A stretch of 64,000 nucleotides of DNA from an uncultured Bacteroidales bacterium (lineage in GTDB: Bacteria > Bacteroidota > Bacteroidia > Bacteroidales > Bacteroidaceae): the NCBI GenBank assembly GCA_902775375.1, contig CACYLU010000012.1:1-64000 (forward strand), in the 5' to 3' direction. The notes below the pieces were generated by a model. That model saw only the letters and a program-made list of their open reading frames with translations. It ran no database searches and had not been told where the DNA came from. Within the stretch, counting starts at the first letter, position 1, and every line of letters begins with the position of its first letter. Below are positions 1 through 64,000 of this stretch, piece by piece. Position numbers and translations under genes: made by a program.

Positions 1-22
1 GTTACTGTCTTGCAAATGTTAC

Positions 23-158
23 TCATACTTGTATGAAATTTGTTTTGTTAATAATCGAAGGCTATGCGTCTCATAGCGGGTGCAAAGTAACTGCGTGATA
101 GAAGAGTGACCAACTTACCCTTTCATAACTCATGGATAATTGTACTTTCACGCAGTTG
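23..158. repeat. Cluster of short palindromes at the edge of a putative integrative element
   Basis: Three symmetric sequences lie just beyond the 3' end of the HTH gene. They are TCATAC-tt-GTATGA at 23-36, GCTATG-cgtct-CATAGC at 61-77, and a 10-bp inverted pair AACTGCGTGA (89-98) / TCACGCAGTT (149-158) separated by 50 bp. The last pair stays similar for 2-3 more bases (GTGAtAG versus GTGAaAG). No coding frame fits here. Such spaced inverted sites suit a recombinase or regulator target, but the window ends before any integrase, so the role is inferred. Confidence 0.4.
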
Positions 159-175
159 ATACTTATTATTGGGCA

Positions 176-1150
176 TTATTGGAGCCTGTAAGCCCCGAAT
201 TGTGCCAGTCTGCTTGCCATTATTCGGTCTAATTCCTCCTTGACGATGAGGTTCTGTACACCGACTTTCACCTTGGTGATATTATGTGCCTTGGCAATAA
301 CGCCAATATTAGCTTTAGTCATGCCGTACTTCTCGGCAGCTTCGGTGGTGGTGTAATAGGCATCACTCGCCTTCAGGTCGGGACGGAAGATCTCATCCAG
401 ATGTATCTTTGAATAATAGGTCTTGCCATATTCTCGCTTGGTGGGAATATGGCGGCGATAGGCTTGGGTGCGCAAGGATTCCTTGGTCGTGGAATATAGG
501 GATTCTGCCTCATCCGTAGTCAACCATTCTGTCAAGGCTTCAATCTCGGCAGAAATTCCGAGGAGCGCATCCATGTGCTTCCGGCTATAATAGTTCTTGC
601 CAGCAATCTTGCAAATAGGTATGTTGCTCCTCTTGGCAGATACATAGAGCCAAGACTTCTTTACCTTGTAGATGCGCATAACATCCTCGCCAGAGATGTA
701 TTCAAGCGGTTCGCTGTTCTGAACAGAATCCTCTTTCTTCGTCGGCTTACTTGAAGCATGTCCTTTCTTCAACGATAGGGAAGAAGGAGTCATGGGCTTG
801 TATGTTGGCAATACTCTGTGATAAGGATTACCTGCAAGCATCTTCTCGATGTCTGCCTTGCGGATGAAAGCCATACGGCTGCTGATTCGTGATGCAGGCA
901 GTTTCCCCTCGTTTACCAATTTGTAAACGTACTGACGGGAGCATCCCATGAGGATGGCAGCCTTGGAGAATGTGAGATACTCCTGGCTGGCGATGTCTAT
1001 AACAGGCTGGACAGCCTTCAAAAAGTCCTGTTGTCTCTTCTTGCGTTGAGCCTTTGCCGCCTCGGCACAATGCTCTGAGCAATACCTCTGCGAGCCGCTG
1101 TTACAAGTGAACTCCTTGCCGCAGAATGCGCATTTTCTTGTCTTTCTCAT
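176..1150 (-). CDS. Zinc-finger protein with four tandem excisionase/MerR-type HTH modules
   Basis: This 324-aa DNA-binding protein has no close named family that I can assign. The N-terminus has a zinc-binding pattern (CAFC at 7-10, then CSEHC near 24-28) followed by a basic stretch. Four similar helix-turn-helix modules follow at about 58-107, 150-197, 208-255 and 265-312. Each has the form 'T/SxxEA..xY..sk..l...a....iP..k...k.Y..k..ld.ll', typical of HTH_17/excisionase folds. Such proteins often sit beside tyrosine integrases of Bacteroidales mobile elements and act in excision or regulation. The ATG is preceded by a good Shine-Dalgarno (AAGGAG, complement at 1155-1160), which is uncommon in this phylum. 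Integrative-element membership is inference, since no integrase is in the window. Confidence 0.8.
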   Translation of the reverse strand: MRKTRKCAFCGKEFTCNSGSQRYCSEHCAEAAKAQRKKRQQDFLKAVQPVIDIASQEYLTFSKAAILMGCSRQYVYKLVNEGKLPASRISSRMAFIRKADIEKMLAGNPYHRVLPTYKPMTPSSLSLKKGHASSKPTKKEDSVQNSEPLEYISGEDVMRIYKVKKSWLYVSAKRSNIPICKIAGKNYYSRKHMDALLGISAEIEALTEWLTTDEAESLYSTTKESLRTQAYRRHIPTKREYGKTYYSKIHLDEIFRPDLKASDAYYTTTEAAEKYGMTKANIGVIAKAHNITKVKVGVQNLIVKEELDRIMASRLAQFGAYRLQ

Positions 1151-1477
1151 TTGACTCCTTTTTATGTGGTTCTACAATCAATTTCATGCAAACCGCCACG
1201 GAGTGAACTTTCGTCAATCATTGACACCCATTGTCAACTCATTCCACGATGTTGCGTCTTTCAAATGAGGTCACTTCCTTGTTCTTTTCCCTCTCGTTCA
1301 TCAGTCAACTTTTGTACACTCTTGTCAACCTTTGTCAACCCTGTCCACGAGATGGCAAAATAAAAGCCCTCAAAATTCTCCGCGGTAGAAATGCGTTGCA
1401 AAGATAAGCGGATTTTAGTTGATATACAGGGATTTATCTCTATGTGTTTTTCATTGTTTATGGTTGTTTAGAGGTCT
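1151..1477. repeat. Gene-free region with two arrays of 10-bp-phased GTCAAC-like repeats
   Basis: This is the region upstream of the reverse-strand HTH gene. GTCAAC-like hexamers occur at 1213 (GTCAAT), 1223 (GACACC) and 1233 (GTCAAC), and again at 1304 (GTCAAC), 1314 (GTACAC), 1324 and 1334 (GTCAAC). Each array ends in a TCCACGA sequence about 10 bp later (1244 and 1344). Successive units fall exactly one helical turn apart, so they would present on one face of the DNA. The small forward frame here reads through the repeats and is not a credible gene. The rest of the stretch, about 1350-1461, shows nothing I recognise. Confidence 0.55.
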
Positions 1478-1489
1478 CTAAATACAACC
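1462..1489 (-). terminator. Hairpin over the 3' end of the BACON/LRR gene
   Basis: The core TTAGAG-gt-CTCTAA is extended by GGTTGT and ACAACC with a two-base bulge. It overlaps the TAG stop at 1478-1480. There is no clear U-tract on the reverse strand, so it may be a weak terminator or mRNA 3'-end structure. Confidence 0.35.
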
Positions 1490-2824
1490 TTTGAATGCAG
1501 CATAATCAATAGATGTAACGCCTTTAGGAATTGAAATACTATTCAAACCACTGACAGCAAAAGCATAGACACCAATATGTGTCAAACTTTCAGGTAAGAT
1601 AATATTAGTTAAACTATAACAGCTACCAAAAGCACTATCCCCTATAGTTGTCACCCCTTCTGGTATTGTGATGCTGGCCAAACTTTTACACATATTAAAG
1701 GTGGATTGATTGATAGTTGTCACCCCTTCTGGTATCGTAATACTAGATAGACTACTACATCCATCAAAGGCACAATCTCCAATATCGGTTACCCCTTCTG
1801 GTATCGTAATGTTGTTGAGATTATTACATTCTTTAAAAGCTCTTTCACCAATGGATATTAAACTCTCGGGCATCCCAACACTAGTTAGACTATTACAGCC
1901 AGCAAAAACATAATTTCCAATTGAAGTTACGCCTTCAGGAATTGTAATTTTTTCCAAATTGCTGCAACTAGTAAAATAGGGTGAAATTTGTATATTTTTG
2001 AAATACTGTAACTCATTAAATGATTTTATGATTTTGTTATTACTAAAAGTGGTGTCAATTATAGTCACAGCTGCTGCCTCACTGAAACTCAGTTCTCCGT
2101 CTTTATTTGTATCCCAATTCTCAACACAGATTCTTTTAACTTCTGCGTCCTCGAAAGTGATAATGCCATCACCATCCTGCTTAACCTTGATATTCTGAGA
2201 AACAGAACCGCCAGAAATAGTAATTATTCCTTCGCGAGTCTCTTTAGTAGGGTTAGGAGCTATGTCAAAGTGTAAAGATTCCGTATGTAAAGCACGTGTG
2301 GTTGCTTGTGTTATCCAAGAGCTTGCATCATCGCTGATGGCTACAGATAGGCTAACATTAGTTTCAACTTCGAAGTCTAATGTTTGAGCAGTAGCAGCAA
2401 CACTATAGTCTTGTAGGGCTAAAACGATAGCGTCTTTTTGTACTTGACTAACGTCAATAGTCTTACTAACTGAGCCACTACTAATGGTAACTGTTCCTTT
2501 TCTATCATCATAACCATCATTATCTTCTGCAGAAATAGTGAGGGTAATAGTACCAGCTTTACCACTTGTTTGTGATACTTTAATCCATGAATCTGAACTC
2601 TTTGCTGTCCAATCAGCATTCGTTTTGAAGGTAAGTTGGGCAGAGCCTCCCGTTTGTGATAGAACAGGACTAGTGTTCTCTGTCGTAGCAATATCTATTG
2701 AAGGTGTTGCTGGCGTAGGCGATGGGGCAGGAGATGGCTCAGAACTTGGACTATTATCTCCACCACAAGCACTTAGTAAGAAAGCAGAAGCAAATACTAA
2801 TAGCAATAATTCTAACTTTTTCAT
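1478..2824 (-). CDS. BACON and LRR_5 (BspA-like) surface lipoprotein
   Basis: This is a predicted exported lipoprotein of 448 aa, started at the Met of MKKLELLLL. An in-frame Met 13 codons upstream would put a charged, hydrophilic stretch before the signal peptide. The lipobox is LLSAC. Two BACON domains follow at about 42-125 and 130-217, with the usual W...SG.aG and R.GtvtI patterns. Next comes an EF-hand/dockerin-like loop (DTNKDGELSFSEA), then six or so LRR_5 units of the form 'sItIPeGVtsIgd.aF.gC.sL'. BACON and LRR_5 proteins are typically carbohydrate- or mucin-binding surface proteins. The last repeat stops at its GC position, so the C-terminus looks clipped. It probably uses the promoter at 3092-3121 with a folded leader. 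Confidence 0.85.
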   Translation of the reverse strand: MKKLELLLLVFASAFLLSACGGDNSPSSEPSPAPSPTPATPSIDIATTENTSPVLSQTGGSAQLTFKTNADWTAKSSDSWIKVSQTSGKAGTITLTISAEDNDGYDDRKGTVTISSGSVSKTIDVSQVQKDAIVLALQDYSVAATAQTLDFEVETNVSLSVAISDDASSWITQATTRALHTESLHFDIAPNPTKETREGIITISGGSVSQNIKVKQDGDGIITFEDAEVKRICVENWDTNKDGELSFSEAAAVTIIDTTFSNNKIIKSFNELQYFKNIQISPYFTSCSNLEKITIPEGVTSIGNYVFAGCNSLTSVGMPESLISIGERAFKECNNLNNITIPEGVTDIGDCAFDGCSSLSSITIPEGVTTINQSTFNMCKSLASITIPEGVTTIGDSAFGSCYSLTNIILPESLTHIGVYAFAVSGLNSISIPKGVTSIDYAAFKGCI

Positions 2825-2876
2825 GGTTGTTTGTTTTGTGTCTCTAGTGTCCTTACGAGACATATATTTAATCTGT

Positions 2877-3047
2877 AAAAGAAGCGTGGCACTGTATGCA
2901 CCACTTCCTCATTTGGAGGCCCTGAGAAACCCTGTATAACGAAATGATGATAGCAGCCCACGCTATAGCGTGAGAACCATCATGCTCACTTGTTATACAT
3001 TTAAAAATTCTCAGGTTCCCAAATGACAAGCAAAGCATAACGCTTCT
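2877..3047 (-). ncRNA. Large foldback: structured leader or independent small RNA
   Basis: Nearly the whole segment folds on itself. Paired blocks, outside to inside, are 2880-2887/3040-3047 (AGAAGCGT), 2909-2916/3019-3026 (TCATTTGG), 2921-2928/3008-3015 (CCTGAGAA), 2933-2940/2992-2999 (TGTATAAC), 2944-2949/2978-2983 (ATGATG) and a terminal palindrome CACGCTATAGCGTG at 2959-2972. All pairs are perfect and collinear. On the reverse strand the closing arm runs straight into TTCTTTT, as in an intrinsic terminator. A single long irregular hairpin of about 170 nt recalls 6S-type RNA, but it could equally be a regulatory 5' leader of the BACON/LRR gene or a MITE-like repeat. The structure is seen; the function is unknown. 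Confidence 0.5.
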
Positions 3048-3068
3048 AATAATAATCCACAATGTTGT

Positions 3069-3121
3069 GAAGAGATTGCTCTCTTCAACTGCAAATGTAA
3101 TGATAGTTTCTAAATAATCAA
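3069..3121 (-). promoter_or_regulatory. Bacteroidetes promoter with 5' hairpin for the leader/lipoprotein
   Basis: Reading the reverse strand, TTG (3119-3121), 19 nt, then TACATTTG (3092-3099) matches TTG-N19-TAnnTTTG exactly. Transcription would start near 3086, at a perfect 7-bp hairpin GAAGAGA-loop-TCTCTTC (3069-3086), then enter the large foldback and reach the lipoprotein ATG at 2824. Confidence 0.65.
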
Positions 3122-3251
3122 TGCTTATATGTTTTTTTTCAAGCGATTGAACAGAAAAATAATGTAAATAGTACCACTTTTACTATGCTGATAGTGATTA
3201 GGACAAGAAGAAAGATGATGTGCTTTCGTGATAGACGACGCTTTAGCATTA

Positions 3252-3322
3252 TTTTGCCTTACACATTAGTAAAGTGTAGGTATATAGATTAGTAATGTGC
3301 AAGGCAAAACATTACTAATGTG
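3252..3322. other. Three-arm competing hairpin
   Basis: Arm A (3252-3270) pairs with arm B (3291-3309) over 19 bp with two mismatches, including TTTTGCCTT/AAGGCAAAA. Arm B also pairs perfectly over 11 bp with arm C (3288-3298 ATTAGTAATGT with 3309-3319 ACATTACTAAT). A and C share CACATTAGT/ACTAATGTG as well. The A-B and B-C structures exclude each other, as in attenuators. No gene follows on the forward strand, so this may instead be a mobile-repeat relic. Confidence 0.5.
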
Positions 3323-3378
3323 TTTACAGGCTGGTTTTTATATGAATGCAGGGCATAAACCATATGAAAACAGGTCAC

Positions 3379-3420
3379 AAAGCATAGGTTTGCAGCCTCT
3401 AAACCTATGCTTTGGAGGCT
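3379..3420. other. 13-bp perfect hairpin with a competing loop pairing
   Basis: AAAGCATAGGTTT (3379-3391) and AAACCTATGCTTT (3401-3413) form a perfect 13-bp stem with a 9-nt loop. The loop contains AGCCTC (3394-3399), which is complementary to GAGGCT (3415-3420) just outside the stem, so a pseudoknot or an alternative fold is possible. No U-tract follows. Confidence 0.5.
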
Positions 3421-3446
3421 CATAAAACAAAGAAAACTATGAAAAA

Positions 3447-3755
3447 GTCTTCACTCTTCACATGGGTGGTTCAACGAATTGTATTACAATGATTTATAAG
3501 TGTGAAGACTTGCTTTGCCTCTTCACAAGTCTTCACGACACTTCACATCACTAACACTTGACATCCAAATATAAGTACTGCATATATTGTAACTATTTGA
3601 CAAGCATTAGAACATAGAAGAAACCTTTTATCAAATTTCAAAGCATGATTTAATGGTGAAGACCTGTGAAGAGATGTGAAGAGTTGAACAAACTCTTCAC
3701 GCTAATAACACGTTATTAATCAGTGAGATATAGTATATTCGTGAAGAGTGAAGAC
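3447..3755. repeat. Composite repeat element A: CTTCAC triplets inverted around an AT-rich centre
   Basis: CTTCAC occurs at 3521, 3531 and 3541, exactly 10 bp apart. The inverted form GTGAAG occurs at 3656, 3666 and 3676, again exactly 10 bp apart. Additional copies lie at 3447 (two adjoining), 3502, 3693, 3741 and 3748. The two triplets face each other across about 110 bp with an AT-rich middle. The layout matches elements B (27042-27273) and C (60779-60927), although the unit sequence is unrelated and the central palindrome is not preserved here. Confidence 0.6.
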
Positions 3756-3854
3756 TTTTTTTCTAACTGGAGAATTTTTTCTCTCTCACGAGGGAAAAAT
3801 AAAAACCCCACGAGGGAGGAGAATAATATGTATCGTAGCCAAATAATATACTGT

Positions 3855-3913
3855 TCTGCTACGGGCTAACCATCCGTTTACTAGAACTAAGCCCATTGCT
3901 TACTTGGACTAAA
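3855..3913 (+). repeat. 22-bp-period array of GTTTAnnnGRAnTAA motifs (element A)
   Basis: GTTTACTAGAACTAAG begins at 3876 and GCTTACTTGGACTAAA at 3898, 22 bp apart. A more degenerate unit ending GGGCTAAC lies about 21 bp earlier (3855). The same motif at the same period occurs at 26899-26958 and 60619-60700. A direct repeat CACGAGGGA at 3787 and 3809 is also spaced 22 bp. Confidence 0.55.
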
Positions 3914-3935
3914 CCCCATAATGTTCATGAGAATT

Positions 3936-3977
3936 ATAAAACGAGGACGGTTCTCATAGAACTTGAGAACCGTCCTC
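3936..3977 (-). terminator. Intrinsic terminator of alaS
   Basis: A perfect 14-bp stem GAGGACGGTTCTCA (3943-3956) / TGAGAACCGTCCTC (3964-3977) has a 7-nt loop. On the reverse strand it is followed by GTTTTAT. It lies 42 bp past the alaS stop. Confidence 0.85.
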
Positions 3978-4018
3978 ATTAATGGTTTGATACGTTATTA
4001 TTCTTTTATAACAATGCT

Positions 4019-6640
4019 TTAAAGTTTTGCCAATTCAATGACTTTGTCAACAGCAGCTGATAAGCCATCTGCATTTTTACCACCAGCAGTTGCGTAATGA
4101 GGCTGACCACCGCCACCACCTTGAATAAACTTGCCTGCCTCGCGAACTAGGGCACCTGCATTCAACTCATGGTTCTTCACCAGGTCGTCACTGATCATTA
4201 CACTGATAAGTGGACGGCCATTCTCTGTTGAACCAATCACGCAGAACAGATTTTCAGGAATAGCCTCACGTACCTTGAATACCAAGTCTTTGGCAGCATT
4301 GGCAGCAATAGGCAAAACGGCTTTCACCACCTTCACACCATTATGGCTTTCGGCATGAGCAACCAGCTGGTTCTTCATGTTCTCAACGGCCTGTGCTTGG
4401 AATTTCTCGATTTCCTTCTTCATGTCATCATGCTCGCTGATATATCGCTGCAAAGCTCCCATCAGGTCAGGAGCGTTGTTGAACAATGCGCGCATGCCCT
4501 TGATGGTGTCTTCCATCGTGTAGAGCATATCTTCAAGTTTCTTGCCAGTGATGGCCTCGATACGGCGAACACCAGCTGCAACACTGCTCTCACTTACGAT
4601 CTTGAACATGCCGATATGGCCTGTAGATTTTACATGGATACCACCACAGAACTCTACACTGTCGGCAAACTGAACGACACGTACCTTATCGCCATATTTC
4701 TCACCAAACAAGGCAATAGCTCCCATCTTCTTGGCTTCTTCCAATGGGGTGTCGCGATGCTCCTGCAATGGGATGTCAGCACGAATCTTGGCATTTACGA
4801 TGCGTTCTACCTCGCGGAGTTCTTCATCTGTCACCTTCTGGAAGTGAGAGAAGTCGAAGCGCAGGGTCTCAGGTGAAACGAATGAACCTTTCTGCTCAAC
4901 ATGGGTACCCAGTACCTGACGCAAAGCCGCATCCAGCAGGTGAGTAGCAGAGTGATTAGCTGCACTGGCAGCACGCTTCTCCAAATCTACACAAGCCATG
5001 AAGTCGGCTTCAGGATGCTCTGGCAGCTTGTTGGCAATGTGTACGGTCATACCGTTCTCATGCTTGGCATCCACTATATCAATGGTTTCGAACTCGCTGC
5101 AGATTACACCACATTCGCCTACCTGACCACCCATCTCACCATAGAACGGGGTATAATCAAGTACTATCTGATAGAATGTCTGTTTCTTCTGAGTAATCTT
5201 GCGATAGCGAAGAATGTGACATTCATATTCGCTATAGTCGTAACCTACAAACTCAGTTTCTCCCTCACGCAGTGTTACCCAGTCGCCTGTCTCTACGGCA
5301 GCTGCATTACGGGCACGGGCTTTCTGCATCTCCATCTCTTCACCAAACTGCTTCTCATCTACCGTCAGACCGTTCTCACGGCAAATCAGTTCGGTAAGGT
5401 CGAGTGGGAAACCGTAGGTGTCAAACAAAGTGAATGCCTGCACACCGTCCAATTCAGTCTTGCCTTGAGCTTTCACCTCATCCATTGCCTTGCTCAGCAG
5501 GTTGATACCATTGTCCAATGTACGTAAGAAAGAATCTTCCTCCTCCTTCATCACTTTGGCAATGAGTTCACGCTGAGCATCCAGCTCGGGATAGGTAGTA
5601 CCCATCTCGCGAATCAGTACGGGCAACAGCTTATAGATAAATGCCTCTTTCTGACCTAAGAAGGTGTAAGCATAACGGATGGCACGGCGCAAGATACGAC
5701 GAATCACATAACCTGCTTTGGCATTGCTTGGTAATTGTCCATCAGCAATGGAGAAGGCGATGGTGCGCAAATGGTCGGCCACTACACGCATAGCTACATC
5801 CACTTTCTCGTCCTTGCCATATTGAAGGCCTGACAGACGACCAATTTCCTGAATGATTGGCTGGAAAATGTCGGTGTCGTAGTTAGACTGCTTGCCTTGC
5901 AGAGAGCGAACCAAACGCTCAAAGCCCATACCGGTATCAATTACCTTAGCTGGCAGAGGCTCCAGGCTTTGGTCAGCCTTGCGGTTATATTGCATGAACA
6001 CTAAGTTCCAGATTTCAATCACTTGTGGGTGGTCTTTATTTACCAGCTCATAGCCAGGTACAGCTGCTTTCTCTGCGGCTGAACGAGAGTCGAGGTGAAT
6101 CTCAGAACAAGGACCGCAAGGGCCTGTATCACCCATTTCCCAGAAATTGTCGTGCTTATTGCCGTTGATGATATGGCTCTTGGGAAGGAACTGCTCCCAA
6201 TAGCTAGCTGCTTCGTTATCACGCTCTAAGCCTTCTGCAGGTGAACCTTCAAACACGGTAGCATACAGATCTTCTGGGTTGAGTTTCAAAACATCTACCA
6301 GAAATTCCCATGCCCAACTGATAGCTTCTTTCTTAAAATAATCGCCGAACGACCAGTTGCCCAACATTTCGAACATAGTGTGGTGGTAGGTATCATGACC
6401 TACCTCTTCCAAATCGTTATGTTTGCCACTCACACGTAAGCACTTCTGTGAGTCGGTTACACGCTTCCATTGTGCAGGGCGATTGCCCAATATAATGTCC
6501 TTAAACTGATTCATGCCTGCGTTGGTGAACATCAGCGTAGGGTCATCTTTTATTACCATTGGAGCTGAAGGTACTTTGTGGTGACCTTTGCTCTCGAAGA
6601 AACTTGTAAAAGCGTCTCTTATCTCATTAGCTGTCAACAT
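4019..6640 (-). CDS. alaS: Alanine--tRNA ligase
   Basis: This enzyme charges tRNA-Ala with alanine in the cytoplasm and edits mischarged Ser/Gly. The 873-aa product has the class II catalytic core at the N-terminus ([12 protein letters not shown] motif, about 34-45). The editing domain carries the HxxxH ([10 protein letters not shown]) and CxxxH (FCGGIH) zinc ligands. The C-Ala/DHHA1 domain ends with a glycine-rich [14 protein letters not shown] segment. Its length is normal. It starts at ATG 6638-6640, with a textbook promoter upstream at 6679-6710 and a strong terminator after it. It is divergent from a small MerR-type gene. Confidence 0.97.
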
Positions 6641-6678
6641 ATCGAATGTTTTTTTATACTTTTTTCTAAATTTGGTTG

Positions 6679-6710
6679 CAAAGATACTGCTTTTTTATTA
6701 GTTTTACAAA
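6679..6710 (-). promoter_or_regulatory. alaS promoter
   Basis: On the reverse strand TTTG (complement CAAA at 6707-6710), 20 nt, then TATCTTTG (complement at 6679-6686) matches the Bacteroidetes sigma-ABfr consensus. A forward-strand TAAATTTG at 6667-6674 may serve the divergent MerR gene, but I see no clear -33 partner. Confidence 0.75.
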
Positions 6711-6721
6711 AAAATCAGAAT

Positions 6722-7069
6722 ATGCTGAACAAAGAGAATGAATTAAAGCTGTTTTACTCCATCAGTGAGGTGGCAGAGATGTTTAATGTCAACGAATCAA
6801 CCCTTCGTTTCTGGGAAAAGGAGTTTCCTGCATTGGCTCCCAAGAAAGCGGGTAGGGGTATTCGCCAATATCAGCAAAAAGACATTGAACTGATAAAACT
6901 CATCCACCATTTGGTGAAAGAAGAGGGGATGACCATTCCTGGTGCTCGCCAGCGTCTTAAAGTTAACAAAGATAATACTGATAAGAAAGTAGAGGTGTTG
7001 GAACGGCTCAAGGCTATTCGTACAGAATTGGCAGGAATGCGTGATGCATTAGATGCCTTTACCTATTGA
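6722..7069 (+). CDS. Small MerR-family transcriptional regulator
   Basis: The 115-aa protein has an N-terminal MerR winged HTH (about 11-80): 'FYSISEVAEMFNVNESTLRFWEKEF' with the expected R-Y/F-W-E helix, a RGIRQY wing and a second helix pair. A short coiled-coil tail follows (VEVLERLKAIRTELAGMRDAL). I start it at ATG 6722. An in-frame extension upstream would run back into the alaS coding region and has no MerR similarity. There is no effector domain, so the inducer cannot be guessed. Small MerR proteins beside alaS are common in Bacteroidales, but their target is not known to me. A hairpin terminator follows directly. Confidence 0.9.
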   Translation: MLNKENELKLFYSISEVAEMFNVNESTLRFWEKEFPALAPKKAGRGIRQYQQKDIELIKLIHHLVKEEGMTIPGARQRLKVNKDNTDKKVEVLERLKAIRTELAGMRDALDAFTY

Positions 7070-7080
7070 TCAAGTGGAGG

Positions 7081-7118
7081 AACTGAAGGGAAATCTTTGA
7101 TTCTTCAGTTGTTTTTCC
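7081..7118 (+). terminator. Terminator after the MerR gene
   Basis: AACTGAA (7081-7087) pairs with TTCAGTT (7104-7110) and is followed by GTTTTT. It lies between convergent genes (merR forward, rel reverse). Confidence 0.6.
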
Positions 7119-7136
7119 CTTTGTGCAGTATCGTAT

Positions 7137-9410
7137 TTATTCCCTGATAACTTCCTGAATACTGTCAATACGCTTTAACTCTGCAATGATGGCATGTACA
7201 TCATCAACGTCGTGTACATATAATTGTATGTTGCCCTCAAAAATACCCTCTACTGTTTCGATGGTGACTTTGCGGATATTGACATTCAATTGGTGAGAGA
7301 TAATTTGAGTTACATCGCTCAGTAATCCCATACGGTCAACGCCCTTGATGTTGATGTTTACCAAGAATGACAGTTGTTTATGAGTATCCCATTGCGTAGC
7401 GATGATACGGTTGCCATAACTGCTCTTGAGTTTGGCTGCAATAGGGCATTGACGTTTGTGGATGGTAATTTTGCCAGTCGTGTCAATATAACCCAGTACA
7501 TCATCACCAGGTATAGGATGGCAACAGTCGGCTATGGCATATTTGTTTTGGATAGTTTCTTCTGTAAGCTTCAGTATCTGCTTGGTAATCTTCTTGACTT
7601 CTTTCTTTTCTACAACTGGCTGGTTTTCTGGCTGCTTAGTTGTATCTTCCTTGTCTTTATCTTTATTGCCAAATGGTAGCTTGAGGAATCTTCGCCAAGA
7701 CGTTTTGCTCTTACCTCTCAGCACGTCGATATCGTCTTCGCCCAGTTCGATTTTACCAGAACCTATTGATTCCAATAAACTGTCGGTGTCTGACTTTTCA
7801 TGGAAACGAGCTAGCTTGTTGAGTACCACCTCATCTACATAGATACCTTCCTCCTTTAAGAAATCGCCCAGCATGTCGAGACCCTTCTTCTGGGTAGCTT
7901 TCGCTTCCTTGCGTAAGATAGAAGCTATTTTGGCACGTGCCTTGGCTGTGGCAGCTATGTTTTCCCATTCAGGCTGTACCTTCTGTGAACGGGAGGTAAG
8001 TATCTCTACTTGGTCACCACTGTTGAGTTTATGGCTCAATGGTACTAATCGGTGATTCACCTTCGCTCCGATGCAATGGGCGCCAATCTCTGTGTGCAGT
8101 GAGAAACCGAAGTCCAATACGGTGGAATTCTGGGGTAGAGTTTTGATTTCTCCTTTAGGCGTAAAAACGAAAATCTCTTGGGCAAACAAGTTTAGTTTGA
8201 TGGTGTCGAGGAAGTCCATTGCATCTGGCTGTGGGTCGTCAAGGATTTCCTTAATGGTAATCAGCCATTTGTTCAGCTCGGTGTCATCGTCAGTAGGGGA
8301 GATGTTTTCCTGTGTAGCTCCATCTTTGTATTTCCAATGAGCAGCGAAGCCTTGCTCTGCAATATCGTTCATGCGTTCACTGCGTATCTGTACTTCTATC
8401 CATTGACCATTATTGGCCATAAGGGTGACGTGCAGAGCTTGATATCCATTGGCTTTAGGATGACTTACCCAGTCGCGGATGCGATCAGGATGAGGCTTAT
8501 ATATTTGCGACAGACTGACATAGATGTCGAAGCAATTGTTCATCTCCACTTCTGGAGAAGCAGGCTCGAAGATGATGCGTACCGCGAGGATATCATATAC
8601 TTCATCAAAAGTAACATGCTTGGTCTGCATCTTGTTCCAGATGGAATAGACCGCCTTGACACGTGCCATAATACGGTATTTCAATCCCATCTTGTCAAGC
8701 TGTTGACGAATAGGAGCTGTAAACTCAGTAAACACCTTATCACGCTCAGCTGCCGTTTCTTTCAACTTCAACTCTATCTCGCGATACTCTTCTGGATGCT
8801 CGTACTTGAAACTCAGGTTCTCGAGTTCGGTCTTGATTTTGTTCAAACCCAAACGATAAGCAAGAGGAGCATAGAGGTATAGTGTCTCACCTGCAATCTT
8901 ATATTGTTTGTTGGGAGCTTGCGACTCCAAGGTTCGCATATTGTGCAGTCGGTCGGCTATCTTGATAAGGATGACACGGATGTCATCGTTCATGGTGAGC
9001 AACAGTTTCTTGAAATTCTCAGCTTGGGCAGAAGCGTGATCGCCAAAGATGCCACCAGATATCTTGGTGAGGCCATCTACAATCTGTGCTATTTTAGGAC
9101 CAAAGATATTCTCAATGTCCTCCACCGTATAATCAGTATCTTCAACCACATCGTGCAGCAGAGCAGAACAGATAGAAGTGGAGCCTAAACCGATCTCATT
9201 ACACACGATCTTGGCTACACTGATAGGATGTAGAATATAAGGTTCGCCAGACAAACGCCTAATGCCTTTATGAGCCTCATTGGCAAAGTTAAAGGCCTTG
9301 GTAATAATTTCCACACGTTTGCGGTGCTTGGTAGCAAGATAATCATTCAGCAGCTCTTGAAACGCTTGCTGAATCATTTCTTCCTCTTTATCTATCTGCT
9401 TATTATCCAT
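7137..9410 (-). CDS. rel: Bifunctional (p)ppGpp synthetase/hydrolase, RelA/SpoT family
   Basis: This enzyme makes and degrades the stringent-response alarmone. The 757-aa protein has an intact HD hydrolase domain (about 45-160, HD at 86-87 in LLHDVVEDT and DRLHNMRT near 153), a synthetase domain (about 235-360, with YQALHVT and the EVQIR / FAAHWKYK motifs), a TGS domain (about 405-465) and a C-terminal ACT domain (about 680-757). Both catalytic halves look functional. It is last in the reverse operon parA-parB-DUF5683-transglycosylase-rel and begins 21 bp after the preceding stop. Confidence 0.95.
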   Translation of the reverse strand: MDNKQIDKEEEMIQQAFQELLNDYLATKHRKRVEIITKAFNFANEAHKGIRRLSGEPYILHPISVAKIVCNEIGLGSTSICSALLHDVVEDTDYTVEDIENIFGPKIAQIVDGLTKISGGIFGDHASAQAENFKKLLLTMNDDIRVILIKIADRLHNMRTLESQAPNKQYKIAGETLYLYAPLAYRLGLNKIKTELENLSFKYEHPEEYREIELKLKETAAERDKVFTEFTAPIRQQLDKMGLKYRIMARVKAVYSIWNKMQTKHVTFDEVYDILAVRIIFEPASPEVEMNNCFDIYVSLSQIYKPHPDRIRDWVSHPKANGYQALHVTLMANNGQWIEVQIRSERMNDIAEQGFAAHWKYKDGATQENISPTDDDTELNKWLITIKEILDDPQPDAMDFLDTIKLNLFAQEIFVFTPKGEIKTLPQNSTVLDFGFSLHTEIGAHCIGAKVNHRLVPLSHKLNSGDQVEILTSRSQKVQPEWENIAATAKARAKIASILRKEAKATQKKGLDMLGDFLKEEGIYVDEVVLNKLARFHEKSDTDSLLESIGSGKIELGEDDIDVLRGKSKTSWRRFLKLPFGNKDKDKEDTTKQPENQPVVEKKEVKKITKQILKLTEETIQNKYAIADCCHPIPGDDVLGYIDTTGKITIHKRQCPIAAKLKSSYGNRIIATQWDTHKQLSFLVNINIKGVDRMGLLSDVTQIISHQLNVNIRKVTIETVEGIFEGNIQLYVHDVDDVHAIIAELKRIDSIQEVIRE

Positions 9411-9431
9411 AATTAGATGTGGTAGATGCTG

Positions 9432-10781
9432 TTATTTATAAATCTTCAATGATTGTCCGGCATTGATGCGGGTGCCTCTGATGCCATTCCAATTCCTAAT
9501 TTGGTTGACAGTCACGCCATAACGAGCTGCGATGGTCGAGAGTGATTCACCGCTTCGGACTTTGTGAGTGGTAGCAGTACCATTTGCAGGCTTAGCAGCA
9601 GTTCTGCTCGTCGAACGCGTACTTTGCTGGCGAGTATTCTGCTGTGGTACGGATACTACCCTGCGGTTACGGAAAAATTCGTTAGCACGATAGGCGTATA
9701 TGGTATCTTGTTTCTCTATGAAAGAGCCAATATAGTTCTGAGGTAATCGCAAAGTCTGAGGCTTAGAGTCACCTGGAATGATGTCACGCTTATATTGGGG
9801 ATTCAGACTCTTTAGCATGTCGATATCTACACCACAAACGTCGGCTATCTGTTGGAAATGAACGTTGTGGTTTACTTGTATGGTATCAGTAGCTTCCGGC
9901 ATGCTTGTCTCCATCGGACAGATATTGTGGTGGCAATAATAGGTCATCACATAGTTAGCTGCAATGAAAGATGGTACATAGCCACGAGTTTCCTTGGGCA
10001 AATAATTGTAGATTTCCCAATAGTCGCGCTTTCCAGAACGGCTGATGGCTTTGTTTACATTGCCTGGTCCGCAATTGTAAGCAGCAATTGCCAAGTTCCA
10101 ATCTTTATAGATATCGTACATATCTTTCAGGTAGCGGGCTGCAGCCCATGTGGCTTTGATGGGGTCTTGGCGCTCATCTACATAATTGTTGTTCTCTAAT
10201 CCGTAAAGCCTGCCAGTACTAAGCATGAACTGCCATAAACCACTGGCACCAGCCCTAGATATAGCTCTTGGATTGAGAGCAGATTCTACGATAGGCAGGT
10301 ATTTCAACTCTAAAGGCAAGTCGTAGGCATATAGGGCTTCTTCAAACAATGGAATGTAAAAGTTGCTCAGACTCAACATTAGTGACATGCGTTGACGTAA
10401 TCTGCCAGATGTATATTTCTCAATAAACTCCCGAACAACCTCATTGTATGGCATCTCAATAATAGAAGGGATGCGGCTCAAACGATCAATATAGATAGAA
10501 TCGCTGAACAACGGGTTTTCATCGCTGGTACTGCAATCTTTGCCTAAGTCTATGTAGTTCTTAGCTTTCCAGTCAGCCAGCAAACTATCAATAGGGTAGG
10601 TCATGCTCAATGGTAGTTCAAAACTTTCTGTGTGTGTGCCACCATTACTATCGTGTATGGTCACATTGAATGTCTCTGGCTCTTGGGCATTGGCCGTTGA
10701 CCATAGACCGTTCACCATTAATGCTGTCAATGCGATAGCAAAACCTATGATAACTTTCTTTTTATTCATGTTCATAATCAT
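9432..10781 (-). CDS. MltD-like lytic transglycosylase with LysM
   Basis: This periplasmic murein-cleaving enzyme is 449 aa. The start has three nearby Met codons (MIMNMNKKK), and any gives a good signal peptide ending around ANAQ. The SLT/GH23 domain spans about 120-290, with the catalytic Glu in LPIVESALNP and the motif SGLWQFM. A weak LysM-like segment (about 305-350) and a clear C-terminal LysM (about 404-448, HKVRSGESLSTIAARYGV) bind peptidoglycan. The combination matches the MltD type. It lies between DUF5683 (7 bp upstream) and rel (21 bp downstream) in one transcription unit. Confidence 0.93.
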   Translation of the reverse strand: MIMNMNKKKVIIGFAIALTALMVNGLWSTANAQEPETFNVTIHDSNGGTHTESFELPLSMTYPIDSLLADWKAKNYIDLGKDCSTSDENPLFSDSIYIDRLSRIPSIIEMPYNEVVREFIEKYTSGRLRQRMSLMLSLSNFYIPLFEEALYAYDLPLELKYLPIVESALNPRAISRAGASGLWQFMLSTGRLYGLENNNYVDERQDPIKATWAAARYLKDMYDIYKDWNLAIAAYNCGPGNVNKAISRSGKRDYWEIYNYLPKETRGYVPSFIAANYVMTYYCHHNICPMETSMPEATDTIQVNHNVHFQQIADVCGVDIDMLKSLNPQYKRDIIPGDSKPQTLRLPQNYIGSFIEKQDTIYAYRANEFFRNRRVVSVPQQNTRQQSTRSTSRTAAKPANGTATTHKVRSGESLSTIAARYGVTVNQIRNWNGIRGTRINAGQSLKIYK

Positions 10782-10788
10782 GAGTCAA

Positions 10789-11550
10789 TTAAAACTTTAG
10801 GCTGCATTGTAATCCTACTGCCTGCTTCTTTAGCCCTCTTCCATTCAACAGTCCATTATCCATAACAGCAGGTTCAACACGCATACTCAAATCAGGTGAA
10901 ATATCAAAATTAGATAACTCAGCATCTACGTAAGCATCAACCACCGACAAGGCATATACCGCAATAAAGGCAAACACGCTGATATCACGATAACGACGGT
11001 ATGAATCTTTTCGTTTCTTCAGCAAATCGGTTATCTGGGTTTTTGAAACTCGTTCCATATACCTTGAAGGTATAAGTTCGGTGATACTCTTTGCTGTCCA
11101 GTTATTATTGACTGCATCCTTATAGGCTGCTGCATAGTCTTTATACATGCGGTTATTCCAAGTCAAGGCGTAGGCGCATCCAGCAAATCCTGCATAAAAG
11201 ATGGGCAGCTTCCAATATTTCTTGTTATAAATCTGTCCTCCTCCAGGAAACACCAAAGCCATCCATGTTGCTTTTGTGGGATTGGGTATCCATTGTTTGG
11301 CCAGCTGCACACTGTCTGCTTCTTTTACATCTACCACTACTGGTGATTGAAGCTGTTTCAGCTGTTCTTGATTGGCTGCATCAATACTATCGGTAGTAGT
11401 GATGGTTATGCTGTCGTTTACCTGCATGTGCCTCCTTCTTCTGGAAGCCCTTGAGTCATTTTGCGCATCGGCCACACTACCTATAACTAACATCAGCAAG
11501 GTGAGCAGTATACACATGAAGCGATATGTCCTATTTTTCCTTGCCAACAT
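10789..11550 (-). CDS. DUF5683 membrane-associated protein
   Basis: The 253-aa protein has an N-terminal signal sequence (LLTLLMLVIGSVADAQ). The conserved DUF5683 core (about 92-215) begins with NPTKATWMALVFPGGGQIYN, followed by two or three hydrophobic segments (YAGFAGCAYALTW, ISVFAFIAVYALSVVDAYVDA). Its function is unknown. It sits 3 bp after parB and 7 bp before the transglycosylase. The grouping ParA-ParB-DUF5683-LysM transglycosylase-Rel recurs in Bacteroidetes as far as I know, which hints at a link between chromosome segregation and envelope growth; that link is inference. Confidence 0.85.
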   Translation of the reverse strand: MLARKNRTYRFMCILLTLLMLVIGSVADAQNDSRASRRRRHMQVNDSITITTTDSIDAANQEQLKQLQSPVVVDVKEADSVQLAKQWIPNPTKATWMALVFPGGGQIYNKKYWKLPIFYAGFAGCAYALTWNNRMYKDYAAAYKDAVNNNWTAKSITELIPSRYMERVSKTQITDLLKKRKDSYRRYRDISVFAFIAVYALSVVDAYVDAELSNFDISPDLSMRVEPAVMDNGLLNGRGLKKQAVGLQCSLKF

Positions 11551-11553
11551 AGT

Positions 11554-12432
11554 TTACTTCATTGAATCAAACAGCGTCATTATACGTTCGAGGTCTTCTT
11601 CGTTGTTGAAAGGAATAGTTATCTTTCCTTTTCCCTTCGGCGAACAAGTGAGTTGTACTTTTGCCTTGAAGAAACCAGTTAGCTGCTGTTTCAATATATT
11701 ATACTCGGTGGGTAGCTTTACTCGTTTGGGTTTAATCTTCTTGTCACCTACTTTTACAGACTGGCCTTGTAAAAGAGACTTCACCATTTCCTCAACCTGG
11801 CGTACTGAATAGTCTTTATCAACGATTTCGCGATACACGTTAACTTGCAATTTAGGATCAGAAAGAGACACCAATGCTCGTGCATGAGCCATCTCAATTT
11901 GTTTGTTTTTCAAACCCATCTGCACTTCTGCAGGCAATTTGAGTAAACGCAGGTAGTTGGCTATAGTAGCGCGGTTTTTACCAACACGTTCGCTGAGTTG
12001 TTCCTGAGTAAGGTGATACTGGTCGAGCAAGTGTTGGTAGGCCAAAGCTATTTCCATTGAATTGAGGTCCTCACGCTGAATGTTTTCGATCAGGGCCATC
12101 TGCATTACGTTCTCATCATCTGCAGTACGTATGTAGGCAGGAATAGCAGTCAGCCCAGCTATTTGTGCAGCTCGGAAACGACGTTCACCAGCAATGATCT
12201 GATAAGCATCTGTGTCTGTTTGGCGCAAGGTGATGGGTTGGATAATACCCACTTCTGCTATTGAGTCGGCTAACTCCTTCAACGCCACTTCGTTGAATTC
12301 TCGTCGAGGCTGATTGGGGTTGACATGAATCTTACTCAGTTCAATCTCATTGATGGAAGATGAGCCTTCCGTCTGTATATCATTTATGTCAAGCAGGGCG
12401 TCAAGACCTCTGCCCAATGCATTCTTTTTCAT
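11554..12432 (-). CDS. parB: Chromosome-partitioning protein ParB
   Basis: This CTPase clamp binds parS and works with ParA in chromosome segregation. It has 292 aa. It starts KKNALGRGLDALL, typical of ParB. The N-terminal CTP-binding ParB/Srx domain includes NPNQPRREF and the GERRFRAA box (about 80-87). A HTH follows (LSERVGKNRATIANYLRLL, about 143-162), then a C-terminal dimerisation region. The start codon directly abuts the parA stop, so the two are co-translated. Confidence 0.95.
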   Translation of the reverse strand: MKKNALGRGLDALLDINDIQTEGSSSINEIELSKIHVNPNQPRREFNEVALKELADSIAEVGIIQPITLRQTDTDAYQIIAGERRFRAAQIAGLTAIPAYIRTADDENVMQMALIENIQREDLNSMEIALAYQHLLDQYHLTQEQLSERVGKNRATIANYLRLLKLPAEVQMGLKNKQIEMAHARALVSLSDPKLQVNVYREIVDKDYSVRQVEEMVKSLLQGQSVKVGDKKIKPKRVKLPTEYNILKQQLTGFFKAKVQLTCSPKGKGKITIPFNNEEDLERIMTLFDSMK

Positions 12433-13197
12433 TTAACTATTTCTTTCAATCAATTCTTTTGCCAAAGCCATATGATTGCGCGCACCATTGGAGTCTGCAT
12501 CATACAGGATGGCTGGCAAACCGAAACTCGGCGCCTCACTCAGTTTTACGTTACGCTGGATAACAGTCTTGAAAACGAGCTCTTGGAAATGTTTCTTTAC
12601 TTCGTCATAAATTTGGTTAGCCTGACGTAGGCGTGAGTCGTACATCGTGAGCAAGAAGCCTTCAATCTCCAAAGATGGATTCAGTTTTGTCTTGATAATC
12701 TTTATGGTGTTCAGCAGTTTGCTAATGCCTTCCAAAGCAAAGTACTCAGCCTGAACAGGAATGATTACAGAATCAGCAGCTGTCAGAGAGTTAACCGTTA
12801 TCAAACCCAATGATGGTGAGCAATCAATAAAAATAAAATCGAACTCATCTTTCAAGGGCATCAATATTTTCTTTAGGATTTTCTCACGCCCTTTCATATT
12901 CAACATTTCAATTTCAGCTCCTACCAAATTTATATGAGAAGGGATGACCTTCAGGGTGTCAATTTCTGTATTTTGTATGGCTTTATGCACATCTGCATTG
13001 TCAACCAAGCATTCGTAGATAGAAGTCTCTATCTCTTTTATGTCGATGCCCAGGCCAGACGAAGCATTGGCTTGAGGGTCTGCATCCACCACCAGCACTT
13101 TCTTTTCCAGTGTTGCCAAAGAAGCTGCCAGATTAATAGTGGTTGTGGTTTTTCCCACGCCGCCCTTTTGATTAGCTAAAGCAATTATCTTTCCCAT
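12433..13197 (-). CDS. parA: Chromosome-partitioning ATPase ParA (Soj)
   Basis: This deviant-Walker ATPase moves ParB-parS complexes. I start it at MGKIIALANQKGGVGKTTT, 254 aa. A longer frame adds 18 residues (MPTAIVYIL...) that are not part of the fold, and the -7-like TATCTTTG (complement 13249-13256) lies at that extension, which supports the shorter start. Visible motifs are the deviant Walker A KGGVGKTT (9-16) and Walker A' IDCSPSLG. It is the first gene of the five-gene operon ending in rel, and is divergent from surE. Confidence 0.95.
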   Translation of the reverse strand: MGKIIALANQKGGVGKTTTTINLAASLATLEKKVLVVDADPQANASSGLGIDIKEIETSIYECLVDNADVHKAIQNTEIDTLKVIPSHINLVGAEIEMLNMKGREKILKKILMPLKDEFDFIFIDCSPSLGLITVNSLTAADSVIIPVQAEYFALEGISKLLNTIKIIKTKLNPSLEIEGFLLTMYDSRLRQANQIYDEVKKHFQELVFKTVIQRNVKLSEAPSFGLPAILYDADSNGARNHMALAKELIERNS

Positions 13198-13315
13198 AAT
13201 TATTTTGTTATAGAAAGCAAAAGGTAAAATATACACAATTGCCGTTGGCAAAGATAAGCAAAATATCCCACATATTGATTAATTCAGTGTTAATTCCTTA
13301 ATTTTTTTAAATAAG

Positions 13316-13347
13316 TTGGCAGATAAGGAATGTTTGTGTTAACTTTG
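13316..13347 (+). promoter_or_regulatory. surE-lpxB promoter
   Basis: TTG (13316-13318), 21 nt, then TAACTTTG (13340-13347) fits the Bacteroidetes consensus. The surE ATG follows at 13379. Confidence 0.65.
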
Positions 13348-13378
13348 CAGCCAAATTAAAAAAGAATAAAAGTAAATT

Positions 13379-14143
13379 ATGGAGAATAATAAACCGCTTA
13401 TCCTGATTTCTAATGATGATGGCGTAATTTCTAAAGGTATTAGTGCTTTGATTCGTTTCTTGCGCCTACTGGGTGATATTGTGGTTATGGCACCTGATGC
13501 TCCTCGCTCTGGCGTGGGCTGTGGCGTATCCATCAATGAGCCTGTTATGTTCCAGATGGTTCGTAAAGATGTTGGATTGTCAGTATATAAATGTTCAGGA
13601 ACGCCAGTTGATTGTATCAAGTTGGCCTTTTATACAGTACTCGATCGTCAGCCTGATATCATCGTAGGAGGTATTAATCATGGCGATAATTCATCTGTGA
13701 ATGTCCACTATTCTGGTACTATGGGTGCTGTAATAGAAGGTGCTATTCGTGGTATTCCTTCTGTGGCATTTTCGCTTTGCGATCATGATGCCGATGCTGA
13801 CTTCGATCCAGCAGGACCATACATTCGAGATATTGTAGAGAAAGTATTGGATCGCGGTTTGCCACTCAATACTTGCCTGAATGTGAATTTCCCCAATGTG
13901 AAAGAGCTAAAAGGTGTTCGCATCTGCGAGCAAGCGAAAGGTATCTGGGTAAATGAATGGGAAAGCTTTGCTCATAAAGGTGATTCTCGCTTCTTCTGGA
14001 TGGCTGGTGAGTACCAGGACACTGATCCTGAGAATGAGAATAGCGATCGTTGGGCTTTGGAGAATGGTTATGTAGCCATCACCCCGACATTAGTGGATAT
14101 GACAGCTCGTGAACTGATGAACGACTTGAAGTCGTGGTTCTGA
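13379..14143 (+). CDS. surE: 5'/3'-nucleotidase SurE
   Basis: This metal-dependent nucleoside monophosphatase (survival protein E) has 254 aa. The hallmark NDDG motif (ISNDDGV, about 12-18), APDAPRSG and the [10 protein letters not shown] loop (about 98-107) hold the metal and phosphate. It is translationally close to lpxB: the TGA is followed by one base and then the lpxB ATG, so the two form an operon. The length fits the family. Confidence 0.95.
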
Positions 14144-14144
14144 T

Positions 14145-15290
14145 ATGAAATACTACCTGATAGTTGGCGAGGCATCGGGCGACCTGCATGCGTCTCACTT
14201 GATGGCTGCTCTCAAAGAGATAGACTCTAATGCTCAGTTTCGTTTCTTTGGGGGTGATAAGATGGCAGCTGTAGGGGGCGAGATGGTGAAACATTATCGA
14301 GAGTTAGCCTATATGGGCTTCATTCCAGTGCTAATGCATCTCAAGACCATCTTTGCCAACATGCGCCTGTGCAAGCAAGATATTGTAGCGTGGCAACCTG
14401 ATGTACTGATTCTCGTTGACTATCCAGGTTTTAATCTTAATATTGCCAAATACATACATAGTAATACTAAAATTCCTGTGTATTACTACATATCTCCCAA
14501 AATTTGGGCCTGGAAAGAATATCGCATCAAGAACATCAAACGTGATGTTGATGAGTTGTTCTCTATCTTACCTTTTGAGGTGGATTTCTTTGAAGGTAAA
14601 CATCATTACCCTATTCATTATGTGGGCAATCCTACATTGGATGAGGTGAGTGCCTTCCAGACAAAACATCAGCCTGATTCCCACCACTTTGCTATGTCCA
14701 ATGGATTGACTGACAAACCTATTATCGCCTTGTTGGCGGGAAGTAGAAAACAGGAAATCAAGGATAACCTGCCCATGATGATTGAAGCAGCCCAGTCGTT
14801 TGGTGATTATCAGATGGTGTTGGCAGGTGCTCCAGGTATAGATCCAGATTATTACCAGCAATATTTGAAGGGAAAAGAGGTCAAACTATTGTTCAATAAA
14901 ACCTATTCATTGCTACAACATGCTGATGCTGCTCTCGTCACATCGGGTACGGCTACTTTGGAAACGGCCTTGTTCCGTGTGCCTCAAGTAGTTTGCTACT
15001 ACATGAGTTTTGGAAAGATAATAAGTTTTCTCAAGAAGATGGTGCTATCAGTAAAATACATCTCTTTGGTGAATCTAATTGCAGGGAAAGAGGTGGTGCA
15101 AGAATTGGTGGCCGATCGCATGACGGTAGATAATACACGTGATGAATTGTCGAAAATATTGAATGACAAAACCTATCGTCAGCAAATGTTGGATGGTTAT
15201 CAGGAAGTAGCTGAAATATTAGGTACTCCAGGTGCTCCCCGCAAAGCAGCAGAAATTATAGTAGAGAAATGCAGTACAGATAGACGGTAG
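14145..15290 (+). CDS. lpxB: Lipid-A-disaccharide synthase
   Basis: This GT19 glycosyltransferase joins UDP-2,3-diacylglucosamine and lipid X in lipid A synthesis at the inner membrane. The 381-aa protein has the N-terminal GEASGDLHASHL motif (7-18), FFGGDKM, a DYPGFN motif, YYISPKIWAWKE, and the C-terminal UDP-binding GTATLE segment. Its 3' end overlaps the 3' end of the convergent cdsA by 35 bp. Confidence 0.95.
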   Translation: MKYYLIVGEASGDLHASHLMAALKEIDSNAQFRFFGGDKMAAVGGEMVKHYRELAYMGFIPVLMHLKTIFANMRLCKQDIVAWQPDVLILVDYPGFNLNIAKYIHSNTKIPVYYYISPKIWAWKEYRIKNIKRDVDELFSILPFEVDFFEGKHHYPIHYVGNPTLDEVSAFQTKHQPDSHHFAMSNGLTDKPIIALLAGSRKQEIKDNLPMMIEAAQSFGDYQMVLAGAPGIDPDYYQQYLKGKEVKLLFNKTYSLLQHADAALVTSGTATLETALFRVPQVVCYYMSFGKIISFLKKMVLSVKYISLVNLIAGKEVVQELVADRMTVDNTRDELSKILNDKTYRQQMLDGYQEVAEILGTPGAPRKAAEIIVEKCSTDRR

Positions 15291-16092
15291 CGGCTGGAAT
15301 TGCCATCAATGCGCTATCGAAACGATCGAGCATGCCTCCATGACCTGGCAGAATATTGCCTGAGTCCTTGATACCTAACTGACGTTTGAACAACGACTCT
15401 GTCAAGTCACCCCATGTGCCAAATACCACGATGGTGAGCGCCAGCCCCATCCATTCCCATGTATTTAAGGTGTTGAAGAAATGTGCCAAGATTGCAGCAG
15501 CTATGAGTGCTACCACAGCTCCACCTATACTACCTTCCCAAGATTTCTTGGGTGATATTCTTTCAAATAATCTGTGCTTCCCTATCAAGGTACCAATGCA
15601 ATAAGCACCCGTATCGCTCATCCATAAGAAGATGAATACCGATAACGGAAGAATGGGATTGTAAGTTACTTCAGAAGAAACAAAGTCATTTTGGAAAGAA
15701 ATAACGTTCAGCAAAGCAAAGGGTAGGGCGATATATACCTGACTTAGCATCGTATGCGCCCAGTTGCCAATAGGATTCTCTCGTTTGAGATACAGCTCAG
15801 ATATCATCATATAGAGCAACAAAAGCACATAAGGCAAGAACACGCTGGCACTGACCATAAAGGTATTGTAGCTCATGAAAGCCATAAATAGGTAACCTGC
15901 TCCTAATGCGGAGATGTAGATATTGACATGTGCATCGGTATATTTGTTGATGAGTTGTCCGTATTCTATCACTGTCATCGCACTGATGATGAGAAACAAA
16001 ACACCAAACGACAGAGAGTTGAAAAGGATGCAACCCACCAGCACTGCCACAAACAGCACTCCTGTAATGGCTCTTATGATGAAATTCTTCAT
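15256..16092 (-). CDS. cdsA: Phosphatidate cytidylyltransferase (CDP-diglyceride synthase)
   Basis: This enzyme makes CDP-diacylglycerol from phosphatidic acid and CTP for phospholipid synthesis. The 278-aa integral membrane protein has about seven or eight hydrophobic segments. The family signature lies near the C-terminus (LFKRQLGIKD then LPGHGGMLDRFDS). It is the last gene of the rsfS-ftsH-cdsA reverse run, though a 75-bp gap with a hairpin separates it from ftsH. It overlaps lpxB tail to tail. Confidence 0.94.
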   Translation of the reverse strand: MKNFIIRAITGVLFVAVLVGCILFNSLSFGVLFLIISAMTVIEYGQLINKYTDAHVNIYISALGAGYLFMAFMSYNTFMVSASVFLPYVLLLLYMMISELYLKRENPIGNWAHTMLSQVYIALPFALLNVISFQNDFVSSEVTYNPILPLSVFIFLWMSDTGAYCIGTLIGKHRLFERISPKKSWEGSIGGAVVALIAAAILAHFFNTLNTWEWMGLALTIVVFGTWGDLTESLFKRQLGIKDSGNILPGHGGMLDRFDSALMAIPAATVYLYCISLL

Positions 16093-16111
16093 ATAATTTA
16101 TTCTTTGCTTT

Positions 16112-16156
16112 CCCCTAACTTCCTAAAGGAGGAACTCAGTTAGGAAGGGGGGATTA
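16112..16156. other. G/C-rich hairpin between ftsH and cdsA
   Basis: CCCCTAACTTCCT (from 16113) and TTAGGAAGGGG (about 16140-16150) form an imperfect stem. Similar C-run/G-run hairpins occur at 27960-27980 and near 36765. These may be dispersed repeats acting as partial terminators. Confidence 0.35.
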
Positions 16157-16167
16157 GCTCTATATTG

Positions 16168-18270
16168 TTATTCTTCTGTTGGCTGAGCGGAACGATTAGT
16201 ATCAGTTTCGCCTTCAGTTTCAGTCTCTGATGTCTTTTCATCAGTTGCCTCGCTCTGCTTTTTTGCAGCCTCGTTGGCCTGTTTCATTTCATTGGAAATC
16301 TTGTTGGCATTAAAGATTTCCTCAGAACGGGATGCCCAAGGGCGAGGACCGAATATTTCTTCGACATCCTCGGCAAAGATAACCTCACGCTCTACCAGCC
16401 TTTGTGCCAGTTGGTTGTGCTTCTCCTTGTTCTCCATTAAGATGCGCTTAGCACGTTCATATTGCTCATTGATCAGTCGTTTCACCTCTTCATCAATCAA
16501 TTCAGCAGTATGTTCGCTATAAGGTTTGTTGAAACCAAATTCATCGCCAGCATTGTAGTAACACAGGTTAGGCAACTTGTCGCTCATACCCATATAGGCT
16601 GTCATGCCGTATGCCTGTTTAGTCACACGCTCCAGGTCATTCATCGCCCCTGACGATATTCTGCCAATGAACAGATCCTCAGCGGCACGTCCACCCAGTG
16701 TAGCACACATCTCGTCAAGCATCTGTTCCTTCGTGGTAATCTGTCTTTCTTCAGGTAAGTACCATGCAGCACCCAAAGCCCTTCCGCGTGGAACGATAGT
16801 TACTTTAATCAGCGGGTTGGCATATTCCAACAACCATGAGATAGCAGCATGACCTGCTTCATGAATGGCGATAGAACGACGCTCTTCTTCTGTGGTGATT
16901 TTGTTTTTCTTCTCCAAACCACCAATAATGCGGTCAACAGCATCGAGGAAGTCCTGTTTGGTAACTGATTTCTTGCCGTGACGGGCAGCAATCAAGGCTG
17001 CTTCATTGCAGACGTTGGCAATATCGGCACCAGAAAAGCCTGGCGTTTGTCGAGCCAGCAAGTCGATATCTAATGAGTCATCCACTTTGATGGGACGCAA
17101 ATGAACACCAAATATTTCCTTTCGTTCATTCAGATCAGGCAAATCAACATGTATCTGACGGTCAAAGCGTCCTGCACGAAGCAAAGCCTGGTCAAGTACA
17201 TCCACACGGTTGGTCGCAGCCAAAATGATGATACCACTATTGGTGCCAAAACCATCCATTTCAGTAAGCAACTGGTTCAAAGTACTCTCACGCTCATCGT
17301 TGCCGCCAAAGGCAGCCTTGCTAGAACGGGCGCGGCCTACGGCATCAATCTCATCGATAAACACGATGCAAGGGGTTTTTTCCTTTGCCTGACGGAACAA
17401 GTCGCGTACACGTGAAGCACCAACACCCACGAACATCTCTACGAAGTCAGAGCCAGACAACGAGAAGAAAGGTACATTAGCTTCACCTGCCACAGCCTTG
17501 GCTAGCAGGGTCTTACCAGTTCCTGGAGGGCCTACTAGCAAGGCGCCCTTAGGTATCTTGCCTCCCAGGTCTGTATATTTCTTAGGATCTCGTAAAAAAT
17601 CCACAATCTCTTCTACCTCTTGCTTAGCTTCAGCCAAACCGGCTACATCCTTGAAGGTAACCTTCTCTTTGCCGTCTTTCTCAAATAACTGGGCTTTCGA
17701 CTTTCCTACGTTGAATATGCCACCACCGATGCCACCTCCCATACCGCCAGACATTCGTCTAGATAGATAGATCATGAAAGCGATGAAGAATATCAGCGGC
17801 ATTATTTGCCAGAAGATAGCCCAAAAATAGTTCTGACGTTTCTTGTATTGTATGGTGCCGTCGAAATGCGACTGTTGCATCTCGCTGTCAATGAATTCAC
17901 CCAAGCTGTGCCTTGAAGGAGCCTCTGTCATGACAAACGGCCTTTTGCCTACCTTGCCAGAGTCTTGTTTGAAAACTTGCTGCACATATTGTTGCTTGAT
18001 GTATGCCTCAACGGTATTGTCATCATAGCCCACCACGCGGTTCACATAACCGTTGCGCACATATTGTTGGAACTCACCGTAGGTGATTTCTCTTTGCGAA
18101 GAGCTGTCGTCGTTGAAGAACATTAGCCCCAACAACAGCATACCTATCAGCAGATAAATGAAGTTCAAATTAATCTTGAAGCTATAAGTCTTCTTATTGT
18201 TCGGGTCTTTTTGATCCTGCTCTGGTTGCTGAGACCTGTCTTTCTTTTTATTGTCGTAGTTATCACTCAT
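16168..18270 (-). CDS. ftsH: ATP-dependent zinc metalloprotease FtsH
   Basis: This membrane-anchored AAA+ protease does quality control and regulated proteolysis. The 700-aa protein has a hydrophilic N-terminus, TM1 at about 36-52, a periplasmic domain, TM2 at about 150-170, then the AAA module with Walker A GPPGTGKT (247-254), Walker B IVFIDEID (about 302-309) and SRH arginines ([10 protein letters not shown]). The zinc protease domain has HEAGH at 470-474. The C-terminal tail is Glu/Thr-rich and disordered. It lies 20 bp after rsfS. Confidence 0.97.
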
Positions 18271-18290
18271 TTTCTTTAAGCACTATAATC

Positions 18291-18650
18291 TTAATCCAAG
18301 TCTGGTATGTTATTTAGCTTTGCATCTTCCCACAGGTGCTCCAGATCATAAAACTCCCTTGATTGGGGTACGAAAACATGCACCATTACATTACCGTAAT
18401 CCATAGCTATCCACTCTGCATTGCGCTGACCGTCTATGCCAGATGGCTTTACATGACTGCCCTTGATGGTAAAATCCTTGATAGAGTCAGCAATCGCTGA
18501 AACCTGCATGGGAGTATTACCTTGGCAAATCACAAAATACTGACAAATAGTGTCGTCAATGTCCGTGAGGTCGGCTATCACGATTTGCTTGCCTTTTTTA
18601 TCCTGTATTCCTTCTGTAATCTCTTTTAATAGTTTTTTTGTTTCTTCCAT
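18291..18650 (-). CDS. rsfS: Ribosomal silencing factor RsfS
   Basis: This 119-aa RsfS/Iojap/YbeB protein binds L14 and blocks subunit joining when nutrients are short. Conserved segments are IVIADLTDIDDTICQYFVIC (about 22-41), the basic KPSGIDGQRNAEWIAMDYG and HVFVPQSREFYDLEHLW. It heads the transcription unit rsfS-ftsH. A TATCTTTG -7 box (complement 18677-18684) lies just upstream, but its -33 partner is weak. Confidence 0.93.
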   Translation of the reverse strand: MEETKKLLKEITEGIQDKKGKQIVIADLTDIDDTICQYFVICQGNTPMQVSAIADSIKDFTIKGSHVKPSGIDGQRNAEWIAMDYGNVMVHVFVPQSREFYDLEHLWEDAKLNNIPDLD

Positions 18651-18768
18651 TCTAAAAATATAGGTTATTACAAATGCAAAGATAGTCCTTTATCTCTTAT
18701 AAAACACGCAAAAATTGCAAAGACTTTCAGAAAAAGTCATTTTTTTTGATTTTTTTTGAAAAGATTGC

Positions 18769-18797
18769 TTGTATTTCAGCAAAAGTTAGTATCTTTG
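18769..18797 (+). promoter_or_regulatory. tRNA-Gln promoter
   Basis: TTG (18769-18771), 18 nt, then TATCTTTG (18790-18797). The spacing is one base short of the usual 19-21. The mature tRNA begins at 18826. Confidence 0.6.
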
Positions 18798-18825
18798 CAA
18801 CCGCAAAACAGAAATGTTGGGGCAT

Positions 18826-18896
18826 TGGAGTATGGTGTAATGGTAACACTACAGATTCTGGTCCTGTCATTCCAGGTTCGAATCCTGGTACTCCAA
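18826..18896 (+). tRNA. tRNA-Gln (anticodon CTG)
   Basis: A full cloverleaf can be drawn. The acceptor TGGAGTA pairs with TACTCCA (U1-A72, as usual for Gln). The D stem is GTGT/ACAC, the anticodon stem ACAGA/CCTGT around loop TTCTGGT with CTG at 18858-18860, and the T stem CCAGG/CCTGG around TTCGAAT, with discriminator A. CCA is not encoded. The anticodon stem has an A.C pair at 31-39. Confidence 0.95.
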
Positions 18897-18898
18897 CT

Positions 18899-18938
18899 AA
18901 GAAGCCGCTGGTTCAAAACCAACGGCTTCTTCTTTTAT
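18899..18938 (+). terminator. Terminator of tRNA-Gln
   Basis: AAGAAGCCG pairs with CGGCTTCTT across an inner CTGGTT/AACCAA stem, and TCTTTTATT follows. It begins three bases after the tRNA. Confidence 0.85.
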
Positions 18939-19069
18939 TATATCCCTTTCTAGATAAAACTCTGTGCAATTAAATAAAGGTGGTAATTCATTATCTACAA
19001 GTACTTTATATCTTTGATGGTAGACGGCTGGTGGGGCGTGGGCAAAGCGGCTAGGGAAAAAGTGCCTTA

Positions 19070-19102
19070 TAACAAAAAACCTCCCCTAAATGTAGGGGAG
19101 GT
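19070..19102 (-). terminator. Terminator of the DUF349 gene
   Basis: A perfect 10-bp stem ACCTCCCCTA (19079-19088) / TAGGGGAGGT (19093-19102) has a 4-nt loop. On the reverse strand it is followed by TTTTTTG. It lies 21 bp past the stop. Confidence 0.9.
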
Positions 19103-19123
19103 GTACTAAATTCAGAGAATCGC

Positions 19124-21115
19124 TTATTCAGCCTTTTCGTCTTCCTGCTGGATATCTTCGTCAATGTGACGAATTTTCTCTTTAGCTGCTTCAATCTCGA
19201 CTTTCAGCTTATCCATCTTCTTGCTCAGTTCAGTCAGCAAACTATTGCCTGACTTAGATGTAGCGTTCAGGAAACCGAAATTGTTCTCATAGGTATGCAA
19301 TTCGTTAAGCAGGTTCTCATAGTTGCGCACCAGTTTCTCACGTTCACGATAAACAGCCTGAACGCCAGTTTCCTGTGCCTTGCTCACAGCTGCACGGAAC
19401 TTGTTGAATTTCTTCGAGGCCACATTCAGGTTGAATGTTTTGCGCAGTTTGTCTGCTAATTCGCGATATTGCTCGTAAATCTTATCCTTTTCCTTGAAAG
19501 GTACATGACCTACCTCGTTCCATTCAGCCATCAGTTTATTGATCTGCTGGGTGTTCTCCTCGCTCTCTTCCTTGTTCAGCAACTCCTTCAGCTCTTCAAT
19601 AATAGCTTTCTTGCGTTTTAGGTTTTCACCCTCAACCGAACGCTTTGATGAAGTAGCCTCGCCTTTTTGCTCGAAGAAGTAGTCGCAAGCGGCAATGAAA
19701 CGTTTCCACAGAGCATCGGAATAACGCTTAGCCACAGGACCAATGCTCTTCCATTCCTTTTGGAGCTTCACCAGTTCTTCAGCTGTTTCTTTCCACTCCT
19801 TGCTGTCTTTCAGTGCTTCAACCCTTTCAACAAGTGCACGTTTCTTCTCTAAGTTCTCATTCATGCGGGCCTTAGCAGCCTTGAAATATTCGCTTTTTTT
19901 CTTAAAGAACTCATCGCAAGCACCACGGAAACGTTCGAAGATCTTCACGTTCATCTTCTGAGGAGCGAACCCGATGGTTTTCCATTTGTTCTGCAGGGCA
20001 ATGACCTCTTGTGTCATCTTGTCCCAAGCCTGGAATCCGTTCAACTTGCTATAGTCTATACCTTCAACGATTTCGCAAATAACAGTCTTCTTGTCCAGAT
20101 TTTCCTGCTCATGCTCTTTCTGCTGCTCGAAATATTGCTGGTGTTTCTTATTCAATTGGGTAGATGCTGCTTTGAAACGTGCCCAAATCTCGTCTCGCAG
20201 CTCTTTAGCAACGGGACCGGTGTCACGGTATTCCTGATGCAGTTTCTGCAGATGATGGAAAGCAGCTACCACATCTTCTTCATCCAACAGCTTCTCTGCT
20301 GCTTCACACAACCTCGTCTTGATTTCCAAGTTCTTCTTGAAGTCATACTCGCGGAATTCGTTGTTGAGTTTCAGCAGGTCGTAGAACTTCTCTACATACA
20401 TCTGGTAGTTCTTCCACAACTCGTTTGCTTTGTTCTGAGGAATCAGTGTAACCTCATGCCATTGTTGCTGCAACTTTTTGAACTCGTTATAGTTCTTGTT
20501 GGGGTCATCAGGTGACTCAACCAGTTCTTTAAGTTCCTCGATGATGGCCAACTTCACCTGATAGTTCTTTTCGCGCTCTTTCTCCTCCTCGGCATTCAGC
20601 TGGCTTCTCTTCTCTTTGACAACGGCCATCACTTCCTTGAATACATCTTCATCTGCATCTGGCGTTGGAACGAAATCCTCTTCGTTGCCTCCACCTTCAA
20701 CAAAGGCACGTTTGGCCGCCTCCACCTCGCTATTGTGGAGCCTGTAGAAATTCTGCTTCAATGAGTCGATCTCTGCCTTAGATGATTTGGTCACATCTTC
20801 GGCAATCACCCTCAATCTATCCAGAATCTCGGCCTTTGTTAGTTTGTGAACAGATTCATTCAGCGCAGCTGTTTCCATAGCCTCCTGTGCTTCTGCTGCT
20901 ACAGCCTCTTCTACTGCAGCTTCTTCTGCTACTACTTCTTCCGCCACAGCTTCTTCAACTGTTGCTTTTACTTCAGCTACCGCTTCTTCTACTGCTGATT
21001 CTTGAGCTGCAACTGATGCTTCAGCTTCAGCAGGAACTTCAACAGATTGCTTTACATCTTCTAATCCTTCCTCCATCTTAGGCAGATTAGTGTCCTGAGT
21101 GTCCGTCATTGTCAT
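19124..21115 (-). CDS. DUF349 repeat protein
   Basis: This 663-aa, largely helical and highly charged protein starts at MTMTDTQ; the second Met (21109) is equally possible. The first ~110 residues are an Ala/Glu/Val-rich low-complexity acidic tail. About five DUF349 units follow, each with the pattern 'kk.l...ae.l....dw......l..lq..Wk.iG..p....e.lw..F...cd.Ff' (for example LQKEWKSIGPVAKRYSDALW). Its C-terminus is coiled coil. DUF349 proteins are widespread but their biochemical role is not established; a nucleic-acid or ribosome-linked role has been suggested for relatives. It stands alone with its own terminator. Confidence 0.88.
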   Translation of the reverse strand: MTMTDTQDTNLPKMEEGLEDVKQSVEVPAEAEASVAAQESAVEEAVAEVKATVEEAVAEEVVAEEAAVEEAVAAEAQEAMETAALNESVHKLTKAEILDRLRVIAEDVTKSSKAEIDSLKQNFYRLHNSEVEAAKRAFVEGGGNEEDFVPTPDADEDVFKEVMAVVKEKRSQLNAEEEKEREKNYQVKLAIIEELKELVESPDDPNKNYNEFKKLQQQWHEVTLIPQNKANELWKNYQMYVEKFYDLLKLNNEFREYDFKKNLEIKTRLCEAAEKLLDEEDVVAAFHHLQKLHQEYRDTGPVAKELRDEIWARFKAASTQLNKKHQQYFEQQKEHEQENLDKKTVICEIVEGIDYSKLNGFQAWDKMTQEVIALQNKWKTIGFAPQKMNVKIFERFRGACDEFFKKKSEYFKAAKARMNENLEKKRALVERVEALKDSKEWKETAEELVKLQKEWKSIGPVAKRYSDALWKRFIAACDYFFEQKGEATSSKRSVEGENLKRKKAIIEELKELLNKEESEENTQQINKLMAEWNEVGHVPFKEKDKIYEQYRELADKLRKTFNLNVASKKFNKFRAAVSKAQETGVQAVYREREKLVRNYENLLNELHTYENNFGFLNATSKSGNSLLTELSKKMDKLKVEIEAAKEKIRHIDEDIQQEDEKAE

Positions 21116-21272
21116 TCGATATTTAAAGTTGCGGGATTCCCCGTAAATCATTTCCAAGCTACAAATAAAATAAGAAAAATGCAAAATTCATACTTTTTTG
21201 CATATTTTTTTTATTCTTAATGTGATTTTTGTCGATATACGTGTTTTTTTTGTTCAAAAAGAAGATCATTTC

Positions 21273-22628
21273 TTATGTTAACGCCACAGTGATAACCATA
21301 TAGATGAGCATGCCCATGATATCACTTATGATGGTGATGAACGGACCTGTGGCGATGGCAGGGTCAATCTTCATCTTGTCGAACGTCATTGGTACAATGG
21401 TACCGAAGATAGAAGCAAACATCACCACTGCAAACAGGCTCAGACTCACTGAATAGGTAATGGCGGCCGTTCCTCCATATACGATGAAGTTATAGATATA
21501 TACTAGCATGGAGATGATGGTTGCGTTGATAGCTGCCACCACAGCTTCCTTGCCCACATGCTTGAGCATGTCTTTCGACTCCAGCGAACTGTTGGCCAGA
21601 CCTTGTACCACGATTGCAGATGACTGGGTGCCTACGTTACCACCTGTACCACCTACCAACGGGATAAATAGTGCCATTTCTGGATGAGCAGCAAAAGTGC
21701 TGTCGAAGTTGCCCAATATCATGGAGTTGCCGATACCACCTAGGATGCCTATGAGCAACCAGGGCATGCGTGCGCGCGTCTGTTGCACCACGCTGTCGTT
21801 GGTCTCAATGTCTTCCGAGATACCTGATGCCAACTGATAGTCACGCTCGCTATGCTCACGCACATGATCCATCACGTCATCGACGGTGATTTGTCCCACC
21901 AGGCGTCCTATGCTGTCCACTACAGGTATGGCCACCAAGTCGTATTTCTCAATGGCTTGCACCACATCGTCAACCGGTGTATCCACACGCACTGAAACAG
22001 GGTCGCGTTGCATCACATGTTTCACCTTTGATACAGATGGCGACGATATCATCATCTTCAAAGGGAAGGTGCCCAGCAATCGCTCGTCGTCATCCACCAC
22101 AAAGACATAGTAAATGTCGTCCATCTGCTCAGCCTGCAAACGCATCTCCTTGAGACATTCGGGCATACTCCAGTTTTCATTCACGATCACCATTTCCGTA
22201 CCCATGATACCACCAGCAGTATCCTCATCATATTTCAGCAGGTCCACGATGTCACCAGCCTGCTCTATATCGTCGATGTGACTCAGCACCTCCTCCTGTT
22301 TGTCTTCGTCCAGGTCACGCAACATATCCACCGCGTCATCGGTATCCATGTTGTCAACGAAACGCTTGGCGATGATTTCAGAGTCCAGACCTTCCAGAAT
22401 CTCCTTACGTTCGTCATCATCCATCTCCGAGAGTACGTCGGCTGCTTTCTCATTGTCGAGCAATTGATAGATATAACGCGCTTGGTCAGTATCCAGTTCC
22501 TTGCATAGCTCGGCAATGTCGGCAGGGTGCATGTTCCAGATGATGTTCCTCACGTTCTCGCCATCATTGTGGGCGATGAATTCCTTCACGCTATCAACAT
22601 ACTTCTCATCGATTTCCATAACGTTCAT
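21273..22628 (-). CDS. mgtE: Magnesium transporter MgtE
   Basis: This Mg2+ channel/transporter of the inner membrane has 451 aa. It has the N-terminal superhelical MgtE_N domain (about 25-130), two CBS domains (about 135-255; VKHVMQRDPVSVRVDTPVDD and VVDSIGRLVGQITVDDVMDH) that sense Mg2+, and five C-terminal membrane helices with the conserved PLVGGTGGNVGTQSSA motif (about 325-340). The start codon overlaps the ksgA stop by 4 bp (ATGA), so it is translationally coupled to ksgA. Confidence 0.95.
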   Translation of the reverse strand: MNVMEIDEKYVDSVKEFIAHNDGENVRNIIWNMHPADIAELCKELDTDQARYIYQLLDNEKAADVLSEMDDDERKEILEGLDSEIIAKRFVDNMDTDDAVDMLRDLDEDKQEEVLSHIDDIEQAGDIVDLLKYDEDTAGGIMGTEMVIVNENWSMPECLKEMRLQAEQMDDIYYVFVVDDDERLLGTFPLKMMISSPSVSKVKHVMQRDPVSVRVDTPVDDVVQAIEKYDLVAIPVVDSIGRLVGQITVDDVMDHVREHSERDYQLASGISEDIETNDSVVQQTRARMPWLLIGILGGIGNSMILGNFDSTFAAHPEMALFIPLVGGTGGNVGTQSSAIVVQGLANSSLESKDMLKHVGKEAVVAAINATIISMLVYIYNFIVYGGTAAITYSVSLSLFAVVMFASIFGTIVPMTFDKMKIDPAIATGPFITIISDIMGMLIYMVITVALT

Positions 22629-23416
22629 TTTTCAAGGTTAACGTAATCTTTCACTCTATTGGTCAAGTCAACGAACTCTGCTACACTCAGCTGTTCTGGC
22701 CTGCGGTTGAAAAGTTCATCACTCAGCAATGGGCAATCGGGGCCTATCAAGGGCTTGATTGAGTTGCGCAACGTCTTCCGTCGTTGGTTGAAGGTGGTTT
22801 TCACCACGCGCTTGAACAGTACTTCGTCGCACCCTAGTTCGTGGGTGTCGTTGCGCGTCATGCGAATTACGGCGCTTTTTACCTTGGGAGGAGGGTTGAA
22901 TACATGCTCGTGCACAGTAAACAGATATTCCACCTTATACCAAGCCTGCATCAGTACGCTCAATATGCCGTAGGTCTTACTGCCAGGACCGGCTGCCATG
23001 CGTTCGGCCACCTCTTTCTGTATCATGCCCGTGCAACAAGGAATCAGGTCTTTGTTGTCGAGCATCTTGAAAAATATCTGCGATGAGATATTGTAGGGGT
23101 AGTTGCCTGTCAGCACAAAAGGCTTGCCGTCGAATACATTGCGCAGATCCATCTTCAGGAAATCCCCCTCAATGATGTTGCCCTGCAGGGTCGGGAAGTT
23201 AGCGTGCAGGTATGCAATCGACTCCCTGTCCAACTCCACCACCTTCAGTGGTCTGCCTTTTCGTTGCAGAAACTGTGTGAGCACACCCATGCCCGGACCT
23301 ACCTCCAATACGGGGATAGAAGCACATGCATCCACGGTGTCGGCAATGTCCTGAGCAATGCCTAAATCGATCAGGAAATGCTGCCCCAGCGATTTTTTAG
23401 GTCTAACCTGCCTCAT
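22625..23416 (-). CDS. ksgA: 16S rRNA dimethyltransferase KsgA
   Basis: This SAM-dependent enzyme dimethylates two adenines in helix 45 of 16S rRNA. It has 263 aa, with the N-terminal motif KKSLGQHFL, SAM site VLEVGPGMGVLTQFL (about 35-49), and the catalytic NYPYNIS motif (NxPY). The C-terminal helical domain has KTTFNQRRKTLRNSI. It is upstream of mgtE in a two-gene reverse operon. Confidence 0.95.
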   Translation of the reverse strand: MRQVRPKKSLGQHFLIDLGIAQDIADTVDACASIPVLEVGPGMGVLTQFLQRKGRPLKVVELDRESIAYLHANFPTLQGNIIEGDFLKMDLRNVFDGKPFVLTGNYPYNISSQIFFKMLDNKDLIPCCTGMIQKEVAERMAAGPGSKTYGILSVLMQAWYKVEYLFTVHEHVFNPPPKVKSAVIRMTRNDTHELGCDEVLFKRVVKTTFNQRRKTLRNSIKPLIGPDCPLLSDELFNRRPEQLSVAEFVDLTNRVKDYVNLEK

Positions 23417-23621
23417 CTACAAACTATTTTTTATACTTTTGCAATTTGAACTACCTTCATTCGGCAATGGGTGCTAGTAATACATTCTGGCGTTCCCCCT
23501 GCATGGTGGAGGTGATATAGGGGTTACCCTCTTCATCCCCCTCTCTATAAGGGAAGGTGCCCGTAAGGGTGGGTAATATCCCTTTGTAAACTGCAAAAGT
23601 AAACATTTTAATTAAAAAATA

Positions 23622-24596
23622 TTGAATAAAAGGCTGAAAAAATCGCTTAAAGCACTCCTTCCGATAGTTTTGGGCATCTTTGTGCTTTATTATGTCTATT
23701 GCGACTACGACTTTTCGCGCATAGGCGAAGTGTTGGCACATGAGGTGGCTTGGGACTGGATGGCACTTTCTTTGCTTTTTGGCATACTGAGTCATGTGTT
23801 CCGTGGCTTGCGTTGGGAGCAGACCCTTCAGCCTTTGGGTGAGCATCCTAAAAAAGCCAACTGTATAGATGCCATTTTCATCTCCTATGCTGCCAATCTG
23901 ATTATTCCCCGCATGGGCGAGCTTACCCGTTGCGGGGTGCTCAATAAGACCGATGGCGTGAATTTCAGCAAGGCGTTGGGCACAGTGGTCACCGAGCGCA
24001 TCATTGATACTGTTTGTATCCTACTCATCACTGCAGTTACCTTCTTCTTGCAGATGCCTGTCTTCATGCGCTTCTTCAGCGAGACAGGCACCAAAGTTCC
24101 TTCATTGTCGCACCTGCTGTCCACCCCTTGGTTCTATGTCAGTCTGTTTTGTGTGATAGGTGCCTTCATTTTGCTTTATTATTTAATAAAGGTGTTTGGT
24201 CTGCCCCGTAAGGTTAGGGCGCTTATTCTGGGTATATGGAAGGGTGTGTTGTCAGTGGGAAAGGTGGCCAATCCGCCTTTGTTCGTAAGCTATACTATAC
24301 TGATATGGGTGTGCTATCTGTTGCATTTCTACCTCACTTTCTATTGTTTTGACTTCTCGAGTCATTTAGGTCTTCTGGCAGGCTTGGTAATGTTTGTAGG
24401 AGGCACCTTTGCCGTGATAGTGCCTACCCCCAATGGCGCAGGTCCTTGGCATTTTGCCGTCATCACCATGATGATGCTCTACGGCATCAGTGCTTCCGAT
24501 GCTGCCACTTTTGCCCTCATCGTTCATGCTATTCAAACCCTGTTGGTCATTGTGCTCGGCATCTGGGGGTGGCTCAGGGTTTCGTTGCAGCATTAA
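23622..24596 (+). CDS. Lysylphosphatidylglycerol synthase-like membrane protein (UPF0104/flippase-like)
   Basis: The 324-aa integral membrane protein has about eight hydrophobic segments and belongs to the LPG_synthase_TM (PF03706) family. Conserved pieces are ISHVFRGLRW (about 56-65), the R.GE motif PRMGELTRCGVL (about 92-103) and the PTPNGAGPWHF segment (about 274-284). It is the membrane part only, with no aminoacyl-transferase domain, so lysyl-PG synthesis is not implied. Relatives include lipid flippases. The frame has no upstream ATG and apparently starts at TTG (23622). Confidence 0.85.
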   Translation: MNKRLKKSLKALLPIVLGIFVLYYVYCDYDFSRIGEVLAHEVAWDWMALSLLFGILSHVFRGLRWEQTLQPLGEHPKKANCIDAIFISYAANLIIPRMGELTRCGVLNKTDGVNFSKALGTVVTERIIDTVCILLITAVTFFLQMPVFMRFFSETGTKVPSLSHLLSTPWFYVSLFCVIGAFILLYYLIKVFGLPRKVRALILGIWKGVLSVGKVANPPLFVSYTILIWVCYLLHFYLTFYCFDFSSHLGLLAGLVMFVGGTFAVIVPTPNGAGPWHFAVITMMMLYGISASDAATFALIVHAIQTLLVIVLGIWGWLRVSLQH

Positions 24597-24621
24597 AATA
24601 TAGTTGTTGCCCACAATAATA

Positions 24622-24653
24622 AACCCCGAAAGTTATTTCTAACTCTCGGGGTT
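24622..24653. terminator. Bidirectional hairpin terminator
   Basis: AACCCCGAAAGTTA pairs with TAACTCTCGGGGTT (13 of 14) over a TTTC loop, between two convergent genes. Reading the reverse strand it is followed by TATTATTG. Confidence 0.7.
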
Positions 24654-24689
24654 CTATTATGATGTTTTAGATAATTGAAGATTCAATTA

Positions 24690-25001
24690 TTATTTTGGTT
24701 CACGGAATTGAAGATTGCTATCATTCATTATATAGACATTTCCACCTGTGCTGAATGATGCTGGGGAGCCATCAGAGTTCATAACATAGCAACTTAAACC
24801 ATCAAATAAAAGTTTCAAATTTGTAACAGGTTTACCAGGAAGAACAGGGAATGCGAATATCAAAGAAGTATAACTTTCCCAATAATTATCATCGTCGAAG
24901 AACCTTACTGAAAAAATATTTAATTCAATCATTGGTATTTCATATTCTACAACTTCTCCGGCTTCTGGATCATAATCTTTTAAAGTATAGGATTTACCCA
25001 T
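24690..25001 (-). pseudogene. Hypothetical protein, probably a 5'-truncated fragment
   Basis: The 103-aa frame begins MGKSYTLKDYDPEAGEVVEYEIPM and has no signal peptide. It has no family that I recognise; the beta-rich pattern with NYWESYTSLIFAFPVLPG and FSTGGNVYIM looks like the end of a secreted lipoprotein. The same reverse frame stays open another 37 codons upstream without a start codon, down to a TAA, which supports a fragment whose front is missing. It sits in an accessory islet. Confidence 0.45.
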
Positions 25002-25052
25002 CTTCCCCTCAAAACCTTCTATTCTGCTAAAAAAGATGTTAATGGCTATTAA

Positions 25053-25170
25053 TTTTGTGGCTCCAATAACTGGTGGAAAGAATATCCGGCAAGGACTGCT
25101 GTGAGCAATGACTTACTTGTTTTGGCTCAAATGTCTTGCAGGTATCAAGAATTATTCCCAACTTTGTGAC
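25053..25170 (+). pseudogene. Possible 3' remnant of a lost gene
   Basis: On the forward strand an open stretch of 38 codons runs from a TAA at 25050 to a TGA at about 25170. It reads like a protein tail (NNWWKEYPARTAVSN then LAQMSCRYQELFP) but has no start codon. It shares codon register with the extended reverse frame above, so one of the two is probably a shadow. Confidence 0.25.
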
Positions 25171-25203
25171 AAAGTTGCACATATCTACTAAGGTCTAATT
25201 ACT

Positions 25204-26397
25204 ATGACAGATAAGAAGAACATTTTGCTTTTGTCCGTTTGGACAATGATCCTGATGTGCTGTTACTCTTGTAGAGAAAATGGCATCAAGCCCATCAGCG
25301 GAGACAATTACTATGTGTGTGCCTACGTTTGGCCATCCTGTCACGACGACTCGCTCGGACACAAATACCTTTGGCCGCAAGGTGAAGGGGAATGGGAAGT
25401 CATCAAGCAGGGCAATCCGCGCTTCCCTGGCCATTATCAGCCGAAGCAGCCTCTCTGGGGATATGGGCACGATGATGACCCTAAGGTGGTGGAGAAATGG
25501 ATAGACACAGCTCTGAAGTATGGAGTGAACACCTTCGTCTATGACTGGTACTGGTTTATGGACTATCCTTATCTGGAAGGTGCTCTCGACGATGGTTTCC
25601 TCGGTGCCAAGAATAACGAGAAAATGAACTTCTATATCATGTGGGCCAATCATGAAGTAAAGAAGAACTATTGGAACTATCACCTTTATGGTGATGACAC
25701 ATCGCTTCTTTTCGACCCTAAGGTGAACATGGATCAGTTCAAGACGATTGTGGCAAGAGTTATCAAACAGTATTTCAATAAGAAGAACTATGTGAAGATT
25801 GACGGCTGTCCTGTATTTGGAATCTTTGACATGGATCAGTTCGTCCAAAGTTTTGGTACGATAGACGAAGCCGCCAAGGCGATGGAATACTTCCGTGCCG
25901 AAGTGAAGAAAGCAGGTTTCAAGGGACTCCACATCCAGCAGAACAACGGCGGCGGCAGTTTTTTGGCAGAAGACTTTATCATAGCCCAGCAGGAACGTAT
26001 CGACAAACTCGGCATCAACAGCCACGCATTCTATAACATGGGTGGTTTCACCCCAGATTACCTTACCTACGGCGCCAATGCTATCCAGATACGTGAGCAA
26101 TGGGCAAAAGCTTTTAGCATTCCTGTCTTTCCTACGGTATCCATTGGATGGGATGACACACCCCGTTTCCCTGCAAAGGGAGAGAACGACATTACTCGTT
26201 TCAATCAGACACCCCGTGCCTTCGAATCTTTCCTTGAAGTGGCCAAGAAGTATGTTGATGGGCATCCTCAGCAGCCCCCTTTTATCATGATAAATGCCTG
26301 GAACGAGTGGGTGGAAGGAAGCTATCTGCTGCCTGACCGTTATTTCGGCTTCGGATATCTAGAGGCAGTTCAGCACGTCTTTCGTCAGGAAGAATAA
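25204..26397 (+). CDS. GH99-like / WbsX-family lipoprotein
   Basis: The 397-aa predicted lipoprotein (signal with MCCYSC lipobox near residue 20) has a glycoside-hydrolase-99-like (beta/alpha)8 domain. The domain opens with YYVCAYVWPSCHDD (about 33-46). It includes FVYDWYWF (about 109-116), IGWDDTPRF (about 314-322), and the C-terminal NAWNEWVEGSYLLP (about 359-372), whose WNEW.EG glutamates are where GH99 catalytic carboxylates lie. Related WbsX domains occur in polysaccharide clusters. An endo-acting mannan or glycan hydrolase is plausible; the substrate is not known. It stands alone, flanked by fragments and a repeat element, with no SusCD pair, which suggests horizontal gain. Confidence 0.75.
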   Translation: MTDKKNILLLSVWTMILMCCYSCRENGIKPISGDNYYVCAYVWPSCHDDSLGHKYLWPQGEGEWEVIKQGNPRFPGHYQPKQPLWGYGHDDDPKVVEKWIDTALKYGVNTFVYDWYWFMDYPYLEGALDDGFLGAKNNEKMNFYIMWANHEVKKNYWNYHLYGDDTSLLFDPKVNMDQFKTIVARVIKQYFNKKNYVKIDGCPVFGIFDMDQFVQSFGTIDEAAKAMEYFRAEVKKAGFKGLHIQQNNGGGSFLAEDFIIAQQERIDKLGINSHAFYNMGGFTPDYLTYGANAIQIREQWAKAFSIPVFPTVSIGWDDTPRFPAKGENDITRFNQTPRAFESFLEVAKKYVDGHPQQPPFIMINAWNEWVEGSYLLPDRYFGFGYLEAVQHVFRQEE

Positions 26398-26898
26398 ATA
26401 AGAGGTTTAGGGAGCCTATAGCCCATGTGCGATGTTGTGCTGATAGCTGTCAGTGCGGCTGAAGGGACCGATATTGCTAGTTGAATAATTGGTTTCTTAA
26501 TATCTATACTAGCGTACCTTCTAGGAGATCATGTCTGTAAACACCATATAGCTTGCCTTGGATGGATGTTTTACTGTAGCAATAAGTCAAAGATCGTTTT
26601 GCGGCGAATTACATCGGGTCACCACCTCCCGCTTGTCATTCATGGATGGTTGCAACCAAGAACCTTTGCTTTCTCATTGCTGTTGGCCACCAGTAGTGTT
26701 ATCGGCTCTGTTTCTTAATTACAATACAAATATATAAAATATATTTTATATATGCAAATGATATACTAAAAATATTATTAATTTTTGATTTTTTTTCTTC
26801 AACTACCTTTCTATAAGCATGCAAATACCCTTCAGCATAATGTACATAATTATGCAGTGGCGCCAGGCTCCATTATAGCCCCAGAAACCCCTCATTTC

Positions 26899-26958
26899 AT
26901 TTAGAAGAAGTAAGAGGTGGTTTTACTAGAATTAAAACGTCTGTTTAGTTGGACTAGG
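26899..26958 (+). repeat. 22-bp-period motif array (element B)
   Basis: Three 16-bp units start at 26899 (ATTTAGAAGAAGTAAG), 26921 (TTTTACTAGAATTAAA) and 26943 (GTTTAGTTGGACTAGG), exactly 22 bp apart. The shared pattern is nTTTAnnnGRAnTARR. The array ends 83 bp before the tandem iterons of element B. Confidence 0.65.
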
Positions 26959-27041
26959 CTTTTAGCTGGCTTGCAGACCAGTTTATGCACATGTTTTTTT
27001 AGGATTATGTATATTCGGAAATAATAGCACTGTCGTAGCGA

Positions 27042-27273
27042 ACCATCTTACCATCATACCATCGTACCATCGTACCATCGTACCATCGTACCATCGTACC
27101 ATCGTACCATTTAGTTATTCACAAACTTTTTTAGTTGATGCATCAACTTTATATTTATATATATTATATATATAATATATATAAATATAAAAATTTATAT
27201 CAATGATTTTTCTTTCCGTTGTGAAAATCACAAAAGACAAGATGGTATGATGGTACGATGGTATGATGGTATG
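27042..27273. repeat. Composite repeat element B: 8-bp iterons around a 44-bp palindrome
   Basis: The left arm has eight full 8-bp units ACCATCGT (the first two are ACCATCTT and ACCATCAT) from 27042, plus a partial ninth. The right arm has four inverted units GATGGTAT/GATGGTAC at 27241-27272. The centre is a perfect 44-bp AT-only palindrome at 27148-27191. Next to it is a 12-bp palindrome TTGATGCATCAA (27135-27146). Confidence 0.85.
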
Positions 27274-27464
27274 TCTGTCATGTTTCAAATGTCCTCAAAT
27301 GTTAAATCTTCACCTCCTCACGATAATAATTCAACTTTCAAAGTAGCGATGTTATTTATCTATATCACGCCAAGTAGCAAAGGTATCAAGGTTGTTTTAT
27401 ATTCTATATGATATGTTGTAACTATATTGATAATCAAATTGAAATGAACTTCGGAATAACTGAC

Positions 27465-27932
27465 TTATTTGCTTAAACGCTCGAGGGCTGATGCATCGAG
27501 GCGATAGACCGTCCATTCCTTCATGGGTACGGCACCCAGTGAGAGGTAAAAGTCAATGCTGGGCTGGTTCCAGTTCAGACAGGTCCACTCCATGCGTCCG
27601 CAATGGTGCTCACGTGCCGTCTTGACCAAATGCAGGAGCAAGGCTTTGCCGTAGCCTTTGCCACGATATTCTGGCCACACGAACAAGTCCTCTAGGTATA
27701 AGCCCGAATGTCCTATGAAGGTGGAGAAATTGTAGAAGTAGAGGGCAAAGCCTACCTCACGGCCATCCACTACGGCAAATATGGCTTCAGCACGATGCTC
27801 GTCGAACATCTCGTGTTCCAGCACCTCGACAGAAGCCACAACTTCGTTTTCCAGTTTCTCATACCTGGCAATGCCCTTGATGAAGTCAAGCAGCAATGCT
27901 GCATCTTTACGCTCGGCTTTTCGTATCTCCAT
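27465..27932 (-). CDS. GNAT-family N-acetyltransferase (SSAT-like)
   Basis: The 155-aa protein covers a single GNAT domain. The acetyl-CoA loop is RGKGYGKALL (about 92-101). The pattern GLYLEDLFVWPEYRG, then CGRMEWTCLNWNQPSI.FY.S.GA, is that of spermidine/spermine N-acetyltransferase-like proteins. A polyamine or small amine substrate is therefore possible, though many relatives act on other amines such as thialysine. It lies downstream of pheS in the same direction, but a strong terminator separates them. Confidence 0.85.
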   Translation of the reverse strand: MEIRKAERKDAALLLDFIKGIARYEKLENEVVASVEVLEHEMFDEHRAEAIFAVVDGREVGFALYFYNFSTFIGHSGLYLEDLFVWPEYRGKGYGKALLLHLVKTAREHHCGRMEWTCLNWNQPSIDFYLSLGAVPMKEWTVYRLDASALERLSK

Positions 27933-27950
27933 AATTTTAACTCCGTCTTG

Positions 27951-27980
27951 AAAAAAATACCCCCTCTGTTATAGAGGGGG
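27951..27980 (-). terminator. Terminator of pheS
   Basis: CCCCCTCT (27960-27967) pairs with AGAGGGGG (27973-27980). On the reverse strand TATTTTTTT follows. A second partly similar C-run/G-run lies at 28000-28017, nearer pheS. Confidence 0.8.
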
Positions 27981-28033
27981 AACTATTTGATTATGAGCCA
28001 CTCCCTCTGATGAAAGGGGGAATGATTTATTCA

Positions 28034-29071
28034 TTAATATGCTGCCTCGAACTCACGGAGGAAACGTACGTCGTTCTCGCTGAACAGTCGCAGGTCGCTT
28101 ACTTGGTATTTCAGGTTGGCAATACGCTCGATACCCATACCGAAGGCATAGCCAGTATAGACCTTGCTGTCGATGCCGCAAGCCTCAAGCACGTTAGGAT
28201 CTACCATACCGCAGCCAAGAATCTCTACCCAGCCAGTATGCTTGCAGAAGCCGCATCCCTTGCCACCACAGATGTTGCAACTGATGTCCATTTCTGCACT
28301 TGGCTCGGTGAAGGGGAAGTAAGAGGGACGCAGACGAATTTTGGTGTCGTTGCCGAACATCTCACGGGCAAAGGTGAGCAATACCTGCTTCAGGTCGGTG
28401 AATGAAACACCTTTGTCAATATAAAGACCTTCAACCTGGTGGAAGAAGCAGTGGGCACGGGCACTGATGGCTTCGTTACGATAGACACGTCCTGGACAGA
28501 TAACTCGGATAGGGGGCTGTGTCTGCTCCATCACGCGAGCCTGCACTGAACTGGTGTGGGAACGAAGGATGATATTCTTGATGACATTCTCGTTCTGCTC
28601 AACGAAGAAGGTGTCTTGCATGTCGCGAGCTGGATGGTCGGCTGCAAAATTCAGCTTGGTGTATACATGCAAGTCGTCTTCCACTTCAGGACCCTCGGCC
28701 AGCTTGAAGCCCATGTGTCCGAAAATGTCGATAATCTCGTTTTTCACAATCGTCAGTGGGTGGCGAGTGCCTAAAACGCTTGGATAGGAGGTACGCGTCA
28801 GGTCAATGTCTTCATCAGTATTATCCATGCTGTCGAACTGTTCCTTCAGAGCATTGATTCTTTCTTGCACTTGGTTTTTCAGTTCATTGATCTTCATGCC
28901 CACCTCACGCTTTTGGTCAGCTGCTACCTCACGGAAATCAGCCATCAAAGCGTTGATAACGCCTTTCTTGCTTAAATATTTGATGCGTAGAGCTTCCAAC
29001 TCTTCCATGTTTGTTGCGTGCATCTCTTGCACATTCTGCAACGTCTCGTTGATTTTGTCAAGTATATTCAT
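28034..29071 (-). CDS. pheS: Phenylalanine--tRNA ligase alpha subunit
   Basis: This is the catalytic alpha chain of the alpha2-beta2 class II synthetase, 345 aa. It has an N-terminal coiled coil that contacts tRNA (about 1-90), the motif HPL near TRHPL (about 102-106), motif 2 (VYRNEAISARAHCFFHQVEG, about 197-216) and motif 3 near the end (GYAFGMGIERIANL). The beta subunit pheT is not in this window. A clear promoter (29102-29134) faces the divergent DUF4286 gene. Confidence 0.96.
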   Translation of the reverse strand: MNILDKINETLQNVQEMHATNMEELEALRIKYLSKKGVINALMADFREVAADQKREVGMKINELKNQVQERINALKEQFDSMDNTDEDIDLTRTSYPSVLGTRHPLTIVKNEIIDIFGHMGFKLAEGPEVEDDLHVYTKLNFAADHPARDMQDTFFVEQNENVIKNIILRSHTSSVQARVMEQTQPPIRVICPGRVYRNEAISARAHCFFHQVEGLYIDKGVSFTDLKQVLLTFAREMFGNDTKIRLRPSYFPFTEPSAEMDISCNICGGKGCGFCKHTGWVEILGCGMVDPNVLEACGIDSKVYTGYAFGMGIERIANLKYQVSDLRLFSENDVRFLREFEAAY

Positions 29072-29098
29072 TTTATTTCCTTAATCTTCGATTAACGG

Positions 29099-29134
29099 TT
29101 GCAAAGATATATATTATTCATTACTTTTGCAAAA
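29099..29134. promoter_or_regulatory. Overlapping face-to-face promoters for pheS and DUF4286-ruvC
   Basis: Forward: TTG (29099-29101), 20 nt, TACTTTTG (29122-29129). Reverse: TTTTG (complement 29130-29134), 20 nt, TATCTTTG (complement 29102-29109). Each -33 element adjoins the other's -7 box inside the same 36 bp, so both cannot be occupied together. Confidence 0.7.
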
Positions 29135-29149
29135 GAAAATAGGCAGATT

Positions 29150-29473
29150 ATGATTGTTTATAATACAACATACCACGTGGATGAGGCTGATGAACAGCTT
29201 TTCCTGAATTGGATACACCAGTATCTCATACCTGAGGTGCTGAAGGAGGGCACTTTGCATAATCCCCGTGTACTAAAGGTGCTGGGGCATCATCAGGATG
29301 ACGGTGACGACGGACACTCGGTGTCGTATGCTGTACAGCTGGAGGCTGACGATACAGCAGCTCTACACCGCTGGTATCAGAAACAAGGAGTGGCGCTGAA
29401 TAAAGAGTTGTTGCTGGTGTTCCGCCAACGTGTTTTGGGATTTCCTACTTTGATGGAGGTAGTAGAGCAATGA
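29150..29473 (+). CDS. DUF4286 family protein
   Basis: The 107-aa protein starts at [13 protein letters not shown] longer frame from a TTG upstream would begin inside the promoter and is rejected. It matches the small DUF4286 family of Bacteroidetes (conserved N-terminal [21 protein letters not shown] and the final [19 protein letters not shown]). The function is unknown; the fold resembles a ferredoxin-like small domain. The stop overlaps the ruvC start (ATGA), so the two are translationally coupled. Confidence 0.85.
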
Positions 29474-30036
29474 CAGACCCTGTTAAAGAAAAGATTATAT
29501 TGGGCATCGACCCGGGTACCACCGTGATGGGCTATGGTGTGCTGAAGGTGGCGATGGGTAAGCCGTCGCTGATAGCAATGGGGGTGATTGATCTACATAA
29601 ATATGGCAACCACTACCTGAAGTTGGCCAAGATACACGAACGTGTGCTGAGCATTATCGAGAGCTATCTGCCTGATGAATTGGCTATTGAGGCACCGTTC
29701 TTTGGCAAGAACGTGCAGAGTATGCTGAAGTTGGGACGTGCTCAGGGGGTGGCAATGGCAGTGGCGCTGAGCCGTGATATTCCAATTACCGAATATGCAC
29801 CTTTGAAAATAAAGATGGCGATAACGGGCAACGGTAATGCGTCGAAGGAGCAAGTGGCTGGCATGTTGCAACGACTGTTGCACATTGCCGAAGAGGATAT
29901 GCCAAAGTTCCTCGATGCAACGGATGCCTTGGGAGCTGCCTATTGTCATTTCATGCAGATGGGGACACCTAAGGTGGAGAAAAGTTATAAGAGTTGGAAG
30001 GATTTTGTGACAAAAAATCCAGATAAAGTAGTTTGA
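29470..30036 (+). CDS. ruvC: Crossover junction endodeoxyribonuclease RuvC
   Basis: This Holliday-junction resolvase has 188 aa. The RNase H-fold acidic residues are visible in [13 protein letters not shown] (Asp near 12), [10 protein letters not shown] (Glu near 73) and [12 protein letters not shown] near the C-terminus. The length is normal. It overlaps DUF4286 by 4 bp, and the next gene (pullulanase) begins 2 bp after its stop, so a repair gene is in one transcript with a polysaccharide enzyme. Confidence 0.95.
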
Positions 30037-30038
30037 TA

Positions 30039-32036
30039 ATGAAGAATATATTTTATTTTTTGATGATGGCATGTGTGATGGCTGGTTGTATGGAGAAGGA
30101 GAGGGTGATATATGAATCGTTTGATGCTTATCCTGTAAGGAAGGGAAGTTTGAGCGAGATGGAATATACACCCAGTGTCACCAGTTTCCATTTATGGAGC
30201 CCCAATGCCGATGAGGTTCGCCTGATGCTGTATGAAGAGGCAGAGGGAGGTCATGCTTTTCAGACACATCACATGAAACTGGGTGATGATGGTACCTGGC
30301 ATGTAGATGTGAACGAAGATTTGAAGGGCAAGTTTTATGCTTTCAACGTGAAGATGCAGGATGAATGGTTGGGCGATACTCCTGGATTGTTTGCCAAAGC
30401 GGTGGGCATCAACGGTCATCGTGGCGCTATTATAGATATGGTGCAAACCAACCCTACAGGGTGGGAAAACGACCGTAAGCCTGCACTGAGGAGTGTGGCT
30501 GATGTGGTGGTGTATGAGATGCACCATCGTGATTTCTCCATCGACGCCAGTTCGGGCATTGAGCATAAAGGACAGTTCTTGGCTCTGACGGAGCAAGGAA
30601 CGCAAAGTCCTGAAGGCTTGGCTACAGGTATCGACCACCTGAAAGAACTGGGGGTGACGCATGTACATCTATTGCCTTCGTACGATTATGCGTCGATTGA
30701 CGAGCATACATTTAAGGATAGTCATTATAATTGGGGCTATGATCCACAGAACTACAACGTGCCTGACGGCTCGTATGCTACAGATCCTACGCAACCAGTC
30801 ACTCGCATTATGGAGTTCAAGCAAATGGTGCAAGCCCTGCATCAAGCTGGTATTCGTGTAGTGCTCGATGTGGTGTATAACCATACCTATAATGCAGCTA
30901 CCAGCGCATTTGAGAAAACGGTGCCAGGCTATTTCTATCGTATGAAACCAGATGGCACTTTTGCCAACGGTTCGGGATGTGGCAACGAGACAGCCAGCAA
31001 TCGCCCCATGATGCGTAAATTTATGGTGGAGAGCGTGCTATACTGGATGCGTGAATATCATCTCGATGGTTTCCGTTTCGACCTGATGGGCATTCATGAC
31101 ATTGCCACCATGAACGAAATCAGGCAAGAGGCTCAGAAGCTTGACCCACAGGTATTGATATATGGTGAGGGATGGGCAGCTGAGACACCTCAGTATGCTG
31201 CCGACTCATTGGCGATGAAGGCCAATATCGCCCGTATGCCTGGCATCGCCGCATTCTGCGACGAAATGCGCGATGGATTGCGTGGCCCTTGGGATGACGA
31301 CAAGAAAGGTGCATTTTTGGCAGGTTTCCCAGGACACGAGGAGAGCATTAAGTTTGGCATTGTTGGCGCCATCAGTCATCCACAGGTGAAGATGGATGAG
31401 GTGAACTATAGCAACAAGGCGTGGGCTCAAGAGCCTGTGCAGATGATGAGTTATGTGAGCTGCCACGATGATATGTGTCTGGTGGATAGGTTGCGTACTT
31501 CTGTAACTGACTTGAAGGGCAATGATTTGGAAAAACTCGATATGTTAGCGCAAACTGCAGTGCTTACCTCACAGGGCATTCCTTTCATCTTTGCCGGTGA
31601 GGAGGTGATGCGTGATAAGAAATTTGTACACAATAGTTTTCAAAGCCCTGATAGTGTGAATGCTATTAATTGGCACAACAAGGCAAAATATCAGTGGGTG
31701 TTTAATTATTATAAAGGATTGATAGCTATGCGTAAGCATCATCCTGCCTTCCGTTTGGGTAGTGCCGAACTGGTGCGTCAACACTTGGAGTTCTTGCCTG
31801 TTGAAGGTAGTGGAGTGGTAGCTTTCCGTCTGAAAGACCATGCTGGTGGTGATGCGTGGGACAATATCATTGTGGTGCTGAATGCGCGTCGTGAAACTGC
31901 TAAAATAGAGGTGCCCGAAGGTAAGTATGTTGCTGTGGTGAAAGACGGTTGGGTAAACGAAAACGGTATTGGCACCATTTATGGACCTATTCTGAATATA
32001 GCTCCAGAAACCGCATTAATTGTTTACCAAGAATAG
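30039..32036 (+). CDS. pulA: Type I pullulanase lipoprotein
   Basis: This debranching enzyme hydrolyses alpha-1,6 bonds in pullulan or glycogen-type glucans. It has 665 aa from ATG 30039. The N-terminus is a lipoprotein signal (FLMMACVMAGC), so it is anchored in the envelope. A CBM48-like beta-sandwich (about 40-140) precedes the GH13 barrel. The pullulanase I signature YNWGYDP (about 230) and the GH13 regions are present: DVVYNHTYN, GFRFDLMGIHD (nucleophile Asp), YGEGWAAE (acid/base Glu) and SCHDDM. The start is 2 bp past the ruvC stop; a TTG six bases earlier is also in frame. Confidence 0.93.
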   Translation: MKNIFYFLMMACVMAGCMEKERVIYESFDAYPVRKGSLSEMEYTPSVTSFHLWSPNADEVRLMLYEEAEGGHAFQTHHMKLGDDGTWHVDVNEDLKGKFYAFNVKMQDEWLGDTPGLFAKAVGINGHRGAIIDMVQTNPTGWENDRKPALRSVADVVVYEMHHRDFSIDASSGIEHKGQFLALTEQGTQSPEGLATGIDHLKELGVTHVHLLPSYDYASIDEHTFKDSHYNWGYDPQNYNVPDGSYATDPTQPVTRIMEFKQMVQALHQAGIRVVLDVVYNHTYNAATSAFEKTVPGYFYRMKPDGTFANGSGCGNETASNRPMMRKFMVESVLYWMREYHLDGFRFDLMGIHDIATMNEIRQEAQKLDPQVLIYGEGWAAETPQYAADSLAMKANIARMPGIAAFCDEMRDGLRGPWDDDKKGAFLAGFPGHEESIKFGIVGAISHPQVKMDEVNYSNKAWAQEPVQMMSYVSCHDDMCLVDRLRTSVTDLKGNDLEKLDMLAQTAVLTSQGIPFIFAGEEVMRDKKFVHNSFQSPDSVNAINWHNKAKYQWVFNYYKGLIAMRKHHPAFRLGSAELVRQHLEFLPVEGSGVVAFRLKDHAGGDAWDNIIVVLNARRETAKIEVPEGKYVAVVKDGWVNENGIGTIYGPILNIAPETALIVYQE

Positions 32037-32127
32037 TTGATTATTAGGACTTTTTGGAAATGTGAGGGCGTACTCAAGTTTGCCAGGGGTATGCAAAGTC
32101 GTGATAAAACTGATTTAAGTATAAGAG

Positions 32128-33669
32128 TTGGAAGCAAAAATAAAGAATAATGGTAGGTTTTCGGTCATCGTAGAAGGGCCTTGCTCAATAAAGATGACAG
32201 AGGTGTTGCCTCGTAGGCCAGATGTACGTATGGCAGAACCTACATCGCTGGAAATCGGAAAAGGAGAACAGATAGCGTTAGTGGGTGAGAATGGTATGGG
32301 TAAAAGTATGCTGGTGGATTTGCTGATGGGCAAATATCCCTTACAGCATGGCTCTTTGGAGTATGATTTCTCGCCCTCACCTTGGAAGGAGGCATATAAG
32401 AACATCAAGCATATCAGTTTCCGAGATACGTTTGGAAGCTCAGACACCAATTACTATTATCAGCAACGATGGAACTCAACCGACTTGGACGAGGTGCCAC
32501 TGGTGAAGGACTTGATTGGTAGTTATGAGGAAAGTGATTTCCAACGTCAGATGTTTGCACTCTTTCATGTGGAAGAAATGCTCGACAAACCCGTTATCTT
32601 GCTGAGTAGTGGTGAGATGCGTAAATTTCAGCTGACCAAGATGCTGCTCACACATCCACGTATTCTGATATTGGACAATCCCTACATTGGACTTGATGCT
32701 GCTACACGCGACCAACTGACTGAGTTGTTGAAACAATTGTCGGAGAAACGAGGTATCCAACTAATTTTGGTAATGAGCATGATGGACAGTGTGCCTGATT
32801 TCATTACGCATGTAGTGGTTGTGAAAGATATGAAGGTGGCGGGCAAGATGACACTGGGGGATTATCGTTCTTGGTTCAACAATGTACTTGCAAAACACTC
32901 TTTCGAGGAGATTGTATTACCAATGCCAAACTTACAGTTATCATCTAACAATCAGCAACTAACATCCTCTAATACTCATTCGTCATCTATTAACTTTCTA
33001 CATGACGAGGTGGTAAGACTGAACAAAGTGAGTATTCGTTATGGCACCCGAACCATTTTGAAAGACTTGGACTGGGTGGTACGTAGGGGTGAGAAATGGG
33101 CGCTGAGTGGCGAAAACGGATGCGGCAAGTCAACTCTGCTAAGCATTATCTGTGCCGACAATCCTCAGAGTTATGCCTGCGATGTGAGTCTGTTTGGCTA
33201 TAAAAGAGGTTCTGGCGAGAGCATTTGGGACATTAAGAAACACATTGGTTACGTGAGTCCTGAGATGCATCGTGCTTACTTGAAGAACTTGCCAGCTATT
33301 GACATTGTGGCGAGTGGATTGCATGACTCTATTGGCCTGTATGTCAAACCCAAGCCCGGGCAACGTGAGGTGTGCCAGCAATGGATGGATACATTTGGTG
33401 TGGCTCATTTGGCAGACAGACCTTTCTTGCAGATGAGTGATGGCGAACAGCGTATGGTGTTGTTGGCAAGGGTCTTTGTGAAAGACCCTGAACTGTTGAT
33501 CCTTGACGAACCCTTGCATGGGTTGGATACCTTCAACCGTCAGAAGGTAAAACGTATCATCAATGCTTTTTGTGCCCGTGAGGATAAGACGCTGATGATG
33601 GTATCGCATTTTGAAAACGAATTGCCTTCTTGCATTGACCATCAGTTGCACTTGAAGAAAATAATATAA
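32128..33669 (+). CDS. Tandem-domain ABC ATP-binding protein (ModF-like)
   Basis: This soluble 513-aa protein has two nucleotide-binding domains and no membrane segment. NBD1 has Walker A GENGMGKS (about 52-59), signature LSSGEMRKF and Walker B ILILDNPYIGLD, with Asn in place of the catalytic Glu. The expected switch histidine is also absent (LVMSMMDS). NBD2 has Walker A GENGCGKST, signature MSDGEQRM, Walker B LLILDEPLHGLD and a proper H-loop (MMVSHFE), so only one ATP site looks fully competent. The layout resembles ModF-type proteins, whose role is unclear. The start seems to be TTG (32128); the first ATG would be at 32194, just before LPRRPDVRMAEP. The next gene starts 3 bp later. Confidence 0.85.
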   Translation: MEAKIKNNGRFSVIVEGPCSIKMTEVLPRRPDVRMAEPTSLEIGKGEQIALVGENGMGKSMLVDLLMGKYPLQHGSLEYDFSPSPWKEAYKNIKHISFRDTFGSSDTNYYYQQRWNSTDLDEVPLVKDLIGSYEESDFQRQMFALFHVEEMLDKPVILLSSGEMRKFQLTKMLLTHPRILILDNPYIGLDAATRDQLTELLKQLSEKRGIQLILVMSMMDSVPDFITHVVVVKDMKVAGKMTLGDYRSWFNNVLAKHSFEEIVLPMPNLQLSSNNQQLTSSNTHSSSINFLHDEVVRLNKVSIRYGTRTILKDLDWVVRRGEKWALSGENGCGKSTLLSIICADNPQSYACDVSLFGYKRGSGESIWDIKKHIGYVSPEMHRAYLKNLPAIDIVASGLHDSIGLYVKPKPGQREVCQQWMDTFGVAHLADRPFLQMSDGEQRMVLLARVFVKDPELLILDEPLHGLDTFNRQKVKRIINAFCAREDKTLMMVSHFENELPSCIDHQLHLKKII

Positions 33670-33672
33670 GGA

Positions 33673-34329
33673 ATGGATTATTTAATCAATATAGACAGCG
33701 ACTTGCTCTTGTGGATCAACGGGGCTCACAACGCTTTTTTTGATGCGTTTATGATGCTCTTTACTAACAAGTTCATTTGGGTGCCAATGTACTTGGCGTT
33801 AGCCTACTTGCTTTTCAGGAATATGTCTCTTAAACAAGCAGTGATGTGCTTGGTAGCTATAGCGTTGCTCGTCGTCATTACCGACCAGATGAGTTCCTCA
33901 CTGATTCGTTATGCTGTAGGACGCTTACGTCCTGCTAATTTGGAAAACCCCATTAGTGATATGGTGCATATCGTTGATGGTTATCGAGGGGGCAGATATG
34001 GCTTCCCGAGTAGTCATGCCGCCAACTCGTTTGGTCTGGCATTCTTCCTGCTCTACTTATTTCGTCGCAGTCCGATTCCAGTTTTTGTCATGGTGTGGGC
34101 TATTTTCAATAGCTATTCACGCATTTATTTAGGTGTGCATTATCCAGGCGATATATTGTGTGGCGTGCTGGTGGGCTTGTTAGCAGCTACGTTGGTGTGG
34201 TTTATTTATAAGAAGCTAACAAATCAGTCATATCTCTCAGAAGTGCGAGGATGGAGTATGCCGATTGTGGTTGGCTTGCTCACAGTTGTTGGCATTTCGC
34301 TCTATTCATATTATGTAATTAATTATTAA
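33673..34329 (+). CDS. Membrane PAP2-family phosphatase
   Basis: The 218-aa polytopic membrane protein has about five or six hydrophobic segments. The PAP2 active-site motifs are in order: RYAVGRLRP (about 77-85), PSSHAANSFG (about 114-123) and SRIYLGVHYPGD (about 149-160), giving the catalytic histidines. Such enzymes dephosphorylate undecaprenyl pyrophosphate or lipid phosphates, and in Bacteroidetes some act on lipid A. The substrate cannot be told from sequence. It starts 3 bp after the ABC gene and 12 bp before a second phosphatase. Confidence 0.9.
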   Translation: MDYLINIDSDLLLWINGAHNAFFDAFMMLFTNKFIWVPMYLALAYLLFRNMSLKQAVMCLVAIALLVVITDQMSSSLIRYAVGRLRPANLENPISDMVHIVDGYRGGRYGFPSSHAANSFGLAFFLLYLFRRSPIPVFVMVWAIFNSYSRIYLGVHYPGDILCGVLVGLLAATLVWFIYKKLTNQSYLSEVRGWSMPIVVGLLTVVGISLYSYYVINY

Positions 34330-34341
34330 AACCTATATGTT

Positions 34342-35154
34342 ATGAAGAAAATTCTCTTATGTGCAGCCTTGATGATAGCTGCGACTACTGTAATGGCTCA
34401 AGATGCTGCATCAAAAGCCCGTGCAGGTGTATATGACCGTTCTACTGCTCCTCAGTATTTTTTCTTAGAAGAGAAAGATGTTGCAAGTAGTGTATATCTG
34501 TTGCCTCCTCCACCAGAACCAGGCAGTGCCAAGTTTGCTGTTGATGAGGCTCGCTTTAATTGGGGACGTTATCAACGTCTTCGTCCGCGTGGAAAGCAGG
34601 CTATTGCTGATGCCGATGTAACACCTAAGGGTGTAGCTGTAGCTTTTAGTGAGGCATTCGGTATAGAAATCAACGAACAAAATACGCCAGAGATTTACAA
34701 ACTGATGACCAACATGAATGGTGATGCAGGTGTGCTGAGTGGTGGCGAGGCGAAAGTTTACTACCAACGTATGCGCCCGTTTGTATATTTCGGCATCGGT
34801 ACTAGTGTGCCAGAAGATGAGGCTGCTTTGGTGAACAACGGTTCTTATCCTTCAGGTCATACAGCCATTGGTTGGGCTACGGCTTTGGTGTTGGCAGAGA
34901 TAAACGTAGACCGTCAGAACGAAATCCTGAAGCGAGGCTATGAGATGGGTGAGAGTCGTGTGATTGCTGGTTATCACTATCAGAGCGATGTGGATAACGG
35001 TCGTATAGTAGCAGCTGGTGTGGTTGCACGCCTGCATGCTGACGAAGGCTTCCAAAAACAGTTGGAAAAGGCAAAGAAAGAGTTTGCTAAACTGAAGAAA
35101 GAGGGCAAGATTGCTTCTTCAACTTTCTCTTTCAATCCAGCCGAATTGAACTGA
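34342..35154 (+). CDS. Class A acid phosphatase (PAP2 superfamily), periplasmic
   Basis: The 270-aa secreted enzyme has a clean signal peptide (MKKILLCAALMIAATTVMAQ). It is a soluble PhoN-like member of the PAP2 superfamily. The active-site motifs are QRMRPFVYF (about 134-142), the class A signature NGSYPSGHTAIGWA (about 169-182) and ESRVIAGYHYQSDVDNGR (about 209-226). It probably removes phosphate from a broad range of monoesters in the periplasm. Two PAP2 enzymes in a row, one in the membrane and one soluble, suggest a shared lipid-phosphate or phosphate-scavenging role; that is inference. Confidence 0.92.
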   Translation: MKKILLCAALMIAATTVMAQDAASKARAGVYDRSTAPQYFFLEEKDVASSVYLLPPPPEPGSAKFAVDEARFNWGRYQRLRPRGKQAIADADVTPKGVAVAFSEAFGIEINEQNTPEIYKLMTNMNGDAGVLSGGEAKVYYQRMRPFVYFGIGTSVPEDEAALVNNGSYPSGHTAIGWATALVLAEINVDRQNEILKRGYEMGESRVIAGYHYQSDVDNGRIVAAGVVARLHADEGFQKQLEKAKKEFAKLKKEGKIASSTFSFNPAELN

Positions 35155-35164
35155 AGATTATATC

Positions 35165-36679
35165 ATGAAAATATTTCCTACAACTGACATTAGGCAATTA
35201 GATGCTTATACCATTGAGCACGAACCAATTGCATCTATTGATTTGATGGAGCGTGCTGCTAATGCTATCGTGAAAGAACTGACGAATCAGTGGCCTGATA
35301 AGGATGACACTCGATTTGTCATCTTTGCAGGCCCAGGCAATAACGGTGGTGATGCGTTGGCAGTGGCTCGTTTGCTGGTAGAGAAGGGCTATCATCCAGA
35401 AGCCTACTTGTTTAATACAACTGGTAAATTATCAGTTGATTGTGAGACAAACCGTGATTTGTTAACCCTTGCTGATGGGGTAGAGTTTCACGAAGTGACT
35501 AATCAGTTTGTTCCTCCTAGACTCTCAGAAGATGATGTGATTATTGATGGGTTGTTTGGTAGCGGTCTAAACAAACCACTTAGTGGGGGCTTTGCTTCAC
35601 TGGTGAGATTTATTAATGCTGTAGGTGCAACGGTAGTAAGCATCGACATCCCCAGTGGATTGATGGGGGAAGATAATAGCAGTCACAACATGGAGGCTGT
35701 GGTGAAGGCCGACTATACCTTGAGTTTGCAGTTTCCCAAGCTGGCATTCCTCTTTGCTGAGAATGAGGCTTACGTAGGTGCTTGGAAGGTGCTTGACATA
35801 GGCTTGAGCAAAGAAGCGATACGCCTGACGCCTACTCCGTATGAAATGGGCGATGCTGGCAAGATCAGGTATCAGCTTAAGATTCGCAATCGTTTCTCTC
35901 ATAAAGGCGATTTTGGCAGGGCTTTGCTAGTTGCAGGGCAACAAGGTATGGCTGGCGCTTCGGTCTTGGCAGCTCGAGCATGCTTGCGATCTGGTGTCGG
36001 ACTACTTACCGTGCATGTGCCTCTGAGCAATAATACTATTGTGCAAACATCTGTTCCTGAGGCGATGACCTCGTTAGATGCCAATGAGTGTTGCTTTACG
36101 GAAGTACCCAATTTGGATGCTTATCAAGCCATAGGCGTTGGCCCTGGTTTGGGAAAAGATGATCTTACTAAGCAAGCGTTATATGACTTGCTTTCCCATA
36201 GCAGTGTGCCTATGGTAGTGGATGCTGATGCTTTGAACCTGATAGGGGAGAACCATAGTTATCTGCGTCGATTGCCAAAAGGTAGTATTATCACACCACA
36301 TCCAGGGGAATTGGATCGTTTGGTAGGTAAGTGTGCTGATTCTTTCGAAAGATTGTCGAAGGCTATCAACTTGGCTCAAGCTTGTGGCATTTACATCGTG
36401 CTGAAAGGAGCATATACGGCTGTTATTTCCCCTGCTGGCAATTGTTGGTTCAATGTGACTGGCAATCCAGGTATGGCAACAGGAGGCTGTGGTGATGTGC
36501 TTACAGGTATAATTTTGGCTTTGCTTGCACAAGGTTATGATGCCGATACTGCAGCCAAAATGGGTGTATATATACATGGAATGGCTGGTGATATAGCTGC
36601 ACGTGAAAAAGGGGAAACGGCCCTAATAGCTAGCGATGTAGTGGGTAACCTCCACAAAGCGTGGAAAGTGTTAGAATAA
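35165..36679 (+). CDS. nnr: Bifunctional NAD(P)H-hydrate repair enzyme (epimerase/dehydratase)
   Basis: This enzyme repairs damaged NADH/NADPH hydrates. The 504-aa protein is a fusion. The N-terminal YjeF_N epimerase (about 1-215) has the FAGPGNNGGDALAVARLL motif (about 56-73). The C-terminal ADP-dependent dehydratase of the carbohydrate-kinase fold (about 225-500) has TPHPGELDRL and the NPGMATGGCGDVLTG anion-hole motif (about 436-450). It is the last gene of the forward run that starts at DUF4286. Confidence 0.95.
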   Translation: MKIFPTTDIRQLDAYTIEHEPIASIDLMERAANAIVKELTNQWPDKDDTRFVIFAGPGNNGGDALAVARLLVEKGYHPEAYLFNTTGKLSVDCETNRDLLTLADGVEFHEVTNQFVPPRLSEDDVIIDGLFGSGLNKPLSGGFASLVRFINAVGATVVSIDIPSGLMGEDNSSHNMEAVVKADYTLSLQFPKLAFLFAENEAYVGAWKVLDIGLSKEAIRLTPTPYEMGDAGKIRYQLKIRNRFSHKGDFGRALLVAGQQGMAGASVLAARACLRSGVGLLTVHVPLSNNTIVQTSVPEAMTSLDANECCFTEVPNLDAYQAIGVGPGLGKDDLTKQALYDLLSHSSVPMVVDADALNLIGENHSYLRRLPKGSIITPHPGELDRLVGKCADSFERLSKAINLAQACGIYIVLKGAYTAVISPAGNCWFNVTGNPGMATGGCGDVLTGIILALLAQGYDADTAAKMGVYIHGMAGDIAAREKGETALIASDVVGNLHKAWKVLE

Positions 36680-36704
36680 ACATAATATTCCATATTGATA
36701 TTAT

Positions 36705-36740
36705 AAGCCCCAAAATTGATTAAGATTTTTGGGGCTTACT
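36705..36740 (+). terminator. Hairpin after nnr
   Basis: AAGCCCCAAAA (36705-36715) pairs perfectly with TTTTGGGGCTT (36727-36737). The U-tract is poor, but the stem is strong and lies 26 bp past the stop. Confidence 0.7.
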
Positions 36741-36782
36741 TCATGTTTACTGCCACACTCCTTTGAGAAAGGAAGGGGATAA

Positions 36783-37216
36783 TTAGTCGTCAAATTCAAT
36801 AATATTGAAGCGTTTGTTGAATTTCATTTCCATCCGGTTGTTGAGCTTTACTTCGTAACCCTTACGAACACGGTCGATTTTAATGATAGTGGCACCAGGG
36901 AAAGTTTGTTGAACAGTTGCTCTAATTTGTTCTGGGATGAGGAAGGTAGGTACGGCTGACGTTTTGCAGTCGAGCTCAGTCCATTTCCCTTTCTTGTTGA
37001 ACTCTGCGATCTCTCCTCCTTGGAACACTACCTTGTATTCTTTTCTTTCCTTTCTTTCGTGACAATTGCTGGCACTTTATCAGCAAAATGTTGTTTCAGA
37101 ATAGCTTGCGCCTATGTTGGCAATTGGTTGAAAGTAATCACTCGGTTGTTGTCAGCCAGTATTGGCATCCACATAGTCAGCATAAAAGCTAACATCATTA
37201 CAATTCTCTTTCTCAT
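36783..37216 (-). pseudogene. PepSY-like periplasmic protein, broken by a stop and a frameshift
   Basis: Reading the reverse strand from ATG 37216 gives a signal peptide (MRKRIVMMLAFMLTMWMPILA) and then DNNRVITFNQLPT, followed by TAG (37112-37114) where relatives have Gln. The same frame resumes AQAILKQHFADKVPAIVTKERK and then loses register in an A/G-rich run (about 37037-37052, net +2). The correct frame continues YKVVFQGGEIAEF to the natural stop at 36783. Without the insertion the gene would be 144 codons, the usual length for PepSY-like (DUF2874/BLIP-fold) proteins. The 81-aa open frame at 36783-37028 is only its C-terminal part. Confidence 0.85.
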
Positions 37217-37275
37217 AAATGGTGATTATTATGTTAATAATCTTGTTCCTTTCTTTTAATGTTCACTGATACAGC

Positions 37276-37941
37276 TCATCTTGTCGTAATATGAAAGCAC
37301 CCTTGTTTGCGTTCATACTTGATATAGCAGCGTTTAGCAAGACGAACATCGCGCAGCACTTCACTCAGCACCATCTTCAATGTATCGGCACCAACTTCTT
37401 GCATAGGTCTGCCGTCTTTGTCGGCCACTTGTTCAAAACGCTTCCAACTAATGTCGAAAGTTGTGCCGTAACAATGTGTAGAGTTCTCGGTAGCATTGAT
37501 ATTGCTCTTTGAAAGTTGTTTTTGCTGCTCTTGGGAACGAGTTATAGAGGTGATTATGATGCGATAGGGATTCAGTCCCTTGTTGGCCAATGAATCCAAA
37601 AAGTTGACACCTATATCGTCTATCAGTTTGGCAGCCTGAGGAACAACATAAGGCACAGAGTGAGTAAGATCCTCTATTGTAAAGTGTTCATTACTTTCTA
37701 TTTGTTTTAGTTGCTTGATGTTGACAATATCCTCAGTTTTCTTGAATGGCTTTATGCCAATGGCCTTTGCAGCTGATAGTTGAGTATCGTTATCATCAGG
37801 AAAATCACGTTGGTAACTGATGACACCTCTGATGTTATGAGGGTCGTTCATTTTCATCGATAAATCTTTCTTTTTGCAGCTTCCTAGCAGACATACGCAT
37901 ACCAGTGATATGATAATCGAACTAATTTTGGAGATTTTCAT
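37276..37941 (-). CDS. DUF5715 lipoprotein, M15-peptidase-like
   Basis: The 221-aa predicted lipoprotein starts at MKISKISSIIIS, with lipobox LLGSC. An 18-codon longer frame overlaps the truA start region and is not signal-like. The C-terminal half contains STHCYGTTFDISW and a terminal GCFHITT, which together form the H...D...H pattern of M15/VanY-type zinc D,D-carboxypeptidases. DUF5715 is annotated as unknown. A peptidoglycan role is reasonable, but only from the motif. It is divergent from truA, and the two start codons are 48 bp apart. Confidence 0.75.
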   Translation of the reverse strand: MKISKISSIIISLVCVCLLGSCKKKDLSMKMNDPHNIRGVISYQRDFPDDNDTQLSAAKAIGIKPFKKTEDIVNIKQLKQIESNEHFTIEDLTHSVPYVVPQAAKLIDDIGVNFLDSLANKGLNPYRIIITSITRSQEQQKQLSKSNINATENSTHCYGTTFDISWKRFEQVADKDGRPMQEVGADTLKMVLSEVLRDVRLAKRCYIKYERKQGCFHITTR

Positions 37942-37959
37942 AAGTTTTTCATATATTTG
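37926..37959 (+). promoter_or_regulatory. truA promoter
   Basis: TTTTG (37926-37930), 21 nt, then TATATTTG (37952-37959). The -33 element lies inside the start of the divergent DUF5715 gene. Confidence 0.65.
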
Positions 37960-37989
37960 CGATGTAAAGGTAGTAATCATATTTGAAAA

Positions 37990-38724
37990 ATGCAACGTTA
38001 CTTCATATATTTAGCATACGATGGCACACGTTATCATGGTTGGCAGATTCAACCTAATGGTGATAGTGTACAACAACAGCTAATGAATGCGTTGCAAACC
38101 TTGTTGCGTCGTGAGGTGATCGAGGTTACAGGTGCAGGGCGTACAGACGCTGGGGTGCATGCTAAACTTATGGTGGCTCATTTTGATTACGATGATGCTA
38201 TTGATTGCATGAAACTTACTGATAAACTCAATCGTTTGTTGCCTCCCGATATCAGTGTGTTCAAGGTAATACCTGTTGATACTGAGATGCATGCCCGTTT
38301 TAGTGCTAAGTCTCGCCGCTATGAATACTATGTCACCATAGCAAAGAGTCCTTTCATGCGTCAATATCGTTACAAGTTACATAAAGCACCTGATTTTGAA
38401 TTAATGAATCATGCGGCTAAGTTACTGCTTCAGGTCAAAGACTTTACCAGTTTCAGCAAGTTGCATGCCGATGTAAAAACCAATATCTGTCATGTTACCC
38501 GTGCAGAGTGGAAACAGATAGATGAGGTAACATGGGTATTTACTATTCAGGCTGATCGTTTCCTTCGTAATATGGTGCGTGCAGTTGTTGGGACTCTTCT
38601 TGAGGTAGGTTATGGTAAAATCTCTATAGAAGATTTTCTGCAAATAATTTTACAAAAAGATCGTTGTTCAGCAGGCATGTCTGTTCCTGCTCATGGGTTG
38701 TTTTTAGTCGATATTCAGTATTGA
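37990..38724 (+). CDS. truA: tRNA pseudouridine(38-40) synthase TruA
   Basis: This enzyme isomerises uridines 38-40 in the anticodon arm. The 244-aa protein has the N-terminal [16 protein letters not shown] and the catalytic Asp53 in [11 protein letters not shown]. The second domain contains [18 protein letters not shown] near the C-terminus. The length is normal. It is monocistronic. The next ~130 bp to miaA hold nothing I can name. Confidence 0.95.
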
Positions 38725-38855
38725 ACGTTTGGATAACGGACACTATTTCTTTTTATTTGATGTATTTTGGCTTCTTGTTGGAGGTTCTGCTTTGACGCTG
38801 TCGAATATTTCCTTGTATCATAGCAGGAACACTTTTTGAAAAAATGACAGATATT

Positions 38856-39785
38856 TTATTGGTTGAAGTTTGTATTCTGCTTTAAAACTTTTATCTGCGT
38901 ATTGATATAAGAGATGATGTCTGTTCGTTGATCAGGATGAAACCAACGAATGGATGTGTCTTTCTTGAACCAAGTAAGCTGTTTTTTTGCATAGATCCGG
39001 GTATTTCGCTTGATTTTCTCTACAGCTTCTTCCAAAGTCCATTCACCATCAAGATACTTGAAAAGTTCTTTGTAGCCAACGGTGTTGAGTGAGTTTAAGT
39101 TGCGAAATGAATAAACTCTCTTAGCCTCTTCCAACATGCCTTCTCGCATCATCTGTTCTACGCGTAGGTTAATACGGTTGAATAGCTCGCTACGTTCTCT
39201 GTTTAGTCCTACCTTGATGATTTGGAATGGACGTTCCACTTGCTTGTGTTGTCGAAATGAAGTAAATGTCTTGCCTGTCATATAACATACTTCAAGAGCG
39301 TGGATAATGCGTTTATGATTCTTTAAGTCAACAATTGCATAGTAGTCGGGGTCGAGTAGCTTTAGTTCGTGCTGTATGCTCTCTAGTCCCACCTCATCAT
39401 AGTGTTGCCACATCTTGGCTCGTATGTCAGCATCGATAGTAGGTATGTCATCCATTCCCTGGCATACAGCATCAATGTACATCATGGAGCCACCGGTCAT
39501 AAGTGCCAAATCTTGCTTTTGGAACAATGTGTCAAGCAATGTTAATACTTCGTCGGCATAATGAGCAGCACTGTAGTAATCAGACAACTGCAAGGTGCCT
39601 ACAAAATGGTGATGAACACGTGCCAATTGTTCTGGGGTTGGGGCTGCTGTTCCTATCTTCAAGTCGGCATAAAGTTGTCTCGAATCAGCAGAGATGATAC
39701 TGGAGTGTAACTTTTCCGCCAATTCGAGACTTAATTCTGTCTTGCCTACTGCCGTAGGACCCAAGAGTACAACTAAAGTTTTCAT
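38856..39785 (-). CDS. miaA: tRNA dimethylallyltransferase MiaA
   Basis: This enzyme prenylates A37 of tRNAs that read UNN codons. The 309-aa protein has the P-loop [11 protein letters not shown] (8-18), [16 protein letters not shown] (about 34-49), HHFVG, the [10 protein letters not shown] segment (about 97-106) and the C-terminal [15 protein letters not shown] motif. Its ATG overlaps the preceding stop by one base (TAATG). It is the last gene of the reverse lpxD-lpxC/fabZ-lpxA group. Confidence 0.95.
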
Positions 39786-40357
39786 TAATAGATGTCAGAG
39801 CCATCATAGGAGTCCCCTCCTACAATGCCATCCAATCCTTCGTAGCCCTCGGCATCAATCTCGTCGGAGTTATAGCCTTGGTCACCATAGAAATCTTCTC
39901 CTAAATCATCGGAGCCAGCAGTCAATTTCTTCTCCATCTCATCGAAGTCCATTGTTTGCTGGGGGGCATCTCCACGGCTCTTAGTGCATATTGCCTTGTC
40001 GAGTTGCTTCCCTGTGATGACTTCCATTAGTTTGATGAAGAAACACCGGTCAGTCATGTAATCGAACACATAGATCAGTTTTTGGTAGGTATCTTCATCC
40101 ACCAGTTTGCCGATGCGTGTCTTAGACATGATATAACTGTCGGTAGCAGAGTCTGTGTCCATTTCTTCGAGGGTAACTTCGATATCTTTGTTCCACTCAT
40201 CGTCGCATACGAAGAAAGAGGCCAACTCACCTTCCTTGAAACCTACAGCCTCAAGTATGGCCTTATGGAAATCCAAAAAAGTAGCTTCTGGATCAATTTG
40301 TATTTCTCTCAGGAAATTATCGACCTCGTCGGATATTATTGTAAAACGATATACCAT
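39785..40357 (-). CDS. PRiA4_ORF3-like protein
   Basis: The 190-aa protein belongs to the plasmid pRiA4b ORF-3-like family (PF07929, also called IS1096 TnpR-like passenger). It starts [20 protein letters not shown] and contains the typical [21 protein letters not shown] and [21 protein letters not shown] segments. The C-terminal ~45 residues are very acidic and Gly/Tyr/Asp-rich. The name reflects early transposon annotation and gives no function. Here it sits tightly before miaA (one-base overlap) and after lpxA, so it looks like a resident gene and not part of a mobile element. Confidence 0.8.
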
Positions 40358-40451
40358 ATTCTCTATATATTAAATTATGAGTTACTTCGTGATTTTAGCG
40401 ATCGACTATTAGCGAGTTGTCAGTTGTGTGAATCACAAAGCTAACGATTAA

Positions 40452-41231
40452 TTATCCAGTAATAATTCCTCGTTTGGAACTTCTTACAAAATCAACAATA
40501 TACTTGATCTCTTGTGTCATGACCATTTCTTCCTCAATCTTTCGCAATGCATTAGTAACATTAAGTCCACTTTGGTAGATAATGCGATAGGCATTGTGTA
40601 TCTGTTCGATAGTTTCATTAGAGAAGCCACGTCGTCGTAGACCAACAATGTTTATACCACAATAGATGGTAGGTTCACGACCTGCAATGATATAAGGAGG
40701 AATGTCTTTTGAAAAACGGCATCCGCCTTGAATCATAACATAACCACCAATGCGGCAGAACTGATGAACCAACACAACAGCGCTGATAATGGCATTGTCT
40801 TCAACTTCTACCTCTCCAGCCAATTTAGTGGAGTTGCCTATGATAATGCCACTACCCACTACACAATCGTGGGCTACATGCATGTTCTCCATCAGGAGGT
40901 TATTGCTTCCTACTACGGTCTTACCTTTAGAGGCAGTACCACGACTGATGGTGACGTTTTCTCGTATACTATTGTTGTTGCCAATGATAGCAACTGTGTC
41001 TTCGCCTTTGAACTTCAGGTCTTGTGGGAGAGTACTGATGCTGCATCCTGGGAAGAAAGTGTTACCTGAACCAATGCGTGCACCATAGTGGATAGAAACA
41101 TTGTTCATCAGCACATTGTTATCGCCAATTTCTACTCCTTTGTCGATGAAGCAGAAAGGACCTATCTGATTGCCATCTCCCAACTTGGCAGAAGGGTCAA
41201 TGTATGCTAATGGACTTATTTGATTACTCAT
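40452..41231 (-). CDS. lpxA: UDP-N-acetylglucosamine acyltransferase
   Basis: This enzyme adds the first acyl chain to UDP-GlcNAc in lipid A synthesis. The 259-aa protein has a left-handed beta-helix of hexapeptide repeats (about 1-180) starting SPLAYIDPSAKLGDGNQIGP. The catalytic His is in NMHVAHDCVVGSG (about 120-132), and the helical C-terminal domain includes LRRRGFSNETI. It begins 11 bp after lpxC/fabZ. Confidence 0.96.
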   Translation of the reverse strand: MSNQISPLAYIDPSAKLGDGNQIGPFCFIDKGVEIGDNNVLMNNVSIHYGARIGSGNTFFPGCSISTLPQDLKFKGEDTVAIIGNNNSIRENVTISRGTASKGKTVVGSNNLLMENMHVAHDCVVGSGIIIGNSTKLAGEVEVEDNAIISAVVLVHQFCRIGGYVMIQGGCRFSKDIPPYIIAGREPTIYCGINIVGLRRRGFSNETIEQIHNAYRIIYQSGLNVTNALRKIEEEMVMTQEIKYIVDFVRSSKRGIITG

Positions 41232-41241
41232 ATATTATCTT

Positions 41242-42627
41242 TTATTTGTTTTTTACTACTTGTGCCATCACTTCTGCTTCGCAAACCTCATCTTCACCTA
41301 CGAATGCATAACCTCTCATAGTAGTTAGGCCGCGATGCAATGGTTGTATCATCTCTATCTTGAAAACCAACGTGTCGCCAGGCACTACTTTCTTACGGAA
41401 CTTCACGTTGTTGATTTTCAATACATAAGTAGAGTAGCGCTCCAATTCATCTACCTGATTGAGCACTAGCAAGCCACCTGTCTGCGCCATTGCTTCTATC
41501 AGTAGTACACCAGGCATGACGGGTTCCAGAGGGAAATGCCCTTGAAAATAGGGCTCGTTGCCTGTGATGTTCTTTACACCTACAATATAATCAGGGCCAA
41601 TCTCCACTATTTTATCTACAAGCAACATTGGGTAGCGGTGAGGAATAAGCTGGCGTATCTTGTTGACATCCATCAATGGAGCTGCATTGACATCATATTT
41701 AGGAGCCTGTACGCTGTGCTGTCTAATTTGACGGCGCATCTCACGAGCAAACTTGTTGTTAACCGTATGACCTGGACGGGTTGCGATAATACGGCCTTTG
41801 ATAGGCTTGCCTATCAGTGCCATATCGCCTATAAGGTCAAGTAGCTTGTGGCGTGCACACTCGTTAGGCCATACTAACGGCTTGTGCATAATATATCCTA
41901 GCTGTGTGGCATCCATGTGGGGAACACCCATCACATCGGCTAGTTGATCATATTTGTCCTGTGTCATCTGACGCTCGTATATGACGATAGCATTGTCAAG
42001 GTCTCCACCTTTGATAAGACCTAATTGCAACAATGGCTCTATCTCGCGCACGAAAACAAAAGTGCGTGCCTTTGCAACCTCATCTTTGAATAAGGTCATG
42101 TCTTCGAGTGTTGCATATTGGTTAGGCAAGATAGTAGAGTCGTAAGAGATAAGTACGTTAAGACTGAATTCGTCATCAGGTAATACGATAATAGACGAAC
42201 CGTTCTTCTCGTTTCGGAATTCAATTTTAGACTTAATAACGAAATAGTCTTTTACTGAATTTTGCTCAATAGTGCCCACGCGCTCAATATTTTCTACATA
42301 ATATTGGGCACTACCATCCAATATTGGGAACTCAGGACCATCAACCTGTATGAGGCAGTTATCAATGCCTGCAGCATAGATAGCTGCCAAACCGTGTTCT
42401 ACTGTGCTTACCTTAACACCATTTTTGTTGAGTACTGTACCTCGAGTGGTTTCTGTTACATTTTCGGCAATAGCATCTATAATCGGCTGTCCTTCCAAAT
42501 CGGTACGTTGTATTTTGTAACCGAAATTTTCGGGAGCAGGATTAAAAGTTACCGTGAGGTTCAAACCAGTGTGTAACCCTTTGCCGCTCAGAGAGAAACT
42601 CTCTCTCAGTGTTTTTTGTTTCAGCAT
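41242..42627 (-). CDS. lpxC-fabZ: Bifunctional LpxC deacetylase / FabZ dehydratase fusion
   Basis: This 461-aa fusion joins the committed lipid A step (zinc deacetylase, about 1-305) to beta-hydroxyacyl-ACP dehydratase (about 315-461). LpxC zinc ligands are in STVEHGLAAIYAAGIDN and RHKLLDLIGDMAL, and ATRPGHTVNNKFAR holds the further catalytic His. FabZ shows PHRYPMLLVDKI (catalytic His) and GHFPLEPVMPGVLLIEAMAQ (catalytic Glu). The fusion is typical of Bacteroidetes. It couples 3-hydroxyacyl-ACP use by lipid A with fatty-acid elongation. Its start overlaps the lpxD stop by one base. Confidence 0.97.
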   Translation of the reverse strand: MLKQKTLRESFSLSGKGLHTGLNLTVTFNPAPENFGYKIQRTDLEGQPIIDAIAENVTETTRGTVLNKNGVKVSTVEHGLAAIYAAGIDNCLIQVDGPEFPILDGSAQYYVENIERVGTIEQNSVKDYFVIKSKIEFRNEKNGSSIIVLPDDEFSLNVLISYDSTILPNQYATLEDMTLFKDEVAKARTFVFVREIEPLLQLGLIKGGDLDNAIVIYERQMTQDKYDQLADVMGVPHMDATQLGYIMHKPLVWPNECARHKLLDLIGDMALIGKPIKGRIIATRPGHTVNNKFAREMRRQIRQHSVQAPKYDVNAAPLMDVNKIRQLIPHRYPMLLVDKIVEIGPDYIVGVKNITGNEPYFQGHFPLEPVMPGVLLIEAMAQTGGLLVLNQVDELERYSTYVLKINNVKFRKKVVPGDTLVFKIEMIQPLHRGLTTMRGYAFVGEDEVCEAEVMAQVVKNK

Positions 42628-43661
42628 TATTTATTCTTCTTTAGTTCATCTAGTTCTTTACGCAGGGCATTCAGCTCCCGATACATATCTGGCAATTTAC
42701 GTAACACAGCCTGTGATTTAAAGAATGGCTTTTCTTCCATTGGAGGTGAGCCAATCAGTCGGCTGTTATCCTTGATTGAGCTGATAATACCTGATTGAGG
42801 TCCCAAAATTACATGATTGCCAACGGTGAGATGTCCCGTAATACCAACCTGTCCAGCAATCACACACCATTCGCCTACCTTAGCCGAACCTGCCACACCT
42901 GCCTGAGCAGCCATTACTGTATTGGCACCTATCTCATCATTGTGGGCAATCTGAATCAAGTTGTCAAGTTTAACACCTTTGTGTACGATGGTTGAACCCA
43001 TTGTCGCACGATCTACACAAGTGTTGGCACCAATCTCTACATTGTCCTCGATAATAACATTCCCTATCTGTGGAATCTTGTTGTAACCTTCAGGGGTTGG
43101 GGCGAAACCGAAGCCGTCGGCACCAATCACCACACCTGAATGAAGAGTCACGTGGTTGCCAATCTGACAATCGTGGTAAATATTGACGCCAGAATAAATG
43201 AGAGAACCTTCCCCAACACTAGCGTTTTTACCCACATAAGTATGAGGATATATTTGGGTGTTATCACCAATTACAACATCATCGTCAATCACAACATATG
43301 CACCGATATATACATCTTTACCTATTTTGGCACTTTTGGCGATGATTGCAGTAGAGGCAATGCCTTTATTTTGAGTTTTGCTTTGTTCGTAAAGAGTCAT
43401 CAACTTGGCAAGAGTCTCATAAGCATTATCAACCTTAATGAGGGTAGCCTTGATGGGCTTTTCGGGTATGAAATCACGGTTCACCAACACAATGCTGGCG
43501 TCTGTATCATAGATAAAATGTTCATATTTAGGATTAGAGAGAAAAGTGATGCTGCCAGGCTTACCTTCTTCAATCTTAGCGAAAGTATTGACGGTTACAT
43601 CGGCATCACCCACGATTTCCCCTTGTACGAATGAAGCTATTTGTTGTGCTGAAAAGTCCAT
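42627..43661 (-). CDS. lpxD: UDP-3-O-(3-hydroxyacyl)glucosamine N-acyltransferase
   Basis: This enzyme adds the N-linked acyl chain, the third lipid A step. The 344-aa protein has an N-terminal uridine-binding domain (about 1-100, ending near [13 protein letters not shown]), a hexapeptide beta-helix (about 105-310) with the catalytic His in [12 protein letters not shown] (about 238-249), and a C-terminal helix. It is first of the reverse lpxD-lpxC/fabZ-lpxA operon. A TATTTTTG -7 box (complement 43689-43696) is 28 bp upstream, without a clear -33. Confidence 0.96.
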
Positions 43662-43756
43662 AACTTTTAGTCAATTTTATATTTGCTACAAAAATAATGT
43701 CTTTTTTTGATATTTACTGTATCTAAAAGGCATAAAAAATGTTCTTAAATTCAAAA

Positions 43757-44581
43757 TCAATCTATTTTCTCCAACTGTTTTGCCATTTGACGCTGTAAAT
43801 CCTTGGATGCTTGGCGTGCAGCATCAGCAAAAGCTTGTGTATTGTCGGCATAAATAATGCCTCGACTAGAGTTGACAATTAAGCCGCATTGACTGTTCAT
43901 GCCATATTTGCAAACATCCTCCAATGAACCACCTTGAGCGCCTACACCGGGAACCAATAGGAAATGATTGGGAACAATTCTGCGTATGTCTTCAAATGCT
44001 TGTCCCTGAGTAGCACCTACCACATACATGAGATGATTAGCATCTGCCCATTCTTGAGATTTTCGTAACACTTTCTCAAATAGGCACTCTCCATGTTCAT
44101 CTGTGCTGAGTTGAAAATCATGAGAGCCTTTGTTACTGGTGAGTGCCAGTAGGATGACCCACTTTCCCTCATAGCCCAAGAATGGTTTTACGCTATCTTC
44201 TCCCATATAGGGAGCAACGGTAACTGCATCTACCCTGCCTTCCTCAAAAAAACAACGGGCATACATTGCTGAGGTATTACCAATGTCGCCTCGTTTGGCA
44301 TCAGCAATAATTAATTGGTCAGGGTAGTTGTCTTTGATATAGTTAACAGTCTTCTCAAAAGCTTGCCAGCCCTTCACCCCCATGCATTCGTAGAAAGCCA
44401 GATTAGGCTTATAGGCAATGCAAAGGTCGGTAGTAGCATCAATAATGGCCTTATTGAAAGCAAAGATAGGATCTTCTTCCTGCAATAGGTGTTGGGGAAT
44501 TTTCTTGATGTCGGTATCCAGACCTACGCACAGAAATGACTGCTTACGTTTGATGTTTTCAAATAATTGTTCTCGATTCAT
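43757..44581 (-). CDS. pyrF: Orotidine 5'-phosphate decarboxylase
   Basis: This enzyme forms UMP in pyrimidine synthesis. The 274-aa protein is of the longer PyrF type. The active-site pattern is [15 protein letters not shown] (Lys and Asp, about 95-109), with [14 protein letters not shown] at the start and [16 protein letters not shown] near the phosphate site. It begins 7 bp after DUF4153 ends, in the reverse run purM-prfA-DUF4153-pyrF. Confidence 0.95.
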
Positions 44582-44587
44582 AATAAG

Positions 44588-46381
44588 TTATTCTTCAGTT
44601 GTTTTTTTGTCTTCAAAATTAAGAGGAGATTTCTGGAATGCTGCTTCGCTCAGAAAGAGCAAGCCTTCCAGATGCAGGTCTTTCTTAGAAAGGACTGTTG
44701 GCACTACATCAAAAGACCATATCAGTAAAGCTCCATCATTGTTTTCAACCGCAAATGGTTGCTGCTTACTTTCATCAGCTGCAATCTCTTGCAATTGGCG
44801 GAATGGGATACTAAACCGTGTTGTATAGCGTAAAGTATCTTGTGAGTAAATGATATCCATAAATAAGGTGCTATCGGTCGCGTTGAGGTCTTGTTCTCGT
44901 TGCCAATCGTCTATCTGCATTATCTTTTGATAACTACCTTGAGGGAGAGAGGCCATCTCTTCTCGCATGTCGGCAAAAGTAGCTGGGTTTACAGCTGCTG
45001 CGTTAGAAAGCACACTTGGTTCTTCGGAATAAGGGCTTGTTATTAAACCCATAGGCCCGTCAATCCAGCGGGTAATCAGTGAGTCGCCTTGTAGTTCAAT
45101 TTTCAAATAGTTCAGCTTCCCTATCAATATGTCAGCCTCGTGTTTATCCATTGTTTGGATGAGGCTATCAAAACGAGAATGATCCAAAGGCAACTCTACT
45201 CCTGTTCGTTGGAAAATTTCGTCCACTTGATTGAACAAAATACGGCGGGTCGATGCTGTAATGTTCCAAGGCCCTATAGATGCGATGAAAAATACCACAG
45301 CAAATGATATCAGTATCCACATAATGTGCTTAGTTTGATTGAATAGCAAGTAAAAGCAAATAACATAACACCAGATATTGAACAAAAGCACATAAGCGCG
45401 AGCTACAGTAAAACCATAGTCAGAAATACGGCGTCCGATGCCCACCGTCATTAATACCAATAAGGGCAATGCCAAGAAAGCGAACCAGCGAACCAGTTTC
45501 TTGTCGAAAGGCTTATCATCTTGTAAGAGCAGGGGATAGATGAGAGTAGTGATGAATAGCATACCTACCATCATGGTTGTAACCAACCATACAATACCTC
45601 CACTAGGAAGTTCCCAAGTAAAAAGGATATTGAACAGATAGATGTAAAGCGTAATAAGATATGCCCCCTGTAAAGGAACGAACAAAGCATGTACTACTAA
45701 CCGGCCGAAATCATTCATGCGATGGATGATTGTATCATGTTTGTCTGCATCTTTAGGTACTTGCATCATCAACAAAAAGATGTTGATTGTAAACATGCAA
45801 ATGATGATCATCGAGATATAGAGTTCTTCAGGCAAGTTTAAATTGAACAGTTCCTGAATACCCCAAAGAAGCAGTTCAATTCCACCCAGCAAGATAGCAC
45901 TTACCACAGTTGATAGAAATGCCCCTTTGATGATGTGCCAACCAAAGTTCCAAGCTTCGATGTCGTTTTTCTTCCCTATGAAAGAAAGGAAAAATATAGA
46001 AGAAACAAAAAGAAACAGTGTCGCTAACAAACCAATAACAAGCTCCATATTGAAGTCAGCAGGGGTTTGTTGAGAGATAATAAGGCAGTATAAAAACCAG
46101 CTTATTTGAGCTAACAAATGGACAAAGCGAGAGCGTTTGGCATTAGTCTGTTCTTCGCTCCATAAATGAAGGGACACTCCTAAAATCAGAGCAGTAGGAG
46201 GGTAGAAAAAGATAATGAATAATAGTGAATCATTGTTAGGAATCAAGTCCTTGTCCCAAAGTAACAGCAAGGCGATAGCAGTATAGATGATAGTAAACAA
46301 TACAGCAACAGGGAATCTTTTCCATACTGCTTCAAATCGATCTGAAATACCCTTCAATGAAAGACTCTCTATCCACTTCAT
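44588..46381 (-). CDS. DUF4153 polytopic membrane protein
   Basis: The 597-aa protein has around ten to twelve hydrophobic segments in residues 20-385, followed by a soluble C-terminal part (about 390-597). The membrane part matches DUF4153, an uncharacterised family found in Bacteroidetes and others. There is no catalytic motif. It sits between prfA (18 bp) and pyrF (7 bp), so it is co-transcribed with translation and nucleotide genes. I recall prfA-pyrF being adjacent in many relatives, so this gene may be an insertion into that pair. Confidence 0.8.
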   Translation of the reverse strand: MKWIESLSLKGISDRFEAVWKRFPVAVLFTIIYTAIALLLLWDKDLIPNNDSLLFIIFFYPPTALILGVSLHLWSEEQTNAKRSRFVHLLAQISWFLYCLIISQQTPADFNMELVIGLLATLFLFVSSIFFLSFIGKKNDIEAWNFGWHIIKGAFLSTVVSAILLGGIELLLWGIQELFNLNLPEELYISMIIICMFTINIFLLMMQVPKDADKHDTIIHRMNDFGRLVVHALFVPLQGAYLITLYIYLFNILFTWELPSGGIVWLVTTMMVGMLFITTLIYPLLLQDDKPFDKKLVRWFAFLALPLLVLMTVGIGRRISDYGFTVARAYVLLFNIWCYVICFYLLFNQTKHIMWILISFAVVFFIASIGPWNITASTRRILFNQVDEIFQRTGVELPLDHSRFDSLIQTMDKHEADILIGKLNYLKIELQGDSLITRWIDGPMGLITSPYSEEPSVLSNAAAVNPATFADMREEMASLPQGSYQKIMQIDDWQREQDLNATDSTLFMDIIYSQDTLRYTTRFSIPFRQLQEIAADESKQQPFAVENNDGALLIWSFDVVPTVLSKKDLHLEGLLFLSEAAFQKSPLNFEDKKTTEE

Positions 46382-46398
46382 AGCGATAATCCATTGGT

Positions 46399-47511
46399 TT
46401 ATAGTTCACTCTCTTTCATTCGTTCTGCATTCTCAGCCACAATAAGGTGGTCTATGCAATCCTGTATATCACCATCCATAAAAGCGGGCAAGTTGTAGAT
46501 GGTATAATTGATGCGATGGTCTGTGATTCGTCCTTGTGGGTAGTTGTAGGTACGGATCTTGGCAGATCTGTCACCAGTTGAAACCATTGTCTTGCGTTTG
46601 GCAGCAATATCATCTACATATTTTTGGTGCTCTTTGTCGTAGATGAATGAACGTAAGCGAGCTAAAGCACGCTCCTTGTTCTTGGGCTGATCACGAGTTT
46701 CAGTACATTCAATCAAGATTTCTTCAACGATGCCAGTATTGGGATTTTTCCAGTTGTATCGCAGACGCACGCCAGACTCTACCTTATTGACATTCTGACC
46801 TCCTGCGCCACTGCTTCGGAAAGTGTCCCAACGAATCTCCCCTTCATTTATGCTTACCTCGAATGGCTCAGCTTCAGGTAAGACTGCTACTGATGCTGCT
46901 GAAGTATGCACACGACCTTGTGTCTCTGTTACAGGAACTCGTTGCACACGATGCACACCTGATTCGTATTTCAATGTACCATAAACCCCATCACCTGTAA
47001 TTGGACAGATGATTTCCTTGAATCCGCCAACAGCACCTTCACTGGCACTGGATACTTCTAATTTCCAACCTTTACTCTCGCAATATTTTGAATACATACG
47101 GAAGAGGTCGCCAGCAAACAGTGCTGCTTCATCGCCTCCTGTGCCACCACGAATTTCAAGGATTGCGTTGCGACTGTCCATCGGGTCTGCAGGAATTAGC
47201 ATTAGTTTGATTTCTTCTTCCAACTTTGGCTGGCGTTCCTGACAAATATTTAACTCGTCTCGAGCCATTTCTTTCATCTCTGGGTCATCTTCGTTGGCAA
47301 TAATGTCTTTCGCTTCGTCGATGCGGCCCAACAACTCTTGATATTCTTTGCGAGCCGTCATCAGTCGTTCCAGCTCTTTGTATTCTTTGGTAAGCTTTAC
47401 GTACCGTTCCTGGTCAGCAATCACGTTGGGATCTGTTATCAAGGTAGAAACCTCGTCAAATCTCGGTGCCAGGCCATCTAATTTCTCTAATATGTTGTTT
47501 TTGTCGCTCAA
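46399..47511 (-). CDS. prfA: Peptide chain release factor 1
   Basis: This factor releases peptides at UAA and UAG. The 370-aa protein has an N-terminal coiled-coil domain, the recognition domain and the catalytic GGQ in SSGAGGQNVNK (about 232-242). The reading frame begins with TTG (47509-47511) and has no ATG near; the residues SDKNNILEKLDGL match the usual RF1 N-terminus, so TTG is accepted. Confidence 0.96.
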   Translation of the reverse strand: MSDKNNILEKLDGLAPRFDEVSTLITDPNVIADQERYVKLTKEYKELERLMTARKEYQELLGRIDEAKDIIANEDDPEMKEMARDELNICQERQPKLEEEIKLMLIPADPMDSRNAILEIRGGTGGDEAALFAGDLFRMYSKYCESKGWKLEVSSASEGAVGGFKEIICPITGDGVYGTLKYESGVHRVQRVPVTETQGRVHTSAASVAVLPEAEPFEVSINEGEIRWDTFRSSGAGGQNVNKVESGVRLRYNWKNPNTGIVEEILIECTETRDQPKNKERALARLRSFIYDKEHQKYVDDIAAKRKTMVSTGDRSAKIRTYNYPQGRITDHRINYTIYNLPAFMDGDIQDCIDHLIVAENAERMKESEL

Positions 47512-47564
47512 TTTTCAAAAATAATTTGGTCAATGGTCAATTATACAAAGCAAGTTATCTATGC

Positions 47565-48734
47565 TTAGTAAACAAACTCTCCGAACTCGCTTCTAATGAT
47601 CAGTTCCTTATGGTCACTTTCTTCTATGTGTCCCACTACCTGGGCGTCAATATTGAAACTCTTAGATATTGCTATCACTTCGTTTGCATATTCCTTTGGC
47701 AGATATACCTCGTAGCGGTGTCCCATATTGAATACCTTATACATCTCCTGCCAATCAGTACCGCTTTGTTCGTGGATAGTCTTGAACAATGGAGGCACCG
47801 AGAACATATTATCTTTGATCACGCAACAGTTGTCGCCCACAAAATGCAGTACTTTGGTCTGGGCGCCACCAGAACAATGTACCATACCGTGAATCTGAGG
47901 ACGCAGTGCATCCAGTAATTTCTTAACTACTGGAGCATATGTGCGGGTAGGAGAAAGCACTAATTTACCTGCATTCAGTGGGCTGTCTTCCACAGTATCT
48001 GTTAATTTCAGTCCTCCACAATACACTAATTCTTCTGGCACAGCTTTGTCATAACTCTCTGGATATTTTTCTGCTAAGTACTTGCTGAAAACATCGTGAC
48101 GGGCGGATGTTAACCCATTGCTGCCCATACCCCCATTGTATTCGTGTTCATAGGTAGCTTGCCCGAAAGAAGCCAACCCTACAATAACATCACCAGGACG
48201 GATATTGGCATTGTCAATCACATCACTTCGTTTCATGCGGCAAGTTACTGTTGAGTCAACGATAATAGTGCGAACCAGATCGCCCACATCTGCTGTCTCT
48301 CCACCAGTCGCGTAAGCTCCTACACCCATCTCACGTAATTCAGCTAATAACTCGTCAGTACCGTTTATGATAGCAGATATAACCTCTCCCGGAACCAGCA
48401 GCTTGTTGCGACCAATGGTAGATGAAACAAGAATGTTGTCTGTAGCACCTACGCAAAGCAGGTCGTCGATATTCATGATTAGTGCATCCTGAGCAATACC
48501 TTTCCACACACTGAGGTCACCCGTTTCTTTCCAATAAAGGTAGGCCAGCGACGACTTGGTGCCAGCTCCATCGGCATGCATGATGTTGCAATAGTCGGGG
48601 TCACCACCTAAGATGTCAGGAATGATTTTGCAGAATGCCTTGGGAAATATTCCCTTATCAATGTTCTTGATAGCGTTGTGCACATCCTCCTTTGCAGCAC
48701 TTACGCCTCTCATCATGTATCTTTGTTTATCCAT
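47565..48734 (-). CDS. purM: Phosphoribosylformylglycinamidine cyclo-ligase (AIR synthetase)
   Basis: This enzyme forms aminoimidazole ribotide in purine synthesis. The 389-aa PurM is of the Bacteroidetes type, longer than the ~345-aa E. coli form. It has an ATP-binding N-terminal half (MHADGAGTKSSLAYLYW, about 54-70; ATGGETADVGDLVR, about 141-154) and a C-terminal half with GMVHCSGGAQTKVLHF. It is the first gene of the reverse run to pyrF. A TATCTTTG -7 box (complement 48761-48768) lies upstream. Confidence 0.94.
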   Translation of the reverse strand: MDKQRYMMRGVSAAKEDVHNAIKNIDKGIFPKAFCKIIPDILGGDPDYCNIMHADGAGTKSSLAYLYWKETGDLSVWKGIAQDALIMNIDDLLCVGATDNILVSSTIGRNKLLVPGEVISAIINGTDELLAELREMGVGAYATGGETADVGDLVRTIIVDSTVTCRMKRSDVIDNANIRPGDVIVGLASFGQATYEHEYNGGMGSNGLTSARHDVFSKYLAEKYPESYDKAVPEELVYCGGLKLTDTVEDSPLNAGKLVLSPTRTYAPVVKKLLDALRPQIHGMVHCSGGAQTKVLHFVGDNCCVIKDNMFSVPPLFKTIHEQSGTDWQEMYKVFNMGHRYEVYLPKEYANEVIAISKSFNIDAQVVGHIEESDHKELIIRSEFGEFVY

Positions 48735-48801
48735 ATCAAGCTATTAGTTTATTTTGTTTGCAAAGATAGTATTTATTTGTAAGATATGAAAATCCAAAGT
48801 G

Positions 48802-48835
48802 TAAAAACAACAGAGACGGGATATCCCGTCTCTGT
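48802..48835 (-). terminator. Palindromic terminator of the outer-membrane protein gene
   Basis: A perfect 24-bp palindrome, half-site CAGAGACGGGAT (48811-48834), is followed on the reverse strand by TTGTTTTTAC. It separates the receptor gene from purM. Confidence 0.85.
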
Positions 48836-48872
48836 GAATATTTAGAACAATGCTATATATCTCGAATTTTGA

Positions 48873-51275
48873 TTAGAAATCTCTACCTTCAAACAATGAA
48901 CCACTGCCAGTTGATGAACTGTGCTTTCCTCCTGCATTGAAGATATAGCTCAGCGAGAACACGATATTAGGATATTTGGGGCGCACCCAAGTCTCGGAAC
49001 TCAAGCCTGCTGAGGTTCTGCGGTTATAGTATTTAGCTGTATGGAACACATCGTTGGCTACAGCAGCGAATGCTAATTTGCCCTTGAGGAACTGTTGACG
49101 GAAAGCCAAATTGAAATAGGCATATCCGTGCTCCTTGCCTTGTGTCAAGCTTTTAGGACCGATGAAGTGTCCGTCAAACTGTAATCTGCTATCCTTACCC
49201 AAGTTGATGGCATTAATCCAGTTTACTAGGAAAGAAAAGCCATTAGCATCGGTAGTACCTACATGCTGTGCTTTGAAATCATATTGAAACAGACTACCAT
49301 TAAGGGTAGTAGTCCACCAACGAGTAGCCTTGGCAATACCGCTGAACTCTAAACCCCATTCTATTTGACGACCAGCATTGACATTACGGTCGAGGGTCAC
49401 ACCAGGTTCATAAGCCTCACGTACCCAATCTACCACATCCTTACGATGTCTGTAGAATCCTCCGAATGAAATGCTGTGTCCACCATCAAATGAGTTACGG
49501 TAGTTCAACTCAATAGAGTTGATGAACTCGGGCCGGATGTCGGTGCTACCTATCTTGCGAGTATAGTAGTCTTCATAGGTGATATAGGGTTCTGTTTGCC
49601 AGATGCCAGGACGGTTGGTACGCCGAGAATAACCCAATGTGAATATGCCCCCTTTACCTAAATTATAAGATAGATGTGCAGAAGGGAAGAAATCCAGACG
49701 TTTTTTATCGAGGTTACCTCCAGGAATGGTAATCTCTACCAAATCAATCACTCTTTCTGCACGTACGCCAGCATCAAATTCAAAATAGCCAAACTTGTCG
49801 TTCATCATCGCATAAAGTGCATGAATTTGGCGGCGATAGTAGAATGGCGCATGCAGGTCATCCTGCCAAACAAACTGTTCCTTGTCACGGTCCCAATACT
49901 TAATATTGTATTCACCATGCTCGCTATAAGTAGAGTAGAAATAGCCACTTTCAAAATTACCCGTTGGGCTATAATGGTTGCGATAAGTAGCCGTGAAGTC
50001 ACAGTCCCAATGGTGTTCCTCCTCATAGCCACGAGTACCTTCGTAACGCTTGCCACTCAGATCGAACATATTACTCTCTGTATATTCCAAAGAATACCAA
50101 TCATAGCGAAAACGGCTGATGGCCGATAAGTCACTCTTTTCGTTGATTTTCCAGTTCCAAGTAAGCGCTGCTTGGAAAAGATTTTTCTTCAGTTGGTAAC
50201 GGTCGTGACTATTGTAGGTAGCGTCGTTTAGTATTTCGTCTCCTTTTAGACGCAACTCATCATAGCGCATATCTCCACCTCGTGTAAATCTTGTCTGACC
50301 CGTTTGTAAATCAAGAGAGAGGTTATGGTGCTTGCCATCATTATATTGCCAGCCTGCTTTACCAATAAATGAACGGTTTTCGCTGAAGCGTGTACCATCA
50401 GATTCAGAAGTAGTAGTGAAGTCATCCACTATAGTTTTCTTTTTCTGCTGGAAATTACTCTTTCCCATTATGTTGGTAGCCGTACCGCCCACATAAATGG
50501 TGTGTTTCCCTGTTTTGTAATTCAATAAAGCGTCACCCGTCCAAGTTCCCAGAGTACCACCAGAAGCGTTGAACATGCCACTCCATCCATTACCACTAGT
50601 ACGTTTGGTTGTGATGTTGATGATACCCACATCGCCTTCGGCTCTGTAACGAGCTGATGGGGTAGTGATAAGTTCAATATCTTCAATGGATGCAGCGGGT
50701 ATTTGCTGTAAGGCTTGCGTGCCACTCAATGGACTCAGTTTACCATCTACATATACCAGAAAGTTGCTACTGCCTCTGAAAGAGAGCCCACCATCTGCAT
50801 CAACTTGTACAGAAGGGGTGTTGGCCAAGATGTCTACTGCTGTTCCTCCAGAAGCTGCCACTGCTGTGGAACCGCTAATGCGTTGACGGTCCAACTTATA
50901 TACAATCTGGTTTTTCTCACCAACAATGGTTACTTCAGATAGTCCTGTAGCTAGTTCTCGCAGTTCAATAGTTCCTAAATCGATGGTCTGCCCTTCCTGT
51001 ACTGTCAGTTTCTCGCTGACGTAGGGGTCATACCCCATCATTCGTACCATCACCAATACTTCACCTGATGGTACTTTTTCTACATTGAAAACTCCATTAG
51101 TCACCATACCTGAGGCAACTACCTTATCATTGAGGTCTGATACGATGACATCGGCATAATCGATGGCCTGTCCTGTAGCGGCATCAACTACTTTTCCTTT
51201 AATGATGACAGATGATGCTGCATAGAGTGCACAATGTGTACACACCAGCAGCATCGTCAGTAATATTTTTTTCAT
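48873..51275 (-). CDS. Outer-membrane beta-barrel receptor-like protein (OMP_b-brl_3)
   Basis: The 800-aa exported protein has a signal peptide (KKILLTMLLVCTHCALYA). A carboxypeptidase-regulatory-like domain follows (about 22-110, IKGKVVDAATGQAIDYADV). A TonB-type plug comes next (about 118-215, with AVDILANTPSV, LVYVDGKLSPLSG and IITTKR-like end GIINITTKR). A long C-terminal beta-barrel ends in aromatic strands. It fits the TonB-dependent-receptor-like family PF14905. No partner SusD, sigma/anti-sigma pair or metal-uptake gene is adjacent, so the ligand cannot be inferred. It lies 38 bp after lemA. Confidence 0.88.
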   Translation of the reverse strand: MKKILLTMLLVCTHCALYAASSVIIKGKVVDAATGQAIDYADVIVSDLNDKVVASGMVTNGVFNVEKVPSGEVLVMVRMMGYDPYVSEKLTVQEGQTIDLGTIELRELATGLSEVTIVGEKNQIVYKLDRQRISGSTAVAASGGTAVDILANTPSVQVDADGGLSFRGSSNFLVYVDGKLSPLSGTQALQQIPAASIEDIELITTPSARYRAEGDVGIINITTKRTSGNGWSGMFNASGGTLGTWTGDALLNYKTGKHTIYVGGTATNIMGKSNFQQKKKTIVDDFTTTSESDGTRFSENRSFIGKAGWQYNDGKHHNLSLDLQTGQTRFTRGGDMRYDELRLKGDEILNDATYNSHDRYQLKKNLFQAALTWNWKINEKSDLSAISRFRYDWYSLEYTESNMFDLSGKRYEGTRGYEEEHHWDCDFTATYRNHYSPTGNFESGYFYSTYSEHGEYNIKYWDRDKEQFVWQDDLHAPFYYRRQIHALYAMMNDKFGYFEFDAGVRAERVIDLVEITIPGGNLDKKRLDFFPSAHLSYNLGKGGIFTLGYSRRTNRPGIWQTEPYITYEDYYTRKIGSTDIRPEFINSIELNYRNSFDGGHSISFGGFYRHRKDVVDWVREAYEPGVTLDRNVNAGRQIEWGLEFSGIAKATRWWTTTLNGSLFQYDFKAQHVGTTDANGFSFLVNWINAINLGKDSRLQFDGHFIGPKSLTQGKEHGYAYFNLAFRQQFLKGKLAFAAVANDVFHTAKYYNRRTSAGLSSETWVRPKYPNIVFSLSYIFNAGGKHSSSTGSGSLFEGRDF

Positions 51276-51313
51276 GACTGATTTAAAAATCCTTCGTGAA
51301 GGTAAGAATGTAA

Positions 51314-51895
51314 TTAAAACTCTACTTTCGGAGCTTGGTTAGCGCCAGCTTCTGCTTCGAAATAGGCACGTTGCGTAAAGCCCAACATACCAGCAAACAT
51401 GTTACGTGGGAACGTACGGATGGTGGTATTGTACTTCTTTGCCTCATTGTTGAAATTGGTGCGAGCCACGTTGATACGATTCTCGGTGCCTTCCAGTTGT
51501 GCCTGCAACTCTTTAAATTGTTCACTTGCCTTCAGGTCGGGATAGTTTTCAGAAATAGCTATCAATCTGCCTAATGCTGAAGCGAGTTCACCTTGAGCTT
51601 GTTGGAACTCCTGCAGCTTCTCAGGCGTCACATTAGATGGATCAATAGTAATAGAAGTAGCTTTGCTACGGGCATTGACAACAGCCTCAAAAGTTGACTG
51701 CTCGTGCTGAGCATATCCTTTTACGGTATTCACCAGGTTAGGAATCAGATCTGCACGACGCTGGTACTGGGTCTCTACATTGGCCCAAGCAGTATTTACA
51801 CCTTCGTCTAATCCTACCATACCATTATAAACTCCTATTAGCCAAAAGGCAATAATTGCGATGACTGCTATCAGTCCAATTGTTGATTTCTTCAT
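51314..51895 (-). CDS. lemA: LemA family protein
   Basis: The 193-aa protein has one N-terminal membrane helix (GLIAVIAIIAFWLIGVYNGM) followed by a four-helix-bundle LemA domain. Typical segments are VNTAWANVETQYQRRADLIPN, LVNTVKGYAQHE, RLIAISENYPDLKA and RNMFAGMLGF. The function is not defined. LemA is often paired with a TPM-domain protein, as here (56 bp upstream), and the two are thought to act together at the membrane. Confidence 0.92.
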   Translation of the reverse strand: MKKSTIGLIAVIAIIAFWLIGVYNGMVGLDEGVNTAWANVETQYQRRADLIPNLVNTVKGYAQHEQSTFEAVVNARSKATSITIDPSNVTPEKLQEFQQAQGELASALGRLIAISENYPDLKASEQFKELQAQLEGTENRINVARTNFNNEAKKYNTTIRTFPRNMFAGMLGFTQRAYFEAEAGANQAPKVEF

Positions 51896-51951
51896 ATTAC
51901 TTTTATTTTAAAATTTTTAAAAACTTATTGATTAACGGTTCATTGTTTAAA

Positions 51952-52860
51952 CTAGAAATGAGAACCAGCACCACCGCCGCCGCCCATGCCTCCGCCAAAG
52001 CTGCCGCCGATAGGACCTCCGCCACTGAAGCCTCCACCCCCACCAATGATGATGGGACCTCCACCGCCATTTGATACGCTGTTGTATGTGGTGCGCTTGC
52101 GCTTTACCTGGTGTCCACAATTACTGCAAACATAGGTTACTTCATAGGTTTTAGAACTGCTACTTTTATACAACAGTCTGGTTGATTCTTGTTTCAACGT
52201 ATGCTGGCCGCATGATGGGCATTTGCGTTGCCTTCTGTCTGAAAGCCAGGCAAAGTACATCAAGATACCAGCGAAACCGAAAGTCGAGAGCAAGAAATAT
52301 AATAGTGCAATATCGCCTCCCGATTCTTCCTCTTCTTTCTCCATCGACCCGTCCAGACGACCCACCACTTTGGTCATACCAGCTAGCATACCTTCATCCC
52401 ATTTGTTGTCTTTCAAATAGGGAATCATGTCTTGCACCTGTATGCGTTTGCAGATAGCATCTGGAAGATCGCCTTCCAGTCCATATCCAGTATAGAACTG
52501 TATCATTCGTTGGTCAACTACTAGTAATACTACCAACCCATTGTCTTTGCCTTTCTTGCCTACGCCCCAGGTGTTCAATAGTTCGTGGCAGAAATCAAAA
52601 GCATCCACCTCTCCGATGGAAGGTAATGCTGCCACTACTGTCTCAATACCAGTCTTCTCCTCTAAACGGAATAGCATGGCGTCGATGCTGTCAGTGGCTG
52701 CTTGGGAAAGAATGCCTGAAGGATTACATACATATTTGGTTCGATCCTGCAAATGTACTTTTGGCAGATTATCCGGTGTGAAAACCTTCTGCGCACTGAT
52801 GTTAAAAGTGCACAGAAAAGTTGTCAAAACTATGATAAGTGTCCGTATTTTCATCGCCAT
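51952..52860 (-). CDS. TPM-domain membrane protein with zinc ribbon
   Basis: The 302-aa protein has a signal peptide (start M1 or M3, IVLTTFLCTFNISAQ), a TPM domain (about 45-165; ILSQAATDSIDAML, LVVDQRMIQFYTGYGLEGDLPD), a transmembrane helix (about 183-205), then a cytoplasmic zinc ribbon with paired CxxC motifs (CPSCGQH and CSNCGHQ) and a Gly-rich tail. TPM proteins were named for phosphatase-like or photosystem assembly roles; no activity can be assigned. It precedes lemA in the same direction. Confidence 0.88.
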   Translation of the reverse strand: MAMKIRTLIIVLTTFLCTFNISAQKVFTPDNLPKVHLQDRTKYVCNPSGILSQAATDSIDAMLFRLEEKTGIETVVAALPSIGEVDAFDFCHELLNTWGVGKKGKDNGLVVLLVVDQRMIQFYTGYGLEGDLPDAICKRIQVQDMIPYLKDNKWDEGMLAGMTKVVGRLDGSMEKEEEESGGDIALLYFLLSTFGFAGILMYFAWLSDRRQRKCPSCGQHTLKQESTRLLYKSSSSKTYEVTYVCSNCGHQVKRKRTTYNSVSNGGGGPIIIGGGGGFSGGGPIGGSFGGGMGGGGGAGSHF

Positions 52861-52897
52861 TCTATCTTTTAATGGGGTAAAGGTACGGAAAAATACT

Positions 52898-53881
52898 TTA
52901 TTTAATGTATTTTTCTAAGAAAAACTGTACTCTTTGGGTGTATTCCTCTGGATAATCGAAATATGAACGGGCGTGTTCAGAGCCGGGAGCCAGCCAAATT
53001 TCCTTAGGTTCGGGCTTAGCTTCGTAGAGGGGATGAACCATCCAGGTGGGCACAAATGTATCATGATCTCCATGAATGAAGAACATGGGCAAATGACTTT
53101 TCTTTACCATTTCTAAGGGAGCTGCTTCTCGGAATGTCCATCCGTGCCGAATGCCACACCACCAACTGGCCAAAGGAATCACTAATTGCATGAGGTTCTG
53201 TTCGTGTTGATCGCCCGAAACCTCGTCATATACGCTGGTATAACCGCAATCCTCAATATATGCCTTGACAAAAGGCTTTTGTGGCTCACCACTGACACAC
53301 ATTGCGGTAGCAGCACCCATTGAAGTGCCATGAATTACCATTTGCGTGTCACTTGTCTTGTTGCCCAAACTATCTCGGGGGGCAAAGATGTTATTTGCTA
53401 CATCCAGCCATTCAATAACATCCAGTCGGTCAAGCCACCCCATTTGTGCATATTTGCCTTCGCTGAGGCCGTGACCGTTGAGGTCGGGCAAGAACATATT
53501 GTATCCAAGGTCATGCTGGAACATATAGCCGTAGCGCATCATGCGCACAGCACTGTCTGTCCATCCATGAATAATAAAGGCAGTCTTGTCGGTAGGCTGA
53601 TCGGCTGCTGCATAGATAGCGTGCAGCCGCCTCCCATCATTGGATATGATGAAAGTATCACGTAATGTGCCTCTGCTCTGCAAATCTTCCACCCACATTT
53701 TAGCTGGAGGCAATTCTTCAAAAAGTTGAGCGTAGGCTTTTTCTGGGTTGTGAGAAGTCTCTCGGTTGGGATTCACCACCATGTTGACAGCCATATTAGC
53801 AATAATAAGAGGCAAAGCTATGAGTATGATAATCAAAACGCATAGAAGAAATCCTAAAACTCTTTTTGCTCTTTTCTTCAT
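52898..53881 (-). CDS. Membrane-anchored alpha/beta hydrolase
   Basis: The 327-aa protein starts at MKKRAKRVLGF; an ATG six codons earlier is possible. One N-terminal membrane helix (about 8-32) anchors a soluble alpha/beta-hydrolase domain. IIHGWTDSA forms the oxyanion region, the nucleophile elbow is HGTSMGAATA (Ser about 184), then FIHGDHDTFVP holds the acid and GSEHARS the His. Relatives include YqkD/BAAT-like esterases. The substrate is unknown. It lies 18-36 bp downstream of aroE. Confidence 0.85.
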   Translation of the reverse strand: MKKRAKRVLGFLLCVLIIILIALPLIIANMAVNMVVNPNRETSHNPEKAYAQLFEELPPAKMWVEDLQSRGTLRDTFIISNDGRRLHAIYAAADQPTDKTAFIIHGWTDSAVRMMRYGYMFQHDLGYNMFLPDLNGHGLSEGKYAQMGWLDRLDVIEWLDVANNIFAPRDSLGNKTSDTQMVIHGTSMGAATAMCVSGEPQKPFVKAYIEDCGYTSVYDEVSGDQHEQNLMQLVIPLASWWCGIRHGWTFREAAPLEMVKKSHLPMFFIHGDHDTFVPTWMVHPLYEAKPEPKEIWLAPGSEHARSYFDYPEEYTQRVQFFLEKYIK

Positions 53882-53917
53882 CTTAGGGACTATCAACAAT
53901 TCAACTGTAATAGAGAA

Positions 53918-54664
53918 CTACTTTTGCCAAATATTCCATGCTTCAAATGCTTGCAGCAGAAGCATCTCCAAACCGTTTTTTACCATTGCTCCCTGGTTTT
54001 TGCCCTTCTTCATAAATAAGGTTTCGTCAGGATTGTAGAGTAAATCATACAGCAGATGTTTGGGCGTTAGCAGGTTGTATGGGATATCGGGGCACTCATT
54101 GATTTTAGGATACATACCCAGAGGGGTGCAGTTCACAATCACATGATGAGACTCCATGATTTCAGGTGTCAAGTCACTATAGTTAATGAACTTGTCACCT
54201 TTCTTGTTACGCGACACAAATGTGCTTTCAATGCCCAAATCCTGCAAGCCGCAATAAATAGCTTTTGAGGCACCGCCTGTGCCGAGAATCAGTGCTTTTT
54301 GATGGTGATCTTCAACAAACGGTTCGATAGATTGTGTAAAGCCAACAATATCGGAATTATATCCCACTAACTTGGTCTTCTTGTTGCTTCGAATAATTTT
54401 GATAACATTCACAGCACCAATGCGTTTGGCAGTTTCTTTGTCCAAGTCGTCAAGATAGGGAATCACCTGTTCCTTATAAGGAATGGTGACATTCAAACCC
54501 TTCAGGTTGTCGTTTTTCTCAACTACCTCCCTGAACTCATTGATGCTGGGAATCTCAAAATTCACATATTGGGCATCTATACCCTCTGCCTCAAATTTCT
54601 CGTTGAAATATCCAGCAGAAAAGGAATGTCCCAGCGGATAACCTATCAAACCGTAAATATCCAT
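53918..54664 (-). CDS. aroE: Shikimate dehydrogenase
   Basis: This NADPH-dependent enzyme performs step four of the shikimate pathway. The 248-aa protein has substrate-site residues in GYPLGHSFSAGYFN (about 7-20) and the catalytic Lys in LNVTIPYKEQV (about 57-67). The Rossmann motif is LGTGGASKAIY (about 126-136). It is slightly short compared with E. coli AroE (272 aa) but complete. It begins one base after purC. Confidence 0.94.
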   Translation of the reverse strand: MDIYGLIGYPLGHSFSAGYFNEKFEAEGIDAQYVNFEIPSINEFREVVEKNDNLKGLNVTIPYKEQVIPYLDDLDKETAKRIGAVNVIKIIRSNKKTKLVGYNSDIVGFTQSIEPFVEDHHQKALILGTGGASKAIYCGLQDLGIESTFVSRNKKGDKFINYSDLTPEIMESHHVIVNCTPLGMYPKINECPDIPYNLLTPKHLLYDLLYNPDETLFMKKGKNQGAMVKNGLEMLLLQAFEAWNIWQK

Positions 54665-54665
54665 T

Positions 54666-55607
54666 TTATAATGCTTTCAACACGTTCTTCTCAATACGCT
54701 CTAACACGTCACCTGCTGCTTCCTCTTTTTTGAACTGCTCGCCTGTGATGTGCTCGTATAGCTCGATGTAGCGATCGCTGATAGATGCTACAATCTCGTC
54801 AGTCATTTCGGGTACCTGCTGTCCAGCTTTGCCTTGGAATCCATTGTCCATCAGCCATTCGCGCACAAACTCCTTCGACAGTTGCTTCTGAGGCTCGCCC
54901 TTGTCGAATTTCTCTTGATAGCCGTCAGCATAGAAATAGCGGCTGGAATCAGGAGTATGAATCTCGTCCATCAGGTAAATCACACCATTGTGCTTGCCAA
55001 ACTCATATTTGGTGTCCACAAGGATCAAGCCTCGTTTGGCAGCAATCTCAGTGCCACGTTGGAACAAAGCCAGCGTATATTTCTCCAACAAGGCATATTC
55101 CTCATGAGTTGCCAGACCCCTCGCCAAAATCTCTTCCTTTGAAATGTCTGCATCGTGCTCGCCAATCTCTGCTTTGGTGGTAGGGGTAATGATAGGGGTA
55201 GGGAACTTCTCGTTCTCACGCATGCCTTCTGGCAGTTTTACGCCACAAATCTCACGTACACCGCTTTTGTAAGCTCGCCACGCACTGCCGCACAGGTAGC
55301 CGCGTACAATCATTTCAACAGGGAAGCCTTCGCACATCACGCCAACTGTAACCATTGGATCGGGTGATGAAAGTTTCCAGTTAGGACAGATATCAGTAGT
55401 AGCGTCCAGGAACTTAGCTGCAATCTGATTCAGTACTTGCCCTTTGAAAGGTATGCCTTTTGGCAGTATCACGTCGAAAGCTGAGATGCGGTCGGTAGCT
55501 ACCATTACCAGTTTCTCATCGTTGATATTATATACATCACGTACCTTCCCGTGGTACACACTTTTCTGTCCGGGAAAGTTGAACTCAGTTTTTGTTAATG
55601 CTTTCAT
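54666..55607 (-). CDS. purC: Phosphoribosylaminoimidazole-succinocarboxamide synthase
   Basis: This enzyme makes SAICAR in purine synthesis. I start it at [14 protein letters not shown] (313 aa). A 13-codon upstream extension of Lys/Arg-rich sequence lies inside phoH and is unlikely. Motifs are [10 protein letters not shown] (about 18-27), [24 protein letters not shown] and LVDTKYEFG. It is the long bacterial/eukaryote-like form. Its 5' end overlaps the phoH 3' end by 23 bp. Confidence 0.95.
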
Positions 55608-56571
55608 TATCTTTATCTTTAAGTACGTTTTTCTTTTCTTTGTCAAACTTATCGTAGGCTTCTACGATGCGTTCTACCAACTTGTGGCGCACAATATCTT
55701 TTTGGTTCATCTCAATGACTGAGATGCCTTTTACCCCCTTGAGGATATGCAGTGCCTGCACTAAACCAGAAGTCTGTGAAGGGGGTAGGTCAATTTGTGT
55801 CATATCGCCCGTTACAATCATCTTGGTATTCATGCCCATACGGGTAAGAAACATCTTGATTTGCTGGGTAGTTGTGTTCTGTGCTTCATCCAAAATAACT
55901 ACGGCGTCGCTCAGTGTTCTGCCTCGCATGAAAGCCAGCGGAGCAATCTGAATGACGTTAGTCTCCATGTATTCTTGCAGCTTCACAGCTGGTATCATGT
56001 CTTGCAATGCATCATACAAGGGTTGTAGATAGGGGTCAATTTTCTCTTTCATGTCGCCTGGCAGGAAGCCCAGTTTCTCTCCTGCTTCTACTGCTGGACG
56101 GCAGAGCACAATCTTCCTCTTTTCCTTATTTTTCAATGCACGCACAGCCAAAGCGATAGCAGTATAGGTCTTGCCCGATCCTGCAGGGCCTACAGCAAAC
56201 GTCAGGTCGCTGGTGTTGAATGCTTCTACCAGTTTCATCTGGTTCTCGCTTCGTGGAATGATGGGCTTGCCAACTACGCTGAATACAATCACGTTGCCCG
56301 ACTTTTCCGCTTGCGGGGCATTGCCTTTTATAATGTCGATAATAACTTCTTCTTTCAGGGAATTGAATTCGGTGCAGTATTGTTGTAATTTAGTAATACT
56401 TTCTTCAAATGCACATAACTCTTCTTCGTCGCCCAATACCTTGATTACATTGCCTCTCGCAATGATGCGCAACTTAGGGTAGAGCGCCTTGATAAGTTGC
56501 ATGTTAGTGTTGTTAACACCATAGAATATAATAGGATCTACATCCTCGAGTACAATCAGTTTTTCTATCAT
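55585..56571 (-). CDS. phoH: PhoH-family P-loop ATPase
   Basis: This 328-aa cytoplasmic protein belongs to the PhoH/PhoL family (predicted RNA-linked ATPase). It has a small N-terminal domain, then Walker [14 protein letters not shown] (about 129-141), Walker [12 protein letters not shown] (about 223-233) and the [10 protein letters not shown] motif. The C-terminus is a charged tail ([11 protein letters not shown]). It overlaps purC by 23 bp. A TATATTTG box (complement 56609-56616) is a likely -7 element. Confidence 0.93.
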
Positions 56572-56622
56572 TAACGATAAGTTCGTTTTTTATATAAAAA
56601 TTAGATTGCAAATATACGCAAA

Positions 56623-57231
56623 TTACTTTATTTTTTTTACACTGATGCCACTCTTTTTTTTCGATATTTTCAGACAATCTTTTCTCAAACGGTGGTTTTC
56701 GAAGTCAAAAAGGAGGTTAGGGTCGAAATGTTTGTTGTTTACTCGTGTTTCAAAATGCAGGTGGTCGCCTGTGGCTCTGCCTGTGCGTCCTTCCAAAGCA
56801 AGGGGGGTACCGGCTTTTACTTTGTCACCCTTTTTTACCAGATTTTTTGCGTTGTGGCTGTAGAGTGTTTCCAATCCGTTGGGATGTCGAACAATTACGC
56901 AGTTGCCGTAGTCGGCAAACCATTCCGACATCACTACATCTCCGTTGAATGCACAGCGTATGGTGTCGTTGGCAAAGGTCTTGATATCCCAGCCTGAGTG
57001 CATTCTGCCGTCTCTGTTACCATAAGGCGATAATATTTTGCAATTAGGTAAGGGAAAGTAAAAACCTTCTTCCATCAAATCCATAGGGCAGATGATCAGC
57101 TCTTCCTTGTCGTTCAACTGATTCGACGAGGTGACCTTGATGTGCTTCACTCCTACATCATAATAGTCCTGTGCCCAGGCCATCCAGGGTAGGAGAAAGG
57201 ATAATAGTATGACTATCAGTTTTTTCATCAT
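56623..57231 (-). CDS. M23-family metallopeptidase (LytM-like)
   Basis: The 202-aa exported protein has a signal peptide ending at WAQ. The peptidase M23 domain (about 65-175) has the zinc ligands in GRMHSGWDIKT and GDHLHFETRV. Such enzymes cut peptidoglycan cross-links or act as amidase activators; both ligand motifs are intact here, so it may be active. The start overlaps the stop of the B3/4 gene (ATGA). Confidence 0.92.
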   Translation of the reverse strand: MMKKLIVILLSFLLPWMAWAQDYYDVGVKHIKVTSSNQLNDKEELIICPMDLMEEGFYFPLPNCKILSPYGNRDGRMHSGWDIKTFANDTIRCAFNGDVVMSEWFADYGNCVIVRHPNGLETLYSHNAKNLVKKGDKVKAGTPLALEGRTGRATGDHLHFETRVNNKHFDPNLLFDFENHRLRKDCLKISKKKSGISVKKIK

Positions 57232-57896
57232 TCAAAACTCATTACCTCCCATTTTGTCAGCGAGGCATATCTCTTTAGTAAGTTTAATGTCAGGTCAGCT
57301 GCTTCTTGCAGACCTTTTGCACCACTATATCCGTTTATAATCACCAGCAAGTGCTGGGTATTGAGGTCAATTTTAGTGCGCTCGTTGTCGCTGGTGGGAG
57401 TGCCGATGCCTCCAATGTTATCTCTATAAACTGGCAGGCCGTCAATGTTCAGAACACCACGCCCGATGCCTTCGTAGGGCTCACCTTCACGCCCGATGCC
57501 CAAAACAAGTTTGTTGCCCACAATCTTGCCGGCATCAAAGCCACCTATGCTGTAGCCTGTTTGCAACGACACCAGGTTGATGATGTCCACCAACGTGTCT
57601 ATCTGATAGAGCTCCAATCCGCGCAGCAGTCTTCTGCGTAACGCTTCTGCCGATGGACGATAGCGGCTGGGGTCTTTGCCACAACGCCTATAGGCTGTAC
57701 GGGTGGCGGCAATGGCATATTGCTCTTTGCAGTCATCAACGTTGCTTTCGGCACGCAGTTGCTGGGTAAAGACGTCGATTTCTTGCCACAACTCCTTGCT
57801 AAAGGCAGTGTTGCTTACCCATGCCTCTACGGCAATGCCTCTGAATTCGGGGCATTTGCTCTTTAGCTCCTCTGATACTTCTATGTTCATTATCAA
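57228..57896 (-). CDS. B3/4 domain protein (PheT-like editing fold)
   Basis: The 222-aa soluble protein covers the B3/B4 domain (PF03483) found in the beta subunit of Phe-tRNA synthetase, where it edits mischarged tRNA. Recognisable pieces are AIAATRTAYRRCGKDPSRYRPS (given in two parts: AIAATRTAYR and RCGKDPSRYRPS), LVDIINLVSLQTGYSIGGFD and a C-terminal KYASLTKWEV. Free-standing B3/4 proteins are thought to be trans-editing or amino-acid-binding proteins. It lies between pgeF and the M23 peptidase. Confidence 0.85.
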   Translation of the reverse strand: MIMNIEVSEELKSKCPEFRGIAVEAWVSNTAFSKELWQEIDVFTQQLRAESNVDDCKEQYAIAATRTAYRRCGKDPSRYRPSAEALRRRLLRGLELYQIDTLVDIINLVSLQTGYSIGGFDAGKIVGNKLVLGIGREGEPYEGIGRGVLNIDGLPVYRDNIGGIGTPTSDNERTKIDLNTQHLLVIINGYSGAKGLQEAADLTLNLLKRYASLTKWEVMSFE

Positions 57897-57902
57897 TCAT
57901 AA

Positions 57903-57945
57903 CTGAAAGGATGGAAGCAGTATAGTATCTGTTCCATCCGTTCAG
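57903..57945. other. Hairpin between pgeF and the B3/4 gene
   Basis: CTGAAAGGATGGAA pairs with TTCCATCCGTTCAG with one mismatch over a 15-nt loop. There is no U-tract on the reverse strand, so it may be an mRNA-stability or partial-termination element. Confidence 0.45.
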
Positions 57946-57950
57946 TAAAA

Positions 57951-58769
57951 TTATTTATTCAGCATGATGCCTGTTAATAATCGGCCTGAATCTCTGGTCA
58001 GACGACGCACGGAGAAAAACTCCTGATACCTCAGGTAGGTGCAGATGCCCGACATCTCAATTTGAGAGGTAGGGACGCCGAATTCCTGCATATCAATACG
58101 GTTGGCCACCCACAAGTTGATGTGGTATTTGTGAGAACGGGGCACCCATTCAGCCACAAGTTCTATCGGATAGCCCGAATTCATGAACTCATCATATACT
58201 TCGTCGCCCACTTCAAAGCCTGCCAGTGAGATGCCAGGACCCACTACGATATGCACATCTTCGGGTTGGGTGTCAAACTTCTGCTGCATCTTTTGCAAGG
58301 CAGTAAGTGTTACGTGGTTGACTGTACCCCTCCAACCTGCATGTACTATGCATACTGCTTCATTCTTGGCATCGTAGATGGCAATAGGCAGGCAGTCGGC
58401 TGAGGTAACACACACGCAGATGCCCTTCTCTCTCGTCATCAGGATGTCCTTCTTTTCCAAGCGTTCCCTGCGTTCTTCCTCTGAAGCTTTCAGGAACGAC
58501 CTGCCAAGATGGGCATAGTCGGTGCTGTGAGCAAGATGAGGAATAGCCAGTACGGCAGGTCTCACGGGCAGTGCGTTGCTTACAATTTCCAGGTTTTGTT
58601 TGATTTTCTCAGGATCATCATCGGTGTAAATGCCACAATTCAAAGATCCATAGTTGCCTTCACTCACGCCTCCAAAACGTGTAGTGGTGAAACAAGTAAC
58701 GTTGGGAAAAGCCAGCATTGACTTGTATGACAACAACTTCTTGTCTTCGGATAATATAGCCATATTCAA
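57951..58769 (-). CDS. pgeF: Peptidoglycan editing factor PgeF (YfiH / polyphenol oxidase family)
   Basis: The 272-aa protein of the DUF152/YfiH family removes mis-incorporated serine from UDP-MurNAc in E. coli. Older names are laccase or polyphenol oxidase. The metal-site residues are visible: HLAHSTDY, SADCLPIAIYD (Cys) and VHAGWRGTVNH (His), with VGPGISLAGFEVG after them. The start may be M1 or M3. It heads a reverse run pgeF-B3/4-M23, which has a cell-wall theme. Confidence 0.93.
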   Translation of the reverse strand: MNMAILSEDKKLLSYKSMLAFPNVTCFTTTRFGGVSEGNYGSLNCGIYTDDDPEKIKQNLEIVSNALPVRPAVLAIPHLAHSTDYAHLGRSFLKASEEERRERLEKKDILMTREKGICVCVTSADCLPIAIYDAKNEAVCIVHAGWRGTVNHVTLTALQKMQQKFDTQPEDVHIVVGPGISLAGFEVGDEVYDEFMNSGYPIELVAEWVPRSHKYHINLWVANRIDMQEFGVPTSQIEMSGICTYLRYQEFFSVRRLTRDSGRLLTGIMLNK

Positions 58770-58883
58770 TTCCTTTTTGGTTTGTTTTTCGGTATTAGTT
58801 ATAAAAAGTTGCGCTAATGTATAGCTTTTTTTTGAACAAAAAAAATATATCTGACATTTCTTTTTAATTTAGTTTGGGCAAAA

Positions 58884-59801
58884 ATGATTATCTTTGCGGC
58901 CATGTGGTTGTTTTTAGCATTCCTTTCTGCCGCCCTGTTGGGCTTTTACGACGTTTTTAAGAAGCAGTCGCTAAAAGATAATGCCGTGTTGCCGGTGTTG
59001 TTTCTCAATACCGTTTTTTCATCTTTGGTGTTCTTGCCTTTCATTTTGGTATCATATTTTGCGCCAGAAGCCTTGCAAGATACTATCTTTTTTGTGCCTG
59101 ATGCAGGGTGGGAAGCCCATAGACTTATACTGCTCAAATCGTTTATTGTCCTCTCGTCGTGGATATTGGGCTATTTTGGTATGAAGCACTTGCCCATCAC
59201 CATTGTGGGCCCCATTAATGCCACACGCCCAGTGATGGTGCTCATAGGCGCTATGCTGCTCTTTGGTGAGCGCTTGAACCTCTATCAGTGGATAGGCGTA
59301 TTGCTGGCCATACTTTCGTTCTTCCTGCTGAGCCGTTCGGGAAAGAAAGAAGGTATTGACTTCAAACACGACCGTTGGATTTACTTTATTGTGCTGGCTG
59401 CTGTGCTTGGTGCGGTTAGTGGTTTGTACGACAAGTATTTGATGACGCAGCTTAATCCCATGTTGGTGCAGTCGTGGTATAATGTATATCAAGTGGGCAT
59501 CATGGGCAGCATCATTGCTCTGTTATGGTGGCCACAGCGCCAAAATACTACTCCTTTCCGTTGGAAGTGGACCATCGTATGCATTTCTTTGTTCCTTTCT
59601 GCTGCTGATTTTGCCTACTTCTATTCACTGAGTTTTGAAGATTCTATGGTGTCGATTGTCTCGATGGTCAGAAGGAGCAGTGTGGTGGTGTCGTTCCTCT
59701 TTGGAGCGCTTGTCTTCCGTGAAAAGAACTTAAAAAGTAAAGTTATTGACCTAATTTTGGTGCTAATTGGAATGTTCTTCTTATATTTGGGCTCAAATTA
59801 G
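58884..59801 (+). CDS. EamA/DMT-family transporter
   Basis: The 305-aa membrane protein has ten hydrophobic segments in two EamA repeats (about 4-150 and 160-303). Typical parts are GPINATRPVMVLIGAMLLFGE at the end of repeat 1 and SMVRRSSVVVSFLFGALVFREK in repeat 2 (given as motif context only). It probably exports a small metabolite or nucleotide sugar; the substrate is unknown. Two starts are possible: ATG 58884, or ATG 58902. A perfect -7 box TATCTTTG (58889-58896) lies between them, which would make the shorter form leaderless. Confidence 0.9.
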   Translation: MIIFAAMWLFLAFLSAALLGFYDVFKKQSLKDNAVLPVLFLNTVFSSLVFLPFILVSYFAPEALQDTIFFVPDAGWEAHRLILLKSFIVLSSWILGYFGMKHLPITIVGPINATRPVMVLIGAMLLFGERLNLYQWIGVLLAILSFFLLSRSGKKEGIDFKHDRWIYFIVLAAVLGAVSGLYDKYLMTQLNPMLVQSWYNVYQVGIMGSIIALLWWPQRQNTTPFRWKWTIVCISLFLSAADFAYFYSLSFEDSMVSIVSMVRRSSVVVSFLFGALVFREKNLKSKVIDLILVLIGMFFLYLGSN

Positions 59802-59923
59802 AACCTCTACAGTTGGTGATTGGGCCCAAAAGCATGATTAAGATGGGGAAAATGATGCAAGTTCCTTGGTTTAAAGGGGTTGTGTGACGGTTGTAGAGGC
59901 TCTTTGTAAGTGGTAAAAATTCG

Positions 59924-60559
59924 ATGAAAAGGACGTTTTTTGTAATATTGGCAATGCTGCTGGCTTGTCAGATGACATTCGCGCAGCAAATAAGGGAGAG
60001 TTTTGTGAATATGCCCGACTCTCTCAGTACCTTGCTGACGAAAGTGAATCGTGAAGACTTTATCGACTTCCTTGACAGCAACATGAAAGCTGAGGTGAAC
60101 AACCGGTTGGAGGGTAAATCTGAAATGACAAAACTCACGGTAGATTTTCTCGAAGTGAAGATGAGCGAGCAAAGCACCTTCCAACTGAAGGTGCTAACCA
60201 AGACCGATGGCACTCAGTTGCTCTGTGCTGTGTCAACAGTTTGTGGTCCTGTATGTGATAGCCATATAGACTTCTATACCACAGACTGGCAACTGCTTGA
60301 TGCAAATGCTCTATTGCCAAAATTTCCTACGCTTAATAACTTTCTGAAGCCTTTGCCCGAAGATGCTTCTTACACGTTGAGAGATGCTTTCCGTCAGGCT
60401 GATTTGCTGCTGATGAAGGCTGATCTTTCTGCTGACAATAGTACGCTTTCTTTCACGCTGACCACCCCTGAATATATGGATGCTGAGGCTGCTAAACTCT
60501 TGGCTCCATATGTGGTTCCTGCTGTCACTTTGCAGTGGAATGGCGAGAGTTTTCAGTGA
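59924..60559 (+). CDS. DUF3256 family secreted protein
   Basis: The 211-aa protein has a signal peptide (MKRTFFVILAMLLACQMTFAQ). The mature part matches DUF3256, a Bacteroidales family of unknown function. Conserved pieces are SFVNMPDSLSTLLTKVNREDF, STVCGPVCDSHIDFY with its paired cysteines, and LLPKFPTLNNFL. It follows the EamA gene by 122 bp in the same direction and is followed by gene-free repeat-rich DNA. Confidence 0.85.
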   Translation: MKRTFFVILAMLLACQMTFAQQIRESFVNMPDSLSTLLTKVNREDFIDFLDSNMKAEVNNRLEGKSEMTKLTVDFLEVKMSEQSTFQLKVLTKTDGTQLLCAVSTVCGPVCDSHIDFYTTDWQLLDANALLPKFPTLNNFLKPLPEDASYTLRDAFRQADLLLMKADLSADNSTLSFTLTTPEYMDAEAAKLLAPYVVPAVTLQWNGESFQ

Positions 60560-60618
60560 ATATTGCATATTTTTCATTCCTGTTTACTGCTTTAAAATGC
60601 CTTAATTGCTTCCGTTTC

Positions 60619-60700
60619 GTTTAGCGGAAGTAAAAGGTGGGGTTAGCGGAACTAAACCACCCGTTTAGCGGAAGTAAGCGGGCAGTTTAGCGGTAGTAAA
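60619..60700 (+). repeat. 22-bp-period motif array (element C)
   Basis: Four units start at 60619, 60641, 60663 and 60685, exactly 22 bp apart. They read GTTTAGCGGAAGTAAA, GGTTAGCGGAACTAAA, GTTTAGCGGAAGTAAG and GTTTAGCGGTAGTAAA. This is the best-preserved of the three arrays. Confidence 0.85.
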
Positions 60701-60778
60701 TCCTCAACCTTTCTGAGTTACCATTTTATTTCGCTTTCAGTACCCCTCTCTAGTTAAACGGTAGTTTTTCATCTATGC

Positions 60779-60927
60779 GTTACAGTTGTTACAGTTGTTA
60801 CAGTTAAAATCTGCCTATATCAAAAGTCAAAAATAATTTTTATATTTATATATATATATAAATATAAAGATAAATTTGGGTATGTGAATAGCCCCAAAAC
60901 AACTGTAACAACTGTAACAACTGTAAC
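60779..60927. repeat. Composite repeat element C: 9-bp iterons around a 30-bp palindrome
   Basis: Three identical units GTTACAGTT start at 60779, 60788 and 60797. Three inverted units AACTGTAAC start at 60901, 60910 and 60919. Between them is a perfect 30-bp AT-only palindrome (60839-60868) whose half-site TTTATATTTATATAT is the same as the start of the element B palindrome. Confidence 0.9.
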
Positions 60928-61050
60928 AAACCTTGTGTCTTTTCCTAAAAAAGGTTGACTTTATTCATGAGAAGTTGACATCGTACGCTTTTTGTTTACT
61001 TTTTATTTGTTCTGTGCCGTCAAAATAAAAGCATAAAATAAGCATGTTTA

Positions 61051-61082
61051 TTTGCATGATTGGGGAAATTTTATTATCTTTG
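61051..61082 (+). promoter_or_regulatory. Promoter of the esterase gene
   Basis: TTTG (61051-61054), 20 nt, then TATCTTTG (61075-61082) is a perfect Bacteroidetes promoter. The ATG follows at 61117, which also argues against the longer frame starting at 61060. Confidence 0.8.
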
Positions 61083-61116
61083 TATCATAATTAAAAACAT
61101 AATAAAGCAGAAGATT

Positions 61117-62817
61117 ATGAAGAAATTTATTGTACTGATAATGACTATGATGGTGACCTTCTTGGCACAGGCACAGACTCCTGCACAGAACGCAGAAGTG
61201 AAGCTTACCGAGATGAAAGGTCTGCAACAGAAGGCATACGTGTATCGTGAGATGGGCATGGGCGACCTTACCTTGGAAACTGGTCATCTGAATGGTTTTA
61301 CCCCTTTCTATCTGGTGTATCCTGACAAGAAAGTGGATGAGTCGCAGGCTCTGGACCTGATAAAGGAGCTGGGTATTGATCAGCAGTTGAAGCAGTTTGG
61401 CATCAGCTTTGGTGTGGTGAACCCAGTAGGTGATACCTATAACAACGATGTTGATCTCAAGGCATTCCAGACAATGGTGGATAGTCTGCGTACTTTTGCC
61501 AATCTCAAAATCATCGGCATCGGCAATGGCGCAACCTTTGTGAACCAAGTGATTGCCAATAATGCAGGCGAGGTGGCTGGCATTGTGAGCATCAACGGTA
61601 AGGCAGGCAAGGCTGTGGCCAATGCGGCACCCGTTCCAGCTTTCATCGTAGGCAAGAATGCTGCTAACATTGCCAAAGCTTATATAGCTACCAACAAGGC
61701 GAAACTTACTGCCAAGGAGAAGCAGATGCAGATATATACCAATGCCGATGAGCCGCTGCTGCGTGTGGTGGTAAGTAACACTACTACTCAGACTTTGGGA
61801 GAAATATTCAAGGATGCTTGGGAAACCTTGCTAAATAAGAACTACCGCTTCAATAACTATCGTCATACATGGTATGAGGGACAGAAACATGGGCAGTATG
61901 GCACTTACGAATTAGAACCATTCCTGAATCTCGACGAACTGAAGGTGAAGCGCAATATCGTAGTGAACGAGGACCGTTTCGGGCAGACGAAGACATTGTG
62001 GTATGAATATATTCCAGAGGGTGTGATGAGTGCAGAGAAAGGCAGTGTGCCATTGGTGTTGCTGCTGCATGGCAATAACAATGATCCTCGTACACAGGCT
62101 GACACATCAGGCTGGATCCAAGTAGCTGCCAAGGAGAAAATATTCGTGGCTGAACTGGAATGGCAAGGCAAACCTGGTTATGCAGCAATGGGCCATGATG
62201 GCATAGAGACCACGGTGATGCAACTGGTGCAGAAATATCCGCAAATAGACCCATCCCGCATCTATACTGAAGGCTTGTCGGCTGGTGCTATGACATCAAG
62301 CGCATTAGGTGTCAAGAAATCACATCTGTTTGCTGCCATCGGTGCCATGAGCGGAGGTCTCTTCCCAGGTGGTGGCGTGTTTGGTGGTGATGCTATCTAC
62401 AATGAGGCAGTGCAGAAACGTGGTTTTGTAGAAACGGCATATGTAGGTGTGTTCGGTACTGATGATGCAGTAATCCGCTATCCTAAGGCCAACGACTGGA
62501 AAGGTAACAGCGTAATCAATGCGTGGAAAGTATATGAGACTATGAATGGTATGGATGTGGTTGAGGACTATGACTTTAGCAAGAATGAAGCTTTTGGTCA
62601 GGCAGTGCAGAACCCAACTACCATCAAAACCAACAAGGGCGATGGCATCACGATGGAGATTGGTTACCTTAACAAAGGAAATGTGCCTTTGATGAAGCTG
62701 GTGGCAGTGATGCACTATGGTCATTGGAACTTCCAGCCTGCCGCTCAGGTGATGTGGGACCACTTCAAGCATTTCTCTCGTGATGTGAAGACAAAGAAAC
62801 TGATTTATCATCCATAA
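61117..62817 (+). CDS. Secreted PHB-depolymerase/feruloyl-esterase-like alpha/beta hydrolase
   Basis: The 566-aa secreted protein starts at MKKFIVLIMTMMVTFLAQAQ (signal peptide). The C-terminal half (about 285-566) is a polyhydroxybutyrate-depolymerase-type esterase domain: LVLLLHGNNNDP (oxyanion region, about 321-332), nucleophile elbow TEGLSAGAMTS (about 391-401), and the His in VMHYGHWNFQPA near the end. The N-terminal half (about 30-220) also looks like an alpha/beta-hydrolase lobe, but its elbow is IGIGNGATF, with Asn for Ser. A sugar-ester or polyester substrate is possible. A small lipoprotein gene follows 25 bp on. Confidence 0.82.
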   Translation: MKKFIVLIMTMMVTFLAQAQTPAQNAEVKLTEMKGLQQKAYVYREMGMGDLTLETGHLNGFTPFYLVYPDKKVDESQALDLIKELGIDQQLKQFGISFGVVNPVGDTYNNDVDLKAFQTMVDSLRTFANLKIIGIGNGATFVNQVIANNAGEVAGIVSINGKAGKAVANAAPVPAFIVGKNAANIAKAYIATNKAKLTAKEKQMQIYTNADEPLLRVVVSNTTTQTLGEIFKDAWETLLNKNYRFNNYRHTWYEGQKHGQYGTYELEPFLNLDELKVKRNIVVNEDRFGQTKTLWYEYIPEGVMSAEKGSVPLVLLLHGNNNDPRTQADTSGWIQVAAKEKIFVAELEWQGKPGYAAMGHDGIETTVMQLVQKYPQIDPSRIYTEGLSAGAMTSSALGVKKSHLFAAIGAMSGGLFPGGGVFGGDAIYNEAVQKRGFVETAYVGVFGTDDAVIRYPKANDWKGNSVINAWKVYETMNGMDVVEDYDFSKNEAFGQAVQNPTTIKTNKGDGITMEIGYLNKGNVPLMKLVAVMHYGHWNFQPAAQVMWDHFKHFSRDVKTKKLIYHP

Positions 62818-62842
62818 ATAACTGAAAAGAAGCTTATTTGAT

Positions 62843-63499
62843 ATGAAAAGAATAAAATTAATGATGATGGTGCTGGCCACAGCTGTAATGGTGGGTTGTG
62901 GCTCTTTGGGAACTATGGGAGGCACAAGTGGTGGCAATAGCACTATCGGTTCTGGTGCTTTGGGTGGCATATTGGACATCCTGAGCAATCCCAATACCAT
63001 AGGTAACGTAATATCTAGTGTGATAGGAACAAACAAACTAACACAGGCTCAGTTGATTGGTACTTGGAATTACTATGGTCCTGGAGTGGCTTTTACCTCA
63101 GAAAAAGCGTTGGCCAATGCTGGTGGTGAGGTGGCAGCCGCACGCATCAAGGAAAAACTGCAGCCTACATATAACAATTTAAACTTATCGGCTTCGAACA
63201 CAGTTTTTACATATAACGAAGACAAATCTTTTTCTGCCAAAATCAAGGGCATTCCTCTGTCGGGTAGCTATACCTACGATGAAGCATCAGGCAAGATTAC
63301 CTATAAGACACTGTTGCTGAGCTTTAATGGCTATGCTAAACGCAACACCAATGGTATAGCCGTATTGTTTGAAGCCAAGCAGTTGCTAAAAGTATTGCAA
63401 ACCATCACGGCACTGAGTGGTAACCAGACCTTAGAGGTGATAGGTGAGGTAAGTAAGCAGTACGACAACGTGCGTCTGGGCTTCGATGTGACAAAATAG
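62843..63499 (+). CDS. DUF4923 family lipoprotein
   Basis: The 218-aa protein has a lipoprotein signal (VLATAVMVGC). It then has a Gly/Ser-rich linker and a domain with LIGTWNYYGPGVAFTSEKALANAGG (split motif LIGTWNYYGPG and AFTSEKALANAGG), YNEDKSFSAKIKGIPLSGSY and a lipocalin-like beta pattern. This matches DUF4923 of Bacteroidales, function unknown. It follows the esterase closely and precedes the symporter by 7 bp, so the three may be one unit. Confidence 0.85.
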   Translation: MKRIKLMMMVLATAVMVGCGSLGTMGGTSGGNSTIGSGALGGILDILSNPNTIGNVISSVIGTNKLTQAQLIGTWNYYGPGVAFTSEKALANAGGEVAAARIKEKLQPTYNNLNLSASNTVFTYNEDKSFSAKIKGIPLSGSYTYDEASGKITYKTLLLSFNGYAKRNTNGIAVLFEAKQLLKVLQTITALSGNQTLEVIGEVSKQYDNVRLGFDVTK

Positions 63500-63506
63500 T
63501 CAACGT

Positions 63507-64000
63507 ATGAACGTGTTTCAAAAGTTGAGCCGATGGTTGGCTGGCAATGCCTCATGGGTGGTAATTGCAGCAGCTGTATTTACTTTCTTCCTGCCATCGG
63601 CTTTCAATTGGGTGAGAGGAAATACACAGACCGTCATTCTGGGTATTATCATGCTCACCATGGGACTGACTTTGACTACTGAAGATTTCAAAATATTGGC
63701 CCGAAGGCCATTTGATATCTTGATTGGTGCCTGTGCCCAGTTTTTCATCATGCCTTGTGTAGCTTATCTGCTGGTGCATGTATTCCAGTTGGAGCCAGCT
63801 TTAGCATTGGGCATTTTGTTGGTGGGCTGCTGTCCGGGTGGAGTGTCGAGCAACATTATGTCATACCTTTGTCACGGCGATGTGGCTTTTTCTGTGGGCA
63901 TGACTTGTGCCTCTACCTTGCTTGCACCAGTGATGACGCCCCTGCTGATGCAATTTACTGCAGGAGAAATCATAGAGATTGATGCCATTGGAATGTTTGT
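63507..64000 (+). CDS. Bile acid:sodium symporter family protein (partial)
   Basis: The frame runs open from ATG 63507 to the window edge (164 codons) and continues beyond. It reads MNVFQKLSRWLAGNASWVVI, with hydrophobic segments, then GIIMLTMGLTLTTEDFK, LGILLVGCCPGGVSSNIMSY and TLLAPVMTPLLM. These are the hallmark segments of the BASS (SBF) family, including the PGG..SN sodium-site motif. Members move bile acids, pantothenate or other organic anions with Na+. The C-terminal half is missing. Confidence 0.9.
   Translation, partial: MNVFQKLSRWLAGNASWVVIAAAVFTFFLPSAFNWVRGNTQTVILGIIMLTMGLTLTTEDFKILARRPFDILIGACAQFFIMPCVAYLLVHVFQLEPALALGILLVGCCPGGVSSNIMSYLCHGDVAFSVGMTCASTLLAPVMTPLLMQFTAGEIIEIDAIGMF

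Follow-up and report, generated by a model that had tools for sequence, protein, structure and literature searches.

Three composite repeat elements, A, B and C, lie between genes in the window analysed here, a stretch of 64,000 nt from an uncultured gut Bacteroidales bacterium. Their layout seems to be kept while the repeated unit changes from one to the next, and the question raised by this locus is whether they belong to one family and, if so, what kind of element it is.

Elements of the window and the family in the genome

Element B has a 22-bp array of three units (26899..26965, plus strand; unit starts 26900, 26922 and 26944), followed by left iterons ACCATCGT (27042..27110, plus strand; 8.6 copies with 96% matches in TRF), a perfect AT palindrome of 44 bp (27148..27191) and inverted iterons (27239..27273, minus strand). 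A left module with an AT palindrome (26730..26753) is found again at other loci, some 170 bp ahead of the array, and a right module TCCTCAAATGTTAAATCTTCACC... (27286..27350) is common to several elements of the same subtype. Element C has an array of four units (60620..60700, plus strand; unit starts 60620, 60642, 60664 and 60686), three left iterons GTTACAGTT (60779..60805, plus strand), an AT palindrome of 30 bp (60839..60868) and inverted iterons (60898..60929, minus strand). The coordinates given in the initial annotation are correct to a few bases. The two elements, designated W_B and W_C in comparisons, belong to subtype I.

Element A is built differently. Its left end (3449..3546, plus strand) carries CTTCAC iterons at relative positions 0+, 7+, 53-, 72+, 82+ and 92+, which are all six positions of a fixed geometry, and its right end (3656..3753, minus strand) is the mirror image of these six. 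The iterons thus stand at 3449, 3456, 3521, 3531, 3541 and 3695 on the plus strand and at 3502, 3656, 3666, 3676, 3741 and 3748 on the minus strand. A CTCACGAGGGAAAAATAAAAACC module (3776..3822) adjoins the right end, as it also adjoins the VapE element L273 described below, and a two-unit array follows (3877..3920, plus strand; unit starts 3877 and 3899). No AT palindrome of at least 20 bp was found in A, so the palindrome is not the common core it had been taken for. Tandem iterons adjoin an AT-rich stretch in B, C and several other loci, and in this respect the proposed likeness to iteron origins holds.

In the window the array motif occurs 6 times, and shuffles gave 0.36 +/- 0.56 matches. 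In the genome of the window (G000, 2.43 Mb, 90% complete), the two-unit pattern with up to two mismatches has 88 matches, against 2 for the reversed pattern. The initial annotation proposed a true family, constant in geometry and variable in unit, to be given up if no further copies or no excess over shuffled DNA were seen; both copies and excess are present, and repeat elements of one plan do form a family spread across the genome. Exact matches to the half-palindrome TTTATATTTATATATA number 11, at six places that are all adjoined by an array. With one mismatch permitted the count rises to 19 (control, 3), and at three of the places gained in this way (C1:203281, C7:83452 and C8:168827; L095-L097) no array was seen. 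An exact 22-mer search of a collection of genome contigs gave 0 matches.

Among the 43 array loci examined, 30 have three units, nine have two, three have four and one has five; three chains (L063 on the minus strand, L088 and L094) were left out, and L064, L074 and L084 have two-unit matches that the stricter script did not chain. The array starts inside an ORF of at least 90 aa at only one of the 43 loci (L062), and ORFs overlap it in part at L053 and L081. The best inverted-arm score reaches 16 or more at 32 of the 43 loci and in none of 41 control windows (maximum 14.5), which are mostly coding. At many array loci the tandem iterons have a unit that varies between loci and recurs inverted on both sides within a locus. 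At least two high-scoring loci, L075 and L081, resemble ordinary short-loop hairpins.

Numerous intergenic copies and a mosaic of small palindromic modules are also features of BIME/REP repeats, which are spread by a RAYT (Y1) transposase. Such an origin is disfavoured and must be considered highly improbable: the Y1 domain PF01797 has 0 matches in G000 and in a second genome, G027 (likewise 90% complete), and was found in 3 of 15 genomes with arrays and in 2 of 15 without, and direct 22-bp arrays with long iteron sets are present here instead of paired REPs.

CTTCAC-type ends and the VapE element

The ends of element A and of other G000 loci are the same as those of L273, an element in G000 with a single VapE/DUF3874 helicase-like ORF (6710-7891) between its two ends. 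The geometry of A recurs in this element (L273/L084), and the ends are common to gene-less copies and to the VapE elements L273, L295 and L296. In G000 the CTTCAC type is gene-less in 12 regions. The iteron positions are fixed in all 40 distinct ends from five genomes, while spacers vary; iteron columns are 0.95 conserved and spacers 0.61, a contrast that is partly by construction, as the iterons were the means of finding the ends. Not by construction is the comparison of spacers, with likeness of 0.45 between the two ends of one element (17 elements) and 0.48 between elements. An earlier count on 28 chosen ends (12 dropped, most with five of six iterons) gave 0.97/0.62 and 0.45/0.49; the figures used are those of all 40. 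No end of this type appeared in 20 rounds of mononucleotide shuffling.

These ends bear on the possibility that the elements are structural hairpins. In that case the inverted iterons and the AT palindrome would be maintained for the sake of a cruciform or an RNA stem-loop (terminators, nucleoid sites), and complementarity would matter but not the letters. The arms of B and C are indeed complementary although units differ between loci, and W_C, L086 and L153 differ by changes carried in every repeat of both arms. Since CTTCAC iterons are fixed and spacers are no more alike within an element than between elements, the iterons of this type point to putative protein binding sites rather than hairpin arms, and neither upkeep as hairpins nor the suggested cruciform core fits this type. 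Moreover, the primase-like genes L276, L279 and L314 have iterons in a single orientation at their 3' ends, and the elements occupy convergent, divergent and tandem gene gaps alike. A known RNA family was not recognized either: Rfam matched only tRNA in the window and one tRNA in nine element loci, with a miRNA model in L086 far under the cutoff. Altogether, hairpins are an unlikely explanation. The CTTCAC type is the one to which the evidence from ends applies; in subtype I (B and C), outside its reach, the arms may be hairpins.

Initiator-like genes at other iteron types

The initial annotation advised looking for primase and helicase genes, and these proved the right thing to seek, with VapE between the ends of L273 and a primase-like ORF beside a GTTGCAGTT array. 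In G027, the VapE gene L280 is 33% identical to that of L273 and is flanked by sets of CCTACAACCTTACAAC, a type present also on gene-less L142, L145, L146 and L160. The VapE ORF was the only gene found between the two ends in L273 and in L280, and the gene-less elements had none (neighbours judged by eye). The primase-like gene L276 has, at or just behind its 3' end, iterons that match the type on gene-less L091/L154; those in the corresponding position at L279 match the type on gene-less L053/L158. For the CCTTACAA iteron in G027, an initiator gene with matching iteron was found.

The pattern GTTRCAGTTGTTRCAGTTGTTRCAG, representing the unit of element C, matched in 3 of 158 genomes, in hairpin elements, one contig-end copy and one array of G147. 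The last match, GTTGCAGTT, is a variant of the unit. It lies as one array in the slot that the iterons of L276 and L279 also occupy, with the stop of a primase-like ORF on one side and an M15 gene on the other. An M15 gene, endolysin-like where tested, follows four primase-like genes. The fragment L314 is termed primase-like from inspection by eye and from its position ahead of the M15 gene; it gave no significant match to L276.

Clear iterons are present at 7 of 11 primase/VapE loci of G000 and G027 (L272, L273 and L276-L280), plausible ones by eye at L274, L275 and L282, and none at L281. Partner genes of VapE or primase-like type exist in G000 for 3 of 16 gene-less types (types counted by eye); searches of this 90% complete genome with PF05272, PF08800 and PF13148 found none for the other 13, including ACCATCGT of B, GTTACAGTT of C and GATTACA. 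Several cognate proteins rather than a single one, as suggested in the initial annotation, are the best reading of such genes beside some iteron types. NCBIfam gave no match above cutoff for nine proteins tested, and PADLOC gave weak or domain-level matches only.

In pairs of VapE proteins, identity of the body and of the last 60 residues was compared. L273 and L296, with the same iteron, are 83% identical in both; three pairs with differing iterons have 76/62, 65/45 and 70/42%. The pair L273/L303 has 69/45%, and a CTTCAC-type unit adjoins the L303 gene, which argues against reading of the iteron by the C-terminus.

Upstream periods in the range 15-30 were compared at 40 BT4734-VapE loci of 40 genomes. 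The best was 22 at 12 loci and another value at 28; among controls it was 22 in 14 of 160 shuffles and in none of 40 coding stretches. Several of the 12 are weak and some are near-copies (L387/L390, L377/L383). The 22-bp array is a module in its own right: in more distant genomes, some BT4734/VapE genes are preceded by arrays that have this period and a different sequence. Iterons common to both sides of the gene exceeded shuffles at no more than 5 of the 28 loci left after an ORF filter had removed 12 of 40. The VapE domain matched up to 14 times per genome and at least once in 120 of 157 genomes of the group. No account of what these VapE proteins act on was found in the literature searched.

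Probable nature of the elements and related systems

The elements are probably origin-like, gene-less versions of the ends of small VapE/BT4734 elements, with iterons as initiator sites. The source elements would be small and chromosomal, and their gene would encode an AAA+ helicase of VapE/BT4734 type that may or may not have a primase domain. This initiator would bind the iterons, probably through its C-terminal part, melt the DNA and start replication. Two iteron sets face each other across a core, which would be the AT palindrome in B and C; in the A type, a spacer or the intervening gene would take this place. Initiator loading might thus be possible from both sides. Each initiator lineage would have one iteron, and gene-less copies would track the initiator they need, which would explain why geometry is kept and the unit changes. 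The interpretation of the initial annotation is in this way supported in part. We infer that the copies are non-autonomous, served by VapE/BT4734 initiators and possibly able to arrive at new sites; they look like scattered landing sites of little-known mobile replication elements. VapE is not known to be a transposase, and no target duplication was found where sought; both points count against this interpretation.

Species differ in both presence and type of elements. The permease-xpt gap is 849 bp in G000 and 7 bp in G008 and G029, and the match between filled and empty gap stops at the gene borders, so that a target duplication is unreadable there. Among 20 gaps common to G000 and G027, element type differs in at least five (W_B/L140, W_C/L141, L058/L152, L085/L160 and L054/L145). 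Such differences are also expected from recombination between copies if the elements are relics. They would then be dead origins left by decayed prophage-like or satellite islands, reshuffled through homologous recombination at shared modules and without function or mobility today; the M15 genes behind the four primase-like genes would fit as well. Relics are nevertheless improbable, as the fixed iteron spacing of the 40 ends suggests selection or recent spread, and the 849-bp copy is missing in G008 and G029. A 2-kb difference beside W_B in G027 contains a hydrolase-like gene (by eye) and no sign of a mobile gene.

The elements could also be decoys or incompatibility sites, that is, iterons of phage or plasmid initiators kept in the chromosome to titrate invaders as a defence. 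Iteron-based incompatibility is known for SGI1 (PMC7433901), and VapE relatives with 27-37% identity are the best in phage and plasmid records among the matches listed. The GTTACAGTT array was found in four IMG/VR contigs (L252-L255), where L254 alone appears origin-like: it has GTTACAGTT-type iterons that follow, at a distance of 27 nt, an ORF in which a Walker A motif was noted by eye; L252 and L253 are near-identical around the array and, with L255, resemble coding repeats. Against decoys, ACCATCGT and GATTACA arrays are in 0 IMG/VR contigs, element B had no match in the plasmid search, and the 12 gene-less CTTCAC regions of G000 exceed the apparent need for decoys; the explanation has a low probability. 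In viral contigs, the L276 primase gave five pattern matches and no relative, and L273 VapE no match. Insertion of a plasmid or phage was rejected as the source of B, with two phage records matching 57 bp of the AT-rich part only.

The preferred reading, gene-less copies of VapE/BT4734 ends, places the elements near iteron origins, in which an initiator gene lies by tandem iterons with an AT-rich stretch and iterons are particular to a lineage (SaPI/PICI, P4, PLE, SGI1). In SaPI origins, AT-rich DNA is flanked by iterons. Iteron origins of plasmids and phage satellites belong to elements with integrase and further genes. Unlike these systems, the elements here have dozens of gene-less copies in one chromosome, and the gene-bearing form can be one VapE ORF between two mirrored end sets; integrase and packaging/interference genes of PICI satellites were not found in them (neighbours judged by eye). 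RepA and iterons are described for PLE (PMC7145576), as are rep and a putative iteron origin for SGI1 (PMC7433901). Similarly to MITEs, ends are common to gene-less and gene-bearing copies, which are intergenic and present or absent among relatives. Unlike MITEs, the internal gene encodes a VapE helicase-like ATPase and no transposase, no target duplication was found, and a single genome has many end types.

The genes adjoining iterons belong to the BT4734/BF3469-family and VirE (PF05272) primase-helicases. VirE and DUF3987 ATPases are predicted helicases of mobile elements (PMC5862659), and that text contains the words iteron, inverted repeat and VapE 0 times each. Likewise, in the BT4734/BF3469 and VirE literature searched, neither iterons nor 22-bp arrays nor gene-less copies were seen to be mentioned, and a search of non-subscription literature found no description of these elements. 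It is possible, although rather doubtful, that they form a new mobile class that spreads by replication initiation without transposase or integrase, with a single VapE-type helicase acting on mirrored iteron ends and many families per chromosome, each with its own iteron, initiator and parasitic gene-less copies.

The elements offer candidate targets for VapE with defined ends, fixed iteron positions and dozens of natural gene-less copies, which makes the reading testable, and changed specificities between iteron types might make a recognition code readable. Firing of initiators at gene-less copies would give a chromosome dozens of additional, conditional origins, and if initiators move these copies, spread would follow a transposase-free route. 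The only solved structure found by sequence among the relatives is 7pds.

Array, palindrome and two subtypes of elements

The family of composite intergenic elements is real and large. The initial annotation had described it from elements A (about 3440-3915), B (W_B, 26899-27273) and C (W_C, 60619-60927) as a conserved layout with a changing iteron unit, similar to iteron origins. These positions were confirmed, and the excess of the array motif (direct units of 22-bp period) in the window is genuine, with 6 matches against 0.36 expected. On the whole 2.43-Mb genome (G000), the two-unit 22-bp pattern has 88 matches, compared with 2 when the pattern is reversed. The half-palindrome TTTATATTTATATATA has 11 exact matches in six places, each with an adjoining array. 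With one mismatch allowed there are 19 matches versus 3 in the control, and no array was found at the three places gained. Three array units are present in 30 of 43 studied loci, a set from which three doubtful chains were left out and in which the weaker-array loci L064, L074, and L084 are not counted. An ORF of at least 90 aa crosses the array start at one of the 43 loci, and an ORF contacts the array at two others. No description of these elements was found in literature searches.

In subtype I the iterons start some 70-150 bp from the array and are followed by a core, either an AT palindrome or simply AT-rich, and then by inverted iterons; elements of this subtype often share a right module TCCTCAAATGTTAAATCTTCACC. 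Its members are B, C, L056, L060, L061, L062, L069, L085, L086, L090, L091, L092, and others, with units including ACCATCGT, GTTACAGTT, GTTGCAGTT, GATTACA, GTTGCAA, CGTACCATG, GTAACATA, TGTCAT, and CATCACCT. All repeats of both arms are GTTACAGTT in W_C, GTTGCAGTT in L086, and TTGCTACAG in L153 of the related genome G027; judging by sequence, unit change between elements can be concerted. The element C unit, with A or G allowed, matches in 3 of 158 genomes: in G000 (C and L086), in G008 (one element at a contig end), and in G147. Subtype II (A and others) has two mirrored end sets of CTTCAC or related iterons, and also a CTCGTGAGG-type module and array in either orientation. Left of element A, a TTAGTAATGTG inverted repeat lies at 3263-3327.

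Geometry of the CTTCAC ends

Iterons of the CTTCAC ends are placed at 0+, 7+, 53-, 72+, 82+, and 92+, and an end was accepted with at least five of the six positions. Such ends occur in the window, in 12 other G000 regions (including L084, the VapE element itself), in two G027 regions, and at several loci of G006, G013, and G029, with none in 20 rounds of mononucleotide shuffling. Conservation over all 40 distinct ends is 0.95 in iteron columns, partly by construction, and 0.61 in spacers. Spacer likeness is 0.45 between both ends of one element (17 elements) and 0.48 across elements, so beyond the iterons no complementarity of the two ends is maintained. This favours protein-read sites and speaks against a hairpin upheld by pairing.

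VapE and primase-like genes

The elements are rather probably non-autonomous, origin-like elements of VapE/BT4734 initiators, with putative binding and replication; confidence in this best reading is slightly reduced because iteron conservation is partly by construction. VapE is not known to be a transposase, and the loci showed no target duplication. The search of G000 gave no partner gene for 13 of the 16 gene-less iteron types.

Domain search recognized five VapE-like, four BT4734-like_N, and two DUF3987 matches in G000, and three, two, and none, respectively, in G027. Genes right of L051 and L063 resemble VapE proteins. Solo VapE ORFs of 393-402 aa adjoin arrays and iterons at L277, L278, and L273 (G000) and L280 (G027); all four solo-type ORFs tested have VapE and DUF3874 domains. 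At L273, a mirrored pair of CTTCAC end sets encloses the ORF, and beyond it come the CTCACGAGG module and the array; element A is this arrangement minus the gene. The same end geometry encloses a VapE ORF at L295 (G006) and L296 (G013), with no array seen at L296. The L280 ORF lies between end sets of a different iteron, also present in gene-less L142, L145, L146, and L160. At L277 and L278 the ORF is alongside the iteron set, outside it. C-terminal divergence tracks iteron change in four of five VapE pairs, L303 being contrary. The VapE element with its neighbour gene (L273:6306-9666) is 95.3% identical to L295 over 3366 bp, versus 83% identity of the alaS region between G000 and G006, which suggests recent exchange.

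Of the group's 157 genomes, 120 have VapE, with up to 14 matches per genome. Forty BT4734-VapE loci, one per genome, were taken from the ranked list, with the nine best matches (another VapE type) and genomes G000, G025, G032, G042, G075, G088, G102, and G126 skipped. The best upstream period is 22 in 12 of the 40, some being near-copies of one another; shuffles gave this period in 14 of 160 cases, and coding stretches in none of 40. Most of the 40 have no clear upstream 22-bp array; clear ones, of other sequences, are at L393, L383, L392, L375, and L377. Iterons common to the upstream and downstream sides exceed shuffles at five of the 28 loci assessed. In L322 (a B. finegoldii record), CTGACAATA iterons flank the gene on both sides, with a 22-bp array upstream.

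The 817-aa primase of L276 has a BT4734-like_N domain, and its gene precedes an M15 endolysin-like gene; CACCACATCACCACATCACCTCATCACATTT directly behind the primase stop recurs in gene-less L091. The 820-aa protein of L279 has a weak DUF3987 match, and its terminal GGTCAAAAT iterons, a type also in gene-less L053 and L158 (G027), overlap the last codons. G147 has one inverted pair and, apart from it, a single GTTGCAGTT array with a primase-like ORF on one side and an M15 gene on the other; the ORF is a short fragment with no significant match to L276, so the primase link there rests on the gene slot. Primase-like genes were noted directly or closely ahead of the M15 gene at L276:3320-6327, L279:3615-6976, L281:2988-6048, and L314:967-1713; the M15 gene is endolysin-like where tested, and the cassette is small. 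At L282, AGTAACTT-AATAACCT-AGTAACTT behind the primase stop (4766) resembles by eye the AGTAACAT iterons of gene-less L069/L159. The word TAGTAATGTG of the inverted repeat at 3263-3327 may represent another iteron type: two copies lie a short way upstream of the L275 DUF3987 primase, and L050 and L087 have one each.

The same gaps in related genomes

For twenty G000 loci, G027, a relative whose PheS is 95% identical, has a partner locus that matches over about 2.2 kb or more. Among the partner loci sorted (some, not all 20), the element type differs at least at W_B/L140, W_C/L141, L058/L152, L085/L160, and L054/L145, and is unchanged at L069/L159, L051/L143, and L063/L135. Inspected by eye, the gap behind alaS carries a CTTCAC element in G000, a CTTCATA element in G006 with array and far flank as in G000, a CTTACGAA element in G013, and none of these three in G027 and G029. 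The permease-xpt gap is 849 bp in G000 versus 7 bp in G008 and G029 and 39 bp in G013; in G027 it is 364 bp with a different repeat. A different repeat with CGCAATATCT units occupies both G027 gaps, alaS (L297) and permease-xpt (L394), as though certain gaps were open to many kinds of repeat. The stretch at 2878-3109, upstream of a BspA-like LRR gene, has 73-90% matches at several places in relatives and is probably another dispersed upstream module.
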